From positions 806,001 to 870,000 of the forward strand of contig NZ_JANQBB010000001.1 of the NCBI RefSeq assembly GCF_024721975.1: 64,000 nt of DNA, written 5' to 3'. Positions within the stretch are counted from its first letter, which is position 1, and the number at the start of each line of letters is the position of its first letter. Under the pieces are notes generated by a model. The model was not told the DNA's origin. It saw nothing but the letters and a program-made list of their open reading frames with translations, and did not search any database. Shown in pieces: positions 1-64,000 of the stretch. The DNA is from Paenibacillus endoradicis. Lineage in GTDB: Bacteria > Bacillota > Bacilli > Paenibacillales > Paenibacillaceae. Position numbers and translations under genes: made by a program.

Positions 1-1
1 A

Positions 2-577
2 ACGGTAGGATTACAAAACTTAGTAGGGCAGCATCTGTTAGAAAAAGAACATCATGGCTTACTAACAGGATCTGCGCTTACTGATATGAAAGTAACCTTA
101 TTAACTGGACGAGATCACAATAAGCATACACATGGTGGCGATTTTCGCGAGGCTACATTACGTGCGTTGAGGCAAGGTTTGGAGAAGGTAGAAAATATAC
201 TTCTTGAGCCTTATTATCAATTTAAAATTATTGTACATATTGAACAAATGGGCAGAGTATTATCTGATATTCAATCTGCTTATGGAAGTTTTGATCCACC
301 TATGACAGATGGAGATAAAGCGATTCTAGTCGGTAAGGTACCCGTAGATACTTTCATGGAATATAGCTCAACTCTTGCCTCTTTTACACAAGGTAAAGGT
401 AGAATTCAACTAACGTTTGCTGGTTATTTTCCCTGTCACAATGAACGTGAGGTTATTGAACGGATTAGTTATGATAAAAATGCTGATCCCGAATATAGTT
501 CTTCTTCGGTATTTTGTGCGAAAGGAACAGGTTACACGGTGAAATGGGATGAAGCTGAGCAGATGATGCATTGTTAA
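2..577 (+). CDS. Tet(M)-like ribosomal-protection / EF-G-family GTPase, C-terminal part
   Basis: The reading frame is open from the window edge, so only the C-terminal ~191 residues are present; the ATG at 86 is internal. The fragment corresponds to EF-G domains IV-V as arranged in Tet(M)/Tet(O)-type proteins: a GGDFREAT segment followed by LLEPYYQFKI, a pattern (GGDFR...LLEPY.SFKI) typical of that family. Such proteins bind the ribosome and dislodge tetracycline; the more distant chromosomal members found in many Firmicutes have no proven resistance role. The G domain lies outside the window, so GTPase motifs cannot be checked. A short hairpin follows the stop. The family is sure; resistance function is only inferred. 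Confidence 0.8.
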   Translation, partial: TVGLQNLVGQHLLEKEHHGLLTGSALTDMKVTLLTGRDHNKHTHGGDFREATLRALRQGLEKVENILLEPYYQFKIIVHIEQMGRVLSDIQSAYGSFDPPMTDGDKAILVGKVPVDTFMEYSSTLASFTQGKGRIQLTFAGYFPCHNEREVIERISYDKNADPEYSSSSVFCAKGTGYTVKWDEAEQMMHC

Positions 578-631
578 TAATTAAGCATTAGATAGCTATA
601 TAGCGGACTTCGTTTGACTTATAACAATAAC

Positions 632-653
632 ATGCACCCCGTAGGGTGCATGT
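632..653. terminator. Possible weak terminator hairpin
   Basis: CATGCACCC/GGGTGCATG inverted repeat around a short loop, between the convergent GTPase and sspP genes. There is no proper T-run, so it may only be an end-protecting hairpin. Confidence 0.4.
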
Positions 654-671
654 AAGGAAACAAGTTATACT

Positions 672-830
672 TTAAGAACCTTCACCATGGTTATTGCGTG
701 AATGATTATGATTTTTTACCTTTTTAGAACCTGAAAGAGGTTCGTTTGGATGTTTAGGATCTTTATGATTATTATCATTGTTGTGCTGATCACCGATGTT
801 GGGATCAACTGTAAACATGGTTTTTGACAT
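672..830 (-). CDS. sspP: Small acid-soluble spore protein P (SspP) family
   Basis: A 52-codon gene read from the complement: ATG at 830-828, stop at 674-672, preceded by a good AGGAGG (complement of 837-842). The product is very hydrophilic, rich in Asn, His and Lys, and carries the segment EPLSGSKKVKNHNHSR in its C-terminal half. This matches the 'EPL.GSKKVKN.NHTR' core of SspP, a forespore-expressed minor small acid-soluble protein of Bacillales. The N-terminus is longer and differs from the Bacillus form. It is the clearest sign in the window that the organism sporulates. Expected expression is from a sigma-G promoter, which I did not identify. Confidence 0.8.
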   Translation of the reverse strand: MSKTMFTVDPNIGDQHNNDNNHKDPKHPNEPLSGSKKVKNHNHSRNNHGEGS

Positions 831-869
831 AAATGTTCCTCCTAAAACTTCTCATTAGCTGAGCTTTAG

Positions 870-1217
870 TTAACGTTGTGTTAGTTCTTTCAGATGTTGT
901 GCACATTCGTGAATGTGTTTAACATAGTCTTTAGCTAAAGACTGAATAATATCTGACTGTTCGTCGGTTGACTGCTGATCCTTTTCCACGTCAATAAATT
1001 CAACATGAACTTCACGATCATCGACATATTTACATCTAAAATCAAAAGAATAATGAGTTCGTCCAGCATTTTCGATGTGAATTAATAATGTATCTGGAAA
1101 TTTCGCATCGGCTTGGACAGTGCATTCATCCGATGATTTTAATAAAGTTGAGAGCTTTTCTTGCCAAGCAGTAACTAAATCTTCGGCACTAATTGTAAGA
1201 ACTTTCGTATCACTCAT
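870..1217 (-). CDS. Hypothetical protein, 115 aa
   Basis: I do not recognise the family. The start is placed at the ATG at 1217 (MSDTKVL...) because GGAGGTGA sits just upstream; a longer frame from a TTG at 1232 would run through that ribosome binding site. The protein is soluble, acidic, has no signal peptide or membrane segment, and ends with a His/Gln-rich helix. It lies 39 bases upstream of sspP in the same direction, so the two may be co-transcribed and a sporulation-related role is possible, but nothing in the sequence proves it. Confidence 0.6.
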   Translation of the reverse strand: MSDTKVLTISAEDLVTAWQEKLSTLLKSSDECTVQADAKFPDTLLIHIENAGRTHYSFDFRCKYVDDREVHVEFIDVEKDQQSTDEQSDIIQSLAKDYVKHIHECAQHLKELTQR

Positions 1218-1512
1218 TGATCTCACCTCCAAAACGTATTATGTCTATATGCAGCAAGTCATATACAGTGTTTTTGTGACAATGATTGGGGAGTCTGTTA
1301 GCAGCATTAATTTTGTAATTATATATAGTTTGGCTATAGACAATCAGTGTCTAAATTCGAGAATTGTATATAATAAGTTTAATTAATGTAATGAGTTAGA
1401 TGAAAATAAATGGTATTAATAACAAATATAACTTTTGTTGATTATAGGGCTCATAGTAGAATATACAGAGGGAAATAAATGCACAAAGTTAAATAAAGGA
1501 GATCACTACAAT

Positions 1513-2244
1513 ATGCTAAGTGCGTTGATAGGAAGTTTCATATCTGCCATGGCGACAGTACTAGGTGCAGTACCATTACTATTCGTTAAACAATTGTCTG
1601 AAAAATGGAAAGATATATTAATTGCATTTACAGCAGGGATTATGGTTTCAGCTACGACTTTTGGATTAATCCCACAAGCGTTACTAGAAACGAATCTGCT
1701 CATTATGACTTTAGGTTTACTATTCGGTATCGTTGTGCTTGATTTGTTAGAGAAAAATATACCGCATATCGATGTGGAGCGTGGTAAAAGTGTTAAATCG
1801 TTTGATTCAAAATCTTTACTTATCATTATAGCGCTAATTATTCATAACATTCCAGAGGGACTAAGTACAGGTTTTAGTTATGCCAGTTTGAATGAAGGTC
1901 TTGGACCTCTGATCGCCATTGCTATTGGAGCACAGAACATCCCAGAAGGACTTATACTGGCAGTTTTCCTTATGCAATCGAAAGTAAGCAAGTGGAAGAC
2001 TTTAGCTATTGTAACGATTACCGGATTAGTTGAAGTAGTTTCTGCTATTATTGGTTATTTCACAGCAACATACATTCAATGGTTAATTGGCTTTGGTTTA
2101 TCATTTGCAGCGGGTGCGATGTTATTTATCGTTTACAAAGAATTGATACCTGAAACACATGGTCACGGATATGAAAGACCGGCTACATATTCATTTATTA
2201 TCGGACTTCTAGTTATGATCTATCTTAGTTATTTCGTTAGCTAA
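1513..2244 (+). CDS. ZIP family divalent metal transporter
   Basis: A 243-residue membrane protein with about eight hydrophobic helices and the ZIP signature HNIPEGLSTG in TM4 and QNIPEGL in TM5, whose His, Asn, Pro and Glu residues line the metal pathway. A His-containing loop (ETHGHGYER) occurs near the C-terminus. Length and layout fit ZupT/GufA-type importers of zinc, iron or other divalent ions. The start is the ATG at 1513, behind AAGGAG; the longer open frame upstream has no ribosome binding site. Nickel uptake for the nearby lar genes is conceivable but not shown, and a strong terminator separates this gene from that island. Confidence 0.85.
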   Translation: MLSALIGSFISAMATVLGAVPLLFVKQLSEKWKDILIAFTAGIMVSATTFGLIPQALLETNLLIMTLGLLFGIVVLDLLEKNIPHIDVERGKSVKSFDSKSLLIIIALIIHNIPEGLSTGFSYASLNEGLGPLIAIAIGAQNIPEGLILAVFLMQSKVSKWKTLAIVTITGLVEVVSAIIGYFTATYIQWLIGFGLSFAAGAMLFIVYKELIPETHGHGYERPATYSFIIGLLVMIYLSYFVS

Positions 2245-2281
2245 TAACATGTAAAAACATCCTATAATTGTAATTATTACA

Positions 2282-2334
2282 AGCATCTTATCGAGTAAAG
2301 GCGCTAAAAGGCCTACTAGATAAGGTGCTTTTTT
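2282..2334 (+). terminator. Rho-independent terminator of the ZIP gene
   Basis: Arms AGCATCTTATC (2282-2292) and GATAAGGTGCT (2319-2329) followed by a T-run. Confidence 0.85.
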
Positions 2335-2620
2335 ATATAAAAATTTACAATTACGTAATTATAGTTATGTTAACTAAGTTCATTTAAAACAAATGGCTAT
2401 AAGAGCAAAAACTGAAACCCCAAAAAATTACAAGCAAAAACACTAAATCCAAAAATAAATGAAATGCTAAAAATCCTAGATTAACTTCAATTGTGTATTT
2501 TAATTTAGGTGAAGAAAGATAATAAGTGAGGGAGAAACAGTGATTAACAAGTCATATAAAATTTACTTGTACCTTACTGTTGAAAACATAATATGTGGAA
2601 TAATATTTTGATTTTAGTTG

Positions 2621-2674
2621 TTGACGCTTACATAAAAGGGTGATATATTTCTATTAATTAGTTTAGTAAACTAA
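2621..2674 (+). promoter_or_regulatory. SigA promoter with ROK (XylR-like) operator before the transporter gene
   Basis: The -35 TTGACG (2621-2626) and -10 TATATT (2644-2649) are 17 bp apart. Eight bases later lies TTAGTTTAGTAAACTAA (2658-2674), a palindrome with only the central base unpaired. It resembles XylR-type ROK operators (TTAGTTT...AAACTAA) and recurs at 5502 and 13075. Its position at the start site implies repression by the ROK protein encoded at 4210-5382. The stretch 2340-2620 upstream shows no gene or other feature. Confidence 0.8.
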
Positions 2675-2733
2675 TCAATTAGAGAGAGATAGAGTTTATA
2701 CTTCTATTTCACAAAATTATTGGGGGAATGACA

Positions 2734-4143
2734 ATGTCTGCACAACATGAACAGTCAATGAATCAAAACAGACAAAATCGAGCGTTTGGAATGAGGGACA
2801 AACTCGGTTATATGTTCGGTGATTTTGGAAACGATTTCTTTTTTCTTTTAGTTTCATCTTTTCTTATGGTGTATTACACTGATATTTTTCATCTTAACGC
2901 AGCACATGTAGGTATTCTTTTCCTCATTGCAAGAGTATGGGATGCATTTGCTGATGTAGCATGGGGAAGATTTATTGATTCAAGAAAATCAAGTAAGCAT
3001 GGGAAGTTCAAACCATGGATATTAAGAATGTCGTTTCCATTAGTTCTTTCTGGCATTTTAATGTTTATTCATATTCCTGGTATGGGAAATACATTCTATC
3101 TTGTGTATGCATTTGTTACTTATCTTCTATGGGGAACTTTATATAGTACTGTAAATATTCCTTATGGATCAATGGCATCTGTTATAACTGGCGATGTTAT
3201 GGAACGAACAACATTATCAACTTATCGTACAATGGGATCAATGCTTGCGAGCTTAATTATTACAGTAGGCGGACCATTTATTATTTTCGTAGATAATCAG
3301 GCGGTAGCAGGGAGATTTACGTTAGCTGCAATATTGTTTGGTATATTATCAATAGCTTGTTATATTGGTTGCTACACTCTTTCCACCGAACGTATTACGC
3401 AAGTGAAAAATCCTGAAGTAAAAGCTGATTTCAAGAAAACATTAAAAAGTTTCTTGAAAAATAAACCATTACTTTCAATGCTAGTTGCTTCATTGTTATT
3501 TATGATGTGTACGATGTTACTGAGTGCGGTTAACGTATATTTATTCAAAGATTATTTTAACAGTGCTGCAAAAGCGTTAAGTATAAGTGGATTGATGCAA
3601 GTAGCTACTGTCTTTATAGCAATACCTATATCCAAGCCTTTAGTCCATCGCTTTGGTAAGAAAGAAGTTGCGACGGTAGGAATGTTACTTGCATCTATCG
3701 TATATCTAATTCTCTTTTTCTTACCAGACATATCTGCTCTGCAATATATTGGAATTGCAGCAATTGGAATGTTCGGTTATTCGTTCTTTAACCTTGTGGT
3801 ATGGGCGTTTGTAACAGATGTCATTGATTATCATGAATACCTAATGGATATGAGGGAAGATGGTACAGTTTACTCTGTATATTCTTTCTCAAGAAAAATT
3901 GGTCAGGCAATCGCCGGTGGTATTGGTGGATTTGCTTTAACGTACGTCGGTTATCAGTCTGACGCAGCTGTACAAAGTGAAGAAGCACTGAAAGGTATTC
4001 ACAATCTTGCAACTATAGTTCCATCAATAATATACTTTATTATTTTTCTAGTCATGTTATCATTGTATCCCCTTACTAAACAGCGTACAAAAAAATTAGC
4101 TGAGGATCTAGCGGAGCGTAGAAAAAACAAAAGTATCACATAG
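2734..4143 (+). CDS. GPH-family sugar/glucuronide:cation symporter (MelB/UidB-like)
   Basis: A 12-helix transporter of about 469 residues. The N-terminal DFGNDFFF and the loop WDAFADVAWGRFIDSR are typical of glycoside-pentoside-hexuronide symporters (MelB, XynB, UidB; also B. subtilis YjmB of the uxa locus), which couple sugar or glucuronide entry to Na+ or H+. I prefer the ATG at 2734, six bases after GGGGGA; an ATG at 2728 touches that site. It has its own ROK-operator promoter and ends in a bidirectional terminator against the convergent repressor gene. The context (uxaC, uronate and gluconate genes) suggests glucuronides or hexuronates as substrate; exact specificity cannot be read. Confidence 0.85.
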   Translation: MSAQHEQSMNQNRQNRAFGMRDKLGYMFGDFGNDFFFLLVSSFLMVYYTDIFHLNAAHVGILFLIARVWDAFADVAWGRFIDSRKSSKHGKFKPWILRMSFPLVLSGILMFIHIPGMGNTFYLVYAFVTYLLWGTLYSTVNIPYGSMASVITGDVMERTTLSTYRTMGSMLASLIITVGGPFIIFVDNQAVAGRFTLAAILFGILSIACYIGCYTLSTERITQVKNPEVKADFKKTLKSFLKNKPLLSMLVASLLFMMCTMLLSAVNVYLFKDYFNSAAKALSISGLMQVATVFIAIPISKPLVHRFGKKEVATVGMLLASIVYLILFFLPDISALQYIGIAAIGMFGYSFFNLVVWAFVTDVIDYHEYLMDMREDGTVYSVYSFSRKIGQAIAGGIGGFALTYVGYQSDAAVQSEEALKGIHNLATIVPSIIYFIIFLVMLSLYPLTKQRTKKLAEDLAERRKNKSIT

Positions 4144-4144
4144 C

Positions 4145-4199
4145 ACAACAAAAACAGGAGCTACTTCAACAACGTTGAAGTAGCTCCTGTTTTTGTTGT
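4145..4199. terminator. Bidirectional terminator
   Basis: Perfect long inverted repeat (ACAGGAGCTACTTCAAC / GTTGAAGTAGCTCCTGT) flanked by A-runs on the left and T-runs on the right, serving the convergent transporter and ROK genes. Confidence 0.9.
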
Positions 4200-4209
4200 A
4201 ATTTATTTA

Positions 4210-5382
4210 TTAATAATTAGTTGCCTCGTAAGGTAAATTCAACACAGAAACATCTAAAAATACTTGAATAGCTAGAGCACAAGCACCCAACACACAAGAT
4301 TTTCTACCAATTATCGAAATAGATAATTCACGGCAATGACTGATTTTCGAATGTAAATTATTGTGAATTGCGTTCGTAGCATCAGGATATAGATGTAGTA
4401 ATTCGCTATCAATAACAATAACTTCTGGATTGTAAATATTTATCATATTATTCAATCCGATGGATACATATCGAATAAATTGCTGCAATATTATCATAAC
4501 TTGTTCATCGTCATCCGCAATCCATTGTGCTACTTGGTCATATGTTACTGATGAAACTCCTTTGACCTTTGCAAGTCGATCGATAATAATTAGATCGGAA
4601 GCATAACGTTCCCAGCAACCATGATTACCACATGCACATTCATTACCATCTGGAACAATGATCATATGACCGATTTCACCAGCAAAACCATCATGGCCTC
4701 TTACGAATTTGTTATTCATAATCATCCCAAGACCTATACCTGAGTAGAAAGTTGCAGTTAATAAATTTTCAGTATCATGATGTGTAAAGATTCGTTCGGC
4801 AAATGCACTTAAGTTCGCATTGTTCTCAATATGAAGAGATAAGTTTATTAATTTCTCCAAATCACGCTTAAGTTGAACATCATTCCAGCCAAATTGAGGG
4901 ACGAAGTGGACAATCTCGTCATTACCCACTAGTCCGTGCACTGCAACACATACACCAACAATGCCATATCGAGCATCATCATATTGAATAGCGTAGCGAT
5001 TAATATTTTCTGCAAGGATAACAACAATTTCATCATAGTTGTTAGTATGTAATGCAATATTCTCATGGGCAATAATCGTACCTAATAAATTTGTCAACGT
5101 GTAAGTGATTTGTTGATGATCTAAATCAATACCAAGTGCATAACCAGCTTCCGCATTAAGAGATAGCATGATTGGTTTGCGGCCAACGGCATTATGCTCA
5201 AGATGTGTTTCAATTACTAATCCATCATCTAATAAATCAGCAACTTGTACAGAGATAGTAGCCCTAGTTAAATCGACTTCTTTAGCAAGATCTGCTCGAG
5301 AGATCATTCCTTTATTAACGATTTCTTTAATAATTAAAGAACGATTAATTTTTTTTATATACGAAGCATCGCCAGTAATCAT
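4210..5382 (-). CDS. ROK family transcriptional repressor (XylR-like)
   Basis: A 390-residue regulator. Residues ~15-65 form a winged HTH (SRADLAKEVDLTRATISVQV), followed by the ROK sugar-kinase-like fold: a GIDLDHQQ phosphate-1 segment and, near residue 250, the zinc motif CACGNHGCWERY. Such proteins bind TTAG...CTAA palindromes and leave DNA when a sugar or sugar acid binds the ROK domain. The gene is divergent from uxaC, and matching operators occur at three promoters in this window (2658, 5502, 13075), so it probably controls transporter, uxaC-gnd and the larA operon. The ligand is unknown; an intermediate such as fructuronate, mannonate or gluconate is a reasonable guess. GGGGG precedes the ATG. 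Confidence 0.88.
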   Translation of the reverse strand: MITGDASYIKKINRSLIIKEIVNKGMISRADLAKEVDLTRATISVQVADLLDDGLVIETHLEHNAVGRKPIMLSLNAEAGYALGIDLDHQQITYTLTNLLGTIIAHENIALHTNNYDEIVVILAENINRYAIQYDDARYGIVGVCVAVHGLVGNDEIVHFVPQFGWNDVQLKRDLEKLINLSLHIENNANLSAFAERIFTHHDTENLLTATFYSGIGLGMIMNNKFVRGHDGFAGEIGHMIIVPDGNECACGNHGCWERYASDLIIIDRLAKVKGVSSVTYDQVAQWIADDDEQVMIILQQFIRYVSIGLNNMINIYNPEVIVIDSELLHLYPDATNAIHNNLHSKISHCRELSISIIGRKSCVLGACALAIQVFLDVSVLNLPYEATNY

Positions 5383-5458
5383 GAATAGCCCCCTAATTTA
5401 TTTACATCATGCCGTTCAAGTGTATAGTTATCAATCATTATACAGTTGAAACAATCAT

Positions 5459-5522
5459 TTGACAAAAGGAAATAGAATTGATAAATTGATTATATAATTA
5501 ATTAGGTTACTAAACAAACTAA
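5459..5522 (+). promoter_or_regulatory. Promoter with ROK operator before uxaC
   Basis: The -35 TTGACA (5459-5464) and a weak -10 TAAATT (5482-5487) are 17 bp apart. The downstream inverted repeat TTAGGTT-N7-AAACTAA (5502-5522) is a wider-spaced version of the sites at 2658 and 13075. Being between divergent genes, it may also autoregulate the ROK gene. Confidence 0.65.
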
Positions 5523-5572
5523 TTATCTTCACCTCTGCATTATATATTAATTTACTTAAGGAGGATATAAAT

Positions 5573-6976
5573 ATGGAGAAATTTATGAATGATTATTTTA
5601 TGTTATCCAATGAAACTGCTAAACAATTATATGATGACGCAGCAAAAAATGCTCCGATTTTCGATTTTCATTGTCACCTCGATCCTGAGCAGGTATGGGT
5701 AAACAAATCATACAGCAATATGACTGAGATATGGCTGGCAGGTGATCATTACAAATGGCGTGCGATGCGTATGCATGGTATTGGAGAAAGATATATTACA
5801 GGGGATGCTTCCGATTGGGAAAAATTCAAAGCATGGGCAGAGACAGTTCCTTATTTGTTAGGAAACCCGTTGTATCATTGGACTCATTTAGAATTGAAAA
5901 AATACTTTGATATTGATTTGCTGCTTAGTCCTGAAACAGCAGAGCAAATTTGGAATGACTGTAATGCAAAACTTCAACAAGATGATTACCGCGCAAGATC
6001 ATTTATAGAGAAATCCAATGTGAAGTTTATTGGAACGACAGATGATCCATTATCAGATCTTAAGTATCATCAATTGTTAGCCGAAGATGATTCGTTTGAT
6101 ACGATTATTGCACCAACATTCAGGCCCGATGGCGCTTTGAATATTGATGCTCCTACATTCTCTACATGGGTTAAACAGCTAGAAGAGATAACAGGAAACA
6201 GTATTGCGTCATTAAACGATTTTGTAACTGCCTTAAAAGAACGTGTTAATTATTTCCATGAACATGGTGGAAGAGCATCCGATCACGATATACCATTCTT
6301 AATCTATCGTGCAGTAGAAGAAACTGAGGCTGAAACTATTTTCCTGAAAAGATTGCAAGGTTCATCGTTAGATGAACAGGAAATTATCTCCTATCGTGCA
6401 TACTTGATCACTGAGCTAGGCAAGATGTATGCAGAGAAGCAATGGGTTATGCAACTCCATATGGGAGCGATTCGCAACAATAACACCAAGTTGTTCCGTC
6501 AATTAGGTAAAGATGCTGGATTCGATTCTGTAGGCGAAAGTAATTTTGCTGAAGGTGTCTCCAAATTACTGGACGGTTTAGAGTTACAAGATGCATTACC
6601 TCGTACAATTCTTTATAACTTGAACCCGAAAGATAATGCTGTTCTTACTGGAATGTTAGGCAATTTCTATGAAGAAGGTATTCCTAGTAAAGTGCAATTT
6701 GGTTCAGGTTGGTGGTTTAACGACCACATAGACGGGATGGAGAAACAAATGCGAGATCTAGCTAATGTTGGATTACTGACACATTTTGTCGGAATGTTGA
6801 CCGATTCTCGTAGCTTCCTATCTTATACTAGACATGAGTACTTCCGCAGAATATTGTGTAATATGTTCGGACAATGGGTAGAGAGTGGATTGATTCCAAA
6901 CAATAAAGAATTTAACAATAAAATTATAGCTGATATTTGTTATGGTAATGCTCATCGATATTTCCTAGACAGATAG
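5573..6976 (+). CDS. uxaC: Uronate isomerase (glucuronate/galacturonate isomerase)
   Basis: 467 residues, the normal length of UxaC, an amidohydrolase-fold enzyme that converts D-glucuronate to D-fructuronate and D-galacturonate to D-tagaturonate in the cytoplasm. The metal-binding strand motif [13 protein letters not shown] lies at about residues 30-42, and [10 protein letters not shown] and [16 protein letters not shown] are conserved UxaC segments. The ATG at 5573 follows AAGGAGGAT. It heads a two-gene operon with gnd (61-bp gap) under a ROK-operator promoter. In most bacteria uxaC sits with uxaA/uxaB or uxuA/uxuB; here mannonate dehydratase is missing and gluconate-branch genes take its place (see findings). 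Confidence 0.95.
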
Positions 6977-7037
6977 ATACAAGCACGAAAAGAAACAAAG
7001 CATGAATCGAAAGAATAACTTTAAGGAGAGAACTATC

Positions 7038-8450
7038 ATGTCAAAACAACAAATTGGTGTAATTGGATTAGCAGTAATGGGCAAAAATTTAGCATTAAAT
7101 ATTGAGAGTAGAGGATATACCGTTGCTGTATTCAATCGTTCATACGATAAAACAGAGCAATTTTTACAAGAAGAAGCCAAAGGTAAACAATTTATCGGCG
7201 CAAAAACGATGGAAGAGTTTGTTGCATCATTAGAATCACCTCGTAAGATTTTATTAATGGTGCAGGCTGGTAAAGCTACAGATGCAACAATTGATGCATT
7301 GAAACCGTTGCTTGATAAAGGTGATATTATTATCGATGGTGGAAATACTTATTTCCAAGATACAATTAGACGTAATGCTGAATTGCAAGAACTAGGTTTC
7401 AACTTCATCGGTACAGGCGTTTCTGGTGGTGAAGAAGGCGCATTAAAAGGACCTTCTATTATGCCAGGAGGCAAGGAAGAAGCCTACGAATTGGTACGTC
7501 CAATTCTAGAAGCGATATCTGCTAAAGTTGGTTCTGATGCTTGTTGTACGTACATCGGACCTAATGGTGCAGGTCATTATGTGAAAATGGTGCATAACGG
7601 AATCGAGTATGGTGATATGCAGCTTATCTCTGAAGCCTATTACATCTTGAAAAACGTGTTGAATCTGAACGCTGATGAGCTGGCAGAAGTGTTCCAAGAG
7701 TGGAATAACGGAGAACTAGACAGCTATCTAATTGAGATCACAGCTGATATCTTCCGCAAAAAAGATGAAGAAACAGGTCAACCGTTAGTAGACGTTATTC
7801 TTGATAAAGCTGGACAAAAAGGAACAGGAAAATGGACAAGTCAAAATGCACTTGATCTAGGAGTACCGCTTCCGATTATTACAGAGTCCGTATTTGCTCG
7901 TTACATTTCAGCACTTAAAGATGAGCGTATTGTAGCTAGTCAAAAACTTACTGGCCCAGAAGCTACTTCATTTGACGGAGATCGTGCTGCTTTGATTGAA
8001 CAAGTTCGTAAAGCGTTATTCTTAAGTAAAATTTGTTCATATGCTCAAGGTTTTGCGCAAATGCGTACTGCATCTGAAGAATATGATTGGAATCTTCGTT
8101 ACGGAGATATTGCAATGATTTTCCGTGGTGGCTGTATTATCCGCGCACAATTCTTGCAACAAATTAAAGACGCATATGATGCTGAGCCAGCACTTGCTAA
8201 CTTACTGCTTGATCCATATTTCAATAATATTGCGGCGAACTATCAATCAGCTTTGCGTGATGTTGTATCTATTGCAATTCAAAAAGGTATTCCTGTACCT
8301 GGATTTGCTAGCGCAATCAACTACTATGATAGCTACCGCGCAGAGACATTACCAGCAAACTTAATTCAAGCACAACGTGATTACTTTGGTGCTCATACGT
8401 ACGAGCGTAAGGATAAAGCAGGTACTTTCCATACACAATGGATGGTATAG
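7038..8450 (+). CDS. gnd: 6-phosphogluconate dehydrogenase, decarboxylating
   Basis: 470 residues, a standard-length Gnd/GntZ. It oxidatively decarboxylates 6-phosphogluconate to ribulose 5-phosphate and CO2 with NAD(P)+. Visible: Rossmann [13 protein letters not shown] near the N-terminus, [31 protein letters not shown] and [15 protein letters not shown], which carry substrate-binding and catalytic Lys/His/Glu residues. The start is the ATG at 7038, preceded by AAGGAGAG; the longer frame from 7002 would read through that site. Its place directly behind uxaC, rather than in a pentose-phosphate locus, ties it to the gluconate exit of the uronate route. A second housekeeping copy may exist elsewhere. 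Confidence 0.95.
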
Positions 8451-8520
8451 AAATTATATAGAGATACCATTGGATAGATTAGTGAGAAATCTTCATTTGT
8501 GCGAAAGATATCAATAATGT

Positions 8521-8560
8521 AGAGCCATTTCAAAGTGTCATGACACTTTGAAATGGCTCT
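8521..8560. terminator. Bidirectional terminator between gnd and the AraC gene
   Basis: A perfect 40-base inverted repeat, AGAGCCATTTCAAAGTGTCA followed by its reverse complement. Confidence 0.85.
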
Positions 8561-8581
8561 ATTTGCTTAAAGACTCTACCC

Positions 8582-9808
8582 TCATTGGCGATATTGATGT
8601 GGGGTAACTTCATAGTGCTTCTTGAACACTTTAATAAAGTAATTCACATCATTATAGCCTACCATATGCGAGATATCTGTAATGGATAGGTTTTCATTGT
8701 TCATCAGCTGTAGCGCTTCCTTCAGTCTTATATGGTGAATGTAATCGGGGAAGGTTAGGCCAGTTTCCTTCTTAAAAGATCTAGACAATTCATACTTGTT
8801 AATCCCCACCTCGTGAGCAACTATAGCCAGTGTTATTTCATCGGTTAGATGCCATCTGATGTATTCTAGTGCTTTACGAATGAGTGGAGAGTAGGCGCTT
8901 AGCGATAACTGCTGTACTAATTTACAATATTCCAAGCACATATTGTCTTGGAGTAATTCGAGTTGTTTAATACTAGTAGTCTTTTCAATTTGAATTGCAA
9001 ATTTTTCTGAAATGCTATCGATATATATTGGATGGACCCCGCCGTTTTCAGTTGCTTTGCGAAGAAGAGTATTTCTTACGAAGCTTAAATTTTTTCTTGA
9101 TCGGAGTGGATCATTAGGGAAGCGATCAGGTAATGGATATTTGGGTTGATCGTCTTTAATTAATAATTGCTCTACTAATGATAAATTACCCTGCTGGACA
9201 GCTCCTATCAAATTGTTCTCGTTACGGTAACGCTCTTCAACAATATGTTTTTTCTCGATGTTCTCAATTGGAGACGACAAGGAGTTATTTGAAGTGATAT
9301 AGTTTTTGCTCTCAATAGTTACATGCGACTTAGAAGATAGAGATGAATGTTGGAATATATATTGGATGAACTCAATAATATGATTGAGCTTTTCATTGCT
9401 TATTAATGGTAATGACAAATAATATTGCTGAATCAATGATAATAACGAAAGAGGCCACTGATGTTGGAAAAGTATATCTTGTACTTGAATCATGGAAGGG
9501 TCTGTTTGTAGAAAAGGACCAACGATCATTGTACCTTTTTCTTGATCATTAAGTTGAAGAAAAACTGTAATATATAACAATTGCTGTGTGGTGGTATTTA
9601 CATGAATATGATACTCATTCTTATCAGTTTGAAGCAGTATATTAGAACGAACTGCTTCAAATAGATACTGCAGCGGTTCAGGTATATGCATTGGTCCATA
9701 AGCCATCACCATTTTGTGATTAGCATCCATATAAATTGTTTCCATGTCTGAAAATGTATAGGTAAACTTCAAAAGTTGATCTAACTGTTGTACTTGTGCA
9801 GGGATCAT
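8582..9808 (-). CDS. AraC family transcriptional regulator
   Basis: 408 residues. The C-terminal ~100 residues form the double HTH of AraC/XylS proteins: ALEYIRWHLTDEITLAIVAH, the ELSRSFKKETGLTF helix, then the second HTH with LSITDISHMVGYNDVNYFIK and FKKHYEVTPHQYRQ. The N-terminal ~170 residues resemble a PAS-like sensor seen in some Paenibacillus AraC proteins but cannot be named with certainty. It is divergent from the TIM-barrel/Gfo-Idh operon, whose promoter has a -10 but no good -35, the usual picture for an AraC-activated promoter, so it is the likely activator of that operon. The inducer is unknown. Confidence 0.85.
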   Translation of the reverse strand: MIPAQVQQLDQLLKFTYTFSDMETIYMDANHKMVMAYGPMHIPEPLQYLFEAVRSNILLQTDKNEYHIHVNTTTQQLLYITVFLQLNDQEKGTMIVGPFLQTDPSMIQVQDILFQHQWPLSLLSLIQQYYLSLPLISNEKLNHIIEFIQYIFQHSSLSSKSHVTIESKNYITSNNSLSSPIENIEKKHIVEERYRNENNLIGAVQQGNLSLVEQLLIKDDQPKYPLPDRFPNDPLRSRKNLSFVRNTLLRKATENGGVHPIYIDSISEKFAIQIEKTTSIKQLELLQDNMCLEYCKLVQQLSLSAYSPLIRKALEYIRWHLTDEITLAIVAHEVGINKYELSRSFKKETGLTFPDYIHHIRLKEALQLMNNENLSITDISHMVGYNDVNYFIKVFKKHYEVTPHQYRQ

Positions 9809-9875
9809 ATAATCAATTCCTTTAAGTAGTTTTAATAATATATCAACATTTTACTATTTAACGCAATAATATGCG

Positions 9876-9904
9876 AGTAATATAAAGCGTTTTCTTTTAT
9901 ACTG
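9876..9904 (+). promoter_or_regulatory. Probable AraC-activated promoter of the TIM-barrel operon
   Basis: TATACT at 9899-9904 is a good -10, while the base positions 16-18 bp upstream match no -35 consensus, suggesting an activator-dependent promoter. The overlapping AAAGCGTTTTCT (around 9885-9896) is cre-like with at least two mismatches and is only a weak hint of CcpA control. Confidence 0.4.
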
Positions 9905-9919
9905 AACTTATTCAATAAA

Positions 9920-10009
9920 AATAAAAAGTTAGCTTATGCTTTCGATGTACTTTTTATTTTAGAAGTATTTCTAGTCGTAGAATCAATAAAAATAAAAAGT
10001 TTTAGGAGA
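9920..10009 (+). promoter_or_regulatory. Repeated leader element, copy 1 (candidate cis-regulatory RNA)
   Basis: Lies between the predicted start site and the first operon gene. The arms AATAAAAAGT (9920-9929) and ACTTTTTATT (9949-9958) can form a 10-bp helix enclosing TGCTTTCGATGT. A second AATAAAAAGT (9991-10000) directly abuts the ribosome binding site TTTAGGAGAG and could pair with the same ACTTTTTATT. Compared with the larE copies, one helix position is A-T here and G-C there on both strands, a compensatory change. Confidence 0.55.
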
Positions 10010-10010
10010 G

Positions 10011-10907
10011 ATGGAGTTGTATAATGACAAGCTACACATATCTGGATTCTCGGATGAAATCTCATCTGACTTTGTAACTCAATTGCAAGCTGTTCGAAAG
10101 CTTGATATGAATTATTTATCATTACGTGGTATTGATGGACGAAATATTGGTGATTACTCGCTTGAAGAGATTCAAGAAAAGGTGTTGCCGAAGTTAAATG
10201 AATATAAGGTCGCTGTATCTTCAATAGGATCACCTATTGGGAAAATCTTTATTACCGATGATGAAGGATTTACGAAACAACTTGATCTACTAGATCGTTT
10301 ATGTCAAATTTCGAATTTGTTAGATTGTAAATACATTCGAATTTTTAGTTTTTACATTCCTAAAGGTGAAGAAGCAGATCAATACCATAATAAAGTAATC
10401 TCACAAATAAGCCAATTTGCAGCAATCGCTGCAAAGTATAATGTCACCTTGCTCCATGAGAATGAAAAAGATATTTTTGGTGATATCGCTAGACGTTGTA
10501 ATGAGATGTTAGTGGAGGTTAATTCACCTTATTTCAAAGCGATATTCGATTTTGCGAATTTTGTCCAATGTGGTGAAGATACTTGGAATTGTTATCAGTT
10601 ATTAAAACCTCATATAGAGTACATTCATATTAAAGATGCAGTTTCAACTAGTCAACAGAACGTCGTATGCGGTACTGGGGAAGGGAAGATTAAAACTATT
10701 CTAGCTGATCTTATTGATAAGGGTTATGAAGGCTTCCTGACATTAGAGCCTCATCTAGTATTATTCGATTCGTTGAAAGACTTAGAGCTAGAAGCCGCTG
10801 AAGATATTATTAAAGAAGATAAAGGTTTAACTGGAGAAGAAGCATATGCATTACAATTCCATGCACTAGTTGACATACTACAATCTATTGAGAGTGAGGC
10901 AAAGTAA
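10011..10907 (+). CDS. Sugar phosphate isomerase/epimerase-like TIM-barrel protein
   Basis: 298 residues of the AP-endonuclease-2/xylose-isomerase-like TIM barrel. Visible are the first strand (ISGFSDEIS), metal-ligand-type HENEKD in the middle, FDFANFVQCG, HIKDA and LTLEPHL, the spaced Glu/Asp/His residues that bind a divalent metal in this superfamily. Such proteins are isomerases, epimerases, dehydratases or, as in DgpC/CarC-type enzymes, lyases of 3-keto-glycosides; the exact reaction is unknown. AGGAG ends only two bases before the ATG at 10011, so the in-frame TTG at 10017 may be the true start. First gene of a three-gene operon with the Gfo/Idh and second TIM-barrel genes. Confidence 0.8.
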   Translation: MELYNDKLHISGFSDEISSDFVTQLQAVRKLDMNYLSLRGIDGRNIGDYSLEEIQEKVLPKLNEYKVAVSSIGSPIGKIFITDDEGFTKQLDLLDRLCQISNLLDCKYIRIFSFYIPKGEEADQYHNKVISQISQFAAIAAKYNVTLLHENEKDIFGDIARRCNEMLVEVNSPYFKAIFDFANFVQCGEDTWNCYQLLKPHIEYIHIKDAVSTSQQNVVCGTGEGKIKTILADLIDKGYEGFLTLEPHLVLFDSLKDLELEAAEDIIKEDKGLTGEEAYALQFHALVDILQSIESEAK

Positions 10908-10908
10908 T

Positions 10909-12051
10909 ATGACAAATGTAAGAATGGGAATTATCGGTGTCGGTGCACAAGGCGCAGCTTATGCACAATTTATAACTGAAGGTAAAGTGAAAAACATGGT
11001 GTTAGGTGCCCTTAGTGATGCTGACCCTGCTAGAAAGCAATGGGCTACTGACAACTATCCAGATGTTCCATTTTTCGATAATTATATCGATATGCTTGAT
11101 AGTGGCACGGTTGATGCAGTCGTTACATGTGTGCCTCATTTCTTACATCCTGAGATCGGAATTGCTGCACTGCAACGTGATATACATGCATTACTTGAGA
11201 AACCTGCAGGTGTATATACGAAGCAAGTAAGAGAATTGAATGAATATGCAAAAACCAAACCAGAAGTTGCTTTTGGAATTATGTTCAACCAACGTACTAA
11301 TCCTTTATATCAAAAATTGAAACAGCTAATTGATGATGGTGAGATTGGAGATATCCGTCGCACGAACTGGATGATTACAACATGGTGGAGACCACAAGGT
11401 TATTACGATCAAAGTGCATGGAGAGCAACGTGGAAAGGTGAAGGTGGTGGTGTTCTTGTTAATCAGGCGCCACATCAGCTTGATCTACTTCAATGGATTG
11501 CTGGTATGCCGTCTAAAGTTTATTCTAATGTGAAATATGGTTATCAACGTAACATATCTGTTGAAGACGAAGTTACTGTTATGATGGAGTATGCCAATGG
11601 TGCAACTGGTGTTTTCGTAACATGTACGCATGATATTGTGGGAACGGATCGTTTCGAGATATTAGGTGACAAAGGTAAAATTGTTGTTGACGATAGCAAG
11701 AAAATTACGATTAAACGACTAACCAAGCCTGAGCGTGAGATGAGTGATACGATGAGTATGGCTGACGTGATGAACATCTTTATGGGCGGGAAGTCAGACG
11801 ATATTTACTCTGAGGAAGTTATTGAATTTGAAAGTGTATGGGGAGCACAACATATTGCTGTATTTGAGAATTTCGCAGCACATATTGTCGAAGGTTCACC
11901 ACTGTTAGCTCCTGGAAGTGACGGTATTCATGGTGTGGCATTAGCGAATGCGATTCATCTTTCTAGTTGGTTCAACAAAGAAGTAGAGTTGCCAATAGAT
12001 GAAGAATTGTATTTGTCAGAATTGAATAAGAAGATCGCAGCTGAACAATAA
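10909..12051 (+). CDS. Gfo/Idh/MocA family NAD(P)-dependent oxidoreductase
   Basis: About 380 residues: an N-terminal Rossmann domain (GIIGVGAQGAAYA), the EKPAG motif at about residue 95, and the C-terminal beta-sheet domain with NQAPHQLDLLQW, where the His is the usual catalytic residue of this family. These enzymes oxidise or reduce a sugar or cyclitol hydroxyl. The start chosen is the ATG at 10909, one base past the upstream stop region; a longer frame overlaps the previous gene and has no ribosome binding site. The pairing with two TIM-barrel proteins recalls inositol catabolism and the DgpA/DgpC or 3-keto-glycoside systems; substrate not determinable. Confidence 0.87.
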   Translation: MTNVRMGIIGVGAQGAAYAQFITEGKVKNMVLGALSDADPARKQWATDNYPDVPFFDNYIDMLDSGTVDAVVTCVPHFLHPEIGIAALQRDIHALLEKPAGVYTKQVRELNEYAKTKPEVAFGIMFNQRTNPLYQKLKQLIDDGEIGDIRRTNWMITTWWRPQGYYDQSAWRATWKGEGGGVLVNQAPHQLDLLQWIAGMPSKVYSNVKYGYQRNISVEDEVTVMMEYANGATGVFVTCTHDIVGTDRFEILGDKGKIVVDDSKKITIKRLTKPEREMSDTMSMADVMNIFMGGKSDDIYSEEVIEFESVWGAQHIAVFENFAAHIVEGSPLLAPGSDGIHGVALANAIHLSSWFNKEVELPIDEELYLSELNKKIAAEQ

Positions 12052-12069
12052 TCTGAATGGAGTGAATAC

Positions 12070-12933
12070 GTGATGACGAAGCAATCGAAGATCGGTGTGC
12101 AAATGTTCAATTTGAAACAAAAAGTTGAAGAGTTAGGCGTATATGCAACACTTGAGAAATTACATGAATTAGGGTTTCATTCCGTTGAAGTGACGCAAAT
12201 TGCGATGACTTCAGAAAATGTAGCACAATTGAAAAAAGCTAGTGAAGATTTTGGTATTCAAATTGCAGCAGTATCTGCTCCATTGAACAAAGGTGCAAAC
12301 GATCCCGGAGAATCATTAGAAACTCATTTCGATAAAATAGTAAATGATTGCAAGGAACTAAAGTGTAAGTATATTCGAATCGGGATGATGCCCCTTGCCA
12401 TTATGGGACATAAAGATCAAGTGATGCAATATATTGCAGAAGCTGAAACTATGGCTCATCGTCTAGCAGAATATGAATTGGAACTTTATTATCATAATCA
12501 TCATGTTGAATTTGAGAAGTATGATGGAGAGTATCTCATTGATATGATGCGTAATCATACAACTAAGCTAGGGTTTGAACTTGATGTTCATTGGATTCAG
12601 CGTGGTGGAGAAAATCCTGTCGCAGTTATTAATCGCTTCAAAGATCGTATCGGATTATTGCATTTGAAAGATTATCGTATCGGAAGATTAGAAGTGGGCG
12701 AAGATGATCTTAAGGATATATCCAAATTCATGCAAAAATTTACTAACATTATTCAGTTTGCTGAATTGGGACAAGGCTCATTAGATATACCAGCAATAAT
12801 CGATGCAGGGATAGATAGTGGAGTCAAACACTTCTTCATTGAACAAGATGATACGAACGGTAGAGATCCTTTTGATTGTCTACAAGATTCCAAACAATAT
12901 CTAGTTAGACAAGGTTATGCTGATTGGATTTAA
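12070..12933 (+). CDS. Sugar phosphate isomerase/epimerase-like TIM-barrel protein (second copy)
   Basis: 287 residues of the same TIM-barrel superfamily as the protein at 10011 but clearly divergent from it. Conserved features are YYHNHHVEFE (residues ~139-148), FELDVHWIQRGG, LLHLKDYRIG and FAELGQGSLD, with a C-terminal IEQDD; these Glu/Asp/His positions fit a divalent metal site. The HNH...ELD..W pattern resembles the IolE/IolH or YcjR-like group. The start may be GTG at 12070 (7 bases after GGAG) or the adjacent ATG at 12073. Last gene of the operon, followed by a terminator. Function is inferred only as conversion or cleavage of a keto-sugar made by the Gfo/Idh enzyme. Confidence 0.8.
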   Translation: MMTKQSKIGVQMFNLKQKVEELGVYATLEKLHELGFHSVEVTQIAMTSENVAQLKKASEDFGIQIAAVSAPLNKGANDPGESLETHFDKIVNDCKELKCKYIRIGMMPLAIMGHKDQVMQYIAEAETMAHRLAEYELELYYHNHHVEFEKYDGEYLIDMMRNHTTKLGFELDVHWIQRGGENPVAVINRFKDRIGLLHLKDYRIGRLEVGEDDLKDISKFMQKFTNIIQFAELGQGSLDIPAIIDAGIDSGVKHFFIEQDDTNGRDPFDCLQDSKQYLVRQGYADWI

Positions 12934-12950
12934 TAATTAATTAAGCTTAA

Positions 12951-12991
12951 AAAGTATGTGGGAGCTGGTAAACTAGCGCTCACATACTTTT
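12951..12991 (+). terminator. Terminator of the TIM-barrel/Gfo-Idh operon
   Basis: AAAGTATGTGGGAGC and GCTCACATACTTT arms with a short T-run. Confidence 0.75.
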
Positions 12992-13037
12992 ATGCTATAC
13001 AGATAGTAATAAATAGCCCTAAATAGCAATTATCGCG

Positions 13038-13091
13038 TTGACGTATAGGGTATCCAATGATATTATTTAATTAATTAGTTTACTATACTAA
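13038..13091 (+). promoter_or_regulatory. SigA promoter with ROK operator before the larA homologue
   Basis: The -35 TTGACG (13038-13043) and -10 TATTAT (13061-13066) are 17 bp apart, with TTAGTTTACTATACTAA (13075-13091) eight bases beyond the -10. Spacing and operator copy the transporter promoter at 2621-2674 almost exactly, so the same ROK repressor probably controls both. Confidence 0.8.
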
Positions 13092-13184
13092 TTAATAGAC
13101 AAAAGTAATTATTTGCTTTAATACATGCAAGTTACTTATTTGGTAAAATTATAAATAAAACATACGAAATGGAGTGATATATTT

Positions 13185-14453
13185 ATGGGTATTCTTCAAG
13201 AGCTTGTAAAAAATATTCCTGTTCCAAAAATGGCAAAAGTAAAGGTTACTTTTGATAATAGTCATATTGATAACTTGAGTGAACAATTGTTAGTAAAATT
13301 AGAACGTGATGAAATTGTTCATCAGATTAAACCAGGTATGGAAATCGCGATTGCAGTTGGTAGTCGTGGTCTTGATCGTCTTGTTGAATTAACGAAATGC
13401 ACAGTGCAATTTCTACAAGATCATGGAGCAAAACCTTTCATCGTACCTAGTATGGGAAGTCATGGTGGCGCTACGGCTGAAGGACAAAGCGAAGTTCTTG
13501 CGCATCTAGGTGTAACAGAAGAAACTGTTGGTTGTGAGATTCGTTCTTCGATGGAAGTTGTGAAGTTAGGTGAACTGCCTAATGGTCTTCCTGTCTACGT
13601 AGACCAATATGCTGCAAGTGCAGACGGGATTGTAGTTATTAATCGTATTAAACCACATACTGCATTCCGTGGTCCAGTTGAGAGCGGCATTATGAAAATG
13701 ATTAGTATCGGACTTGGAAAACAAAAAGGTGCTGAAGCTTGTCACCAACTTGGTTTCAAATATATGGCTGAAAATGTTCCCGCGATGGCGAAAATGATTA
13801 TGGCAGAAAAACCAATATTGTTCGGTGTTGCGACAGTTGAAAATGCGTTTGATAAAGTGGCGGTCGTTGAAACATTAACACCAGCAGAGATTATCGAGAA
13901 AGAAGCTAGCTTGCAAGTACAAGCAAAAGCATTGTTACCGAAATTATTTTTCGAACAATTAGAAGTGCTTGTCATTGATCAAATTGGCAAAAACATTAGT
14001 GGTGATGGTATGGACCCTAATATTACAGGGCGCTATCCTACTCCTTATGCTCATGGCGGTCCTGATGTTAATAAAATGGTTGTACTTGATCTTACACATG
14101 AGACCGAAGGAAATGCGAACGGCGTAGGTACGGCAGATTTTACAACGCAACGTCTAGTAGACAAAATGAACCTTGAAGTAACTTATGCGAACGGACTTAC
14201 TTCTACTGTAGTTGCACCTACAAAGATCGCTACTACTTTAGCCAATGATAAAGAAACAATACAAGCAGCGATTAAGACTAGTAACATTCTCGATTTTACA
14301 GAAGTGAAAATGGTTCGCATTAAAAATACATTAGTCTTAAGTGAAATTGAAGTATCAGAAGCACTAATTGACTATGTAAACCAACATCCACAGATGGAAG
14401 TTGTATCTCCATTGTTTGACTTACCTTTCGATGATAAAGGGAATTTGTGGTAG
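13185..14453 (+). CDS. LarA-family nickel-pincer hydroxyacid racemase/epimerase (predicted mannonate/gluconate 2-epimerase)
   Basis: 422 residues of the DUF2088/LarA superfamily, which uses the nickel-pincer nucleotide (NPN) cofactor to move hydride at the alpha-carbon of 2-hydroxyacids. The LarA active-site layout can be followed: R61, H93 (GSHGG), H158 (KPHTAF), K171 (ESGIMKM; the cofactor-tethering Lys) and H187 exactly 16 residues later as in LarA K184/H200, and Q266/K269 three apart as in LarA Q295/K298. It is therefore not a degenerate member. The neighbours argue against lactate: SDR mannonate oxidoreductase, gluconokinase, Gnd and UxaC. Mannonate and gluconate are C2 epimers, and gluconate-epimerising LarA homologues (GntE) are known. 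Substrate is inferred. ROK-operator promoter; first gene of the operon with the SDR. Confidence 0.85.
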   Translation: MGILQELVKNIPVPKMAKVKVTFDNSHIDNLSEQLLVKLERDEIVHQIKPGMEIAIAVGSRGLDRLVELTKCTVQFLQDHGAKPFIVPSMGSHGGATAEGQSEVLAHLGVTEETVGCEIRSSMEVVKLGELPNGLPVYVDQYAASADGIVVINRIKPHTAFRGPVESGIMKMISIGLGKQKGAEACHQLGFKYMAENVPAMAKMIMAEKPILFGVATVENAFDKVAVVETLTPAEIIEKEASLQVQAKALLPKLFFEQLEVLVIDQIGKNISGDGMDPNITGRYPTPYAHGGPDVNKMVVLDLTHETEGNANGVGTADFTTQRLVDKMNLEVTYANGLTSTVVAPTKIATTLANDKETIQAAIKTSNILDFTEVKMVRIKNTLVLSEIEVSEALIDYVNQHPQMEVVSPLFDLPFDDKGNLW

Positions 14454-14482
14454 TAAATATAACAACTAAGGGAGAGATTATA

Positions 14483-15253
14483 ATGAGTAAATTATTCGAC
14501 TTAACAGGCAAAACAGCAGTAGCTATTGGTGGTAATAGTGTGTTGGGTTCTTCTATTGCTCATGGATTAGCCGAACATGGAGCAAAAGTAGCTATCGTTG
14601 GTCGTAACATGGAAAAAGCAGAAGAAGTAGTAAAAGCTATCGTTGACAACGGTGGAGTAGCAAAAGCTTTCCAAGCGAATGTTAGTGAGCGTGAATCTTT
14701 ACTACAAGTAGCGACCGACATTGAAGCTTGGTCAGGTGGTTGGGACATTTTATTGAATGCACCAGGTAAGAATAGCAGTACACCTTTTCTTGAACTAGAA
14801 ATGGATGAGTACGATGATATTATGGATGTTAACTTAAAAGGTATCATTCAAGCATGTCAAATTTTCGCTCAGAAAAATATTGAGCAGCAACGTTCTGGTA
14901 GCATTATCAATATTTCATCTGTTTCTTCAACAACACCACTTTCTAGAGTGTTTACGTATTCCGTTTCTAAAGCAGCTTTGAACAGTGCAACACAATATTT
15001 GGCAAAAGAGTTTGCACTTCATAATATTCGTGTTAATGCACTTATTCCTGGCTTCTTCCCAGCGGAACAAAATCGTAAAATTTTAAACCCTGATCGCATA
15101 GAATCAATAATGAAGCACACGCCAATGCAACGCTTTGGAACACCTGAAGAATTACAAGGTGCAGCAATATGGCTTGCTTCAGAACAAGCATCAAGCTTCG
15201 TAACAGGGGCATTGATTCGAGTAGATGGCGGATTCGGAAGCATGACTATTTAA
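14483..15253 (+). CDS. SDR oxidoreductase, predicted fructuronate reductase / D-mannonate oxidoreductase (UxuB-like)
   Basis: 256 residues, classical short-chain dehydrogenase. It starts MSKLFDLTGKTAVAIGG; the cofactor loop GGNSVLGSSIAHGLA, the catalytic Ser in INISSVSS, and the YSVSK catalytic Tyr/Lys are in place, and it ends with the usual VTGALIRVDGGF. The start is the ATG at 14483 after GGGAGAG; the longer frame overlaps the larA homologue's stop. B. subtilis UxuB (YjmF) is an SDR of this type, and position between uxaC-linked genes and gluconokinase suggests reduction of fructuronate to mannonate with NAD(P)H. A gluconate 5-dehydrogenase-like role is the main alternative. It is co-transcribed with the larA homologue (29-bp gap). 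Confidence 0.85.
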   Translation: MSKLFDLTGKTAVAIGGNSVLGSSIAHGLAEHGAKVAIVGRNMEKAEEVVKAIVDNGGVAKAFQANVSERESLLQVATDIEAWSGGWDILLNAPGKNSSTPFLELEMDEYDDIMDVNLKGIIQACQIFAQKNIEQQRSGSIINISSVSSTTPLSRVFTYSVSKAALNSATQYLAKEFALHNIRVNALIPGFFPAEQNRKILNPDRIESIMKHTPMQRFGTPEELQGAAIWLASEQASSFVTGALIRVDGGFGSMTI

Positions 15254-15267
15254 TGATGCAAGAAATA

Positions 15268-15308
15268 AATGAAAAGTTTTAGTGAATGCTTTCGATGTAC
15301 TTTTCATT
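15268..15308 (+). promoter_or_regulatory. Repeated leader element, copy 2
   Basis: AATGAAAAGT (15268-15277) and ACTTTTCATT (15299-15308) form a perfect 10-bp helix around a loop that contains the conserved TGCTTTCGATGT. It is the first of two tandem copies upstream of larE. Confidence 0.55.
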
Positions 15309-15331
15309 GCAGAGTTGGTAATCTATAAGTA

Positions 15332-15413
15332 AATGAAAAGTTAGGTATTTGCTTTCGAAGTACTTTTCATCACGAAGTCGTTATTCAAGAAGTACTTGAA
15401 AAGTTGGAGGAGG
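15332..15413 (+). promoter_or_regulatory. Repeated leader element, copy 3, next to the larE ribosome binding site
   Basis: AATGAAAAGT (15332-15341) pairs with ACTTTTCATC (15362-15371) around a loop with TTGCTTTCGAAGT. A further TGAAAAGT (15397-15404) sits directly before the GGAGGAGG ribosome binding site and could compete for the same ACTTTTCA, giving two exclusive folds. Confidence 0.55.
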
Positions 15414-15417
15414 AGAA

Positions 15418-16224
15418 ATGATGCTGACAGCGAAATATGAAAAGCTACAATCTATTTTGCGAGAAATGCAAAGTGTTGTTGTTGCATTTTCTGGTGGGGT
15501 AGATAGTACATTTTTGTTAAAGGCAGCCGTAGACACATTAGGTAGCGATCATGTTATTGCTGTTACGGCAGATTCAGAGACATATCCTTCGAGTGAATTA
15601 GAAGAAGCGAGAGAACTAGCGTCTCTTATTGGAGCTACACATGTAGTTATCGAAACTTCCGAGTTAGCGATTCCAGGGTATTCAGAAAATAATAAAAATA
15701 GATGTTACTTTTGTAAAAGTAGTTTATTCGATCATATACTACCAATTCTTGAAGAGAGAAATTACAAAAATATTATATACGGTGTAATCGCCGATGATCA
15801 GAATGAGCATCGTCCAGGTATGCAAGCTGCGAAGGAACGTGGCGTTAGAGGTCCACTACTTGAAGCAGAACTTTATAAAACAGAAATAAGAGAGTTATCC
15901 CAATCCGCAAACTTACCTACTTGGTCGAAGCCTTCTTTTGCTTGTTTATCATCACGTATCGCATATGGTGAACAGATTACGAATGAGAAGTTACAAAAGA
16001 TTGATGCTTCTGAACGTTATCTGAAATCATTAGGTATTCGCCAAGTAAGGGTTCGTACTCACCAGGAGATTGCAAGAATTGAAGTGGAATTATCGGATAT
16101 GCCAATTCTTCTTGAAAATCATGAGGTAATCGTTGCACAATTACAGTATTATGGATATAAATATGTCACAATGGATCTATTAGGATACCAAAGTGGCAGT
16201 ATGAACAAAGTACTCGCACTTTAA
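15418..16224 (+). CDS. larE: LarE, ATP-dependent sulfur insertase for nickel-pincer cofactor synthesis
   Basis: 268 residues of the PP-loop ATPase family; the PP-loop SGGVDST is at residues 25-31. LarE adenylates the carboxylated pyridinium nucleotide made by LarB and converts its two carboxylates to thiocarboxylates. Cysteines lie at C96 and C99 (RCYFCK) and C176 (FACLSSR). The CxxC plus downstream Cys pattern is that of LarE proteins which hold a [4Fe-4S] cluster and use it for sulfur transfer, rather than the L. plantarum type, in which a single cysteine gives up its own sulfur. Start at the first of two ATGs (15418 or 15421) behind GGAGGAGG. It follows the SDR gene and two copies of the repeated leader element. 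Confidence 0.92.
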   Translation: MMLTAKYEKLQSILREMQSVVVAFSGGVDSTFLLKAAVDTLGSDHVIAVTADSETYPSSELEEARELASLIGATHVVIETSELAIPGYSENNKNRCYFCKSSLFDHILPILEERNYKNIIYGVIADDQNEHRPGMQAAKERGVRGPLLEAELYKTEIRELSQSANLPTWSKPSFACLSSRIAYGEQITNEKLQKIDASERYLKSLGIRQVRVRTHQEIARIEVELSDMPILLENHEVIVAQLQYYGYKYVTMDLLGYQSGSMNKVLAL

Positions 16225-16242
16225 AGTAACTATAAAGTACTG

Positions 16243-16280
16243 AATAATAAAAACCACTATTCGCTGTGGTTTTTATTATT
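16243..16280 (+). terminator. Terminator (or attenuator) between larE and the gluconokinase gene
   Basis: AATAATAAAAACCAC and GTGGTTTTTATTATT arms with a GC core and T-rich 3' side. It ends 37 bases before the kinase start and lies inside what otherwise looks like one gene cluster, so it may set the ratio of upstream and downstream expression. Confidence 0.75.
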
Positions 16281-16317
16281 CATGTTCATAGACATATATC
16301 TGAAAGGAAGATCAGCA

Positions 16318-17790
16318 ATGGGAAGGCAACTTGTAATAGGAATTGATCTAGGAACAACGAGTGTAAAAGCGTGCGCATTTCAGACCGACGGTCATGTGAT
16401 AGCTGAAGTTGAAGAGATGACTAAGACGGAATACCCCAAGCAAGGTTACGCCCAGCAAGATGTTGAACTTATTGAACGCTCTTCAGTCTTAGCGCTTAAA
16501 CGATTGATCGCAGAGGCTAATATTATTGAAGGGGAGCTCTTGGCTATTTCCTTCTCAGCAGCAATGCACTCTCTAGTATGTATTGATGAATCAGGTACAC
16601 CGATTTCACCACTCCTTACATGGGCAGATGGTCGAAGCACAGATCAAGTTAAAGCGTTATCAGATGTGGACAAACAACATTACTATGAGATAACAGGAAC
16701 TCCTGTACATCCTATGACTCCGTTTACTAAGCTACTTTGGATGAAAGAAACTAACTATGCTCCTTATCTTGCAGCAACTTACTTTATGTCTGCCAAGGAA
16801 TATATTATATATAAATGGTTTGGTAAGCGTTTGATTGATTATGCAATGGCTTCGGCGACAGGTCTTTTTAATCCGAATACGCTGCAATGGGAACCAACAT
16901 TACTACAACTAACGAATATTGTTAGCGATCAATTATCAACAATCGTTGAACCGACAACTATTCTTACGGAACTAAGTTCTGATATTGCAAAAGAAGTGGG
17001 GATTTCAGCTTCAGTTCCTTTCGTTATTGGCTCTGCAGATGGTCAACTTGCTAATCTAGGTAGTGGTGCAATATTACCTGGTGAAGTTGCTATTTCTGTA
17101 GGTACAAGTGGTGCTATTCGTCAATTCACTTCATCGTTCCAAGTAAGTGAGACACAATCTACATTCTGTTATTCATTTAGCAGTGATTCCTTCATTGTAG
17201 GTGGTCCGACAAACAACGGTGGCGTTGTCTTACAATGGACAAAAGATCTATTACAATATGATGGTGATTTTGCTGCATTTATATCCGAATCAGAGAAATC
17301 TGAAATTGGTTCAGAGGGGCTAGTATTTCTGCCTTATTTGAATGGGGAACGAGCACCATTATGGGATCAAGCAGCGAAAGGTAATTTCTATGGCTTATCA
17401 ATATCGCATCGACGTGAACATCTTATTAGAGCGGTATTAGAAGGAATTACTTTAAATCTATATCAAATAGGCAACGCTCTTGAACAATCGATTGGGCCAA
17501 CTCATAAAGTTTTTGTTAATGGTGGATTATCAAGATCACCGGTATGGTTACAAATGTTAGCGGATATATTCAATGCAGAGATATACGTATCTGAAAGTCA
17601 CAATGGTGCCGCTTGGGGAGCTTCATGGACAGCACTAGTTGCGCTTGGATATGCATCATCTTTTGAAGATATTAAAAACTATACTCCTATGAATGAACCA
17701 GTCGTTCCGATTGCTGAAAATAGTGAGAAATATAAAGCGATTTATGAAAAGTACATTTCTGTACAGCAAGTCGTTGCACAACTATTTTAA
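16318..17790 (+). CDS. gntK: Gluconokinase (FGGY family carbohydrate kinase)
   Basis: 490 residues. The ATPase N-terminus GIDLGTTSVKACAF is followed by YPKQGYAQQDVE, SFSAAMHSLVCID, LLTWADGRS and TGTPVHPMTPFTKLLWM. The last block is characteristic of B. subtilis-type GntK rather than xylulokinase, and the C-terminal lobe has VFVNGGLSRSPVWLQ with a catalytic Asp region (SADGQLANLG). It phosphorylates D-gluconate to 6-phosphogluconate, the substrate of the Gnd encoded at 7038. The start is the ATG at 16318 behind AAAGGAAG; the frame from 16282 lies inside the terminator region. Its location between larE and larB is strong contextual support for gluconate as the product of the local LarA homologue. 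Xylulokinase is the alternative. Confidence 0.85.
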   Translation: MGRQLVIGIDLGTTSVKACAFQTDGHVIAEVEEMTKTEYPKQGYAQQDVELIERSSVLALKRLIAEANIIEGELLAISFSAAMHSLVCIDESGTPISPLLTWADGRSTDQVKALSDVDKQHYYEITGTPVHPMTPFTKLLWMKETNYAPYLAATYFMSAKEYIIYKWFGKRLIDYAMASATGLFNPNTLQWEPTLLQLTNIVSDQLSTIVEPTTILTELSSDIAKEVGISASVPFVIGSADGQLANLGSGAILPGEVAISVGTSGAIRQFTSSFQVSETQSTFCYSFSSDSFIVGGPTNNGGVVLQWTKDLLQYDGDFAAFISESEKSEIGSEGLVFLPYLNGERAPLWDQAAKGNFYGLSISHRREHLIRAVLEGITLNLYQIGNALEQSIGPTHKVFVNGGLSRSPVWLQMLADIFNAEIYVSESHNGAAWGASWTALVALGYASSFEDIKNYTPMNEPVVPIAENSEKYKAIYEKYISVQQVVAQLF

Positions 17791-17809
17791 TGTCAATAAT
17801 ATATTAATG

Positions 17810-17871
17810 CTTCCGAAGTACTTTTCATTAACACGAAGTATAATTGAAAGCTATATGAAAAGTTTTAGGAG
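17810..17871 (+). promoter_or_regulatory. Repeated leader element, copy 4, before larB
   Basis: Conserved GCTTCCGAAGTACTTTTCATT (arm 17820-17829) with ATGAAAAGT at 17855-17863, directly before the TTTAGGAG ribosome binding site. The matching upstream arm ATGAAAAGT (17744-17752) lies within the end of gntK. The loop differs from other copies by T to C in the CTTnCGAAG mini-hairpin. Confidence 0.5.
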
Positions 17872-17876
17872 TGATG

Positions 17877-18650
17877 ATGTTGCTAGAAGATATATTGAAA
17901 CAAGTACAAAATGGACAATTAACTATAGATGCAGCGAAGCAACAATTAAGTGCTTTCGAAGATTTAGGCTTTGCTAAAGTTGATCATGATCGCAAGAAGC
18001 GACAAGGATTTCCTGAAATCATTTATGGGGAAGGCAAAAGTTCAGAGCAGATTATTGCGATAGCTAATGCGATGCTACTTAGAAACGATCAAGTGCTTAT
18101 TACACGCATTACAGCAGATAAGGCTAGTGAAGTGCAGCAATCGATTCCACAAATGGTCTATCATGCCGAGGCGCGTATTTTATACTGGGTGCAAGATTTT
18201 CTCAAAAAAGATCAATCAAAACAATATATTGCTATTGTTGCAGCAGGCACATCAGATATAGCTGTAGCTGAAGAAGCAGCTGTAACAGCTGAGGTGCTTG
18301 GATGCCCTGTACATCGTATATACGATGTAGGTGTCGCTGGCATTCACCGCTTATTATTCCATGCGGAAGAAATTCAAAATGCGGTAGCCTCAGTTGTCGT
18401 TGCTGGTATGGAAGGTGCTTTACCAAGTGTTGTTGGAGGATTAGTTTCTCATCCAGTGATAGCAGTACCAACAAGTGTTGGCTACGGTGCTAATTTCAAT
18501 GGTCTATCAGCATTATTAACGATGTTAAATTCTTGCGCTTCCGGTATTAGCGTAGTAAATATAGATAACGGGTTTGGCGGAGGATATAATGCCGCGTTAA
18601 TTCATAAACTCAGCGAGAGAGGTCAATATAATGAAAACACTTTATCTTGA
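17877..18650 (+). CDS. larB: LarB, pyridinium-3,5-biscarboxylate mononucleotide synthase
   Basis: About 257 residues. The C-terminal two thirds are a PurE-like domain (IVAAGTSDIAVAEEAAVTAE; GMEGALPSVVGGLV; PTSVGYGANFNGLSAL), preceded by the typical LarB N-terminal region with GFPEIIYGEGK. LarB carboxylates and hydrolyses nicotinic acid adenine dinucleotide to the biscarboxylated nucleotide, the first step of NPN cofactor synthesis. AGGAG at 17867-17871 fits the ATG at 17877 best; GTG 17871 and ATG 17874 are other in-frame options. The 3' end overlaps larC1 by 20 bases, so the two are translationally coupled. Confidence 0.93.
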   Translation: MLLEDILKQVQNGQLTIDAAKQQLSAFEDLGFAKVDHDRKKRQGFPEIIYGEGKSSEQIIAIANAMLLRNDQVLITRITADKASEVQQSIPQMVYHAEARILYWVQDFLKKDQSKQYIAIVAAGTSDIAVAEEAAVTAEVLGCPVHRIYDVGVAGIHRLLFHAEEIQNAVASVVVAGMEGALPSVVGGLVSHPVIAVPTSVGYGANFNGLSALLTMLNSCASGISVVNIDNGFGGGYNAALIHKLSERGQYNENTLS

Positions 18651-19626
18651 TTGTATAAATGGAATCAGTGGAGATATGTTTATCGGAGCATTAATTGATG
18701 CTGGCGCTGATGCAACAATAATGCAAGAAGAGCTGAAAAAGCTTAACATACATGATGAATACACATTATCATGGGTAAAAGTTATTAAAAATGGTATTTC
18801 AAGCACGAAATTTGATGTGCATTTGGTGAATGAGCATAGTCACGAGCATGATCACGATCATGGACATAGTCACAGTCATGAGCATACACATGATCACGAC
18901 CATGGACATAGTCACAGTCACGAGCATACACATGATCACGATCATGGGCATAGTCACAGTGATGAGCATACACATGATCATGAACATGGACATAGTCACT
19001 CGCACGAGCATACACACGATCATGGACACAGTCACAGTGATGAGCATACAAGTCACACACACGATCATAGCCATAGCCATGGGCATGGGAACAGTCACAC
19101 TCATGATCATTCTCATGACCATCGCTCATACAAAGATATTGTGAGTATGATCGAAAAGTCACAATTGTCTGAAGTTGTGAAAGATACTTCATTACGCTTG
19201 TTCCGAAAAATTGGAGAGGCGGAAGGGTTAATTCATGGACTTCCTCTAGTTAAGGTTCATTTTCATGAAGTAGGTGCTGTAGATTCGATCATTGATATCG
19301 TTGGAGCAGCAATTTTACTTGAACAACTTCAAATTGAAGTTATCAAATCATCATCAGTTCCAGTTGGCAATGGAAAGATTCATATCGATCATGGTATTTA
19401 TCCTGTTCCCGCTCCCGCTACATTAGAGATTATGCGAGGCGTTCCAATTGAACAGTCAGATCTTCGCTCTGAATTAACTACTCCTACTGGTGCCGCTTTT
19501 GTTGCAGTACTTGTTAAAGAGTTTGGTAATCTACCGTCAATGAAAGTTCAAACAGTTGGTTATGGAGCGGGTACAAAAACCTTCCCTAAACACCCTAATG
19601 TACTTAGAGTCATAATTGGTGAGTAG
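18631..19626 (+). CDS. larC1: LarC1, N-terminal part of the nickel-insertion protein LarC, with long His-rich tract
   Basis: 331 residues. The LarC N-terminal domain begins MKTLYLDCINGISGDMFIGA and resumes at about residue 166, with VHFHEVGAVDSIIDIVGAA and TPTGAAFVAVLV. Between them, residues 69-164 are an alternating His/Asp/Ser/Glu/Gly/Thr region with about 45 histidines, far longer than usual, probably a nickel store or nickel-delivery arm. LarC uses CTP to insert nickel into the dithiocarboxylated nucleotide. The reading frame stops at 19624-19626 without the C-terminal domain, which is encoded separately downstream. Overlaps larB by 20 bases. Confidence 0.92.
   Translation: MKTLYLDCINGISGDMFIGALIDAGADATIMQEELKKLNIHDEYTLSWVKVIKNGISSTKFDVHLVNEHSHEHDHDHGHSHSHEHTHDHDHGHSHSHEHTHDHDHGHSHSDEHTHDHEHGHSHSHEHTHDHGHSHSDEHTSHTHDHSHSHGHGNSHTHDHSHDHRSYKDIVSMIEKSQLSEVVKDTSLRLFRKIGEAEGLIHGLPLVKVHFHEVGAVDSIIDIVGAAILLEQLQIEVIKSSSVPVGNGKIHIDHGIYPVPAPATLEIMRGVPIEQSDLRSELTTPTGAAFVAVLVKEFGNLPSMKVQTVGYGAGTKTFPKHPNVLRVIIGE
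18832..19125 (+). repeat. Degenerate tandem repeat coding for the LarC1 His tract
   Basis: Roughly 42-bp units encoding HGHSHSHEHTHDHD, repeated several times with later units shortened or altered (SDEH, SHTH). Built of CAT/CAC-rich hexanucleotides, so prone to slippage and length change. The many ORFs seen here on both strands in other frames are artefacts of the repeat. Confidence 0.85.
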
Positions 19627-19660
19627 TACACCATTGTCTTAATAGGAGGGAGTGAAACGG

Positions 19661-20131
19661 ATGGAGAAAAATCATCCACCATCGCATGAGCATGTCGATG
19701 ATCAAATGTATAAGTTAGAAGTTAACTTAGATGATATTCCAGGCGAATGGCTAGGTTATGTGATGGATTTACTTCTTAATAACGGAGCAAATGATGTATA
19801 TTATACACCGATATTTATGAAGAAAAATAGGCCGGGGACATTATTACAACTACTTTGTTCTATTGATAAATTAGATGCTATGAAAGATATTTTGTTTCGT
19901 GAAACAACAACTCTAGGTATCAGATATTACCCTTTGACGGTACATCGCTTAGAGCGAGATTATGAACAAGTGGAAACTGAATGGGGCACGATCAACGTCA
20001 AGAAAGGATTCTATAATGGACAACTCGTTCAATGGGCTCCTGAATACGAAGATTGTAAAGCAATCGCGACATCTCATCAAATTCCACTTAAAGAAGTGTA
20101 CGCTGCCGTTAGAAGACATGAAACTCGTTAA
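19661..20131 (+). CDS. larC2: LarC2, C-terminal part of the nickel-insertion protein LarC
   Basis: 156 residues with the LarC C-terminal signature YKLEVNLDDIPGEWLGYVMD and YYTPIFMKKNRPGTLLQ. In L. plantarum, larC1 and larC2 are joined by programmed frameshifting. Here larC2 has its own AGGAGGG (19644-19650) and ATG at 19661, it is in the +1 frame relative to larC1, and a TAA at 19640-19642 closes that frame before larC2 begins. So a shift near the larC1 stop could not give a fusion, and the halves are probably two subunits. An in-frame GTG at 19652 is too close to the ribosome binding site. Last gene of the cluster. Confidence 0.9.
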   Translation: MEKNHPPSHEHVDDQMYKLEVNLDDIPGEWLGYVMDLLLNNGANDVYYTPIFMKKNRPGTLLQLLCSIDKLDAMKDILFRETTTLGIRYYPLTVHRLERDYEQVETEWGTINVKKGFYNGQLVQWAPEYEDCKAIATSHQIPLKEVYAAVRRHETR

Positions 20132-20186
20132 AGGGCGAAGGATTGAGCTTGATAGGCTGTCTGTATTAAATAATAGTATTGAAGTG

Positions 20187-20235
20187 AACCACCATTTCTA
20201 ATTCAGCAAGCTGAGTTAGAAATGGTGGTTTTTAA
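20187..20235 (+). terminator. Terminator of the lar cluster
   Basis: AACCACCATTTCTAA and TTAGAAATGGTGGTT arms followed by T's. Confidence 0.88.
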
Positions 20236-20294
20236 TACATATACCGATGCGTGAATATGGTGTTTATGTGAAGGCTCGTTATTCTTGAGATATT

Positions 20295-20774
20295 TTACAT
20301 ACTAATCTCTCTATTAATGAGATTTCTTCCAATAAAACTTGAGCTAGCTGGTGTTACGCCAAGTTCTCTTGCCCAAAGTGATAATTGTCCAATATGATGA
20401 ACTTCATGAACTAATAAATGCTTGAATATTTCCTCTTTGCTATACGACTCATGCATCCAAGAAGGATATATCTTGTCCTCGACGTCTTCATACTTCCAAT
20501 GATTTAAATACCCTTTTATCTCTTCTCTTAATTGACTAGATAAGATTGAAATGGATTGAAGATCGTTATATCTATCAAAATCTAGTGGTAAATCGGGTTT
20601 ATTAAAAATAGCTCTAATCCAACTATATTCAACATCGATGATATGTAAGAATGTCTTTAGTATTGAGCCTATTCCTGCTTGACGATCTTTAACAAGCTCA
20701 TCATTTGACACTACTTCAAAATTCTTGAGATACTCATCTCGAACTTCCCAGTTGTACAGGATAAGACTTATCAT
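20295..20774 (-). CDS. DinB family protein
   Basis: 159 residues of the DinB/YfiT four-helix bundle, with the metal-type histidines in TFLHIIDVEYSWIR and in the C-terminal LLVHEVHHIGQLSLWAREL. Members are metal-dependent, often thiol transferases, but most, including this one, have no assigned substrate. The start is the ATG at 20774 (MISLILYNWEV...) with AAAGGAATGAG before it; the longer frame runs into the MepB gene upstream without need. It lies 59 bases downstream of the MepB-like gene and in the same direction, so they may share a transcript. Confidence 0.82.
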   Translation of the reverse strand: MISLILYNWEVRDEYLKNFEVVSNDELVKDRQAGIGSILKTFLHIIDVEYSWIRAIFNKPDLPLDFDRYNDLQSISILSSQLREEIKGYLNHWKYEDVEDKIYPSWMHESYSKEEIFKHLLVHEVHHIGQLSLWARELGVTPASSSFIGRNLINREISM

Positions 20775-20832
20775 TATCTCATTCCTTTCAAAATTGTTTT
20801 TAATGCTCTTTCGAACTTCACCTAACGTAATG

Positions 20833-21408
20833 TTAACGAAGTGGTGTATACAATTTATGGATACGTTCATTGTCTACTGGAATATGTATAGACATGTCTA
20901 AGAAATAAAGTAATTGCCATTTCTGAGTGTTTTGTGCTTGTCGACTAGTAGGTGCATCCCAAGGTGGATATATACGGATCGCTCTTTTCCCACCAACTCC
21001 TTGATCGGATAAAATGTTCTTATCACGTAATACAGATGATGGAAACACAAATTGACCAAAGTTGTTGCCTTCACGAGCGCAAATGACATAATAATCAATG
21101 GCTTCAGAAATGTCATACGGCTGTATTATTCCATTCTCATCACGCTCCCATATCGTTACAAATTGACCGACCTTGGTAGGTGTAATCTTCGCGACACGAA
21201 ACCTGATATTAAGTGAGTTAAGTTTAACGTGATAGGAGCCATATTCTGCATTGTGTAGTTCTGGTTGAAGTTGAGTACATTGTAATTTAGGTGTCACGTA
21301 AATACGTTCTATTGCTTCTATAAGATCACCATGCCATGGGGTAGAAGTCGTTAAGACATCATTCAAGTTGGTGTATGTCTTAGATATAGCTAAGTTATTT
21401 TCAGTCAT
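20833..21408 (-). CDS. MepB family protein
   Basis: 191 residues resembling S. aureus MepB, a small protein encoded with the MepRA multidrug efflux system but of unknown activity. Typical segments are YGSYHVKLNSLNIRFRVAKI, GQFVTIWERDENG and GQFVFPSSVLRDKNILS. There is no MepA pump or MepR regulator beside it here. The ATG at 21408 is preceded by GGAGG-type sequence (complement of 21415-21421). No membrane segment is present. Function unknown. Confidence 0.8.
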   Translation of the reverse strand: MTENNLAISKTYTNLNDVLTTSTPWHGDLIEAIERIYVTPKLQCTQLQPELHNAEYGSYHVKLNSLNIRFRVAKITPTKVGQFVTIWERDENGIIQPYDISEAIDYYVICAREGNNFGQFVFPSSVLRDKNILSDQGVGGKRAIRIYPPWDAPTSRQAQNTQKWQLLYFLDMSIHIPVDNERIHKLYTPLR

Positions 21409-21572
21409 TAGATGAGCTCCTCCAGATGTTCATATCAATTGTAAATCGTTCGTTTATTATTATACTCAACATTATAGAACGTAAGTTCGCTATTTTCAAT
21501 GCTACATATTTTCAATCCTTACTAAGTGAATTGACAATCCCAGGCCAAATTCAGATGTTAGATAAGAAGGGA

Positions 21573-21735
21573 TTGACAAAGAAACAGAGATGATATAATA
21601 TTATCTTAAAGTTAAGACAATATTTCGCAAATGACTTAACAACGTAACAACTCATATCCAATGTGAATATATATTAAGCGTTAATAAGGGAAAAGAGTAG
21701 TCGTTAAAACTGTCTTATATCTTAAAATTAAGATA
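21573..21735 (+). promoter_or_regulatory. Promoter with two MarR-type (MhqR-like) operators
   Basis: TTGACA (21573-21578) and TAATAT (21596-21601), 17 bp apart. TATCTTAA-AG-TTAAGACA (21602-21619) starts at the -10 edge, and a perfect-arm copy TATCTTAA-AA-TTAAGATA (21718-21735) lies near the gene. The layout and the downstream genes recall MhqR/YodB-type control by quinones. No regulator gene for it is in the adjacent sequence. The gap 21409-21805 contains nothing else. Confidence 0.7.
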
Positions 21736-21805
21736 CATGACAATAACTCATAACTATATCTCATTAATCGAGTACACTAAAATGGACTTACTGGAGGGAT
21801 TCATA

Positions 21806-22792
21806 ATGAATCAATTAAAAGGTATTCACCACGTAACAGCAATAACAAGTAGCGCAGAGAAAAACTATGAGTTTTTCACTAATGTATTAGGGATGAGACT
21901 TGTTAAGAAAACAGTTAACCAAGATGATATTCAAACTTACCATTTATTCTTCGCTGACGATAAAGGATCTGCCGGTACTGATATGACATTCTTTGATTTT
22001 CCAAACATTCAAAAGGGAGTTCACGGTAACAATGAAATATTCAAAACATCTTTCCGTGTCCCAACAGATGCAGCGATCGATTATTGGGTAAAACGTTTTA
22101 ATCGGTTGAATGTGAAGCATACCGGAATTTCTGAACAATTTGGTAAAAAGACTTTATCATTTGTAGATTTTGATGATCAGCAGTATCAAATGATCTCAGA
22201 CGAACATAATATTGGAGTTGAGTCTGGCACTCCTTGGATAAAGGGACCAATTCCATTAGAATTCGCAATCACCGGATTAGGACCGATCTTCGTGAGAATT
22301 AGTGATTTTGTTTATTTCAAACAAATGTTAGAAAAAGTAATGTTATTCGAGGAAATTGCTTCAGAAGGATCGAATCACTTATTTGAAGTAGGTGAGGGGG
22401 GTAACGGTGCTCAAGTTATTGTTGAGCATAACATAATGCTTCCACCATCTCGTCAAGGTTTTGGCACAGTACATCATGCTGCATTCCGTGTGGCGGATCG
22501 TGAGGTGCTTGATGAGTGGACAGAACGTTTTGCTGATTTCAATTTCCACACATCTGGATATGTTGATCGTCATTTCTTCGAATCATTGTACGTACGTGTA
22601 GCACCCCAAATCTTGTTCGAATTTGCTACAGATGGTCCGGGCTTTATGGGTGATGAGGAGTACGAGACAGTGGGAGAAAAGCTATCGTTACCACCATTCC
22701 TTGAAGGTAGACGTGAGCAAATTGAGAAGTTGGTTAGACCTATTAATACAGTCAGAAGCACGATTGAATTTACGAAAGAATATGAAGGCTAA
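21806..22792 (+). CDS. Ring-cleaving dioxygenase, glyoxalase/VOC fold (MhqO-like)
   Basis: 328 residues made of two VOC modules. GIHHVTAITSSAEKNYEFF and HHAAFRVADREVLDEW carry the metal-binding His positions, and ESLYVRVAPQILFEFATDGPGF carries the usual Glu. It resembles B. subtilis MhqO/MhqE/YkcA-type putative extradiol dioxygenases, which act on hydroquinone or catechol derivatives. The start is the ATG at 21806 behind GGAGGG; the longer frame begins near the operator. It is co-transcribed with the flavoprotein gene 15 bases downstream and is probably induced by electrophilic quinones. Confidence 0.87.
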   Translation: MNQLKGIHHVTAITSSAEKNYEFFTNVLGMRLVKKTVNQDDIQTYHLFFADDKGSAGTDMTFFDFPNIQKGVHGNNEIFKTSFRVPTDAAIDYWVKRFNRLNVKHTGISEQFGKKTLSFVDFDDQQYQMISDEHNIGVESGTPWIKGPIPLEFAITGLGPIFVRISDFVYFKQMLEKVMLFEEIASEGSNHLFEVGEGGNGAQVIVEHNIMLPPSRQGFGTVHHAAFRVADREVLDEWTERFADFNFHTSGYVDRHFFESLYVRVAPQILFEFATDGPGFMGDEEYETVGEKLSLPPFLEGRREQIEKLVRPINTVRSTIEFTKEYEG

Positions 22793-22807
22793 GTAAGGAG
22801 TGGTCGC

Positions 22808-23422
22808 ATGATCTCTATTCATCCACAACAACAAAGTGAGCGAGATAACTATAAATTGTTAGTTGGTACAATTATTCCAAGACCAGTTGCTTTTGTAACG
22901 ACATTATCAGATCAAGGGATAATTAATGGCGCACCGTTCAGCTATTTCAATATCGTCTCATCTAATCCTCCAATGGTATCGTTATCGGTACAGCGTCCTG
23001 AAGGACGACTGAAAGATACAGCTCGGAACATATACGATTGCAAAGAGTTCGTCGTTCATATTGTTGATGAATACAATGTATCTTCGATTAATGAAACGGC
23101 AGCATCTTTACCTCCAGATGAGAGCGAATTAGAGCTTGCTGGATTATCACTTGTCACGAGCAGTGTAGTTAACGTACCTGGAATTAAGGAAGCAAAAGTT
23201 CGGATGGAGTGTAAACTTGTTCATGCGCTTCCATTAGGGGGAAATCAAGAAGGAATAGCCGGCTCTGATCTATTCATTGGCGAAGTGGTTATGTTCCATA
23301 TCGAAGAATCAATCTATGAAGAAGGTCGAATAGATGCAAGTGAGTTAAAGGCGGTTAGTCGATTGGCAGGTAATAATTACGCTAAAATCGGTGAAACCTT
23401 CTCAATCGAAAGACCGAACTGA
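22808..23422 (+). CDS. Flavin reductase-like FMN-binding protein
   Basis: 204 residues of the flavin reductase-like domain family. The N-terminal core is NYKLLVGTIIPRPVAFVTTL, followed by APFSYFNIVSSNPPMVSLS, the FMN-binding stretch typical of these split-barrel flavoproteins, and FVVHIVDEYN. It could supply reduced flavin or reduce quinones together with the preceding dioxygenase; the exact partner is unknown. AAGGAG-type site 6-10 bases before the ATG at 22808. Converges on the LysR gene through a shared terminator. Confidence 0.82.
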   Translation: MISIHPQQQSERDNYKLLVGTIIPRPVAFVTTLSDQGIINGAPFSYFNIVSSNPPMVSLSVQRPEGRLKDTARNIYDCKEFVVHIVDEYNVSSINETAASLPPDESELELAGLSLVTSSVVNVPGIKEAKVRMECKLVHALPLGGNQEGIAGSDLFIGEVVMFHIEESIYEEGRIDASELKAVSRLAGNNYAKIGETFSIERPN

Positions 23423-23489
23423 TCTATTAATATAAAGACCCTTATGTTCAAGTAATATTGAATGCAACTAGCCTATTGTAAAAACAGAT

Positions 23490-23521
23490 AAGAAGCTCTT
23501 GCTAATCGCAAGAGCTTCTTA
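23490..23521. terminator. Terminator shared by flavoprotein and LysR genes
   Basis: AAGAAGCTCTTGC-taatc-GCAAGAGCTTCTT. It overlaps the last codons of the convergent LysR gene. Confidence 0.8.
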
Positions 23522-24416
23522 CTTTGTCAGTAGGATTACCTGGTCTTAAATATTGCATAAAAGTTTCAGCTGCTATAGATAACTTCGTATGTTCACGAAC
23601 AGCAAAACCAATACTACGAGAAGGTAACGAACTATCTATCTTAAGTTCAAATAACGTTCCTCTTTGTAATTCATCTTGAACAAAAGATCGACTAATAAAG
23701 GCAGCTCCATAGCCTAATCTCGCAAATTCTGATAATAACTCAATACTACCTAATTCAATGTCAGGAGTTACAGATATCCCTTTAGCGGCAAACCACTGAT
23801 CGATAAATATTCGAGTACTACTACCAGGAGATAATAGAATTAAAGGGATCTCAGCAAGCTCTTGGATCGTAATCAACCGAGTGGACCATTGTTGATAGGC
23901 TTTACCAACGACAAATATATCCTCAAGCTCCACTAGCGTTTGAATATTCAAGTCAGCATCTTCGATAGGCATATGTACGAGCGCAAAATCAATTTCACCT
24001 TCTTTTACTCGCTTCGTAATTTCGGGAGTTTTCCCTCGTGATAAACGGATTCTAATTGCAGGATGTTCACTGTGAAAAGTATTCAACTGTGGAAGGAGTA
24101 GATGCTTAATCAGGGAATCACTTGCACCTATTCGAATTTCACCTACATTAAGCTGCTTAAGATTTTGTAAATGCTTCTGCCCGGAATCAAGCATATCGAA
24201 TGAATGCTCTACATATCTAAGCAAAGCTTGTCCCTCCTCGGTTAACTCTACACCTTTAGAAAGCCGATGAAACAATTGAACTTCTAACGATTCTTCCAGC
24301 TGCTTAATCGCATAGCTCACTGAAGGTTGGGTAATATGAAGTTTCTGGGCAGCTTTTGTCAGATTTTTATGCTGTGCTGTATACATAAATATTCGATACC
24401 ACTCTAAATTAATCAT
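23502..24416 (-). CDS. LysR family transcriptional regulator
   Basis: About 304 residues. The start at the ATG at 24416 gives the canonical N-terminus INLEWYRIFMYTAQHKNLTK followed by the HTH (AAQKLHITQPSVSYAIKQLE) and an effector-binding domain (GEIRIGASDSLIKHLLLPQL). The open frame extends upstream but would start far before the HTH and overlap the aroC promoter region. The gene is divergent from aroC, with 129 bases between them; whether it regulates aroC or another target is unknown. The protein resembles CysL/YwfK-like members only in general layout. Confidence 0.85.
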   Translation of the reverse strand: MINLEWYRIFMYTAQHKNLTKAAQKLHITQPSVSYAIKQLEESLEVQLFHRLSKGVELTEEGQALLRYVEHSFDMLDSGQKHLQNLKQLNVGEIRIGASDSLIKHLLLPQLNTFHSEHPAIRIRLSRGKTPEITKRVKEGEIDFALVHMPIEDADLNIQTLVELEDIFVVGKAYQQWSTRLITIQELAEIPLILLSPGSSTRIFIDQWFAAKGISVTPDIELGSIELLSEFARLGYGAAFISRSFVQDELQRGTLFELKIDSSLPSRSIGFAVREHTKLSIAAETFMQYLRPGNPTDKVRSSCD

Positions 24417-24545
24417 TTGATATAGAACACCTCTATGGCAAATTAGTAAAATTTCAATTTCACTTATTGCAAGTATCTCATTATAATAAAGATATATCAA
24501 CATTACAGTAGTTTGATCAAGAAGTTTTAGGAGGCAGATCATATT

Positions 24546-25601
24546 ATGGCAGGTAATACTTTTGGAGAGAATTTTAGAATTACGACTTTTGGTGAATCAC
24601 ATGGTAAATCAGTAGGAGTAATAGTAGATGGCGTAACGCCAGGCGTAGAAATAGACGAAGCCTATATTCAAAAGCAAATGGATAGAAGAAAGCCGGGTCA
24701 ATCTTCCGTAACAACTCCACGTAAAGAATATGATATTATTCAAATTCAATCAGGAGTTTTTGAAGGTAAAACAACAGGCGCGCCACTTGCAATTATGCTT
24801 CATAATCATGATATGAAATCAGAAGCATACAGCGAGATTCAACACTCATTCCGTCCAGGACATGCAGACTTTACATATTTGCAAAAGTACGGCATTCGCG
24901 ATCATCGTGGAAGCGGGAGAGCGTCAGGCAGAGAAACAGCCGGTCGTGTAGCGGGTGGTGCAGTTGCTCGTAAACTACTTGAAAATCGTGGTGTACAAGT
25001 TGTAGCATTCACGAAGCAAATTGGCGATATTAAAGCAAACTCATTCAATGAAGAGTTTATCGAACAAAACCCAGTGCGTACTTCTGATCCTGAAGCGGCT
25101 CAGCAAATGATTAGTAAGATTGAGCATCTAGCTTCAATTGGAGATAGTTGTGGAGGTATCGTAGAATGTCGTATCCGCGGTGTAGACCCAGGACTTGGTG
25201 AACCTGCATTTGATAAATTAGATGCAGAACTTGCTAAAGCAATGCTTTCTATCGGCGCAGTTAAAGGCATAGAGTTTGGTGCAGGTTTTGCTGCTGCCAG
25301 CATGTTAGGTAGTGAGCATAATGATGCAATGAATAAAGATGGTTTCTTGTCTAACAATGCTGGTGGTATTGTCGGAGGAATCAGCACTGGTCAAGAAATA
25401 GTTTTCCGTATTAGTGTTAAGCCTACATCATCTATCTCTGTAGCACAACGTACGATGAATGAACGTGGTGAAGAGATCGAGATTAAAACTGAAGGTAGAC
25501 ATGATCCATGTATTTGTCCGAGAATCGTGCCTGTCGTTGAAGCAATGGCTTGTCTAGTAGTAGAAGATCTATACAAAAGACATGCAGCCGTTCGTTTCTA
25601 G
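24546..25601 (+). CDS. aroC: Chorismate synthase
   Basis: 351 residues. It converts 5-enolpyruvylshikimate 3-phosphate to chorismate using reduced FMN, the last step of the shikimate pathway. Signatures seen: [14 protein letters not shown], the [14 protein letters not shown] block, [20 protein letters not shown] and [15 protein letters not shown], and [18 protein letters not shown] near the C-terminus. It is shorter than the ~390-residue form of the main Bacillus aro operon, in the range of the compact second type of Firmicute AroC. GGAGGC precedes the ATG. It stands alone, with its own terminator, away from other aro genes. Confidence 0.93.
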
Positions 25602-25640
25602 CACATCGAAACAACTAAGTATAGAAGCTAAAGAAAATAT

Positions 25641-25674
25641 CTGTTCGTCGAGTCATTGGCGAACAGTTTTTTTT
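25641..25674 (+). terminator. Terminator of aroC
   Basis: CTGTTCG and CGAACAG arms followed by eight T's. Confidence 0.88.
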
Positions 25675-25682
25675 GTATATAG

Positions 25683-26100
25683 CCATACTGACCCAAAACT
25701 ATAGTGAACTGGGATTACTCGTATTGAAGGATGGTTGATAATATCACTAGCGCAAGAACTTGAAGATGGTCGTACGATTTTTGATATTAATCCTTCAGTT
25801 AATCAGATTTTGAAATTGATAAGCTGAACTTTGAAGTTCTGAAGAACAATCGTATCATCAAAAGACCAGCTGGGTCGAATGCTAATATTGTTGAACGTAT
25901 AATAAGGTTTCCAATAAATAGGTCAAATGAATGGGAGAGTCACTTCTTGAAAAAGATTGATGTATGGCAGCAAGACTATATGCTAAAAAATATGATGCAA
26001 TTCTGAAAATTCCTCATCAATATTCTATTGCCATATTAAGGTATTCAACGTTATAATTGTCTGAATATTCGGAAATGGGATTTGTTTCAAATTACTATTT
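25683..26100 (+). pseudogene. Non-coding stretch with decayed coding-like fragments
   Basis: No intact gene. Two short segments read like protein before hitting stops: around 25728-25826 (GWLIISLAQELEDGRTIF...) and around 25971-26055 (RLYAKKYDAILKIPHQYS...), in different frames. This looks like one or two genes eroded by frameshifts, but I recognise no family, and chance open frames cannot be excluded. Confidence 0.25.
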
Positions 26101-26120
26101 AAATAATGATGAGGTGTTTA

Positions 26121-26921
26121 ATGGACGTTCAAATAATTAATGAGGCAAGAAAATTATGTGAATCAATCATTATACAAGCCGGACACTTAGCAAAAAGTAA
26201 ATTCGATAACTATAACAGTTTAGAAATGAAAGATGAGTTCGGAGATGTAATAACTGAGGTTGATCATTTGACTGAACAATTAATTGTCAATGCGATTCTA
26301 ACCGCATTTCCAGACCATCAAATTCATAGTGAAGAAATTGGCGATCTAGGAGTACCAAGTGAATGGCTTTGGTTAATAGATCCACTAGACGGGACTAACA
26401 ACTTTGTAATTGGTCTTCCGGTATTTTCTACGTCAATCACACTAATGTATCGATTTGAGCCCGTTCTTGGAGTTATCTATGAATCGATGACAGAACGATT
26501 ATTTATTGCTGAGAAAGACAGTGGAGCAACATGCAATGGATTACCAATGATAGTTACAAATAACACTAAGTTGTTCAAAGGTAATATTGGCTGGATTCAA
26601 GGTCATAAAGTTCAAAATGAAGAGACTGCGGTTCGGTTGAGACATTATATAGATGTGAAATTCAAGCGAATGTTGAGACTTTGGGCTCCAACATTGCAAT
26701 GGTGTATGTTAGCAAAGGGAGATCTTGATGGGATTGTTTTATATAATTCTGAGGGCGACGATCTATATTCTGGAATTTTAATGGTTAAGGAAGCTGGCGG
26801 AATCGTCATTGATTTTGAAGGTAATGACTTTATAGGTATGAACAATGAGCCTTATTTAATCGCATGTCATCCAGACCATAAAGATGACCTCCTAAGAGTA
26901 GTTAACGAAGGTTTACGCTAA
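26121..26921 (+). CDS. Inositol monophosphatase family protein
   Basis: 266 residues. The family's metal-binding motifs are clear: EEIGD-type Glu, then WLIDPLDGTNNFVIGLP (DPLDGTNN), and the distal AGGIVIDFEGNDF region where the third Asp would normally be in a W(D/E)..A motif; here the corresponding stretch reads SEGDDLYSGILMVKEAGG, so the canonical Trp-Asp is altered. Members hydrolyse inositol phosphate, histidinol phosphate, PAP or NADP. The substrate is not evident, and the local genes give no pathway clue. Start at the ATG at 26121 behind GATGAGGTG. Confidence 0.85.
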   Translation: MDVQIINEARKLCESIIIQAGHLAKSKFDNYNSLEMKDEFGDVITEVDHLTEQLIVNAILTAFPDHQIHSEEIGDLGVPSEWLWLIDPLDGTNNFVIGLPVFSTSITLMYRFEPVLGVIYESMTERLFIAEKDSGATCNGLPMIVTNNTKLFKGNIGWIQGHKVQNEETAVRLRHYIDVKFKRMLRLWAPTLQWCMLAKGDLDGIVLYNSEGDDLYSGILMVKEAGGIVIDFEGNDFIGMNNEPYLIACHPDHKDDLLRVVNEGLR

Positions 26922-26963
26922 ATATTACATTTTATATTACTAAACTAGAATGAGGGATTCGAT

Positions 26964-27770
26964 ATGCAAACGACTTATACATTTGATGCATTTGAAGACA
27001 ATTTAAAACACACTGAAATAGAAAGACTTACTAAAAATGTTGATATTCATTCGAAAACAATAACGGATATTTTCCTTAATCACGGGTTAATTCATTCGAA
27101 TAAAGTACTTGATGTTGGTTGTGGAACTGGTGCGATGCTTAATTTATTTGCTGATATGTTACCACAGGTCGAATTTATAGGAATAGATAGTAGCAAAGAT
27201 ATTCTAACAAACTTAGAATGTAAGCAGCAAAATAACGTCACAGTATTACAAGCTGAAGCAACGGCATTACCATTTGAAGATAACACTTTTGATTTTGTTT
27301 ATACACGCTTAGTTCTTATGCATAATCAACAACCCGAAAATATAATTCAAGAAATGAGACGAGTCTGTAAACCTAACGGAACCATAATATGTGTAGATGT
27401 TGATGATGAGACGATGATCTTCTATCCATTTGCCCATGAATTTTCGGAGTTAATTCGAGCTAATGTACAATACTCAAAAATGAACGGTACAGATCGATTA
27501 ATTGGAAGAAAGTTATTTTCTCTATTCAAATCAGTTGGTATAGACGCAGTTAAAGTCATTACCGACACTAGTGATTTCACTGGGTTTTATGATGAAATTC
27601 CATTCCCGTTACGATTAGCAATGGGCAGAGAACAAGCAAGGCATCTCGTTCAAGAACAATTAATTACAGAAGCACAACGTATGGACCTCGTCCAGAAAGT
27701 CGAAACTTTCTGCCAAGATGCTAATAGATTTTATTCAGGTTCATTCTTTTATTGTATTGGTACCAAATAA
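26964..27770 (+). CDS. Class I SAM-dependent methyltransferase
   Basis: 268 residues. The SAM-binding motif I is KVLDVGCGTGAML at about residue 50, followed by the motif II acidic residue (FIGIDSSK), ALPFEDNTFDFVYTRLVLMH (motif III-like) and LRRVCKPNGTII-type post-III sequence. The substrate of this UbiE/Methyltransf_11-like protein cannot be predicted. It forms a short co-directional run with the IMPase gene upstream and the nucleotide kinase-like gene downstream. Confidence 0.85.
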   Translation: MQTTYTFDAFEDNLKHTEIERLTKNVDIHSKTITDIFLNHGLIHSNKVLDVGCGTGAMLNLFADMLPQVEFIGIDSSKDILTNLECKQQNNVTVLQAEATALPFEDNTFDFVYTRLVLMHNQQPENIIQEMRRVCKPNGTIICVDVDDETMIFYPFAHEFSELIRANVQYSKMNGTDRLIGRKLFSLFKSVGIDAVKVITDTSDFTGFYDEIPFPLRLAMGREQARHLVQEQLITEAQRMDLVQKVETFCQDANRFYSGSFFYCIGTK

Positions 27771-27801
27771 ATTACTCCTTAATGAAAGAGGCGCAAGTGA
27801 T

Positions 27802-28362
27802 ATGAAATTAATCATCATATTTGGACCACAGGCTGTTGGGAAAATGACCGTAGGACAAAGCCTTGCTGAGATTACTAATCTGAAGCTTTTCCATAATCAT
27901 ATGACGATAGATTTAGTGTCTAATTTCTTTGATTATGGAAGTTCATCAGGTAAACGGCTGGTTAATTTGTTTCGACAAGAAATATTTGAAGAAGTAGCAA
28001 AAAGCGATCTTGAAGGTCTAATCTTCACATTTGTATGGGGACTGGATCTTGAGGGAGATTGGGAATATGTTAGACAGATTAGCTCTTTATTTGAAAATGA
28101 AAATGGGATTGTATATATGGTGGAGCTTGAAGCAGATCTAGATACACGTTTGGAGAGAAACAAGAGTGAAAATAGACTACTACATAAACCTACTAAACGA
28201 GATATGGTAAGATCTGAGCATGATCTAATAAAAACTATGAAAAACCATAGATTAAATTCTCAACCAGATGAAATCCAATCAGATCATTATTTGAAGATTA
28301 ACAACACGAACATATCTCCATCAGAAGTAGCGACTATGATCCGCGATACATTTAATCTGTAA
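27802..28362 (+). CDS. P-loop kinase-like ATPase (AAA_33/shikimate kinase-like)
   Basis: 186 residues. The Walker A is FGPQAVGKMTVGQ at residues 6-18 from the ATG at 27802; the rest resembles small nucleotide, gluconate or chloramphenicol kinase-like ATPases with a C-terminal arginine-rich lid (RNKSENRLLHKPTKRD). Walker A has Lys-Met instead of Lys-Ser/Thr, a deviation that could weaken Mg-ATP binding. The preferred start follows AAAGAGG; the longer frame overlaps the methyltransferase gene. Substrate unknown. Confidence 0.75.
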   Translation: MKLIIIFGPQAVGKMTVGQSLAEITNLKLFHNHMTIDLVSNFFDYGSSSGKRLVNLFRQEIFEEVAKSDLEGLIFTFVWGLDLEGDWEYVRQISSLFENENGIVYMVELEADLDTRLERNKSENRLLHKPTKRDMVRSEHDLIKTMKNHRLNSQPDEIQSDHYLKINNTNISPSEVATMIRDTFNL

Positions 28363-28382
28363 AATGTGAAAGGCGGGAAACT

Positions 28383-28802
28383 ATGAGTTGTCTTGGATGT
28401 CAATTAGCGAATGGTAAAATCCCTTCGCAAATCGTCTATGAAAATGAACTAGTTACTTGTATTCTAGATATAGCACCACTGAACGATGGTCATTCTCTTA
28501 TTTTGCCTAAAAAGCACTATAGTGAACTTGATGAAATAGATGAACAAACTCTTCAAGCAATTATGGTAGCATCAGTTTATCTTTCCAAAGCAATAAAAAG
28601 CATTTACATGCCTAGTGGTGTATCGATTATGCAAAACGGTGGCTCATTTAATGATTTAGATCATTATCATATGCATATTTTCCCAAGATATATTGGAGAT
28701 GGTTTTGGGTGGACAGAGCCGACCAATCTATCACTTAACAATTTAGAAACGGTTAAACAACTCATAATGGATCATATCAATCAAATAATCACCATTAATT
28801 AA
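28383..28802 (+). CDS. HIT family protein (nucleotide hydrolase/transferase)
   Basis: 139 residues with the histidine-triad motif HYHMHIFPR at about residues 97-105, an N-terminal CLGCQLANGKIPSQIVYE segment typical of Hit/HinT-like proteins (zinc Cys pair CxxC present but partner His/Cys not obvious), and the central PLNDGHSLILPKKHY block. It hydrolyses or transfers nucleotidyl groups; the physiological substrate is unknown. AAGGCGGG precedes the ATG. Confidence 0.87.
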   Translation: MSCLGCQLANGKIPSQIVYENELVTCILDIAPLNDGHSLILPKKHYSELDEIDEQTLQAIMVASVYLSKAIKSIYMPSGVSIMQNGGSFNDLDHYHMHIFPRYIGDGFGWTEPTNLSLNNLETVKQLIMDHINQIITIN

Positions 28803-28847
28803 CATCATTAATTATCTTAAATAATTAACTATGCCTGAGGTGCGACT

Positions 28848-29375
28848 ATGAATACTATAAATATTAAGCAACTTACGAAGAGAGAAGAAGCGGAATTGTT
28901 GGACTTACAATTCTCTGTACAATTTCCATGGTATAGTCGAAGTGATTATTACCATAACTGTCTGCTAGAAAATGAGAGTGGCAGAAGAGTAACGTTAATC
29001 GCTTACTTCAATGACCAACTTGCTGGTTGCTGCCATCTGCTTTATGAATCTAAGTATCCTTATTTCTTACAAAATAATATTCCAGAAATTAATGACCTGA
29101 GTGTTTTTCCAGAGTTTAGAAGAAACAAGATTGCAAGTACTCTATTGGATGAACTTGAGAGAATAGCGTCTCTTACTAGGATTAATGTTGGTTTGGGTGT
29201 AGGTTTGTATCGAGACTATGGTAACGCGCAGAGAATGTATGGTAAGCGTGGCTATATTATGGATGGCTATGGACTAACATATAACAACGAGTACATACCC
29301 CCAGGAAAGACTGTCCAAGTAGATGATGAACTACTAGTGTATATGGTAAAGTCATTGAACTTATACTACAAATAA
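28848..29375 (+). CDS. GNAT family N-acetyltransferase
   Basis: 175 residues of the GNAT fold. The acetyl-CoA binding motif appears as DLSVFPEFRRNKIASTLLDELE (R-R-N-K-I-A in place of Q/R-x-x-G-x-A), followed by VGLGVGLYRDYGNAQRMYGKRGY, a common C-terminal feature of single-domain members. Substrate unknown. GAGGTGCG precedes the ATG at 28848. Stands alone between the HIT and methyltransferase genes. Confidence 0.8.
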   Translation: MNTINIKQLTKREEAELLDLQFSVQFPWYSRSDYYHNCLLENESGRRVTLIAYFNDQLAGCCHLLYESKYPYFLQNNIPEINDLSVFPEFRRNKIASTLLDELERIASLTRINVGLGVGLYRDYGNAQRMYGKRGYIMDGYGLTYNNEYIPPGKTVQVDDELLVYMVKSLNLYYK

Positions 29376-29495
29376 ACAATACAAGTGGTCCCAATCAATC
29401 AAGAATTTGGGAATTCCATTAATGGTATGGTTAATTTATTATGGGATAAATTGGGTAGTGGGTTGTTTGAAAGTCAATAGTGGAGGCGATTCCTA

Positions 29496-30308
29496 ATGAG
29501 TATTATCATTGATTACTACAATAAGTTTGACGAGTGGGGTCGTCTTGATCGAGAACCATTGGAATTTATAATCAATATGCATCATATTCGAGCTAATTTA
29601 CCTACAGCAGGTCGTATACTTGATAATGGTGCAGGACCTGGAAAGTACTCAATTGAACTAGCCAAACAAGGCTATCAAATAACGCTATCTGATCTAACAC
29701 CGCGATTAGTGGAGGTTGCACAACAAAAGGCAACAGAGTTCAAGCTTATAGATCAATTTGAAGGATTTCACGTTATGGATGCTTGCGACTTAAGTTCATT
29801 TACAGATGAACAATTCGATGCCACAATTATGCTTGGTCCAATGTATCATTTGCAAAGTGAAAAAGCTAGAATCCAAGCTATTCAAGAATTACATCGAGTA
29901 ACTAAGTCAGGTGGAGTTGTCTTTGTAGCATTTATGTCGAGAACAAAATTTCTACATACATCGTTGCATTATCCACTATTTTGGAAACCTAACCATACCT
30001 CGCAAGGGATAAGCACGTTTCTAGAAACGGGAGTATTCAATCATATTGATGAAGGTCGATTTACTGAAGCCTACTACTATCCCATTGAGGAAATAGCTAC
30101 GTTTATGGAAGTTCAAGGTTTTCATACGGATAAACTAGTTGGCTCTAGTAGTGTAGCTACAAGCATGTCGAAGGAACAATGGGATTACTGGAAAGACAGA
30201 GGGGAAGATGAATTTAATACAATTATGAATATCATATTAGAGCAGTCTGACAATCCATACATTCTAGGAAGCTCTTCACACATAATGTACATTGGTAGAA
30301 AACAATAG
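29496..30308 (+). CDS. Class I SAM-dependent methyltransferase
   Basis: 270 residues. Motif I RILDNGAGPGKYSIELA, motif II LSDLTPRLVEVA, then FDATIMLGPMYHLQ and LHRVTKSGGVVFVAFM. The motif I variant NGAGPGKY and the length match a Bacillales group annotated only as methyltransferase. It ends 3 bases before the alpha/beta hydrolase frame, so both are probably on one transcript. Function unknown. Confidence 0.85.
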   Translation: MSIIIDYYNKFDEWGRLDREPLEFIINMHHIRANLPTAGRILDNGAGPGKYSIELAKQGYQITLSDLTPRLVEVAQQKATEFKLIDQFEGFHVMDACDLSSFTDEQFDATIMLGPMYHLQSEKARIQAIQELHRVTKSGGVVFVAFMSRTKFLHTSLHYPLFWKPNHTSQGISTFLETGVFNHIDEGRFTEAYYYPIEEIATFMEVQGFHTDKLVGSSSVATSMSKEQWDYWKDRGEDEFNTIMNIILEQSDNPYILGSSSHIMYIGRKQ

Positions 30309-30311
30309 ATA

Positions 30312-31037
30312 TTGAAGGTGAACCCGCTGAAAATACGTTCAGAAATAATACAATCCAACGTAAATATTCATTACTTAGATTCCAACGAAGATGCCGATCC
30401 TTCCTTAGTTCCACTACTAATATGTCCTGGGCTATCTGAGACTGCTGAAGAATATGAAGAGCTTCTTCATGAAATTTGGCCAAGACGAGGCATCGTATTG
30501 TCGTTCAGAGGTAGAGGACTCAGTTATTCTCCAGTTGTTGGTTATGATTTAGAGGATCATATCAAGGATATCGTCAACGTTGTGCAACACTCAGGATTAA
30601 CTAACTTCCACATTTACGCATATTCAAGAGGTGTTTCCTATGCTCTAGGCTATATCGTACAACATCCCGATTATATTCATAAAGTGATACTACAAGATTA
30701 TCCACCAGAACATAAAGAGATGGAAAATAACTGGGCTGATGATTATTACAATAACTATATTATTCCATTTAATAGGACGAGAAATATAACTCGGGAAGCA
30801 GTTAATGGAATTGGAACTGAATCTACAACGTTCAAATTTTCTGATTTTATTGAAAAGAATGCACTTATTGTTAGAGGTACCCAAGTAGGAACATTGATTA
30901 ATCTATCTCATATGAAGCAATATGAAACATTATTCGCTCATATCGACGAAGTTCAATTTATGAAATCAGGACATGATATTCGAAATACAGAAAAACAAAA
31001 GTTGTATGAAACTATACTACGTTATTTGAATTGTTAA
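30312..31037 (+). CDS. Alpha/beta hydrolase
   Basis: 241 residues. The nucleophile elbow is YAYSRGVSYALGY (G-x-S-x-G reduced to A-Y-S-R-G), with a catalytic His candidate in KSGHDIRNTEKQ near the C-terminus and PLLICPGLSETAEEYEEL as the oxyanion strand. No signal peptide. The start is unsure: TTG at 30312 or GTG at 30318; neither has a convincing ribosome binding site, which suggests coupling to the preceding methyltransferase gene. Substrate unknown. Confidence 0.8.
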   Translation: MKVNPLKIRSEIIQSNVNIHYLDSNEDADPSLVPLLICPGLSETAEEYEELLHEIWPRRGIVLSFRGRGLSYSPVVGYDLEDHIKDIVNVVQHSGLTNFHIYAYSRGVSYALGYIVQHPDYIHKVILQDYPPEHKEMENNWADDYYNNYIIPFNRTRNITREAVNGIGTESTTFKFSDFIEKNALIVRGTQVGTLINLSHMKQYETLFAHIDEVQFMKSGHDIRNTEKQKLYETILRYLNC

Positions 31038-31159
31038 CCAAGTATGACCATCCATGTAGTAAGGAATACAATGTTGTTACATTTACGACAGTCTCGATGG
31101 CGAGGAGCTCTCTCATGACGAACTAGCAATATCAATTTGAAAACGAGGAGGACTGAAAA

Positions 31160-32278
31160 TTGGATGAAAGCTTATCCCAGTCTACCCGTGCACTGACTAC
31201 GTTGACAGCGGCACAGGCGCTTGCACTTAATCATGTTAAATCGAACGCTGTGCTAATGCGATGTCGCGCGCGTGAGTCAGCGGAGAAAATTCTAATGCGT
31301 ACTGGCGTGAACCCTTTGACTTTTGATGATCTCCTGTCGAGCATTGGTATGCACGCTCGTGTCACATTAAACTTCCATCCGGACCGAATTCTGCCTAGCG
31401 GTCTGACCGTTGTTGAGGGCCTACTGCGAGATGGAACCTACCATAGTCAATTTGTGACCAGTGTTTCCAATGGAAGTCGTACGGCGTTCTCAGGCGGTGA
31501 TCGCGATCGCTGGGAGGAAAAGCTTTTCGGTGGAGTTTACCAGTCGGGCGGCGTACGAGACTACGAGCGGCCGAAATACGGTGCTCTCAACCTAATGAAT
31601 TATGTGGATGGTGCATCCCCACGATTTGGCTCATGCTACTTTCGACTGCGCCCTCATATATTGAGCCGTTGCACATTTACATTCGGTGATAGTCATACCG
31701 ATTCGGAGCATATAGGGACGATAGATACGCTCGATACGGTGTTAGCAGAGCTGCTAGGAAACACCTACATCACCGGCGAAGCGCTTGGCTCTTTAAATAT
31801 TGATGTACCTACGCTTGTAAAAAGTCTTCTCAAGCTACACGAAGTTACACCCGCCGATGCTTGTGCTGTTCTTGGACGATCACTAGATGACTACATTGAG
31901 ACTCAAGTCCATGGAGACATCAAAATGTCCAGGGATGTCGAGGCTCTAGTCGCGGACTCGTCGTTTAAAGAGACGCAGATTGGTGATCAACTTGAAAACT
32001 TGTGTTCTAAATATAATGTAAACCTAGCTTGGTATCCTGGTTTTAGGATTTCAGTGCAGGCTGTGCCGGACGATTTTCGGGGCCTTGCGATGCCTCCTTT
32101 TGCAAAACGTGTGAATCGGGGATTCGCTACAAGACCTGGTGAGATAGACGCAGCCACGTTGGGCAGAGCAGCAGCAACACTCCACTATAATCCTGAAAGT
32201 TGGCAAGACTGGGGCACTCCTAACGAGACATCCCAGCACTTCAAACAGCTGTGGCACATCCTTGTGAGATACGGATGA
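31160..32278 (+). CDS. DUF3626 domain-containing protein
   Basis: 372 residues matching the DUF3626 family by its blocks TAAQALALNHV, LNFHPDRILPSG, YERPKYGALNLMNY and PRFGSCYFRLRPHIL. The family has no established function. The start is a TTG at 31160, seven bases after GAGGAGGA; no in-frame ATG is near. Third-position GC is visibly higher than in neighbours (for example GATGTCGCGCGCGTGAG near 31260), so the gene was probably acquired by transfer. No toxin, immunity or mobile partner is adjacent. Confidence 0.82.
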   Translation: MDESLSQSTRALTTLTAAQALALNHVKSNAVLMRCRARESAEKILMRTGVNPLTFDDLLSSIGMHARVTLNFHPDRILPSGLTVVEGLLRDGTYHSQFVTSVSNGSRTAFSGGDRDRWEEKLFGGVYQSGGVRDYERPKYGALNLMNYVDGASPRFGSCYFRLRPHILSRCTFTFGDSHTDSEHIGTIDTLDTVLAELLGNTYITGEALGSLNIDVPTLVKSLLKLHEVTPADACAVLGRSLDDYIETQVHGDIKMSRDVEALVADSSFKETQIGDQLENLCSKYNVNLAWYPGFRISVQAVPDDFRGLAMPPFAKRVNRGFATRPGEIDAATLGRAAATLHYNPESWQDWGTPNETSQHFKQLWHILVRYG

Positions 32279-32475
32279 CCTGTATATTAAAGAAATCATA
32301 TTTCCGACATAATTGGTAGCTGTCGAAATGGATGCTGTAATAAACTAGCACATTATCAAACCATTATTATACATTTATGATATAATTTTTATATGTTGTT
32401 CTAATCAATGAAACGTATATATTCGGAAAAGTTAATGGTGTTAATCATTATATTATAGCGAAGGATGATGACAAA

Positions 32476-32853
32476 TTGATTAAGGGAATACATCATGTTC
32501 AAATTACAATTCCAAAAGATACGGAACAAGAAGCTAGACTTTTTTATTGTGAAGTATTGAACTTACCAGAAATAGAAAAGCCCGCTTCCTTGCAAGGTAG
32601 AGGTGGATTTTGGATTCAGGTTGGTGACCGTGAGGTGCATATTGGTTCAGAAGATGGGGTTGAACGAAACCTTACCAAAGCACATATCGGCTATGAAGTT
32701 ATTGACTTATCTGTTATTAAAAATATTCTCATTGAACATGGCATCACCATTATTGAGTGTGTTCCTATTCCTGGATATGAACGATTTGAGTTTAGAGATC
32801 CATTTGATAATCGGGTTGAATGTATTCAACGTGTCGTTCAAAGCACAGATTAA
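32476..32853 (+). CDS. VOC (glyoxalase/bleomycin resistance) family protein
   Basis: 125 residues, one VOC module: GIHHVQITIPKDTEQEARLF at the N-terminus with the first metal-type His, VHIGSEDG, and the terminal FRDPFDNRVECIQ with the usual Glu. Starts at TTG 32476 after AAGGATGATG. Activity unknown; many such proteins are lyases, dioxygenases or drug-binding proteins. Confidence 0.82.
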   Translation: MIKGIHHVQITIPKDTEQEARLFYCEVLNLPEIEKPASLQGRGGFWIQVGDREVHIGSEDGVERNLTKAHIGYEVIDLSVIKNILIEHGITIIECVPIPGYERFEFRDPFDNRVECIQRVVQSTD

Positions 32854-32963
32854 TAGATTCACAAAAGATATTGTTGCATCGATAGGTTTTCTAATTGTCA
32901 TCATGATAATTTCACAATAATTCAGACTTAACTAACTATTAGTTACTATTTGGAGGATTGATC

Positions 32964-33401
32964 ATGAAAAATTTTGCAATACGATTAATACCCGCTACAG
33001 TACATTGCATCCTTACTTTATTATGCTTAAGTTTACTATTGAAAGCAGATCATTCTAATGTCAATTCTGAAGTTACTACAGCTTTTATTGTACTTATATT
33101 GACTTCTGCGGTTAGTACTTCACTTATTTGTAAAGGAACTTGGAAGGTAATGCGCACATCAGTTACAACCTATACTTTGTTTGCTCTAATATTTGGTGCT
33201 GCTACGATTACAAAACTAGAAATTGCGCTTGAAACGTTGTTTCTTCCTAGCTTTGTATTCTGTCTTCTTGTGTTATCCTATTCCTTACTCACTATCGTAA
33301 TCGGAACAATAATTGGAATAATTGCTTATCGTATGACGACTAGAATTATACATAATAGAAACCAAACAAAACCAATCGTTCAAGTAAATGAGGGAATGTA
33401 A
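32964..33401 (+). CDS. Small integral membrane protein
   Basis: 145 residues with four predicted membrane helices (about residues 5-25, 36-54, 68-88 and 95-122) and a basic C-terminal tail. I do not recognise the family. Start at the ATG at 32964, behind GGAGG at 32951-32955. Its stop TAA shares one base with the ATG of the RidA gene, so the two are translationally coupled. Confidence 0.65.
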   Translation: MKNFAIRLIPATVHCILTLLCLSLLLKADHSNVNSEVTTAFIVLILTSAVSTSLICKGTWKVMRTSVTTYTLFALIFGAATITKLEIALETLFLPSFVFCLLVLSYSLLTIVIGTIIGIIAYRMTTRIIHNRNQTKPIVQVNEGM

Positions 33402-33856
33402 TGACTAACTTAATAGATGAAAGATTAATGGTATTAAATATCGAATTACCTAAAGCAAGTAACCCTGCTGGGAAATATACAAATTTCGTCATTGTTAATG
33501 GATTAATGTTTGTCTCTGGGAAAGGACCTAGTGGTAATCCCAAAGGGAAGTTAGGCAGTACATTTACAACAGAAGAAGGATATCAATTTGCTCGCAATAC
33601 GGGTATAGAGTTATTAGCGGTATTGAAAGACGCATTGGGTAGTTTGGACAAAGTGAAAAGAGTTGTTAAGCTTCAAGGTTTCGTTAATGCAGAGCCCCAC
33701 TTTGAAGAGCATCACAAAGTATTGAATGGTATTTCCGACTTAATGTATGATGTTTTCGGCGAGAAGGGTGTACACGCAAGATCAGTATTTGGCGCTGTGA
33801 GCGTCAGAGAAAACTTGCCAATCATTGTAGATTCTATCTTTGAAGTGGAGAAGTAA
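33401..33856 (+). CDS. RidA/YjgF family protein
   Basis: 151 residues, longer than canonical RidA (~128), of the YjgF/chorismate mutase-like fold (PKASNPAGKYTNFVIVNGLM; FVSGKGPSGNPKGKLG; AVSVRENLPIIVDSIFEVEK). RidA deaminates reactive enamine/imine intermediates, for which the Arg near the C-terminus is needed; here the corresponding region has VRENLP. The length and FVSG.GP pattern fit the Rid subgroup annotated as endoribonuclease L-PSP-like. Coupled to the upstream membrane protein gene. Confidence 0.83.
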   Translation: MTNLIDERLMVLNIELPKASNPAGKYTNFVIVNGLMFVSGKGPSGNPKGKLGSTFTTEEGYQFARNTGIELLAVLKDALGSLDKVKRVVKLQGFVNAEPHFEEHHKVLNGISDLMYDVFGEKGVHARSVFGAVSVRENLPIIVDSIFEVEK

Positions 33857-34014
33857 GCTTAGCAATAGAGAAATACATATGAAGCAAACTCGTATAAGAC
33901 ATTACTTAGTACTGCTTCTAATCGTTGTCATGGTGTAAATTTCAATTACAATCTCTACAGTACCTCTCATTCTTTCTATGATGAGTTAGAATCTAATTTG
34001 GTAGGACGTTAATA

Positions 34015-34443
34015 ATGAAAGCTAAATATTCTTTAATACTTTTAATTCTATACACGTTGTTGCTTGTCTATTGGATGCTCTTCGGTTTTGGGAGGAGTCA
34101 GCAAATACACTATCAATACAATTTAATACCTTTATCTACAATCATTGAAATGTTTCAACTTTATCCATTGTTGAGTAAGCCACTATTGATCAATATTATA
34201 GGAAACATTATTGTATTTGTTCCGGTGGGCATATTACTACCAACACTAATTAATAAGAAACTAATTGTTCTTATTTTCGTATTTCTTATTGGAATAACGA
34301 TAATGGAACTATCTCAATTATTATTGCGGAGAGGTAGTTTAGATGTTGATGATTATCTTTTGAATAGTATAGGTTTCATGTTAGGATATATCTTTGTAAT
34401 CTCTAACCGTAAAAGGAAAATAAACATTAATAATCAAAGGTAG
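34015..34443 (+). CDS. VanZ family protein
   Basis: 142 residues with four membrane helices. The VanZ hallmarks are the YNLIPLSTI segment after TM1, NIIGNIIVFVPVGILLP in TM2, MELSQLLLRRGSLDVDD and a final helix. VanZ gives low-level teicoplanin resistance in enterococci, but most chromosomal homologues have no proven role. The 158 bases upstream show no gene. Confidence 0.87.
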   Translation: MKAKYSLILLILYTLLLVYWMLFGFGRSQQIHYQYNLIPLSTIIEMFQLYPLLSKPLLINIIGNIIVFVPVGILLPTLINKKLIVLIFVFLIGITIMELSQLLLRRGSLDVDDYLLNSIGFMLGYIFVISNRKRKININNQR

Positions 34444-34451
34444 GGATAATG

Positions 34452-34883
34452 ATGAATAGAATTAATCTTATTACACTTGGTGTACGTAACTTGAATGAAT
34501 CTCTAAAGTTTTATCGTGATGGCTTAGGCTTCGAGACGACAGTAAGTGAAGAAAATCCTGGTATTGTATTCTTCAACAATGGTGGTACTAAACTATCATT
34601 GTACGCAATAGATGAGTTAGCTAAAGATATTAATGAAGAGCAGCCTCCGACAGTAACTGGTTTCTCAGGACTTACGTTAGCTTACAATGCTAAGAGTCAA
34701 GCAGAAGTAGATGACATTATGAAGAAGGCAGAAGCAGCGGGTGGGACGATCGTTAAAACTCCTCGACTTGTTTTTTGGGGTGGCTATAGTGGATATTTTG
34801 CTGATCCTAATGGTTTTTACTGGGAAGTTGCTTACTCTGAACATTGGAAGTTCGATGAACATGACATGCTAATTATTGAATAA
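34452..34883 (+). CDS. VOC (glyoxalase) family protein
   Basis: 143 residues. NLITLGVRNLNESLKFYRDG at the N-terminus and FADPNGFYWEVAYS near the C-terminus mark a single-module VOC protein of the YaeR/lactoylglutathione lyase-like type. The second ATG at 34452 is better spaced from AGGGA than the one at 34449. Substrate unknown. Followed by a strong terminator. Confidence 0.83.
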   Translation: MNRINLITLGVRNLNESLKFYRDGLGFETTVSEENPGIVFFNNGGTKLSLYAIDELAKDINEEQPPTVTGFSGLTLAYNAKSQAEVDDIMKKAEAAGGTIVKTPRLVFWGGYSGYFADPNGFYWEVAYSEHWKFDEHDMLIIE

Positions 34884-34936
34884 TTATTGTTAGCGTTCAA
34901 TATTCTTAGAGAGACGCTAACTACATACAACTTATA

Positions 34937-34983
34937 ACAAACACACCTAGCTAATCATGCATACTTAGCTAGGTGTGTTTGTT
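34937..34983. terminator. Bidirectional-type terminator
   Basis: AACAAACACACCTAGCTAA and TTAGCTAGGTGTGTTTGTT arms. Confidence 0.85.
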
Positions 34984-35063
34984 ATTTTGAAACATATTTT
35001 CCAAAATTACGTCTATGTTTATGATTCCATATATTAGCGATAAGAATGGAGAGGTGTATCTAG

Positions 35064-35204
35064 ATGCAATTTATAATTATTTTACTACTATTAATAATCA
35101 TTATATTGTTGCTTGATATAAGCAGCAGAATCCCAAGGAGAGATTATGTGAAAGAGGCTATGCAACGAGATAAAGATCTTCGTGATCAATTTCACGACCA
35201 ATGA
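35064..35204 (+). CDS. Small single-pass membrane protein, 46 aa
   Basis: ATG at 35064 behind GGAGAGGTG; stop at 35202-35204. One very hydrophobic N-terminal helix (about residues 3-18: IIILLLLIIIILLLD) followed by a charged cytosolic or external tail (RIPRRDYVKEAMQRDKDL). It ends 12 bases before the next gene. No family recognised; the good ribosome binding site and clean layout support it as real. Confidence 0.55.
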   Translation: MQFIIILLLLIIIILLLDISSRIPRRDYVKEAMQRDKDLRDQFHDQ

Positions 35205-35216
35205 GGAGTCGCAACT

Positions 35217-35633
35217 ATGACAGCTTCTAGTGTAACTAGATCATTAGTGATGATATTACTAGTGCCAATACTCTTTATCATTATTAATGAGCTATTGTTC
35301 TACTTTGTATATCGTGATAGCCTTCCTTTTAATTACATGCTCCTTCTATTTTTGATTACTACTGGCCTTTTAACCTATATAACGTATATAAGTTATGCAA
35401 AACGTTACCTAGGGCTTGCGTTCATTAATATTATTAGTAGTCCAATTCTATATTTCTTCTTTCTCTTAGCTTTTGGAGGTTCAACGGAAGTTCAGGGAGA
35501 CGATTATCTTGTTGGATTTAATCTTATAACTCAATTAGCTTTCACAATATTTTCGTTAATTAGTGGAACGATTTTAGGGGTGCTTATTAAGCTCATTACA
35601 TCTACAAGAACGATAGAAGTGGAAGATAGGTGA
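35217..35633 (+). CDS. Integral membrane protein, unknown
   Basis: 138 residues with four predicted membrane helices (about 9-32, 39-60, 66-88, 100-128). GAGGAG precedes the ATG and overlaps the end of the small gene upstream. Its TGA overlaps the GTG start of the SRPBCC gene. I do not recognise the family; location between a 46-aa membrane protein and an SRPBCC protein gives no clear role. Confidence 0.65.
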   Translation: MTASSVTRSLVMILLVPILFIIINELLFYFVYRDSLPFNYMLLLFLITTGLLTYITYISYAKRYLGLAFINIISSPILYFFFLLAFGGSTEVQGDDYLVGFNLITQLAFTIFSLISGTILGVLIKLITSTRTIEVEDR

Positions 35634-36097
35634 TTGTTATTATAACCATCATTGAAGAAATACTAATTGCAGCTCCAGTTGAAGTATGTTTTGATGCGAG
35701 CCGAGACATACAATTACATACGAAAACAGTTTGGCCACTTACCAGAGAAATCATTGTCTCTGATAGAAAAACTGGATTGTTGGAGCATAACGAATTGATA
35801 ACATTCGAAGCTCGTCATCTCGGTATAAGGCAGCAGTTAACCTCTAAAGTTGCTGAGTATATGTATCCTAATTACTTCGTAGATGTTATGCAGAAAGGTG
35901 CATTCAAGCAACTATCACATCAGCATGAGTTCGAACAACACTCTAATGGCACATTGGTTCGAGATATCCTGCAGTTTCAATCACCTTATGGCTGGATTGG
36001 GTCATTCATTGATGCAATAGTTCTCAAACATTATATGCGTTCATTTCTGCGCTACAGACAGAGATCTCTAAAGGAATATATTGAAAACTCGATGTAA
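35630..36097 (+). CDS. SRPBCC family protein (START-like)
   Basis: 155 residues: IEEILIAAPVEVCFDASRDI begins the first strand and helix of the polyketide cyclase/dehydrase-like fold, RHLGIRQQLTSKVAEY and QFQSPYGWIGSFIDAIVLKHYM follow, and the C-terminal helix is basic. Such proteins bind hydrophobic ligands. The GTG start at 35630 overlaps the previous stop, indicating coupled translation. Followed by 230 bases in which I see no gene. Confidence 0.78.
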   Translation: MIVIITIIEEILIAAPVEVCFDASRDIQLHTKTVWPLTREIIVSDRKTGLLEHNELITFEARHLGIRQQLTSKVAEYMYPNYFVDVMQKGAFKQLSHQHEFEQHSNGTLVRDILQFQSPYGWIGSFIDAIVLKHYMRSFLRYRQRSLKEYIENSM

Positions 36098-36328
36098 GAG
36101 TTAGTATAAAAGGGTTAAGTGTTAACATCATTGTATAGTACTTTATTATCTTTCATTTGATTGTATATTATTGTAAACTTACATAATGTGTGTAATTTCC
36201 ACGTGCAATGATGATACAACTAAAATGTAATAATAGTAGAGATGCATAGTCTAGTTAATTAGATGTCTTTACTTATAACTTTTACTAGAAGGAGAATACA
36301 ACAGCTTTAATAGAGACGAGGTGAAACA

Positions 36329-36781
36329 TTGTCAACTTATAAGTATATATTTCGAAAAATAGTTACTGCACTTATTTGCTCACCGCTACTCTCACTGTGG
36401 ATTGCATGGCTTAATGGACCGACTGAGAATGCTTCACAAATATCTATGATGTTATCGTTACTGTACATCGTAGTTCCGGTATATATAACCATTGGCATAG
36501 GTAGCTCTATTCTTATTGATAAATTATCTAATAGGATGAGCATGCGCTTTAAAGTTTTAAGAGCGTTAGTAAAGATATTATTGTATAGTATTGCCGCTGC
36601 TATTACGTATCTAGTGTTTCTAATATATTTCAGTCCATCATTGGACCTGAGTTTAATTATTAGTCATTCTATTTTCTTTCGAATGTGCTTAGTTGGTGCA
36701 ATATTTTATTCATTAGTTGATGCAATACTTACTATTTTAACCGATAAGAAAAAAACAGTACCAACTTACATCGATATATAG
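36329..36781 (+). CDS. Integral membrane protein, unknown
   Basis: 150 residues with four predicted membrane helices (about 10-28, 42-62, 78-103, 112-136). The start is TTG at 36329 after GAGGTGA. No family recognised. Part of a run of small membrane-protein genes between 35 and 39 kb. Confidence 0.6.
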   Translation: MSTYKYIFRKIVTALICSPLLSLWIAWLNGPTENASQISMMLSLLYIVVPVYITIGIGSSILIDKLSNRMSMRFKVLRALVKILLYSIAAAITYLVFLIYFSPSLDLSLIISHSIFFRMCLVGAIFYSLVDAILTILTDKKKTVPTYIDI

Positions 36782-36896
36782 AAAATTCAATTAGTTGAAG
36801 TATAGACAATTCAATTATCTGTTTCAGTGAATGAAGTAATAGTTTATTAGACTATGTATGTAGTTATTGTATTCACCTAAGAATAGGAGTGTTTTT

Positions 36897-37112
36897 ATGA
36901 AAGTACTGATAGCACTGATGTATGTAATATGTTTTGGGTTAGGTTCATCTTTATTTCTTAATACATTATGGATTAGAATTGGCCTAATATGTGTTGCCCT
37001 AATGATTGACCTTATTCTATCTGAGAAACTCAACAAGAAATTTGGACTTGGAATGGCATTATTTTTCATAGGTGGCATACTCGGTTATACCATTAAACTA
37101 TTTATCCTATAG
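36897..37112 (+). CDS. Small membrane protein, 71 aa
   Basis: Start at the ATG at 36897 behind AGGAG; the longer frame from 36867 has no ribosome binding site. Three hydrophobic stretches (about 2-21, 24-43, 49-70). No family recognised. Confidence 0.6.
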   Translation: MKVLIALMYVICFGLGSSLFLNTLWIRIGLICVALMIDLILSEKLNKKFGLGMALFFIGGILGYTIKLFIL

Positions 37113-37156
37113 TAGTAACATTAGAATAATAATATTAATGAATAGGAGGAACTATC

Positions 37157-37390
37157 GTGAGTTCACAACTTTCAGAACATCAACTACCTAAAGGGTTGTC
37201 GCAGCCTGCAATAAGAGCACTACTCAGTGCTAATATTCGAACAGTTGAAGATGTTAGTAAGTATAGTACTAATGAACTACTGAAATTACATGGGTTTGGT
37301 CCTAAAGCAATACGTATCCTTCAACAATCACTTGATGCAGAAGGATTGCATTTTGTCTCATCAAACATTTTTGAGGAGAAAGATTGTTAA
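37157..37390 (+). CDS. RNA polymerase alpha C-terminal-domain-like / HhH protein
   Basis: 77 residues. The sequence LPKGLSQPAIRALLSANIRT followed by VEDVSKYSTNELLKLHGFGPKAI is the alpha-CTD-like fold with its helix-hairpin-helix, as found in small free-standing Firmicute proteins ('RNA polymerase alpha subunit C-terminal domain-containing protein' or DUF-type HhH). It may bind DNA; no target is known. GTG start at 37157 behind AGGAGG. Confidence 0.8.
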   Translation: MSSQLSEHQLPKGLSQPAIRALLSANIRTVEDVSKYSTNELLKLHGFGPKAIRILQQSLDAEGLHFVSSNIFEEKDC

Positions 37391-37470
37391 CAATTAATAC
37401 TCTTTATATTAAGATGTAGGAATGAGTTCTTAAACTGAATGTGTGAACTAAACGTTTGGAGGAAGTACAT

Positions 37471-38082
37471 ATGAAATATTCTAAATATCTTATCATGATC
37501 GTGATCATAGGTGTAGCCATGCAATTGCCCACACATTTAGAGTTAACTATCGGTGAGCAATTATTTCTGTGGCTGAACATTCCTATTAATTCTAATGGTG
37601 AAACAGGTTTTCATTATCCAGTTATAGGATTTTTCGCAGTCTTGGTTAGTCTAATCGTACTTCGAAGGATACATATAACAAAATATCCAAAGTTATTTTT
37701 CCACTCGATATTATGCATTGTGATTGTAATGGTCATTTTTCCTTCTGTCACGAAGGGAGTGAGTTATGCTGTCTTCTATTATTCCTCTTCTACTGCTGCG
37801 ATTGATGTGACAAAAGAGAGATGCGATTTAACAATAAACGACTCTCTCGTTGAGGGATCATGTAGTATGACTGTATTCAATTATGGGAATGTAAATCAAA
37901 TTGAAGTCGTACCTATTTTATCAATTGATAATGATCATTCAAAGAAAATTGATTTTGATCCGAATACTGTCCAACTAATTCCCCATACAACAAGAAACCT
38001 CACATTTAAAGTTACCGGTATAGCTACTGAAATAACTTCAGCGGATTTACATTCACCCGTTGATGTTCGCATCATTAATTAA
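37471..38082 (+). CDS. Membrane protein with extracytoplasmic beta domain
   Basis: 203 residues. Three N-terminal membrane helices (about 6-21, 44-64, 73-95) are followed by a ~110-residue presumably external domain rich in beta strands, with two cysteines (ERCDLTI and GSCSMTV) that could form a disulfide; its layout resembles an Ig-like or DUF11-type fold (VFNYGNVNQIEVVPIL; TTRNLTFKVTG). ATG at 37471 behind GGAGGAAG. Function unknown. Confidence 0.65.
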   Translation: MKYSKYLIMIVIIGVAMQLPTHLELTIGEQLFLWLNIPINSNGETGFHYPVIGFFAVLVSLIVLRRIHITKYPKLFFHSILCIVIVMVIFPSVTKGVSYAVFYYSSSTAAIDVTKERCDLTINDSLVEGSCSMTVFNYGNVNQIEVVPILSIDNDHSKKIDFDPNTVQLIPHTTRNLTFKVTGIATEITSADLHSPVDVRIIN

Positions 38083-38129
38083 GTTAATTAGAAAATACCT
38101 AGATGACATTGGAATAGGAGACGTACATA

Positions 38130-38429
38130 ATGTGGGAAATAGCGATTAGCTTATTAACTTGGTTAGTTGGATTATGCTTAGTCATCATGTTAGTGTACTG
38201 GATTGTATCCAGTGCTATTGACTCTTCAAAATTAACTACTGAAGTAAATGAATTAAAACAGCTCGTCCAGCAGTTAATTAATGATAGAGAAAATCCAGCC
38301 AATACTACCAGACAAGGACAGATCGAAATATTTACAGATCAATGTCCAGCTTGTGGTGCGTCTATATCAGAAGAAACTACGTCTTGTCCAGAATGCGATC
38401 TAGTATTTCTCAGTAAAGCGGATTCGTAG
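38130..38429 (+). CDS. Membrane-anchored zinc-ribbon protein
   Basis: 99 residues: a single N-terminal helix (about 5-29), a short coiled-coil-like segment (TTEVNELKQLVQQLIND), and a C-terminal zinc ribbon formed by CPACG and CPECD. Many Firmicutes have such small proteins of unknown role. ATAGGAG precedes the ATG. Confidence 0.72.
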   Translation: MWEIAISLLTWLVGLCLVIMLVYWIVSSAIDSSKLTTEVNELKQLVQQLINDRENPANTTRQGQIEIFTDQCPACGASISEETTSCPECDLVFLSKADS

Positions 38430-38573
38430 TACTGTGGAGAAAACACTAGTTAAAGCTGGTATTTATGCTATTCTTGTTAATTTTCTAGTTGCTCTCTTAG
38501 ATTGAGTCGAATATAATGAGTCAGTAATGATTACCTCTTATACATAATTAATTGCTTTCAAAGGAGAGTAGAC

Positions 38574-38945
38574 GTGAACCGATTAAGCTCATTTCGATTT
38601 CTTACATATGCCTCGATTGTAGTAACGATTATATGTTTCATCTATTCCATCATTACATATCATGATAATAAAAATACTATAGCTGTAGGTTTTTTAATTC
38701 TTGCAATTATACTAACCTTTCTAAGCATACTATTGTTACTTGATCTATATAGTACAACTAGAAATACTGTTAATGCTGAAGTTATCTCCATATATGGGAG
38801 AGATATGAGAATAAGATTGAGTAATAGTAAAGAAATGACTATTCGTATAGCAAAGCGAGAGTATAAGTTATACAAAGTAGAAGATCTTCTTACAGTAGAT
38901 CTCACTACTCGGACGAGACAAATCATTTCTTTACATAAAATTTAA
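38574..38945 (+). CDS. Small membrane protein, unknown
   Basis: 123 residues with two membrane helices (about 9-29 and 36-60) and a soluble C-terminal domain with alternating basic strands (VISIYGRDMRIRLSN). GTG start at 38574 after GGAGAG. Followed by a terminator. No family recognised. Confidence 0.6.
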   Translation: MNRLSSFRFLTYASIVVTIICFIYSIITYHDNKNTIAVGFLILAIILTFLSILLLLDLYSTTRNTVNAEVISIYGRDMRIRLSNSKEMTIRIAKREYKLYKVEDLLTVDLTTRTRQIISLHKI

Positions 38946-38949
38946 CCTA

Positions 38950-38984
38950 GAAGCAATAAGGTCCGCTTAGGATCTTATTGCTTC
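38950..38984 (+). terminator. Terminator
   Basis: GAAGCAATAAG and CTTATTGCTTC arms followed by T-rich sequence. Confidence 0.8.
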
Positions 38985-39047
38985 TTTCATTCGTAATATA
39001 CAAATACAGTAAGATTTAGATTACATAGAATTGAGAGTGTGATAATA

Positions 39048-39815
39048 ATGAACTATATATTTGATCTCGATGGAACGATCTGCTTTAAGGGCAAACCTTT
39101 AACACAGCATATGGTGCGGGCACTACAGCAACTTGAATACATTGGACATGCTATAATATTTGCTTCTGCTAGACCAATACGTGATTTACTACCGATCCTC
39201 CCAGAATCTATGCATCATTTTCCGATGATTGGAGGGAATGGAGCATTTGTCGTTCCTGGTGAGTTAAAGATTTCTACTACTTTTTTTGATCCAGCTATAA
39301 CGGAAGCACTTTTACAACTCATCAGGAAGTACAACGCAGATTATCTTATCGATAGTAGTTGGGACTATGCCTATTACGCTAGGAAAGAGTACGCGATCCG
39401 TGGAAATTTAGATCCTCAGCAAAGAGCTGTAAATAAATCATTAGACAGCTTAGAAGGCTTAGTTAAAGTAGTCATCTTACATAGTGAAGACAATGAAGAG
39501 ATGTTGAAAGAACTTACGAAGTTACCCGTAGTGATTTCGAAACATGGCAATGAGGATATTATCGATATAAGCCCACAAGGAATTGATAAATGGGCTGGAA
39601 TTCAAGCATTAGGTATAGCCCCATATGACTATATCGCGTTTGGTAACGATGCGAATGATCTTTCGATGTTCACTTTTGCGAAGTACTCGGTTTGTGTAGG
39701 CAATCATCCTCAATTAGGAGAACTAGCGAACGAAGTTATCGTATCCGATGAGGAACAGGTAATAAGCAAAATTGTAAATATATCAAATAACGAAGTTCTC
39801 AATGCAAATGAATGA
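39048..39815 (+). CDS. HAD superfamily hydrolase (Cof-type)
   Basis: 255 residues. Motif I YIFDLDGTICFKG sits at the N-terminus; motif II is IIFASARP (Ser-Ala-Arg in the T/S position), the Lys is in IDKWAGIQAL, and motif IV is AFGNDANDLSMF. The C2-cap layout is that of Cof/YwpJ-type sugar or nucleotide phosphatases acting on phosphorylated metabolites. The ATG at 39048 is preferred over GTG at 39039 because GAGAG lies at 39033-39037. Substrate unknown. Confidence 0.87.
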   Translation: MNYIFDLDGTICFKGKPLTQHMVRALQQLEYIGHAIIFASARPIRDLLPILPESMHHFPMIGGNGAFVVPGELKISTTFFDPAITEALLQLIRKYNADYLIDSSWDYAYYARKEYAIRGNLDPQQRAVNKSLDSLEGLVKVVILHSEDNEEMLKELTKLPVVISKHGNEDIIDISPQGIDKWAGIQALGIAPYDYIAFGNDANDLSMFTFAKYSVCVGNHPQLGELANEVIVSDEEQVISKIVNISNNEVLNANE

Positions 39816-39907
39816 ATATTATAGGTACATAACATGATTTGCTATATAACTAGATGACGCTAGTAAATCCAGTGAATAGTGTAATTACGAATAAATAGTT
39901 ATCATTA

Positions 39908-39936
39908 TTGATCTTTATATACAATTTAGTTATACT
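39908..39936 (+). promoter_or_regulatory. SigA promoter of proS
   Basis: TTGATC and TATACT with exactly 17 bp between; it places the start site just upstream of the T-box leader. Confidence 0.75.
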
Positions 39937-39942
39937 ATTGAA

Positions 39943-40186
39943 AATAAAATATGAACAAAGCATTGATCAAGGCTCAGTAATTTCATTCGATGACCAGAGA
40001 GAAACTCACTAGCTGAAAGAGTTTTCATCCGATACAATCATGTCCTACCTTGAGAGCTATAATGGAGAGTAATACAACCATTATCGGAGTAATCCGTTAT
40101 AAGATGAAGGATCATGATTGAATTCATGATCAAATTAGGGTGGTACCACGACGCATTCGTCCCTAGCGAATGCGTCTTTTTGTGTT
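39943..40186 (+). promoter_or_regulatory. T-box leader controlling proS
   Basis: Contains the hallmark T-box sequence AGGGTGGTACCACG at 40137-40150, directly before a terminator (GACGCATTCG / CGAATGCGTC, 40150-40171, then T's), and an upstream Stem I region whose base can form between CAAGG (about 39968) and CCTTG (about 40048). Uncharged tRNA-Pro should stabilise the antiterminator. A CCT (Pro) triplet in TGTCCTACC near 40044 is a possible specifier codon, but the fold was not computed. Confidence 0.9.
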
Positions 40187-40217
40187 TTATTATGAAAATA
40201 TTGGAGCGTGTACGGCT

Positions 40218-41936
40218 ATGAAACAAAGTAAACTTTTACTATCCACGTTACGAGAGTCACCTTCAGATGCAGAAGTGATAAGTCACCAACTTATGTTGCG
40301 TGCAGGTTACATTCGGCAGCTCGCTGCTGGAGTGTATGCGTACTTACCACTTGGAATTAAAGTATTACAACGAATCCAAAACATCATCCGAGAAGAGATG
40401 GATCAATCAGATGCGCAAGAATTATTAATGCCAGCTATACAGCCTATTGAATTATGGAAGGAATCCGGTCGGAATGAGGTGTACGGACCAGAGTTAATGA
40501 GAATCTCCGACCGCCATAATCGAGAATTCGCACTCGGACCTACGCATGAAGAAGTTATTACTTCACTAGTACGTAATGAGATTAACTCTTATCGTAGATT
40601 ACCTGTGACATTATATCAGATTCAAACGAAATTCCGTGACGAACGTAGACCTCGCTTTGGACTACTACGAAGCAGAGAATTTCTTATGAAGGACGCCTAC
40701 TCATTTGATACGGATTGGGAAGGATTAGATCATTCCTATAGAATTATGTATGATGCGTATCATCGTATTTTCACTAGAGTAGGACTTAATTATCGAGCAG
40801 TCGAAGCAGACGCAGGGGCAATAGGTGGAGAAGGAGGTACTCATGAATTTATGGCTTTAGCTGATATTGGAGAGGACACGATAGCAGCCTGCCGCTGTTG
40901 CGAATATGCAGCTAACCTAGAGAAAGCTGAGGCTAATCAACAGGTGCCAACATCAACCGATTATAATCCGCAAGTACTAGCAGATTTAGAGCAGATTCAT
41001 ACTCCACATACACGCACAATTGAAGAACTCGTACAATTTTTACTAGTAGACTCAAGGCAAATATTGAAGACGTTATTATATATCGCGGATAATGCACCAA
41101 TTGCAGTCGTTGTACGCGGTGACCATGATGTCAATGAGATTAAAGTAAAACAGTACATGAATGCCGAAACAATCATGCTAGCTGAATTGGAGCAAGTCGA
41201 GCAGAGCATTAAATCAGAAGTTGGATACATCGGACCAATTGGATTAATGATTCCAATTCTTGTAGATGCTAGTGTACTTACAATTACGGATGGAATTGCA
41301 GGAGCAAATGTAGCAAACTATCATTATCGTCATGTCAATGTAGCTCGAGATCTTAATCTGACACATATGGGTGATTTCCGTAATGTTGTAGAAGGTGATC
41401 CTTGTCCACGTTGTGAGCAAGGAACACTACAACTACATCGAGGTATAGAAATCGGTCATGTCTTCAAATTAGGAACAAAATATAGCGAAAAATTGTCTGC
41501 AACGTTTCTAGATCAATCTGGTAGGGAGCAAGCAATGATTATGGGATGTTATGGCATCGGAGTTTCTCGTATTTTATCAGCGGTCGTGGAACAGCATCAT
41601 GATGATCAAGGAATTATTTGGCCGATGGCATTAACACCATATCACGTTCATATTATAGTTATTTCTATTAAAGACGATGTTCAAATGGAGTTAGCCAAGC
41701 ATATGACCGCACAGTTAGAGAAAAATGGGGTAGAAGTGCTTATCGATGAACGCGACGAGAGACCAGGGGTTAAATTCAAAGATTCTGATCTCCTTGGTAT
41801 TCCTTATCGAATGGTAATTGGCAAAGATGCAATCAATAGAAATGTCGAGTGGGTAGAGCGTATTCATAATTCGAAAGAACTTATTACAGCTGATGCTGCA
41901 ATTCAGCGTGTTAGGGAAAACATCATGCAACAATAA
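40218..41936 (+). CDS. proS: Prolyl-tRNA synthetase
   Basis: 572 residues, the normal size of bacterial ProRS with the inserted editing domain. Class II motif 1 surrounds LRAGYIRQLAAGVYAYLPLG, motif 2 is FRDERRPRFGLLRSREFLMKDAYSF, and the INS editing domain spans roughly residues 225-400; the anticodon-binding domain ends with ERPGVKFKDSDLLGIPYRMV. It charges tRNA-Pro and deacylates Ala-tRNA-Pro. The start is the ATG at 40218 behind GGAG; the longer frame starts inside the T-box terminator. Some Firmicutes carry a second ProRS; whether this is the only one is unknown. Confidence 0.95.
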   Translation: MKQSKLLLSTLRESPSDAEVISHQLMLRAGYIRQLAAGVYAYLPLGIKVLQRIQNIIREEMDQSDAQELLMPAIQPIELWKESGRNEVYGPELMRISDRHNREFALGPTHEEVITSLVRNEINSYRRLPVTLYQIQTKFRDERRPRFGLLRSREFLMKDAYSFDTDWEGLDHSYRIMYDAYHRIFTRVGLNYRAVEADAGAIGGEGGTHEFMALADIGEDTIAACRCCEYAANLEKAEANQQVPTSTDYNPQVLADLEQIHTPHTRTIEELVQFLLVDSRQILKTLLYIADNAPIAVVVRGDHDVNEIKVKQYMNAETIMLAELEQVEQSIKSEVGYIGPIGLMIPILVDASVLTITDGIAGANVANYHYRHVNVARDLNLTHMGDFRNVVEGDPCPRCEQGTLQLHRGIEIGHVFKLGTKYSEKLSATFLDQSGREQAMIMGCYGIGVSRILSAVVEQHHDDQGIIWPMALTPYHVHIIVISIKDDVQMELAKHMTAQLEKNGVEVLIDERDERPGVKFKDSDLLGIPYRMVIGKDAINRNVEWVERIHNSKELITADAAIQRVRENIMQQ

Positions 41937-42003
41937 CTCATCCAGCGCATATCCTCATAACAATGGATCGAAATGTTTAATATACCATAACAGGCACAAA
42001 GCA

Positions 42004-42052
42004 AGGACGTTATCCCTTATCAACATCAATCAAAGGGATAACGTCCTATTCA
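42004..42052. terminator. Bidirectional terminator of proS and MarR genes
   Basis: AGGACGTTATCCCTT (42004-42018) and AAGGGATAACGTCCT (42033-42047). Confidence 0.85.
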
Positions 42053-42074
42053 TTACTTACATAAAAAATAATAG

Positions 42075-42563
42075 TTACTTCTTTACTCGCGGTTTTGCAG
42101 TCAGATGTCCAGTCTGTTCTTCGATCACGTTACCAGCTTCTTCTAAAAATTTGGAAATGAGTTCAAGCTCTCCAGCAGTATACTTAGATCCTAGAGCAAT
42201 CATTGCTTCATGCAGCGGGTAATATGCATTACTGACTTCTTCTTTTTCCTCATATTGCGGGACAATAATCACCTTACGTCGATCATTAGGGTCATTTTCA
42301 CGACGAACATAGTCGTGTTTTTCTAGTCGATCGATTAAAGCTGTCACGCTACCCGTTGTAAGTCCAGTTAATTTGGATAGTTCTCCAGCAGTAATTGGAC
42401 CTTTCTCCCGTAATATATCTATTGATATATAATCATTATTGTATAATTCCAAATTGGTTGAGACCACTTGCTGATATAATACCGTTCGATTTCCTAAACC
42501 TCGCATCTTATTGACGAAATTTACTAAAGATTCGTTTGTTGGAATATTCGGTTTTCTTGACAA
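42075..42563 (-). CDS. MarR family transcriptional regulator
   Basis: 162 residues. The winged HTH is clear: LREKGPITAGELSKLTGLTT (helix 3 region) then GSVTALIDRLEKHDYVRREN and the wing DPNDRRKVIIV. Divergent from the DHA2 efflux gene, with an inverted repeat ATCTTGA-TGG-TCAAGAT between them, so it probably represses the MFS-UvrA2 operon and itself, released by a toxic ligand. AGGAGGTTACGC-type site lies before the ATG (complement around 42572-42577). Confidence 0.9.
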   Translation of the reverse strand: MSRKPNIPTNESLVNFVNKMRGLGNRTVLYQQVVSTNLELYNNDYISIDILREKGPITAGELSKLTGLTTGSVTALIDRLEKHDYVRRENDPNDRRKVIIVPQYEEKEEVSNAYYPLHEAMIALGSKYTAGELELISKFLEEAGNVIEEQTGHLTAKPRVKK

Positions 42564-42591
42564 AAGCGTAACCTCCTTATAATATTAGTTT

Positions 42592-42627
42592 ATCTTGATG
42601 GTCAAGATATTTGCTAGTCAAGATGTT
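42592..42627. promoter_or_regulatory. MarR operator and divergent promoter region
   Basis: ATCTTGA-TGG-TCAAGAT (42592-42608), then another half-site TAGTCAAGAT. The likely promoter of the MFS gene (TTGTCG 42631, TAATAA 42654, 17 bp apart) begins just beyond, so a bound dimer would cover the upstream edge. Confidence 0.6.
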
Positions 42628-42693
42628 AGTTTGTCGAGTTATTATTATGTACATAATAACGAATAGAATTCTAATTTGCAAAGGGGTTAACCA

Positions 42694-44220
42694 ATGGAAC
42701 TTAAAAAAAGTAATATTTCATTAGTTTTAGCAGGCTTATTATTAGCTATATTCATGTCAGCAATTGACAATACGATTGTAGCAACTGCAATGGGAACAAT
42801 TGTATCAGAGCTTGGTGGCTTAGAAAAATTTGTGTGGGTAACATCAGCTTATATGGTAACAACGATGGCAGGGATGCCGATCTTTGGGAAGTTATCAGAC
42901 ATGTACGGACGTAAAAGATTCTTTATATTTGGATTAACTGTGTTTCTAATTGGTTCAGCTCTTTGTGGCTTAGCTCAGACGATAGAACAATTAAGCATTT
43001 ATCGTGCGATTCAAGGTATTGGTGGCGGTGCATTAATGCCAATTGCTTTCACAATCATCTTCGATATCTTTCCTCCAGAGAAACGCGGAAAAATGGTTGG
43101 TATGCTAGGTGCGGTATTCGGTCTAGCAAGTCTAGTAGGACCTTTACTTGGTGCATATATTACAGACTCTATCGGCTGGGAATGGGTATTTTACATCAAT
43201 GTGCCACTAGGTATCGTTGCGTTATTTCTAATTATAAGAAATTATATAGAAAATCCTATTCATACGAAGCAAAAGATCGATTGGTGGGGAGCATCAACAC
43301 TTGTTATTGCGGTTGTCAGTCTAATGTTTGCTTTAGAACTAGGTGGGAATAAATACGATTGGAACTCTACTCCAATTATTACGTTATTCGCCAGCTTTGC
43401 GCTATTCTTCATTATATTCTTCTTTGTAGAATTGAAAGCAGAGGAACCGATATTACCCTTCTTCTTATTCAAACGTCGTTTATTTGCTTCATCGCAAATT
43501 TTGGCATTTTTATATGGCGGTACATTTATTATATTGACCGTATATATTCCAATCTTTATTCAAGCGGTTTTCGGTGGTTCGGCAACGAGTGCGGGTCTGT
43601 TTCTTACGCCGATGATGTTAGGCTCAGTTGCAGGTAGTGCGATTGGTGGTATTTTCTCAACGAAAACGAGTTACCGTAACCTGATGATATTGTCTGTTGT
43701 GTCTTACCTTTCGGGAATGTCACTATTAAGTACACTTACACCTGATACTTCTAGAATACTTCTTACGGTGTTTATGATTATTGTAGGTTTCGGAATGGGC
43801 TTCTCATTCTCATTACTACCTACTGCCTCACAACATAATTTGGAACCACGTCATCGTGGTACTGCTAATTCTACGAATGCATTTCTTCGTACACTTGGTA
43901 TGACGATGGGAATTACAATCTTCGGTACGATTCAAAATAAAGTCTTTACTAATCAGCTAACAGAGAGTTTCAAAGACATGGGTGGTAGCGCTGATGCAGC
44001 AATGGCTAACATTGGTGATACCAGACAAATTTTCGAGCCTAGTGTGCGTGAAACGATACCAGCTGCAATTCTAGACAAGATTGTAGATGCGATGTCCAGC
44101 TCAATTGCTCATATTTTCTTGCTTGCAATTATTCCAATCGGAGTAGCTGTCATATTCGTATTTATGATGGGTAATTCACGTGTTGTTATAGAGAAAAAGC
44201 AAGATAGCCCACAACAGTAA
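42694..44220 (+). CDS. DHA2 family MFS multidrug efflux transporter (EmrB/QacA-like)
   Basis: 508 residues with 14 predicted helices. Typical segments: MSAIDNTIVATAMGTI in TM1, LSDMYGRKRFF in the cytoplasmic loop 2-3, QGIGGGALMP in TM4 and LVGPLLGAYITDSIGWEWVF in TM5 (motif C). These export cationic or hydrophobic drugs by proton antiport. AAGGGG precedes the ATG. It is 11 bases upstream of the UvrA-like gene and is probably repressed by the divergent MarR protein. Confidence 0.9.
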   Translation: MELKKSNISLVLAGLLLAIFMSAIDNTIVATAMGTIVSELGGLEKFVWVTSAYMVTTMAGMPIFGKLSDMYGRKRFFIFGLTVFLIGSALCGLAQTIEQLSIYRAIQGIGGGALMPIAFTIIFDIFPPEKRGKMVGMLGAVFGLASLVGPLLGAYITDSIGWEWVFYINVPLGIVALFLIIRNYIENPIHTKQKIDWWGASTLVIAVVSLMFALELGGNKYDWNSTPIITLFASFALFFIIFFFVELKAEEPILPFFLFKRRLFASSQILAFLYGGTFIILTVYIPIFIQAVFGGSATSAGLFLTPMMLGSVAGSAIGGIFSTKTSYRNLMILSVVSYLSGMSLLSTLTPDTSRILLTVFMIIVGFGMGFSFSLLPTASQHNLEPRHRGTANSTNAFLRTLGMTMGITIFGTIQNKVFTNQLTESFKDMGGSADAAMANIGDTRQIFEPSVRETIPAAILDKIVDAMSSSIAHIFLLAIIPIGVAVIFVFMMGNSRVVIEKKQDSPQQ

Positions 44221-44231
44221 GGAGAATTGGA

Positions 44232-46727
44232 ATGAAGGATACGATATATATTAAAGGTGCGAGAGAAAATAATTTGAAAAATATCTCGCTTTCGATTCCA
44301 AAATATAAACTTGTCGTATTAACTGGACCATCTGGATCGGGTAAATCCACACTTGCTATGGATACTTTGCAAAGGGAATGTCAGAGACAGTATATGGAAT
44401 CGATGGGGATGATGGCTGATACGATTAGCAAGCCAAAAGTTGAGATGATAGAAGGGCTTTCACCGTCGATAAGTGTGGGGCAACATGTAACGAATCGTAA
44501 TCCACGTTCGACACTTGGAACTAGTACCGATATCTATATGTTCGTTCGATTTATTTTCTCACGATTAGGAGTTAGACATTGTCATGCTTGCAATGGAATA
44601 ATAACACCTACTTTCGAACCTAATACGGCAATTCCTGATGAAGATGAGTATACGGATCATCAAGTAATTCATTGTCCACATTGTCATGTAGAGCTTGAAA
44701 AGTTAGGGATGTCACATTTCTCATTCAACAAGCCAGAAGGTGCTTGTGAAACATGTAGTGGTCTTGGTCATGTAGCAACAATTAATGAAGCTACCGTCTT
44801 TAATCAAGAGCTTAGTTTGAAAGATGGTGGAGTAGCTTCATTAAATGGTGTCCATCGTGATATTCAGACTCGTATTTTAGTGGCGGCAGGGAAACATTAT
44901 GGGTTTGAGTTTGATCCTGAGCAACCATTGAAAGAGTATGGGCAAGCTCAGCATGATTTATTATATTACGGTGTCGAGAGTGAGAAGTTTAAGCGTCATT
45001 ACCCTGATGTGAAGCCCGTTCAAGGCACGAAGTTCGAAGGCGTAATTCCTGGTTTGTGGCGTCGCTACAAAGAGAAGGAAGGCGAGTCAGGTGGTCAGGA
45101 GAAAGATGGCGGTTTCTTTCACGAACAGCTTTGTCATGAATGTCATGGCGCTCGTTTGAAGCATGAAGTGAGACTTGTTCAAGTAGCAGGTGCAACGATT
45201 ACGGAAGTATCAGAATGGTCACTCGGTCAATTATTAGAGTGGACGGAGGGACTTATCGCTGCGTTACCTACAGAAGGGCTACATCTACTTGAACCGATCC
45301 TTCATGAAATGCCACTAAGACTTCGTCGTATTATTGATGTTGGACTTGGTTACCTCTCCTTAAACCGTCAAACGGTAACGTTATCTGGCGGGGAGGCACA
45401 ACGATTGCGTCTTGCCTCCTTACTCGGTTCAGGACTAACTGGAGTACTATATATTCTTGATGAGCCAACAACTGGACTTCATCCAAGAGATACGAAAGGG
45501 TTAATCAGCGTACTACAACAACTACGTGATATGGGTAATACTGTACTCGTTATCGAGCATGATGTAGATATGATGCGCGCTGCGGATCATATCATTGATA
45601 TCGGTCCTGGTGCAGGAGTAGATGGAGGAACTGTTGTTGGCGAAGGTAGCTTAGAAGATCTTATGATGTCACAGCACTCGGTTACAGGTGCTTATTTGCG
45701 AGAAGAACAATCTACTTCTATTATTAGATCGCGAAGACAAGGGGATGGTCAAGTCATCACAATCCATGGAGCTCATGCACGTAATGTCAACATCCCGAAA
45801 GTAACTATTCCGCTTGGTTGCCTTGTTTCGGTTACTGGGGTATCAGGTTCAGGTAAATCTACACTAGTATTCGACATTTTAGCGCAAGGAAATGCAGAAA
45901 CTAAGCAGCAACTAGGATGCGAATCAATCAATGGATTCGCTGAAATCGGTAATGTCGTTATATTTGATCAATCTCCGATGGGTAGAATGCAAAGATCCAA
46001 TGTAGCGACTTATACAGATGTATTTACTCATCTGCGTCAAATATTTGCTAACTTACCAGAAGCGAAGGAAAGAAAGCTAACAGCCAAACATTTCTCATTC
46101 AACACATCAGGTGGACGCTGCGAGACATGTCAAGGATTAGGAGTACTATCCGTTGATATGAATTTCCTACCAGACCTAGAAGTGAAATGCCATGACTGTA
46201 AAGGCAGAAGATTCACCGATGAAGTTCTGCAAGTTCAATTTAAAGGATTATCGATTTCTGATATTCTCAATATGTCGATCCAAGAAAGTTTACCAATATT
46301 ACAAACGGAGAAGAAAATCTCTAGCTTAATTGAAATGTTATGTGAAGTTGGCCTCGGTTACCTTCAGTGGGGACAATCTGTCAAAACATTATCTGGTGGT
46401 GAAGGTCAGCGAGTTCGACTGGCGAAAGAATTGAGTAAACCCTCTAAGAAACATACGTTATATTTACTGGACGAGCCTACGACAGGACTTCATCCGTCAG
46501 ATATTAAGCAACTTCATCTTCTATTAAGTAAGTTAGTTGATTCTGGCAATACGGTAGTTGTTGTGGAACATAGTTTGGAGCTTATTCGAGAATCCGACTG
46601 GGTCATTGATATCGGACCTGAGGGTGGAGCAGCAGGTGGAAAACTTATGGCTGAAGGAACGCCAGAGCAACTAGCTCGCGTATCATCTTCATATACTGGC
46701 ATGTTCTTGAAAGAAATTCTTGCTTAA
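44232..46727 (+). CDS. UvrA-like ABC ATPase (UvrA2/drug-resistance type)
   Basis: 831 residues, about 120 shorter than housekeeping UvrA. Two ABC ATPase cassettes have Walker A GPSGSGKSTLA and GVSGSGKSTLV, signature LSGGEAQR and LSGGEGQR, and two zinc modules with CHAC...CPHC and CETC/CHDC. Shortened UvrA paralogues of this kind (UvrA2, DrrC-like) accompany resistance to DNA-binding antibiotics. It is in one operon with a MarR-controlled efflux pump. A UvrB-interaction domain may be reduced, which would explain the length, but I did not align it. The regular uvrAB genes are expected elsewhere. Confidence 0.88.
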   Translation: MKDTIYIKGARENNLKNISLSIPKYKLVVLTGPSGSGKSTLAMDTLQRECQRQYMESMGMMADTISKPKVEMIEGLSPSISVGQHVTNRNPRSTLGTSTDIYMFVRFIFSRLGVRHCHACNGIITPTFEPNTAIPDEDEYTDHQVIHCPHCHVELEKLGMSHFSFNKPEGACETCSGLGHVATINEATVFNQELSLKDGGVASLNGVHRDIQTRILVAAGKHYGFEFDPEQPLKEYGQAQHDLLYYGVESEKFKRHYPDVKPVQGTKFEGVIPGLWRRYKEKEGESGGQEKDGGFFHEQLCHECHGARLKHEVRLVQVAGATITEVSEWSLGQLLEWTEGLIAALPTEGLHLLEPILHEMPLRLRRIIDVGLGYLSLNRQTVTLSGGEAQRLRLASLLGSGLTGVLYILDEPTTGLHPRDTKGLISVLQQLRDMGNTVLVIEHDVDMMRAADHIIDIGPGAGVDGGTVVGEGSLEDLMMSQHSVTGAYLREEQSTSIIRSRRQGDGQVITIHGAHARNVNIPKVTIPLGCLVSVTGVSGSGKSTLVFDILAQGNAETKQQLGCESINGFAEIGNVVIFDQSPMGRMQRSNVATYTDVFTHLRQIFANLPEAKERKLTAKHFSFNTSGGRCETCQGLGVLSVDMNFLPDLEVKCHDCKGRRFTDEVLQVQFKGLSISDILNMSIQESLPILQTEKKISSLIEMLCEVGLGYLQWGQSVKTLSGGEGQRVRLAKELSKPSKKHTLYLLDEPTTGLHPSDIKQLHLLLSKLVDSGNTVVVVEHSLELIRESDWVIDIGPEGGAAGGKLMAEGTPEQLARVSSSYTGMFLKEILA

Positions 46728-46774
46728 CCAATTGTCCAAATTTGAACAGTATCGTCTTCAATCGTCTTCAATTT

Positions 46775-46807
46775 ACAACCTCTACAATCGTAGGGGTTGT
46801 ATTTATT
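46775..46807 (+). terminator. Terminator of the MFS-UvrA2 operon
   Basis: ACAACC.CTAC and GTAG.GGTTGT arms, then T-rich sequence. Confidence 0.75.
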
Positions 46808-46871
46808 TTTGTGCCAATACGTTATTATTAATAGAGTATTAATTCTCTATATGATTTGGAGTGTTTGCACC

Positions 46872-47678
46872 ATGCAATATGATGGAATGTTAAGAGGCTT
46901 TACACATCAATATGAAAATCCCGTGCAATATAGCTTGAAACTGGACAAGACAGAGCTACCATGTAATGAGTGGATAGGTCAGCAACTTGAAATCAAATTT
47001 CTCGATGAAATAAGATGTATACATTGTAATCGTAAAATAAAAAAAACATATAATTCTGGTTATTGTTATCCTTGTTTTATCGAACTTGCAGAAAATGATC
47101 TTTGCATCGTGAAACCTCATGAATGTCATTTCGCTCAAGGCACATGCCGGAATGAACAGTTTGCTCAAGTTTACTGTATGGTACCGCATTATGTGTATTT
47201 ATCTGTTAGTAGTGGTGTAAAAGTAGGTCTTACTAGAAAAGGTAATCAGTTAAAGCGCTGGGTTGACCAAGGTGCTATTCAAGCTATACCTATTGCTGAA
47301 CTTCCTACGAGACAAATGGCGGGTGAACTAGAGTTTGAACTAACCCAATATGTACGCGACAAGACAGATTGGCGTAAAATGTTAAAGGATCAAGCAGATC
47401 TTGTAGAACTTTTAGAAACTAGAGATGAACTCTTCACATTAGTTACAGAAAGATTTCAGCCATATCTTATACATGATGCACTTATATCTGAATTCGAACA
47501 TCCGAAGTTAAACTCTCCTGATAAGATTAAAACATACGATTTAGGTAAAACTCCGATTATTAAAGACCGCTTAATAGGAATAAAGGGAAATTACTTTATT
47601 TTTGAACATGCAGTTATCAATATGAGAAAGTTTTCAGGGTATAAAGTTAGCATTACAATAGGAGATCAGATTAATTAG
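46872..47678 (+). CDS. DUF2797 domain-containing protein
   Basis: 268 residues. Blocks YSLKLDKTELPCNEWIGQQ, RCIHCNRKIKK with GYCYPCF (a zinc site), KPHECHFAQGTCR and VYLSVSSGVKVGLTRKGN match the DUF2797 family, whose central part has a GIY-YIG nuclease-like look; function unknown. Start at the ATG at 46872 behind TTGGAG; the longer frame is only intergenic sequence. Followed closely by the RNase H gene (18 bases). Confidence 0.8.
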   Translation: MQYDGMLRGFTHQYENPVQYSLKLDKTELPCNEWIGQQLEIKFLDEIRCIHCNRKIKKTYNSGYCYPCFIELAENDLCIVKPHECHFAQGTCRNEQFAQVYCMVPHYVYLSVSSGVKVGLTRKGNQLKRWVDQGAIQAIPIAELPTRQMAGELEFELTQYVRDKTDWRKMLKDQADLVELLETRDELFTLVTERFQPYLIHDALISEFEHPKLNSPDKIKTYDLGKTPIIKDRLIGIKGNYFIFEHAVINMRKFSGYKVSITIGDQIN

Positions 47679-47696
47679 TAGATAGGGGATTCAATA

Positions 47697-48341
47697 ATGG
47701 TAAAGCAAAAGTATTATGTCGTGTGGAGCGGGAAAAAACCTGGAATATATATGAGCTGGCCAGAATGTCAACAACAAGTGCTTAAAGTATTTGATGCGAA
47801 ATATAAAGCATTTGATACAAAGGATGCAGCAACAAAAGCATTTAAAGACGGCTGGGAGAAACATTGGGGACAAGGAAAAGCAAAAACAAGCTCCAAAATA
47901 AGTTCGAACAACGTCGTTAGTCCTAGTAGCGGAGAAATTGATTATGATGCGATCTCTGTAGATGTTGGCACAAGTGGAAACCCTGGGCCAGTTGAATACA
48001 AAGGAGTCGACACACGTAATAGTGAGATTATATTCTCTGTCGGTCCTATATCGAAAGGCACGAACAATCTTGGAGAGTTTCTTGCTATAGTTCATGCGCT
48101 TGCTTACCTCAAAAAAATTGGAAGTTCAAGAAATATATATAGCGATTCAGTTAATGCAATCAAATGGGTGAACAATAAAGCAGTTTCTTCTACATTAGTC
48201 CGCGATGCTTCTACACAAGAAATATGGGATTTAGTTGATCGTGCAATTGCTTGGTTACAGAATAACCAATACGACACCAAAGTGATGAAATGGAACACGA
48301 AAGAGTGGGGGCAGATTAAAGCAGATTATGGTCGAAAGTAA
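47697..48341 (+). CDS. Ribonuclease H with N-terminal viroplasmin domain
   Basis: 214 residues. Residues ~5-55 form the viroplasmin/RNase H1 N-terminal hybrid-binding domain (YYVVWSGKKPGIYMSWPECQ; FKAFDTKDAATKAF-type). After a linker, an RNase H fold starts with ISVDVGTSGNPGPVEYKGVD, has the Glu in NNLGEFLAIVHALAYL and an Asp in IYSDSVNAIKWV. The first Asp is followed by V-G-T-S-G instead of the usual D-G-S-x, but the D-E-D set appears intact. It would cut RNA in RNA-DNA hybrids. The last catalytic Asp could be D210 (KADYG). Confidence 0.82.
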   Translation: MVKQKYYVVWSGKKPGIYMSWPECQQQVLKVFDAKYKAFDTKDAATKAFKDGWEKHWGQGKAKTSSKISSNNVVSPSSGEIDYDAISVDVGTSGNPGPVEYKGVDTRNSEIIFSVGPISKGTNNLGEFLAIVHALAYLKKIGSSRNIYSDSVNAIKWVNNKAVSSTLVRDASTQEIWDLVDRAIAWLQNNQYDTKVMKWNTKEWGQIKADYGRK

Positions 48342-48370
48342 CTCGAAAAATAGTCATTGGAGGTAAGCTG

Positions 48371-48841
48371 ATGAGCACAACATTTACGACTTTAGTAGAT
48401 GGAAAAACTTTAGCAACAATGGAGCGTGTGCTGAACCACTCTATTCATAATGTTTGGAATATGCTTACAGATAACAGTAAACTAACTCAATGGTTTTCGG
48501 AACTGAAGGTAGAAGATTTACGTATAGATGGTACCATTTCCTTCGATATGGGGGATGGTACATACGAATACATGAAAATTTTAGATGTACAAGCTCCTTA
48601 TTTACTTCAATATACTTGGGCAGAAGATAACGTTCGATTTCAGCTTTCTGAAGTGGATGGGGGAAGCAAACTTATATTCTGTGAGGAAATTAGTAAAGTG
48701 ACGGAGCATACTCCAAGAGATATAGCAGGTTGGCATGTCTGTTTAGATGTTATTCAAGCTATTCTTGATGGAGAAATAATCGAAGATCGAACGAAGATTT
48801 GGAGTAAATGGTATGAGCAGTACAAAGCTATATTACAGTAA
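48371..48841 (+). CDS. SRPBCC (AHSA1-like) family protein
   Basis: 156 residues: ERVLNHSIHNVWNMLTDNSKL starts the fold, LTQWFSELKVE and IAGWHVCLDVIQAILDGE follow, as in AHSA1-type START-like proteins that bind hydrophobic ligands or act as stress proteins. GGAGGTAAG precedes the ATG. Function unknown. Confidence 0.82.
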   Translation: MSTTFTTLVDGKTLATMERVLNHSIHNVWNMLTDNSKLTQWFSELKVEDLRIDGTISFDMGDGTYEYMKILDVQAPYLLQYTWAEDNVRFQLSEVDGGSKLIFCEEISKVTEHTPRDIAGWHVCLDVIQAILDGEIIEDRTKIWSKWYEQYKAILQ

Positions 48842-48950
48842 ATAACTGCATAGTGAATGCTTCTCAAACATTCCTCAATCATCATGTATTTATTGTGAAG
48901 ATATTAACAATAATAACTAGGAATTCCGTAAGGATGAAGCGGAGGTATTT

Positions 48951-50174
48951 ATGATGAGTCGTAGTAAGTTAAGAGACAGACTCAAATTGGCAAATGTAGA
49001 ACCTAAGCACGGGGACCAATTTAATGATTTATTACGTTATGTATTTCAAGTAACTAATCGCGATTTACAAACCTTTGGCTGGGAAAATAGAGAAATTACT
49101 AAGTCTAAGTTAGCTGTGCTTAAACATGCAGATGTTTTTGGTTGGTTTGATAGAGAAAAATTAATTTCACAGTTAGCGATATACCCATTTCAAGTTAATA
49201 TTTTTGGACGTATTTATGAGATGGGAGGGCTAACTGCTGTTGGAACTTATCCCGAATATGCTAACTTAGGCTTAATGAATCAATTAATGCTTCATGCTCT
49301 AACCAAAATGCGAGAGCATAAACAATCCATTTCGTTTCTTTATCCATATTCTATTCCTTACTATAGGCGAAAAGGCTGGGAAATTATTACGGATAAAATA
49401 TCTTTTGAAGTTCCCGATACCCAGTTGCCTAAGACGAAGTATGTGCCAGGCAGTGTTGAAAGAGTTACTATTGACCATCCTGACATTAAGGCAATATATG
49501 AAAAGTTTGCTTTCTCTCATCATGGTGCGATGCTCCGAAACGAGTTAGCTTGGGAAGAGTATTTACGTTGGGATTTAGACGATATGACTGTAGCAATCTA
49601 TTATGATGACAACGACTCACCGATGGGGTATTTGTTATATTGGGTTGCTGAAGAAATATTTTATATTAAAGAAATGGTATACATTATAGAAGAGGCACGA
49701 ACTGGGTTGTGGAACTTTATTAGTGCTCATTTTTCAATGATTAAATTAGTTAAAGGCGACATTTACAAAAATGAACCGTTGTCCTTTATTTTAGATGATG
49801 GGGATATCAAAGAAACGCTTGCCCCTTACTATATGGCAAGGATAGTAGACATTAAATTATTCGTTGAGCAATATCCATTTCGGTGCCTAGATAAAGTATA
49901 CGAACTAACTTTCAACTTAAGTGACCCTATGTTGGAATGGAACCAAGGAACCTTTACTTTGACTGTGGATACTACTGGCAAGGGGGAGCTTCGAGAAGGG
50001 GGTGTAAACCCTTCCTTAACTGCAGACGTCTCAGCATTAACTACAATGTTGATGGGTTACAAACGTCCAACGTACTTAGCAAGAATAGGGCGCATCCAAG
50101 CAGATGATAATTCAATCGAATTACTTGAACAATGGATTAGACAAGAGCACCCATACTTTTCAGATTATTTCTGA
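48951..50174 (+). CDS. Eis-like GNAT acetyltransferase (GNAT plus SCP2-type domain)
   Basis: 407 residues with the three-part layout of Eis/YdhJ-like enzymes: an N-terminal GNAT domain (GGLTAVGTYPEYANLGLMNQ is the acetyl-CoA loop), a second GNAT-like domain (HHGAMLRNELAWEEYLRWDL), and a C-terminal sterol-carrier-like domain. Eis homologues acetylate aminoglycosides or peptides at several positions; this member's substrate is unknown. GGAGGT precedes the ATG. Separate from its neighbours by about 100 bases on each side. Confidence 0.83.
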   Translation: MMSRSKLRDRLKLANVEPKHGDQFNDLLRYVFQVTNRDLQTFGWENREITKSKLAVLKHADVFGWFDREKLISQLAIYPFQVNIFGRIYEMGGLTAVGTYPEYANLGLMNQLMLHALTKMREHKQSISFLYPYSIPYYRRKGWEIITDKISFEVPDTQLPKTKYVPGSVERVTIDHPDIKAIYEKFAFSHHGAMLRNELAWEEYLRWDLDDMTVAIYYDDNDSPMGYLLYWVAEEIFYIKEMVYIIEEARTGLWNFISAHFSMIKLVKGDIYKNEPLSFILDDGDIKETLAPYYMARIVDIKLFVEQYPFRCLDKVYELTFNLSDPMLEWNQGTFTLTVDTTGKGELREGGVNPSLTADVSALTTMLMGYKRPTYLARIGRIQADDNSIELLEQWIRQEHPYFSDYF

Positions 50175-50296
50175 GAATAGATCCCTTTATAGTGATAGAC
50201 ACCATTAATCCCAAACCATTAAAGGTGACTATCGACTATAGTGGGACTTTTGTGTGAAAATAGTAGGTAGTGATATAACAACAAAAGAGGTGCAAC

Positions 50297-50860
50297 ATGA
50301 CAAACGTACATATCATAAATTCTTCTATCAACAATGACGTATATGCTTCACATGCTGGTCCTGAAGATATGAATGTGATTCGCGATTTGATAGTAAAAAC
50401 AGTAAGTTGGTTTGAAAGTATAGGTTCGACGCAGTGGAATAACCTGCCAAATGAGCAAGATGACCAATATCTTTTATCCGCTATTGCCAATGGTGAAATA
50501 ATTATTTTTCGCAAAGCTGGAGAGACTGCTCTAGCTGGTTCTGTCATTTTGCAACAACATCCAAGCCAGTGGGATCAGAAACTTTGGGGAGAAGCAGCGA
50601 CAAGCGAGAACAATGCGGTTTACTTGCATCGCTTTATTGTCAATCGCGAGTATGCTAGACAAGGTTTGGGGTTCGAAATACTGTCGTGGATTGATAATGG
50701 AATACAATTTACTGGAAGAGATAGAATTAGACTAGATTGTATCGCTCATAATGAAAAGCTTAATAATTATTATAAGCAATGTGGCTATACCACCATAAGT
50801 GAAAATGATGGTTTCATTATATATGAAAAGCTACACTCACAACGAACAACATCGAATTAG
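50297..50860 (+). CDS. GNAT family N-acetyltransferase
   Basis: 187 residues. The acetyl-CoA loop is EYARQGLGFEILSWID (R-Q-G-L-G), preceded by VYLHRFIVNR and followed by RIRLDCIAHNEKLNNYYKQC and GYTTIS, a typical single-domain GNAT. AAAGAGGTG precedes the ATG. Substrate unknown. Confidence 0.85.
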   Translation: MTNVHIINSSINNDVYASHAGPEDMNVIRDLIVKTVSWFESIGSTQWNNLPNEQDDQYLLSAIANGEIIIFRKAGETALAGSVILQQHPSQWDQKLWGEAATSENNAVYLHRFIVNREYARQGLGFEILSWIDNGIQFTGRDRIRLDCIAHNEKLNNYYKQCGYTTISENDGFIIYEKLHSQRTTSN

Positions 50861-50937
50861 GTACAATGAGATGATTAGTGGGTATAATTGGCAATAATAT
50901 CTTACTTATGCTAATATTTCCTATCAGGAGGGATGTT

Positions 50938-51561
50938 ATGCGTACAATCGCTTGTCTTGTCATATTATTACTAGCTTTAACGGGGTGCACAACAGAACTA
51001 CAAACCTCTGTTCCTGAGAAGAAAGATGAACCAACTGAAATTACTCTGACACCTGTTGAACTATTCAAAGGAGAAGAGGCCAAGTACAAACCATTTCTTG
51101 GTAACATGTGCGGTGCATTCAAACTGAGCTATAAAGGTAACAAACCAAATGCAAACTTGGATATCGATATATGGAAAAATGGAGAAAAAGTCGAGTCTTC
51201 CGGATCATTAGGAGATTTATTTTTCAGTTCAGAAAATCTAGAAAGCACAGAAATAGAAATTATTATATCCATTGATACGATTTCTATGGAAGGGCAAGAC
51301 GATGTTAACCAAGTTAAAGTGAGTAAAATGAATGGCTCTGGTTCAAGCACTGCTATCTATACGATTCCTCGGGACAAAGAATTAATTACAAGAGGTTTAC
51401 TGAATAACCCTAATGTCCTTACATTTACGACAGAAAATTCTGTTCCTTTATGGGGAATGCAATCAACTAGCGGCAATTATATTTCTGGTGGGGATTTATC
51501 AACAGAATCGTTAATTAAACTCGAACATGCAATCATCTTCACCTTACGCTTCGAAGATTAA
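50938..51561 (+). CDS. Lipoprotein, unknown
   Basis: 207 residues from the ATG at 50938 (AGGAGGG upstream). The N-terminus MRTIACLVILLLALTGCTTE is a lipoprotein signal with lipobox LTGC. The mature part is probably all-beta and resembles no family I can name. The longer frame from 50878 would put a non-signal extension before the lipobox. Confidence 0.75.
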   Translation: MRTIACLVILLLALTGCTTELQTSVPEKKDEPTEITLTPVELFKGEEAKYKPFLGNMCGAFKLSYKGNKPNANLDIDIWKNGEKVESSGSLGDLFFSSENLESTEIEIIISIDTISMEGQDDVNQVKVSKMNGSGSSTAIYTIPRDKELITRGLLNNPNVLTFTTENSVPLWGMQSTSGNYISGGDLSTESLIKLEHAIIFTLRFED

Positions 51562-51638
51562 CTAAATATCGTATAGCATAACAATTTTGCTGCATTTTTT
51601 ATAAACTAACAGACTATATAATAAGTTGCTAATTGCTT

Positions 51639-51667
51639 GAAAGAGTTTCCTTGCGGAGCTCTTTTTT
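51639..51667 (+). terminator. Probable terminator after the lipoprotein gene
   Basis: AAAGAG.TTCC / GGA.CTCTTT imperfect stem followed by T's. Confidence 0.55.
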
Positions 51668-51742
51668 GCAATTAGCATTGAATGGTGTATGTAGGAAAAC
51701 TTTTGTTAGAACATCATATGAAAAGTTGCGTGATGGATCGTT

Positions 51743-51773
51743 AAAAAAGGATTCAACAAGAGAATCCTTTTTT
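51743..51773. terminator. Bidirectional-type terminator hairpin
   Basis: AAAAAAGGATTC-N7-GAATCCTTTTTT. It stands in the otherwise empty stretch 51562-51887, in which I see no convincing gene. Confidence 0.75.
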
Positions 51774-51887
51774 AATACACTATCATATAGGGGGGGAGTA
51801 TGTGAAGTGGTCATGCTTGAAACAAACAATCTCCTTCCTAAATACTTAATACAATGTGTGGAATTCTAATGAAATATAATAATTATG

Positions 51888-51916
51888 TTGACTTTTATAG
51901 GGTAGGGGGGTATACT
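51888..51916 (+). promoter_or_regulatory. Copper-responsive promoter with CsoR-type operator
   Basis: TTGACT and TATACT, 17 bp apart. The spacer carries GGGTAGGGGGGTATAC (about 51900-51914); its complement TACCCCCCTACCC is the G/C-tract arrangement bound by CsoR copper-sensing repressors. CsoR itself is not in the window. Confidence 0.75.
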
Positions 51917-52031
51917 ATATTTACAGTGAGATGTTAACATTCAACTTTATCGTCAAGGTCGCTACTTGTGAGAACGCCAATGACATTTACATCTTATCTG
52001 AATAATTTGAACATTAAAGGAGAAATCATCA

Positions 52032-52229
52032 ATGCAAAATATAGTTCTAGAAGTAGAAGGAATGTCTTGTAATCACTGTGTCAACTCAATTGAAAGTGCT
52101 CTTAAGGAACTTGGAGCTACAGGATCAGTCGATCTGAAAGCTAACACGGTTACTGTACAATTTGACGAAAGCAAGCTTACCCTGGATAACATCAAAGAAG
52201 CAATTGAAGAGCAAGGATACGAAGTCTAA
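52032..52229 (+). CDS. copZ: Copper chaperone CopZ
   Basis: 65 residues, one heavy-metal-associated ferredoxin-like domain. The Cu(I)-binding motif is GMSCNHCVNSIE near residue 10; GATGSVDLKANTVTVQFDES follows. CopZ carries Cu(I) to CopA. AAAGGAGA precedes the ATG. First gene of the copper operon, 18 bases before copA. Confidence 0.93.
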   Translation: MQNIVLEVEGMSCNHCVNSIESALKELGATGSVDLKANTVTVQFDESKLTLDNIKEAIEEQGYEV

Positions 52230-52247
52230 AAACGAGGTGTTTATATA

Positions 52248-54680
52248 ATGTCAACTACTGAAGCGGGTAAACAACAAACTTCGTTACAGATTACTGGGAT
52301 GACCTGTGCCGCTTGTGCTAACCGTATTGAAAAAGGCTTGAACAGACTGGAAGGCGTGTCGGAAGCAAACGTGAATTTTGCAATGGAAAGAGCGACTATT
52401 TCTTATGATCCAACTAAAGTAGACGTAAGTAAGATGGAAGAAAGCATTGAAAAGCTAGGCTTTAGTACAGCAAAAGAAACGATAGAATTACAATTGGAAG
52501 GTATGACTTGTGCTGCCTGTGCACTTAAAATCGAAAAAACATTAAATAAACTACCTGGGGTAAGTAGCGCCAATGTAAACTTTGCAATGGAAACTGCCCA
52601 TGTTGAATACAATCCAATTGATATTTCAGTTAATGATATGCAACAGCGAGTTGAAAAGCTGGGCTATAAAGCTAATCTTAAACAAGAACAAGGTGACCCT
52701 TCTGAGCGCAGAGCAAAAGAATTGTCAAGACAGAAACGGAAACTGCTCATCTCAGCAACTTTATCGCTTCCACTGCTATGGGCAATGGTCAGCCACTTTT
52801 CGTTCACCTCTTGGATATGGCTACCGAATCTCTTCATGAATCCGTGGTTCCAATTGATACTTGCAACTCCAGTGCAATTTTATATTGGTAGACAATTTTA
52901 CATTGGCGCTTTTAAAGCACTTCGTAACCGTAGTGCTAATATGGATGTATTAGTATCACTAGGTACATCAGCAGCTTATTTTTACAGCTTGTACTTAACT
53001 ATTGATTGGGCAATCAAGGGCGGCAGCGCTCATCATGGTCCTGCGATGTATTATGAGACGAGTGCAGTCCTTATTACACTAGTATTAATGGGCAAATTAT
53101 TTGAATCATTAGCAAAAGGTAGAACATCAGAGGCGATTAAATCGTTAATGGGTTTACAAGCGAAGACAGCATTAGTTGTTCGAGATGGTCAAGAATTAAC
53201 AATTGCAGTAGAAGAAGTACTTACAGGAGATATCGTACTTGTTCGTCCGGGTAATAAAGTACCTGTCGATGGTGAAGTATTGGAAGGTATCTCATCCGTA
53301 GATGAATCTATGCTCACTGGTGAAAGTCTTCCCGTTGAAAAGAAAGCTGGAGATTCCGTTATCGGAGCTACAATTAATAAGAACGGTATGCTTCGCATAA
53401 AGGCAACAAAAGTAGGCAAAGAAACCGCACTTGCTCAAATCATTAAAGTAGTAGAAGAAGCACAAGGTTCTAAAGCTCCAATTCAAAGGGTGGCAGATGT
53501 CATTTCGGGAATATTTGTCCCTATCGTGGTCGGAATTGCAGTTATTGCTTTCTTAGTATGGTACTTCATCGTAACACCTGGTGATTTTGCTGGGGCATTA
53601 GAAAAAGCTATCGCAATTTTAGTTATTGCTTGTCCTTGTGCTTTGGGTCTAGCTACACCGACTTCTATAATGGCTGGATCAGGACGTGCTGCAGAATTAG
53701 GAATCTTATTCAAGGGTGGAGAGCACTTAGAACAAACACATAAAATTGATGTGATTATTTTAGATAAAACAGGTACTGTAACTAAAGGGAAACCTGAGCT
53801 TACTGATGTCTTAGTTGAAGGAAACGAAAAGGAGTTTCTACGACTCGTAGGTTCAGCCGAGAAAAACTCAGAGCATCCTCTAGCAGAAGCAATTGTTGCA
53901 GGTATTGTGGAAAAAAATATTGAGCTTCCACTAACGGAATCATTCGAAGCAATTCCAGGTTATGGGATCAAAGCTATTGTCGAAGGTAAAGAATTGCTTA
54001 TCGGTACTAGACGATTATTAGAAAAATTCGAAGTTGAAGCTAAACATATTTATAACACAATGTCTGCTTTAGAGGAATCCGGAAAAACAGCGATGCTGGT
54101 TGCTATCGATAAGAAATACGTAGGTATGGTAGCTGTAGCAGATACGATTAAAGAAACCTCACTTGCAGCAGTCAGTCGTTTGAAGGAAATGGGTATTCAA
54201 GTCATCATGATTACTGGCGATAACAAGCGCACAGCCAAAGCAATTGCGGCTCAAGTTGGTATTGAGCATGTCCTCGCTGAAGTTCTTCCTGAAGGGAAAG
54301 CGGACGAAGTGAAGAAATTGCAGGCACAAGGTAAGAAGGTAGCAATGGTCGGCGATGGCATTAACGATGCTCCCGCTTTAGCTACAGCGGACATTGGAAT
54401 GGCAATCGGTACTGGCACGGATGTGGCAATGGAAGCAGCAGATGTGACGTTGATGCGTGGTGATCTTTCAAGCATACCAGATGCCATCTATATGAGTCGA
54501 AAAACGATGTACAATATTAAGCAAAATCTATTCTGGGCGCTCGGTTACAATACACTTGGTATTCCAATTGCAGCGCTTGGCTTATTAGCTCCATGGGTAG
54601 CAGGTGCAGCGATGGCATTAAGCTCAGTTTCTGTTGTGCTTAATGCACTTCGTCTACAACGTGTAAAAATACGCAACTAA
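52248..54680 (+). CDS. copA: Copper-exporting P1B-type ATPase CopA
   Basis: 810 residues: two N-terminal metal-binding domains, each with GMTCAACA, then about eight membrane helices with the CPC metal site ([11 protein letters not shown]), the phosphorylation motif [18 protein letters not shown] (HP motif) and [16 protein letters not shown]. It pumps Cu(I) out of the cytosol. Length and motifs match B. subtilis CopA. It is translated from the ATG at 52248 with GAGGTG upstream and probably receives copper from CopZ. Confidence 0.95.
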
Positions 54681-54710
54681 TTTTCAAGGGGAAATGGAGA
54701 TAGTAATCGA

Positions 54711-55577
54711 ATGTATAAGAACAAAATAATGTTCCTTTCAATAGTTCTTACTTTCAGTTTATTAACGGCATGTGGTACTAGCAACAATACAGCGGCAGAT
54801 GATAATCATACTGCAGGTCACGTGGCAACACAAAATGATTCAAACGCAGCTGAACATAGCGGTCATGCAACTACTAAGCAAACAGAAAGTCATTTACAAG
54901 CTTCTTTTTCCTTCGATACAAATCAAACAAAAGCTAATGAAGAAACAACATTGACGATCCAAATTAATGATCATGATGGTCAACCTGTTAATAACTTTGA
55001 GCTAAACCATGAGAAATTGCTTCATCTCATCATGGTCAATGAAGACTTATCATATTTCAATCACATACACCCAGAATTTGTTGGTGACGGTAAGTTCACA
55101 ATAAATACGACTTTCCCTGTCGGTGGAGAGTATAAGCTCTTTGCTGACTTTATTCCAAGCGGAGGGTCCAGCACTACGCTAAGTGAGCGGATACAAGTAG
55201 AAGGGAAAGAGAAAATTCCAGTCGCTATTACAGCTGACAAGAAGTTGGTAACAGAAGTTGATGGTAAAGAGATTACACTTTCGCTAAGCGGAACTAAGCC
55301 GAATGAAGAGGTAACGTTAACGTTTAATATAGTAGATGCTAACAGTAAGCATGGAATTGACAACTTAGAACAATACTTAGGTGCTGTCGGTCATGTCGTA
55401 ATCCTTTCCGCAGATGCAGAGCAATATATTCATGTTCATCCGTTAGATGAGAAATCTACAGGACCAATTGCTGAGTTTGCTACATCATTCCCAACTAGCG
55501 GTACCTACAAGTTATGGGGACAATTTCAGCAAGATGGAGAAGTATTTACCGTTCCTTTCGTCGTTGATGTGAAGTAA
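54711..55577 (+). CDS. His-rich lipoprotein of the copper operon
   Basis: 288 residues. Lipoprotein signal with lipobox LTACG, then a His-rich, disordered stretch (HTAGHVATQ; EHSGHATTK), then two beta domains with repeated patterns: HLIMVNEDLSYFNHIHPEF and later VVILSADAEQYIHVHPLDEK, each with a H-x-H-P motif, and FPVGGEYKLFADF / FPTSGTYKLWGQF. The duplicated domain resembles YtkA/FixH-like or 'secreted metal-binding' proteins and may bind copper outside the membrane. It follows copA by 30 bases. Binding is inferred from His pattern and context. Confidence 0.78.
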   Translation: MYKNKIMFLSIVLTFSLLTACGTSNNTAADDNHTAGHVATQNDSNAAEHSGHATTKQTESHLQASFSFDTNQTKANEETTLTIQINDHDGQPVNNFELNHEKLLHLIMVNEDLSYFNHIHPEFVGDGKFTINTTFPVGGEYKLFADFIPSGGSSTTLSERIQVEGKEKIPVAITADKKLVTEVDGKEITLSLSGTKPNEEVTLTFNIVDANSKHGIDNLEQYLGAVGHVVILSADAEQYIHVHPLDEKSTGPIAEFATSFPTSGTYKLWGQFQQDGEVFTVPFVVDVK

Positions 55578-55608
55578 TTGGATAAATCCAACTAGAAGGA
55601 GTACCGAG

Positions 55609-56232
55609 ATGTTAGACACGATAAAAATTGCAATAAGCCCACCAATCCAGGTGGGTGGAATTCTTTTTACTGTAGAGCAGCTTACCACAATCGGAGTTGT
55701 CTTAGGTCCAAATGTAAAGATTGAAATGACACCTTTTGGGCAACTTTATATGGAAGTTCCCTTAGTCGAGCGAGAATTAATTACAGAAAAGCTTGAGTAT
55801 GCAGGGTTAGAAGTAAATCCCGCAGGATTTGTTACAAAAAGCTTAATTGCTTGTAATTTTTGTAAAGGTGCTGAGGAAGCTGGCCTTGCAGTAGCCCAAA
55901 CTTTAAATGTTTCAATCGCAGGAATTAAGACACCGATGCCGATCAAAATAGGCTATGCTGGTTGTGCTCTTGGAACAAGCGAACCTTTATTGAAAGATAT
56001 TAGTGTCGTCAAAATGCGTAATACGTATGAAATATTCATAGGTGGCGAACCGAAAGGACTCAAAGCCTCGCTTGCTCAATCACTAATATCAGGAGTACAG
56101 GAAGAGCAGCTTGTTCCGATTGTTATGGCACTTATTCATTACTATAATGAGCACGCTAAAGGAAAAGAGAAGTTCAAGAAATTCATTCAGCGCGTTACGC
56201 TGGAGCGTTTACAACAGTTAATCGCAACATAG
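55609..56232 (+). CDS. Nitrite/sulfite reductase-like (siroheme-type) small protein
   Basis: 207 residues resembling one half of the NirB/CysI C-terminal region: GVVLGPNVKIEMTPFGQLYM (ferredoxin-like half), LIACNFCKGAEEAGLAVAQT and MPIKIGYAGCALGTSEPLLKD. Real siroheme enzymes have C-x5-C and C-x3-C ligands for a [4Fe-4S]-siroheme pair; here only C82, C85 and C119 are seen, so the cluster set is changed. The gene is in the copper operon, 31 bases after the lipoprotein. It may bind a cluster, heme-like group or copper; no reductase partner domain is present. Function unknown. Confidence 0.7.
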   Translation: MLDTIKIAISPPIQVGGILFTVEQLTTIGVVLGPNVKIEMTPFGQLYMEVPLVERELITEKLEYAGLEVNPAGFVTKSLIACNFCKGAEEAGLAVAQTLNVSIAGIKTPMPIKIGYAGCALGTSEPLLKDISVVKMRNTYEIFIGGEPKGLKASLAQSLISGVQEEQLVPIVMALIHYYNEHAKGKEKFKKFIQRVTLERLQQLIAT

Positions 56233-56260
56233 CACAATAGACTACAAGGAGGTGAATCAT

Positions 56261-56464
56261 ATGCAAGAGGCAATCGTCAAAGTAGAAGGTATGTCTTGTC
56301 GTTCATGTGTGAATAAAATTGAAGGTGCACTTGATGCAATCGGTGTTGAAGCAAACGTAAATATGAAAGATGGCACAGTTAACGTGACATTTGATGCATC
56401 GAAAATAGACTTAGCAGTAATTGAGGGAACTATTAAAGCAAACGGATATTCTGTTTCCAAATAG
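56261..56464 (+). CDS. Second CopZ-like copper chaperone
   Basis: 67 residues from the ATG at 56261, which has AGGAGGTGA upstream (the GTG at 56252 lies within that site). One HMA domain with VEGMSCRSCVNKIEGALD. It differs in sequence from the first CopZ (52032) by many residues, so it is not a recent duplicate, and may serve the lipoprotein or siroheme-like protein rather than CopA. Last gene of the operon. Confidence 0.88.
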   Translation: MQEAIVKVEGMSCRSCVNKIEGALDAIGVEANVNMKDGTVNVTFDASKIDLAVIEGTIKANGYSVSK

Positions 56465-56490
56465 AGAAAGTTCAATGCGCATTCTTTGTT

Positions 56491-56535
56491 ACCTATTCGA
56501 TAGAGGCAGTATCTTCTTCATCGAATAGGTACTTT
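56491..56535 (+). terminator. Terminator of the copper operon
   Basis: ACCTATTCGAT and ATCGAATAGGT arms followed by a short T-rich stretch. Confidence 0.75.
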
Positions 56536-56554
56536 TATTAATTCGTTTGAATTG

Positions 56555-56812
56555 TTGAATTTCCAAAATAACCATGATATGATACTTATAAATTAAGGAT
56601 AGGGGCTGAAAAGAAGCATGTACAATTTCTTGTAGAAATATAAATTATTAAAACTATGAAGGCTTATTTTCGTATGTTTTATTTTTTATATGCAAGAAAG
56701 TTGCTACATCTTTTCACTCAGAAAATATATCCTACTCTAACTCTATTTTGGGTTAGTTTAACTGTATTTATTTGAGCTACAAGAATGGTAACTTTCTTGT
56801 AGCTCTTTATTT
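56555..56812 (+). promoter_or_regulatory. Promoter and antibiotic-type attenuator leader of the ABC-F gene
   Basis: TTGAAT-17-TATGAT (56555-56583) starts a leader of about 245 bases. Just before the gene is a strong terminator: GAGCTACAAGAA (56774-56785), loop, TTCTTGTAGCTC (56794-56805) and T-run. The sequence TTTCTTGTAG at 56626-56635 duplicates the terminator's 3' arm and can pair with its 5' arm, giving an alternative antiterminator fold. This layout is that of inducible ABC-F genes controlled by ribosome stalling. Confidence 0.7.
56618..56635 (+). CDS. Possible leader peptide MYNFL of the ABC-F attenuator
   Basis: ATG TAC AAT TTC TTG TAG, five codons, lying exactly over the competing arm TTTCTTGTAG. 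A purine-rich AAGGATAGGGG lies upstream but is ~12 bases away. If translated, a stalled ribosome here would decide whether the arm can pair. Very short, so tentative. Confidence 0.4.
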   Translation: MYNFL

Positions 56813-56834
56813 TTTTATACAGGAGGATTATATT

Positions 56835-58313
56835 ATGTCATTAATTAATGTTACCAATCTGACGTTTGCCTATGATGGCAGCTACGATAATATATTTGAG
56901 AATGTAAGCTTTCAACTTGATACCGATTGGAAGTTGGGGTTTACCGGAAGAAACGGGAGAGGGAAAACAACGTTTATGGCGTTGTTGCAAGGGAAATATG
57001 AGTATAGTGGAAACATTTCTGCTCATGTTGGTTTTGAATACTTCCCATTCCATGTGCCTAACAAGGAGAATAATACGCTCGATGTCATCCATGAGATCTT
57101 CCCTGATTATGTTCATTGGAAATTAATGCGTGAACTATCATTGCTCCAAGTTTCTGAAGATGTACTGTATCGTCCTTTTGCCTCATTATCTAATGGTGAA
57201 CAGACGAAGGTGCTATTAGCTACGTTGTTTATTAAAGAAAATAGCTTTCTTTTGATCGATGAACCAACTAACCATCTTGATATGCATGCAAGACAACTAG
57301 TCAGTAATTATCTCAATACGAAACGTGGTTATATATTAGTATCCCACGACCGCGCATTTCTCGATAACTGCGTGGACCATATCCTTTCCATCAATAAGAC
57401 AAACATCGAGATTCAAAAAGGCAACTTCTCAAGTTGGTGGGAAAATAAAGCAAGACAAGATAACTTTGAACTTGCAGAGAATGAAAAGCTTAAAAGCGAT
57501 ATTAAGAGACTATCCCATTCTGCCAAAAGAACGGGCGACTGGTCCCATGAAGTAGAGAGAACGAAAAACGGTACAAGAAGTTCTGGCAATAAAATAGATA
57601 AAGGCTATGTCGGACACAAGGCTGCGAAAATGATGAAACGTTCTAAAGCAATTGAGCAAAGACAGCAATCTGCCATTGAAGAGAAGTCCAAACTGCTCAA
57701 AAATATCGAAGGTTCTGAGCGTCTCGAACTTGCACATCTTACTTATCATAAACACCAACTTGCTGAACTTGAAAATGTATCGATTTATTACCATGATAAG
57801 AATGTAATCTCTGATGTCAGTTTTACGATTGAACAAGGGGAAAGAATAGCACTTTCGGGTATCAATGGCTCAGGGAAATCAAGTATTATCAAACTTATTT
57901 GCGGTGAGGATATGAATTTTACGGGGAGTTTCAAGAAAGATAGTCAATTAAAAATATCTTATGTATCTCAAGATACTTCACATCTGCAAGGTAATTTATC
58001 TGAATATGCTGCAAATAATGGGATCGATGAGAGTATCTTCAAAGCAATGTTACGAAAGCTAGATTTTTCAAGAGTTCAATTTGAAAAGGATATTTCGACT
58101 TTTAGTGGAGGGCAGAAGAAGAAAGTACTCATTGCAAAAAGCATAAGCGAGAGGGCTCATTTACTCGTATGGGATGAACCACTTAATTTCATTGATGTTA
58201 TTTCACGTATGCAAATTGAGGAGTTACTGCTAGAATATGCACCAACTGTTCTTTTTGTAGAGCATGATAGAGAATTTTGCAATAACGTCGCTACAAAGGT
58301 TGTTAAGCTTTAG
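56835..58313 (+). CDS. ABC-F type ribosomal protection protein (Lsa-like)
   Basis: 492 residues, two ABC cassettes and no membrane domain. Starts MSLINVTNLTFAYDGSYDN; Walker A GRNGRGKTTF and GINGSGKSS, signature LSNGEQTK and FSGGQKKK, Walker B LLIDEPTNHLD and LLVWDEPLNFID, with an inter-cassette linker (about residues 180-310) rich in Lys/Arg. N-terminal MSLI...FAYDGSYDN and the compact size fit the Lsa/Vga group, which confers lincosamide, streptogramin A and pleuromutilin resistance by displacing drug from the ribosome. The start is the ATG at 56835 after AGGAGGAT. The antibiotics covered cannot be predicted. Confidence 0.87.
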   Translation: MSLINVTNLTFAYDGSYDNIFENVSFQLDTDWKLGFTGRNGRGKTTFMALLQGKYEYSGNISAHVGFEYFPFHVPNKENNTLDVIHEIFPDYVHWKLMRELSLLQVSEDVLYRPFASLSNGEQTKVLLATLFIKENSFLLIDEPTNHLDMHARQLVSNYLNTKRGYILVSHDRAFLDNCVDHILSINKTNIEIQKGNFSSWWENKARQDNFELAENEKLKSDIKRLSHSAKRTGDWSHEVERTKNGTRSSGNKIDKGYVGHKAAKMMKRSKAIEQRQQSAIEEKSKLLKNIEGSERLELAHLTYHKHQLAELENVSIYYHDKNVISDVSFTIEQGERIALSGINGSGKSSIIKLICGEDMNFTGSFKKDSQLKISYVSQDTSHLQGNLSEYAANNGIDESIFKAMLRKLDFSRVQFEKDISTFSGGQKKKVLIAKSISERAHLLVWDEPLNFIDVISRMQIEELLLEYAPTVLFVEHDREFCNNVATKVVKL

Positions 58314-58370
58314 AATAGCTTTTTTGTATGCTATTGGACGATTGTAGTAAGGGCATAAAAGGAGAATCAG

Positions 58371-59090
58371 ATGAAAAAATATATTATTTTTGGCGCTAGT
58401 CAAGGATTAGGAGATGCTTTTGTTAAAGGACTACCAACTGCTGGAGATCATGTTTGGATAGTATCTAGAAGAAGACCTGATAGTTTGGATCTACAAGATG
58501 GAGTCCATCGAAGTTGGATTCAGGCAGATCTAGCTGAACAGCATGTTGCGAAGAAAATAGTAGCTTCACTTCAAGAAGAGATGTTAGATGTGCTCATATA
58601 TAATGTAGGTATCTGGGAAAAGTCTGGGTTCGAGGATGAATATAACTTTGACCACGATGATCCTGTAGATATTGCTAACATTATTCACGTAAATATGACC
58701 TCAACAATAACTTGCATTCAAGCATTATTGCCTAATTTACGGAAATCGGAAGCAGGTAAGGTTATTCTCATCGGCTCTTCGGCTGGATTAGATCACACCA
58801 ATAATTCTCAAGTTTCTTTTGTCGCTTCCAAATTCGGTCTACGTGGAATAACAAATGCCTTAAGAGAGCATGTAAGGAAGGATGGTATTACAGTCACTTG
58901 TATCAACCCAGGTGAGCTAGCAGCCGATATTCCTTATGAAGACGGTCCTGATAAGGCGATTAATGAATATAATGGAACCCGTATTCCAGTTCAAGATATG
59001 ATATCACTTGTGAAGTGTGTAATTAGTCTTTCTAGAGCAGCTTGTGTTAAAGAAATTAATGTTCCTGCAATAACTGATACAAATGCATAA
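58371..59090 (+). CDS. Short-chain dehydrogenase/reductase
   Basis: 239 residues. IIFGASQGLGDAFVKGLPT is the cofactor loop (variant of TGxxxGxG), NVGIW holds the N-A-G-type motif (N-V-G), Ser in VILIGSSAG, and the catalytic Y-x-x-x-K position reads FVASKFG: Tyr is replaced by Phe (SFVASKFGLRG). Loss of the Tyr suggests a non-classical or inactive enzyme; the Lys is kept. Sits between the ABC-F gene and an ABC-F 3' remnant. AAAGGAG precedes the ATG. Confidence 0.8.
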   Translation: MKKYIIFGASQGLGDAFVKGLPTAGDHVWIVSRRRPDSLDLQDGVHRSWIQADLAEQHVAKKIVASLQEEMLDVLIYNVGIWEKSGFEDEYNFDHDDPVDIANIIHVNMTSTITCIQALLPNLRKSEAGKVILIGSSAGLDHTNNSQVSFVASKFGLRGITNALREHVRKDGITVTCINPGELAADIPYEDGPDKAINEYNGTRIPVQDMISLVKCVISLSRAACVKEINVPAITDTNA

Positions 59091-59096
59091 TTGTAA

Positions 59097-59177
59097 GAAT
59101 ATGCTCCAACAGTTCTATTTATAGTACATGATAGTGAGTTTTTCAATAACGTCTCTACAATTGTTATTAAACTTTGA
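59097..59177 (+). pseudogene. 3'-end remnant of a second ABC-F gene copy
   Basis: 27 codons in one frame including a TGA stop, aligning without gaps to the last 27 codons of the ABC-F gene (58233-58313). By my count about 65 of 81 bases and 19 of 26 residues agree (EYAPTVLF, HD.EF, NNV, KL). No start, no upstream ABC-F sequence. The SDR gene separates it from the intact copy. Downstream, the gap to 59290 holds only an imperfect hairpin (59220-59247). Confidence 0.75.
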
Positions 59178-59295
59178 CGTTGCTAGTTCTTTAATATGAC
59201 TTCTATAGCACAATTCCAGATCAGCGGCGATGTAACTTCGTCGCTGATAATCCGACATAGACACAAGGTAAGTATTTACAAATGAATGAAAACAA

Positions 59296-59368
59296 TTGCG
59301 TAATGTAATAAACTATATTATATTAGTTGATGTATCAACTATTGACTAATCAATTATTGATACATCAA
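59296..59368 (+). promoter_or_regulatory. Nitroreductase promoter with paired MarR-type operators
   Basis: TTGCGT-17-TATATT (59296-59324), then TTGATGTATCAA (59327-59338) and its exact reverse complement TTGATACATCAA (59357-59368). Related TTGA-N4-TCAA sites lie before the MarR gene at 60099 and 60114. Confidence 0.65.
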
Positions 59369-59401
59369 TAAAATAACCCATCTAAGAGGAGACTACACAT
59401 C

Positions 59402-60040
59402 ATGAGAAAATATCAGAAAACGAATGACTTTAATGAGATCCTAAACGGTCGTCGCTCGATCAAAGTTTATGACCCAAGTGTAAAAATCAGCCGTGAAGAA
59501 ATGACTGAAATATTAGAACAAACTTCAACAGCTCCATCTTCAATTAATATGCAGCCTTGGCGCTTTGTCGTAATTGATAGTGAGGAAGGAAAAGCGACGA
59601 TAGCCCCTCTTGCACAATTCAATAAAGACAAAGTATCAAGTTCTTCGGCAGTAATCGCTTTGTTTGCAGATAAAAACAATTTTGATTATTCTGAAGAGAT
59701 TTATGGTACAGCAGTGGAATTAGGATATATGCCTGAAGAAGTTAAAAATGCTCAACTCGGTTATTTCAAAGGACTTTATGCTAACATGACTGATGAAGTA
59801 ATGAAAGATACGATTATGTTGGATTCAGGACTTGTCGCTATGCAACTTATGCTTGTTGCACGTGCTCACGGATATGATACGAATCCAATCGGTGGTTATG
59901 AGAAAGAGCTTATTGCCGAGGCTTTTGGGCTTGACAAAAACCGCTACATCCCGGTGATGTTGATTACAATTGGTAAAGCTGCAAGTGAAGGGTTCCAATC
60001 CTATCGACTGCCTGTTGAAACAACTACGGTATGGAAATAA
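59402..60040 (+). CDS. NAD(P)H nitroreductase family protein
   Basis: 212 residues. The N-terminal NGRRSIKVYDPSVKIS with the R-R-S FMN-phosphate site, APSSINMQPWRF and the C-terminal IGGYEKELIAEAFGL are typical of YdgI/YodC-like FMN-dependent nitro/quinone reductases. AGGAGA lies before the ATG. The TTGA...TCAA operators upstream imply control by the MarR-type regulator encoded next. Probable role: detoxification of quinones or nitroaromatics. Confidence 0.87.
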   Translation: MRKYQKTNDFNEILNGRRSIKVYDPSVKISREEMTEILEQTSTAPSSINMQPWRFVVIDSEEGKATIAPLAQFNKDKVSSSSAVIALFADKNNFDYSEEIYGTAVELGYMPEEVKNAQLGYFKGLYANMTDEVMKDTIMLDSGLVAMQLMLVARAHGYDTNPIGGYEKELIAEAFGLDKNRYIPVMLITIGKAASEGFQSYRLPVETTTVWK

Positions 60041-60064
60041 TACAGACTCTCCTTTAGTACAAGT

Positions 60065-60125
60065 TGCAATATTTTATATAGTACTTTAATATATTAATTG
60101 ATAGCTCAATGATTGAGTGCTCAAC
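60065..60125 (+). promoter_or_regulatory. Promoter and operators of the MarR gene
   Basis: TTGCAA-17-TAATAT (60065-60093), then TTGATAGCTCAA (60099-60110) and TTGAGTGCTCAA (60114-60125), matching the nitroreductase operator pattern and suggesting autoregulation. Confidence 0.6.
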
Positions 60126-60182
60126 TGGAAGATATACATTTATGTATTTCTTAAATATATTAAGCACTCGGGAGGTCAATTG

Positions 60183-60611
60183 ATGGATTGCGAATTTTCA
60201 GAACAAGAACATATTCTACACATTTTAAAAGGTTTAGGTAATTCAGTTAATCCTAAGTTTGAACGTTGTACCGGTATTAGCTCATCACGATACGATTTAT
60301 TGTATCAATTATATATTGCTGATGAAGTGAATCAATCGACACTTCAAAAAGCAGTGAATATTGACAGTGCAGCTATCACTAGGCATCTAAAGCAACTTGA
60401 ATTAGAAGGTATGGTTTCAAGATGGAAAAGCCAAGCTGATAATAGAGTTACTTTCGTTCGGCTCACAGATAATGGACGTAATCAGATTGAAGTTTACAAA
60501 AAGGAGAAAATTAATTTTCTATCCCAAATGATGCATGATTTTGATGCAGAGGAGTTAAAAATATTATCTAACATGCTCACACGCATGCAACACAATATTA
60601 TTAAGTATTAA
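60183..60611 (+). CDS. MarR family transcriptional regulator
   Basis: 142 residues from the ATG at 60183 (GGGAGGTC upstream). Helices include ISSSRYDLLYQLYIADEVNQ, the recognition region LQKAVNIDSAAITRHLKQLE and wing SQADNRVTFVRLTD. One cysteine near the N-terminus (MDCEF) and another at FERCTGISS could sense electrophiles as in YodB/OhrR-type proteins; this is a guess. It is transcribed with the monooxygenase downstream (59-base gap) and is the likely regulator of the adjacent nitroreductase. Confidence 0.88.
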   Translation: MDCEFSEQEHILHILKGLGNSVNPKFERCTGISSSRYDLLYQLYIADEVNQSTLQKAVNIDSAAITRHLKQLELEGMVSRWKSQADNRVTFVRLTDNGRNQIEVYKKEKINFLSQMMHDFDAEELKILSNMLTRMQHNIIKY

Positions 60612-60670
60612 ACTTATTATTTATTAGTTTTTATGTTCGAACCATAATAAAATAAAAAGGATGATTAGAC

Positions 60671-60967
60671 ATGATTATTATTCACGCAAACCTTCAAATT
60701 AAACCAGAGCAAGAACAAGCTTTTTTAGATGAAGTGAAAACACTTCTTGTAGCTTCAAGAGCAGAAGAAGGAAACATCAGTTATGAATTATTGAAAACTA
60801 CAGAACAAGAACATCGTTATACAATGGTTGAACTATGGAAAGATATACAAGCTACGACGTCCCATAATATGAGTGAACATTTCACAGCTTTTACTCAAAA
60901 AGCCCCATTGTTTATGGCAGCGCCTATGGATCTTAAAGTGTTCAGCGGTGAACCATTAAAAGCTTAA
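60671..60967 (+). CDS. Antibiotic biosynthesis monooxygenase-domain protein (putative quinol monooxygenase)
   Basis: 98 residues, a single ABM dimeric alpha/beta barrel: IIIHANLQIKPEQEQAFLDE, then EEGNISYELLKTTEQEHRYT and MVELWKDIQATTSHNMSEHF, as in YgiN-like quinol monooxygenases. It may modify quinones together with the nitroreductase. AAAGGATG precedes the ATG. Confidence 0.85.
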   Translation: MIIIHANLQIKPEQEQAFLDEVKTLLVASRAEEGNISYELLKTTEQEHRYTMVELWKDIQATTSHNMSEHFTAFTQKAPLFMAAPMDLKVFSGEPLKA

Positions 60968-60990
60968 GAAATATATCACATTGCATAAAT

Positions 60991-61036
60991 AAAAACACGA
61001 AAAACAGCCGAAAAATTTCTGTCTTTCGTGTTTTTT
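60991..61036 (+). terminator. Terminator
   Basis: AAAAACACGAAA and TTTCGTGTTTTTT arms around a 21-base loop. Confidence 0.8.
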
Positions 61037-61251
61037 CTATGATTAGAAAAATAGTTAGTTAATAATTTTTTCTCACCAAAAAAGAAGAACCTCGTGATTT
61101 ATGTAGTTGAATCTATTGTATAATAGATTCAACTACTCTATAGCCGTTTTGAAGTACATACTTAAAATAGTTCCTAGCTAGAGATAGTCGATAAATTAAT
61201 GTCATAAAATATTCGGAAATGGATATTATGATGAAGAAAAAGGATGGAATC

Positions 61252-62379
61252 ATGAAGAAGGTCATCGTAATTGGATCAGGAATTGTTGGCGCATCTACCG
61301 CATATCAATTAGCAAAATTAGGTGCAGATGTTATTATAATAGATCGAAAAGATAAAGGACAAGCAACAGATGCCGCTGCTGGTATTATCTGTCCTTGGCT
61401 TTCTCAAAGGCGTAATCAGGCTTGGTATCAGCTAGCCAAAGCAGGTGCACGTTTTTATCCAGAATTGATAGCTGACCTAGAAAGCGAAGGAGAAACAGCA
61501 ACGGGGTATTCACAAGTTGGAGCTCTAGTTATTCATAATGATTTGGAGAAGCTCAACAAAATAGAACAACGAGCACATTTACGTAAAGAGGATGCACCTG
61601 AAATCGGCACAATAACTCCACTTAACGATAAAGAAACTAAAGAACTATTTCCATTGTTAGATGAAGGCTATCATTCCATTCATATTAGCGGTGCTGCGCG
61701 TATCGATGGTCGTGCGCTTCGTGATGCTTTAATACGATCAGCAGAGAGAAACGGTGCCGAACTGATCAACGGAGATGCAACACTTCTGCATGAAGCCGAC
61801 CGAGTAATAGGTGCATCTGTCGGTGAAAAAAGCTTCTTGTCTGATCAAGTTATCATTTGCGCAGGGGCATGGGCCAATCCATTGCTCCAGCCTTTAGGCA
61901 TCAACTTTAAAGTAAGTTATCAAAAAGCACAGATTATGCATTTACAGGTTGAACACAGTCAAGACTCTGGCAATTGGCCAGTCGTTATACCACCAACGGA
62001 CCAATATCTGCTTTCTTTTGATGATCAGAAAATTGTGATAGGTGCTACTCATGAGAATGATATAGAAGGATACGATACAAGGGTCACACCTATTGGAATG
62101 CAAGAAATACTTAATAAAGGACTTGAACTCGCACCTGAAATAGCCAATAGTACATTTGAGGAAGTAAGAGTTGGATTTCGTCCATTTACACCAGGATTCC
62201 TTCCTGTGATCGGTGCAGTTCCTGGCTGGGACGGTCTTCTGGCGGCCAATGGATTAGGTGCTTCAGGATTGACAATGGGTCCATTTATAGGAAATCAGCT
62301 AGCTAAATTGGCACTTGATTTGCCTTTAGATCTAGATATAACCGAATATAATATTGGAAATGCAATGGATGTTAGTTAG
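61252..62379 (+). CDS. FAD-dependent oxidoreductase (DAO/DadA-like)
   Basis: 375 residues from the ATG at 61252 (AAGGATGG upstream). The dinucleotide-binding loop VIVIGSGIVGASTAYQLAKL is at the N-terminus, and VRVGFRPFTPGFLPVIGAVP and ANGLGASGLTMGP are the C-terminal FAD-contacting blocks of the DAO family. Members oxidise amino acids or sarcosine-like amines. The gene is monocistronic. The substrate cannot be inferred. Confidence 0.85.
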   Translation: MKKVIVIGSGIVGASTAYQLAKLGADVIIIDRKDKGQATDAAAGIICPWLSQRRNQAWYQLAKAGARFYPELIADLESEGETATGYSQVGALVIHNDLEKLNKIEQRAHLRKEDAPEIGTITPLNDKETKELFPLLDEGYHSIHISGAARIDGRALRDALIRSAERNGAELINGDATLLHEADRVIGASVGEKSFLSDQVIICAGAWANPLLQPLGINFKVSYQKAQIMHLQVEHSQDSGNWPVVIPPTDQYLLSFDDQKIVIGATHENDIEGYDTRVTPIGMQEILNKGLELAPEIANSTFEEVRVGFRPFTPGFLPVIGAVPGWDGLLAANGLGASGLTMGPFIGNQLAKLALDLPLDLDITEYNIGNAMDVS

Positions 62380-62408
62380 TCTCATTGCTGCACTTGAGAA
62401 GTTACAAC

Positions 62409-62438
62409 TTGACAAATTAGCAACACTATAGATATTAT
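62409..62438 (+). promoter_or_regulatory. Promoter of the Rrf2 gene
   Basis: TTGACA (62409-62414) and TATTAT (62433-62438), 18 bp apart. Confidence 0.6.
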
Positions 62439-62470
62439 GGACACAATAAGTCTTTAATCGAGGTGAAATG

Positions 62471-62875
62471 ATGAAATTTACAAAAGCAACGAATTATGCG
62501 TTACACACAATGTTTATGCTCGTTGAAGCTTCTCCAGTTAAGCCTGTAGGCGTTCAACAACTCGCAGAGACCCAAGGTGTTTCTCCAACATATTTATCTA
62601 AAATTTTAACGAAACTTGTCAAATCTGGATTAATTGATTCCGTATCTGGAGCAAATGGAGGGTATCGATTATCTCGCAAAAAAGAAGAGATTACGTTTTT
62701 GGATATTATTCAAGCTATCGAAGGTTCTACTTCCTTATTTGAATGCAACTTTGTTCATGGCGAAAACTGTTCGATTCAAGCTGTTATGAAGGAAGCAGAG
62801 ATGAAAATGGAGCTACATCTCAAAAACACAAAACTAACTGATTTGAGCCCAATGAAAATAAGAGCTCTTGATTGA
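62471..62875 (+). CDS. Rrf2 family transcriptional regulator
   Basis: 134 residues. The HTH covers VGVQQLAETQGVSPTYLSKI and the wing LTKLVKSGLIDSVSGANGGY. The region that carries Fe-S cysteines in IscR/NsrR has only two here (FECNFVHGENCSI, seven residues apart), so a canonical three-cysteine cluster site is not evident. The ATG at 62471 is better spaced from GAGGTG than that at 62468. Target genes unknown. Confidence 0.87.
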   Translation: MKFTKATNYALHTMFMLVEASPVKPVGVQQLAETQGVSPTYLSKILTKLVKSGLIDSVSGANGGYRLSRKKEEITFLDIIQAIEGSTSLFECNFVHGENCSIQAVMKEAEMKMELHLKNTKLTDLSPMKIRALD

Positions 62876-62903
62876 AATAACGAGAACCCATAATGTAAGA
62901 AAA

Positions 62904-62936
62904 GGAGCAGCTTGCTAAGGCAACTGCTTCTTTTTT
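62904..62936 (+). terminator. Terminator of the Rrf2 gene
   Basis: GGAGCAG and CTGCTTC arms followed by TTTTTT. Confidence 0.78.
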
Positions 62937-62975
62937 GTATGTAATCAATGGATGTTTCAAATGTACCAAGCTTAA

Positions 62976-63032
62976 TTGTTAACCTAATTATTTAAAATAA
63001 TGGTTTACAATGATCGGAAGTCGAGATATCAT
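62976..63032 (+). promoter_or_regulatory. BirA operator and promoter before bioY
   Basis: TTGTTAACC (62976-62984) and GGTTTACAA (63002-63010), inverted half-sites 17 bp apart, match the biotin repressor BirA operator. The right half-site includes a -35 TTTACA (63004-63009), with TATCAT (63027-63032) 17 bp downstream, so bound BirA would block the promoter. Confidence 0.88.
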
Positions 63033-63099
63033 AAAGTTAATACATAGAAGTCGACTCTAGTAGGAATAAAATTTTCAATATAATGACGGAGGAAACAAG

Positions 63100-63654
63100 A
63101 TGAAAACAAAAGAAATGGTATTTGCTGCATTATTCACTGCATTTATAGCAGTTTTAGGTATGATCCCACCAATTCCACTTGGGTTCATCCCGGTACCAAT
63201 TACGCTTCAAACGCTTGGTGTCATGTTAGCAGGATGCTTTCTTGGCAAGAAAACGGGGACAATTAGTTTGATTTTATTTATCGTGTTAGTTGCTTTAGGA
63301 TTACCTTTATTGTCTGGCGGTCGTGGTGGTCTTTCAGTATTTGTAGGACCGACTGCTGGTTACTTCCTAAGCTGGCCAATTGCTGCTTTTTGTATTGGGT
63401 ATATGACAGAAAAAGTATGGTCGACGTTAAAGCTATGGAAACTTATCGTTATAAACATTGTATTCGGTGTTGTATTAATTAGTTTAATTGGAGCACCAGT
63501 TATGGCTCTTATTACACATACATCTATCTGGGCTGGACTTATTGGAGCTACTGCATTTTTACCAGGAGATATTATTAAAGCAATAATCGTAGCTATTATT
63601 GTGTTACAAATAAAAGCAATTAGCCCGATTGAGGAAAAAGTACAAAACTCATAA
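63100..63654 (+). CDS. bioY: Biotin transporter BioY (ECF S component)
   Basis: 184 residues, six predicted helices. Typical blocks are PPIPLGFIPVPITLQTLGVM, MLAGCFLGKKTG, GRGGLSVFVGPTAGYFLSWP and the C-terminal LPGDIIKAIIVAII. It binds biotin for an ECF energising module, or acts alone with low efficiency. GGAGGAAAC precedes the ATG. Repressed by biotinyl-AMP-BirA through the operator upstream. Same order as B. subtilis yhfU (bioY) followed by an acyl-CoA ligase gene. Confidence 0.93.
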   Translation: MKTKEMVFAALFTAFIAVLGMIPPIPLGFIPVPITLQTLGVMLAGCFLGKKTGTISLILFIVLVALGLPLLSGGRGGLSVFVGPTAGYFLSWPIAAFCIGYMTEKVWSTLKLWKLIVINIVFGVVLISLIGAPVMALITHTSIWAGLIGATAFLPGDIIKAIIVAIIVLQIKAISPIEEKVQNS

Positions 63655-63684
63655 TAATTGTAATGAACAATAGGGGGTTGAACG

Positions 63685-64000
63685 ATGAATCTGGTAGAAC
63701 CGTTACTACAGTATGCAGCGCAGCAACCCAATAAAATTGCATTATCCGATGGAATAAAGTGTCAATCGTATTCTAATTTGGTACGGAAGATGAAAAAAGT
63801 AGCACGAGGATTAATTCAAAATGGACTTACTCGCGACAACGTTGCGATTCTCTCTTCAAATCGTATGGAATTTGTAGAGGTTTTCCTAGGTACCATTTAT
63901 GCAGGCTGTGTCCCTATCCCTATTGATCCCAAATGGAGTACAAACGATATAAGCATCATAATGCAGCAGTGTGAGCCTAAAGTTATATTTACAGAGACTG
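63685..64000 (+). CDS. Acyl-CoA synthetase (AMP-binding) N-terminal part, cut by the window end
   Basis: About 105 residues are present, from the ATG at 63685 to the end. GIKCQSYSNLVRKMKKVARG, VAILSSNRMEFVEVFLGTIY and AGCVPIPIDPKW are the standard N-terminal blocks of acyl/aryl-CoA ligases; the AMP-binding motif lies beyond the window. Directly follows bioY, as YhfT follows YhfU (BioY) in B. subtilis, where the operon is BirA-controlled. GGGGG upstream. It may activate a fatty acid or pimelate-like acid for biotin metabolism; inferred. Confidence 0.82.
   Translation, partial: MNLVEPLLQYAAQQPNKIALSDGIKCQSYSNLVRKMKKVARGLIQNGLTRDNVAILSSNRMEFVEVFLGTIYAGCVPIPIDPKWSTNDISIIMQQCEPKVIFTET

Follow-up and report, generated by a model that had tools for sequence, protein, structure and literature searches.

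By which route could glucuronate be degraded at a locus where the genes of a glucuronate isomerase and a 6-phosphogluconate dehydrogenase lie with a LarA-family gene, and where no mannonate dehydratase gene is seen? This question is raised by a 64-kb stretch of Paenibacillus endoradicis DNA, called here the window. The canonical hexuronate pathway consists of UxaC, UxuB, UxuA, KdgK and KdgA; its first two steps recur in the route considered below, whereas its mannonate dehydratase/KDG branch was not seen in the window locus. As the preliminary description had stated, no uxuA, kdgK or kdgA family member was found by a Pfam scan of 44 ORFs, which are most of the gene-sized ORFs of the window, and a tblastn search of the window with the UxuA of a relative gave a sole match of 44 residues (E 0.95).

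Profile matches confirm the gene set listed in that description, all on the + strand. It includes uxaC (5573..6976; PRK02925, 629.7 bits, cutoff 387; PF02614), encoding the glucuronate isomerase that yields fructuronate, and gnd (7002..8450; TIGR00873, 760.5 bits, cutoff 426.7), encoding an NADP-dependent 6-phosphogluconate dehydrogenase. Further downstream are the genes of a LarA homologue (LarAH; 13185..14453), of an SDR proposed to be a fructuronate reductase (14447..15253) and of an FGGY kinase proposed to act on gluconate or mannonate (16282..17790). The remaining genes concern the nickel-pincer (NPN) cofactor: larE for its sulfur transferase (15418..16224; TIGR00268, 357 bits, cutoff 150), larB for its biosynthesis (17871..18650; NF033503, 301.8 bits, cutoff 175), and larC1 (18631..19626; TIGR00299, 216.1 bits, cutoff 90) and larC2 (19652..20131; NF052512, 152.3 bits, cutoff 50) for nickel insertion, larC2 corresponding to the C-terminal part. 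The larC1 protein carries a histidine-rich insert and larC2 sits in another frame.

Several genes go beyond the preliminary description, as does a palindrome common to three promoters. A GPH-family glycoside/hexuronide:cation symporter (2728..4143, + strand; TIGR00792, 361.4 bits, cutoff 231) is followed by a ROK-family repressor (4210..5382, - strand; PF00480, best models NagC and Mlc, both under cutoff). The glucuronide transporter model ranks second for the symporter, under its own cutoff, and glucuronate or glucuronides are its presumed substrate. Between gnd and the LarAH gene lies an optional cassette, recognised by profile matches, that encodes an AraC-type regulator (8582..9808, - strand) and, on the + strand, a TIM-barrel sugar isomerase-like protein (10011..10907), a Gfo/Idh/MocA oxidoreductase (10870..12051) and a TIM-barrel IolE-like protein (12070..12933).

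The locus is likely to be a nickel-dependent hexuronate operon that converts glucuronate, via mannonate, gluconate and 6-phosphogluconate, to ribulose 5-phosphate. Glucuronate or glucuronides would enter through the GPH symporter, UxaC would isomerise glucuronate to D-fructuronate and the SDR would reduce the latter to D-mannonate. LarAH, using a nickel-pincer cofactor built by LarB, LarE and LarC1/C2, would then invert C2 to give D-gluconate, a reaction suggested by its gene context. The FGGY kinase would convert D-gluconate to 6-phosphogluconate, from which Gnd would produce ribulose 5-phosphate, CO2 and NADPH. In the cell, the route would require nickel. As the reductase would use one NAD(P)H and Gnd would give one back, the route would be redox-neutral, and the NAD(P)H gain initially proposed is not supported.

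Among curated profile models, the only one whose cutoff is cleared by LarAH is NF052515, 'nickel pincer cofactor-dependent isomerase, group 22' (547.2 bits, cutoff 400); the protein also matches Pfam Lar_N (34.2 bits, cutoff 23.3). Its predicted model (pLDDT 93.4) has the two-domain LarA fold. Residues R61, H93, H158, K171, H187 and K269 are invariant in 80/80 aligned LarAH sequences. By motif and spacing, H93 and H158 are equivalent to the two catalytic His of LarA, K171 to the NPN Lys, H187 to the Ni-ligand His and R61 to Arg75, the 16-residue spacing between K171 and H187 being that of LarA K184-H200. The position of LarA Asp72, as assigned by motif spacing, is occupied by V58, three residues before R61, and by V, A, S or C but never Asp in the aligned homologues, which may count against a hexuronate operon. 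LarAH had no match among PDB sequences, and neither sequence nor profile searches with it recovered Thermotoga maritima GntE2 (4nar), to which it is 14% identical with the same fold. Judged by profile scores and sequence searches, LarAH falls outside GntE (LarAH groups 18-20). The GntE loop signature, in which the catalytic His is followed by E and then by V/S (PMC7583248), is missing in LarAH, where T159 (80/80) and A160 (66/80) come after H158. This non-GntE pair and the placement outside the GntE groups count against mannonate/gluconate epimerisation.

Two precedents count for this reaction. GntE1 and GntE2 (LarAH groups 19/20) are described with the LarA fold, NPN-type residues and the reaction proposed for the window LarAH; epimerisation of mannonate and gluconate was measured for GntE2, which is said to admit mannonate to the pentose phosphate pathway (PMC7583248). 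LarAH10 from Megasphaera elsdenii, a member of another LarA branch that is not a typical GntE, also epimerises mannonate and gluconate, possibly through convergence according to its authors; compared by description only, this broad hydrophobic 2-hydroxyacid racemase is unlike the window LarAH (PMC11770544). Some LarA homologues retain just one catalytic His. They share the LarA fold and carbohydrate contexts of LarAH, but Asn is reported to take the place of their second His, whereas LarAH keeps both H93 and H158 (PMC12393405).

The gene set is conserved well beyond this strain. In 80 relatives, whose flanks were considered over at most 10 kb with certain contigs ending earlier, an SDR at least 60% identical lies directly downstream of LarAH in 77. 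LarE is encoded in 74 of these relatives, LarB in 69, the FGGY kinase in 68, and UxaC and Gnd in 42 each; the AraC regulator is present in eight and the first TIM-barrel gene with the Gfo gene lies upstream in 21. Neither uxaC nor gnd was found in 18 of the 72 loci with more than 9 kb upstream, which counts against a hexuronate operon. Among 40 long group-22 LarAH loci, some of them picked for their genome content, those whose LarAH is at least 59% identical carry the SDR in 29/29 cases and gnd in 24/29, whereas neither was found in 11 loci where identity is at most 53%; in this lower range, the sole SDR at L159 is a distant one, 29% identical to canonical UxuB. The sugar-acid clade of the group-22 tree comprises 62 of 73 rows (support 100/99). 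A sister clade in other Paenibacillales shows the order LacI-LarAH-GntK-SDR-Gnd, extended at L168 to a single GPH-LacI-LarAH-GntK-SDR-Gnd-UxaC cluster. The tree rows nearest the window, clade-A loci L007, L009 and L012, do not have the SDR and kinase beside LarAH, and this too counts against the proposed operon. Reductase, LarA-family epimerase, kinase and Gnd form one conserved unit, as in a Thermotoga-type module, and this conservation supports a functional unit.

Regulation points in the same direction. The exact palindrome TTAGTN7ACTAA occurs twice in the 64 kb, as TTAGTTTAGTAAACTAA upstream of the symporter gene (2658..2674), where it is a putative ROK operator, and as TTAGTTTACTATACTAA before the LarAH gene (13075..13091); a variant of this type of site precedes uxaC (5502..5522), so that one palindrome is common to the three promoters. 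With at most one mismatch, it precedes 8 of the 10 GPH matches in the 80 relatives by no more than 300 bp, against a background frequency of 0.012 per 300 bp. A ROK match lies upstream of LarAH in 63/80 relatives. The ROK protein is probably the regulator of the module and would repress the transporter, uxaC and larA promoters by binding this palindrome.

Rodionova reportedly described, in 2012, a UxaR-regulated hexuronate operon in T. maritima. The gnd-uxaR-uxaE-uxaD-gntE-gntK genes of this bacterium were described for hexuronate catabolism (PMC3750489), in a UxaR-regulated operon given as aldH-pelB-gnd-uxaR-uxaE-uxaD-gntE-gntK (PMC3750489, PMC6978723, PMC7953866). In these accounts, a single regulated unit brings together Gnd, GntK, fructuronate reductase and a LarA-family epimerase for mannonate and gluconate, the combination proposed for the window locus. 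Its uxaE, for tagaturonate epimerase, had no counterpart among the genes named in the window ORFs scanned. Its epimerase of mannonate and gluconate belongs to LarAH group 20 (GntE) instead of group 22, its regulator is of the GntR type instead of ROK, and uxaC and the lar cofactor genes, included in the window locus, are not among the operon genes they list.

Another order of steps would have the FGGY kinase phosphorylate mannonate and LarAH act as a 6-phosphomannonate 2-epimerase yielding 6-phosphogluconate. Valk et al. 2020 demonstrated such an order in Lactobacillus suebicus extracts; as proposed for the window, the upper isomerase pathway is joined to 6-phosphogluconate and its dehydrogenase and the route is redox-neutral, but the kinase/epimerase order differs from that proposed here and the account gives the enzymes without genes (PMC6978723). 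The window kinase has TIGR01314 (gntK equivalog) as best model and 3gbt 'gluconate kinase' as best PDB match, but scores under the cutoff (426.4 bits, cutoff 648.55) and is 38% identical to clade-B GntK. By contrast, the kinase of L145, a clade-B locus with the same gene set and the one clade-B kinase scanned, clears this cutoff (660.3 bits), and the LarA-homologue substrates reported in the cited accounts are unphosphorylated 2-hydroxy acids (PMC7583248, PMC11770544). Phosphorylation before epimerisation is therefore unlikely. Its broader form, in which the sugar-acid group-22 clade would be an independently evolved nickel 6-phosphomannonate 2-epimerase and the sole fructuronate exit in uxaC-positive, uxuA-less Bacillota, is improbable.

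It is also unlikely that LarAH acts on another hexonate or uronate-derived acid while hexuronate flux passes through a UxuA encoded elsewhere. LarAH at least 56% identical to that of the window occurs in 117/246 Paenibacillales genomes, 26 of which have no UxaC match, which means that some members of the clade have to act on a different input; the optional TIM/Gfo/TIM cassette in the same locus favours such a substrate as well. In 229 Bacillales genomes (the order of G003, Neobacillus), on the other hand, UxaC is present in 12/12 window-clade carriers (at least 69% identical; five matches at about 53% not counted as carriers) versus 52/217 others (Fisher 1e-7, kinship uncorrected, uxaC being often in the same operon). 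Among 195 uxaC-positive Paenibacillales, full-strength UxuA is missing in 20/91 genomes with the LarAH clade versus 3/104 without (p 3e-5, uncorrected); this anticorrelation drops to p 0.013 once divergent UxuA-like genes (E < 1e-50) count and is gone (p 0.12) if any UxuA match counts as present. In Bacillales it is not significant: UxuA is missing in 6/12 carriers versus 14/52 (p 0.17), or 10/47 if only intact uxaC is considered (p 0.069). Among the 39 genomes that carry the LarAH clade of the window, 13 are without full-strength UxuA, 11 of them without any match, and 26 keep one; the claim that the route bypasses mannonate dehydratase is thus only partly right and is not supported as a general statement. 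A side substrate gains from these 26 genomes, but T. maritima likewise retains a parallel UxuA route, with kdgAK-uxuBA beside its gntE operon (PMC3750489), and Gnd accompanies a gluconate-type kinase in both of the separate arrangements of the unit.

The SDR has PRK08277, D-mannonate oxidoreductase, as best model (262.9 bits, under its cutoff of 281) and is 39% identical to the SDR beside canonical uxuA; like the window kinase, it scores under a curated cutoff, which counts against the hexuronate operon. Its best PDB match, 1vl8 (E 1.1e-44), which we take to be the same protein as the SDR UxaD of T. maritima, bears the name gluconate 5-dehydrogenase. 5-keto-mannonate (fructuronate) and 5-keto-gluconate are C2 epimers, which counts for LarAH inverting the former before the SDR, as gluconate 5-dehydrogenase, yields gluconate. 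This is very unlikely, since the gluconate-5-dehydrogenase models score lower (204.6 bits) and uxaD, which supplies the reductase in the equivalent Thermotoga operon, is called a fructuronate reductase (PMC7953866).

Co-conservation, the common palindrome and the genome-level association support the earlier view that LarAH serves hexuronate catabolism, where a fructuronate-reductase-type SDR would precede it and a gluconate-type kinase with Gnd would follow. The pathway itself, for which the preliminary description knew no precedent, is not new: the T. maritima genes (PMC3750489), GntE2 (PMC7583248) and the L. suebicus variant (PMC6978723) had been described before, and a route already proposed for Thermotoga probably gains a new nickel enzyme, a group-22 LarAH distant from GntE. 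A large branch of NPN isomerases previously without an assigned role would thus receive a testable function, and the redox-neutral conversion of hexuronates to pentose phosphates is of engineering interest. Should phosphorylation come first, LarAH would give a gene to an enzyme known only from L. suebicus extracts. If the preferred epimerisation of mannonate holds, distant LarA branches would have been recruited to fill one pathway gap, and glucuronate use by many soil Bacillota may hinge on nickel.

The gene set attributed by the preliminary description to positions 5573..20131 (uxaC, gnd, a LarA homologue, a UxuB-like SDR, larE, gntK, larB, larC1 and larC2) is present at these coordinates, as judged from ORF and family assignments. 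The positions and families of the named genes stand, but the assignments of the SDR (the proposed fructuronate reductase) and of the kinase are softer, as their best matches lie under the curated cutoffs (PRK08277, 262.9 bits vs 281, and TIGR01314, 426.4 bits vs 648.55, respectively). The LarA homologue (LarAH, 13185–14453) is firmly a 'nickel pincer cofactor-dependent isomerase, group 22' (NF052515, 547.2 bits vs a cutoff of 400). The interval additionally contains an AraC/TIM barrel/Gfo-Idh/IolE-like TIM barrel cassette (8582–12933), and genes for a GPH symporter and a ROK repressor lie directly upstream of the interval. The claimed absence of uxuA, kdgK and kdgA from the window is borne out: a Pfam scan of 44 of its ORFs revealed none of these families, and tblastn did not detect UxuA in the 64 kb. 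LarC1 (18631–19626) carries a histidine-rich insert of about 100 residues with (H-S-H-E-H-T-H-D-H-D-H-G)-like repeats, which probably binds or stores nickel. Elsewhere in the window, a DUF3626 protein is encoded at 31160–32278 (PF12294 match, 393 bits).

Among matches with a named source, the nearest LarAH (97% identity) is that of Candidatus Pristimantibacillus lignocellulolyticus, from a genus of Paenibacillaceae (PMC9723784); glucuron-, uronate, mannonate and nickel have no mention in the available text of that paper. The 246 Paenibacillales genomes surveyed include no close relative, as their best LarAH identity to that of the window is 85%.

The route from glucuronate to gluconate had been put forward as undescribed, but the pathway idea is already known. 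According to the available text of PMC7583248, GntE1 and GntE2, which belong to LarAH groups 19 and 20, convert mannonate to gluconate by epimerisation, and PMC11770544, as far as its text is available, reports another GntE from Phytophthora. The window LarAH is not a GntE (a LarA-family mannonate/gluconate 2-epimerase, groups 18–20), as neither its sequence and profile nor its loop signature matches, nor is it of the single-His Asn type, as both His are present. PDB sequence and profile searches for its LarA relatives gave only chance matches (one, none and three). LarAH10, which lies outside the typical GntE group, sets a precedent for convergence of a different LarA branch on the key epimerase step: it carries out the mannonate/gluconate reaction, possibly by convergence according to its authors (PMC11770544, available text). 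The main texts of PMC7583248 and PMC11770544 do not mention 'group 22', and no function assignment for this group was found in the main texts of the one open-access library searched.

Survey of related genomes for the gene set, which the preliminary description had called for, relied on the best 80 of 240 stretches encoding relatives in the genome_contigs collection (LarAH identity 75–85%). The SDR gene directly follows that of LarAH in 77 of these 80 loci (78 under a looser count that takes in one distant SDR, in L007), so that accidental linkage is rejected. In the same best 80 of 240, larE is found in 74, larB in 69 and the FGGY kinase gene in 68 loci, and a ROK gene lies upstream of LarAH in 63. 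Both uxaC and gnd are present in 42/80, uxaC being immediately upstream in 23/80; among the 72 loci with an upstream flank longer than 9 kb, 54 carry uxaC or gnd and 18 neither. As gene order and spacing differ between relatives, recent copying of a single island is not the explanation. Three loci (L007, L009 and L012), whose LarAHs are the nearest to that of the window in the tree, have a LarAH-larE-larB-larC arrangement without SDR and kinase (around 10001–14500), with an MFS transporter upstream in L007; this is possibly a version devoted to gluconate/mannonate uptake.

Two exact copies of the palindrome TTAGTN7ACTAA are present in the 64 kb, one ahead of GPH and the other ahead of LarAH, and a variant precedes uxaC. 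With up to one mismatch allowed, sites within 300 bp upstream (background 0.012 per 300 bp; a site between divergent genes was scored for both) were found in the best 80 of 240 relatives for GPH in 8/10, uxaC in 14/35, gnd in 10/39, ROK in 10/67 and LarAH in 3/80, with one site each for larE and larB and none for SDR (0/79) or FGGY (0/68); in these counts, a few GPH matches are weak homologues and the sites of L032 and L055 look off-pattern. The low LarAH count would be explained by its location inside the operon in most relatives. The AraC/TIM/Gfo/TIM cassette, which possibly processes a glucuronide or inositol-like substrate, is optional (TIM1 plus Gfo upstream in only 21 of the best 80 of 240 loci), and no palindrome precedes AraC (0/8) or TIM1 (0/20). 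These data fit control of the module, without this cassette, by a ROK repressor that would bind the palindrome.

A sister clade common in Paenibacillales (clade B, about 56–68% LarAH identity to that of the window) shows the order LacI-LarAH-GntK-SDR-Gnd in most loci read; L168 has GPH-LacI-LarAH-GntK-SDR-Gnd-UxaC and L167 has LarAH-SDR-uxaC. The kinase of a clade B locus, L145, exceeds the gluconokinase equivalog cutoff (660.3 vs 648.55) yet is only 38% identical to the window kinase, so that the same types of LarAH, SDR and Gnd occur with two distinct kinases. Among 40 long loci with a group-22 LarAH, which were partly picked by genome content and are not random samples, those with at least 59% identity carry SDR in 29/29 and gnd in 24/29, and the 11 with at most 53% carry neither (a distant SDR is found in L159). 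In the tree, the window's clade and clade B together form a sugar-acid clade (62 of 73 rows, support 100/99), with the 11 rows from other contexts outside. Some loci at or below 53% identity have TRAP transporter and 2-hydroxyacid-dehydrogenase-like genes nearby, and paralogues of 44–53% identity lie beside one or both in L135, L140, L149 and L144. Given these other contexts and the highest counts of at least seven group-22 matches per genome, the family probably spans several substrates. It extends to haloarchaea, as Haloferax volcanii, alone among 14 control genomes, gave a match.

Among 229 genomes of the order of Neobacillus (G003), referred to below as Bacillales, each of the 12 that carry the window's clade has UxaC, vs 52 of the 217 others (Fisher p 1e-7, linkage and kinship ignored). 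A general bypass of mannonate dehydratase, as initially proposed, is not supported, since UxuA is often kept: the 39 genomes with the window's clade, which take in L007 and L009 without SDR beside LarAH, have a UxuA match over the cutoff in 28, at full strength in 26, and none in 11. In genome counts, membership of the sugar-acid clade was set by identity, only part of these sequences being in the tree. Among the 195 uxaC+ genomes of the 246 from Paenibacillales, full-strength UxuA is absent from 20/91 with the clade vs 3/104 without it (Fisher p 3e-5, kinship ignored). The strength of this anticorrelation depends on the classing of divergent UxuA-like genes: p rises to 0.013 when those with E < 1e-50 are scored as present, and to 0.12 when every match is (kinship ignored in both). 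Two such genes (L191:1531-2493 and L194:1937-2932) are above the PRK03906 mannonate dehydratase cutoff and below the TIGR00695 equivalog cutoff, and a third (L192:833-1894) is below both. The anticorrelation is not significant in Bacillales (kinship likewise ignored). For 16 of the 20 uxaC+ carriers without full-strength UxuA, a long LarAH locus was fetched, and SDR and kinase adjoin LarAH in 16/16. No UxaC match was found in 26 of the 117 Paenibacillales clade carriers, so some of these LarAHs serve a different input. Four genomes without any uxaC match harbour LacI-LarAH-SDR-Gnd operons (L131, L133, L142 and L143, from G102, G111, G105 and G088, respectively), and GntK was identified in three of these operons.

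What is established for the module is the identity of its genes, their linkage, the palindrome and the fold, and nothing further. In the proposed pathway, UxaC would act first and the SDR would carry out the reduction; LarAH would then catalyse an NPN-dependent inversion at C2, before phosphorylation by the kinase and the action of Gnd. LarAH could instead act before the reduction or after phosphorylation, but its action between these two steps is favoured, as the clade B kinase of L145 is a gluconokinase by the equivalog cutoff and GntE2 acts on mannonate. The NAD(P)H gain initially expected from this route disappears, as one NAD(P)H would be spent and one NADPH made; the L. suebicus route has likewise been described as having zero net redox (PMC6978723, available text). 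Taken together, the locus is a real, conserved and testable predicted nickel hexuronate operon, and what is new here is that the group-22 branch of the LarA family is implicated in filling the epimerase step.
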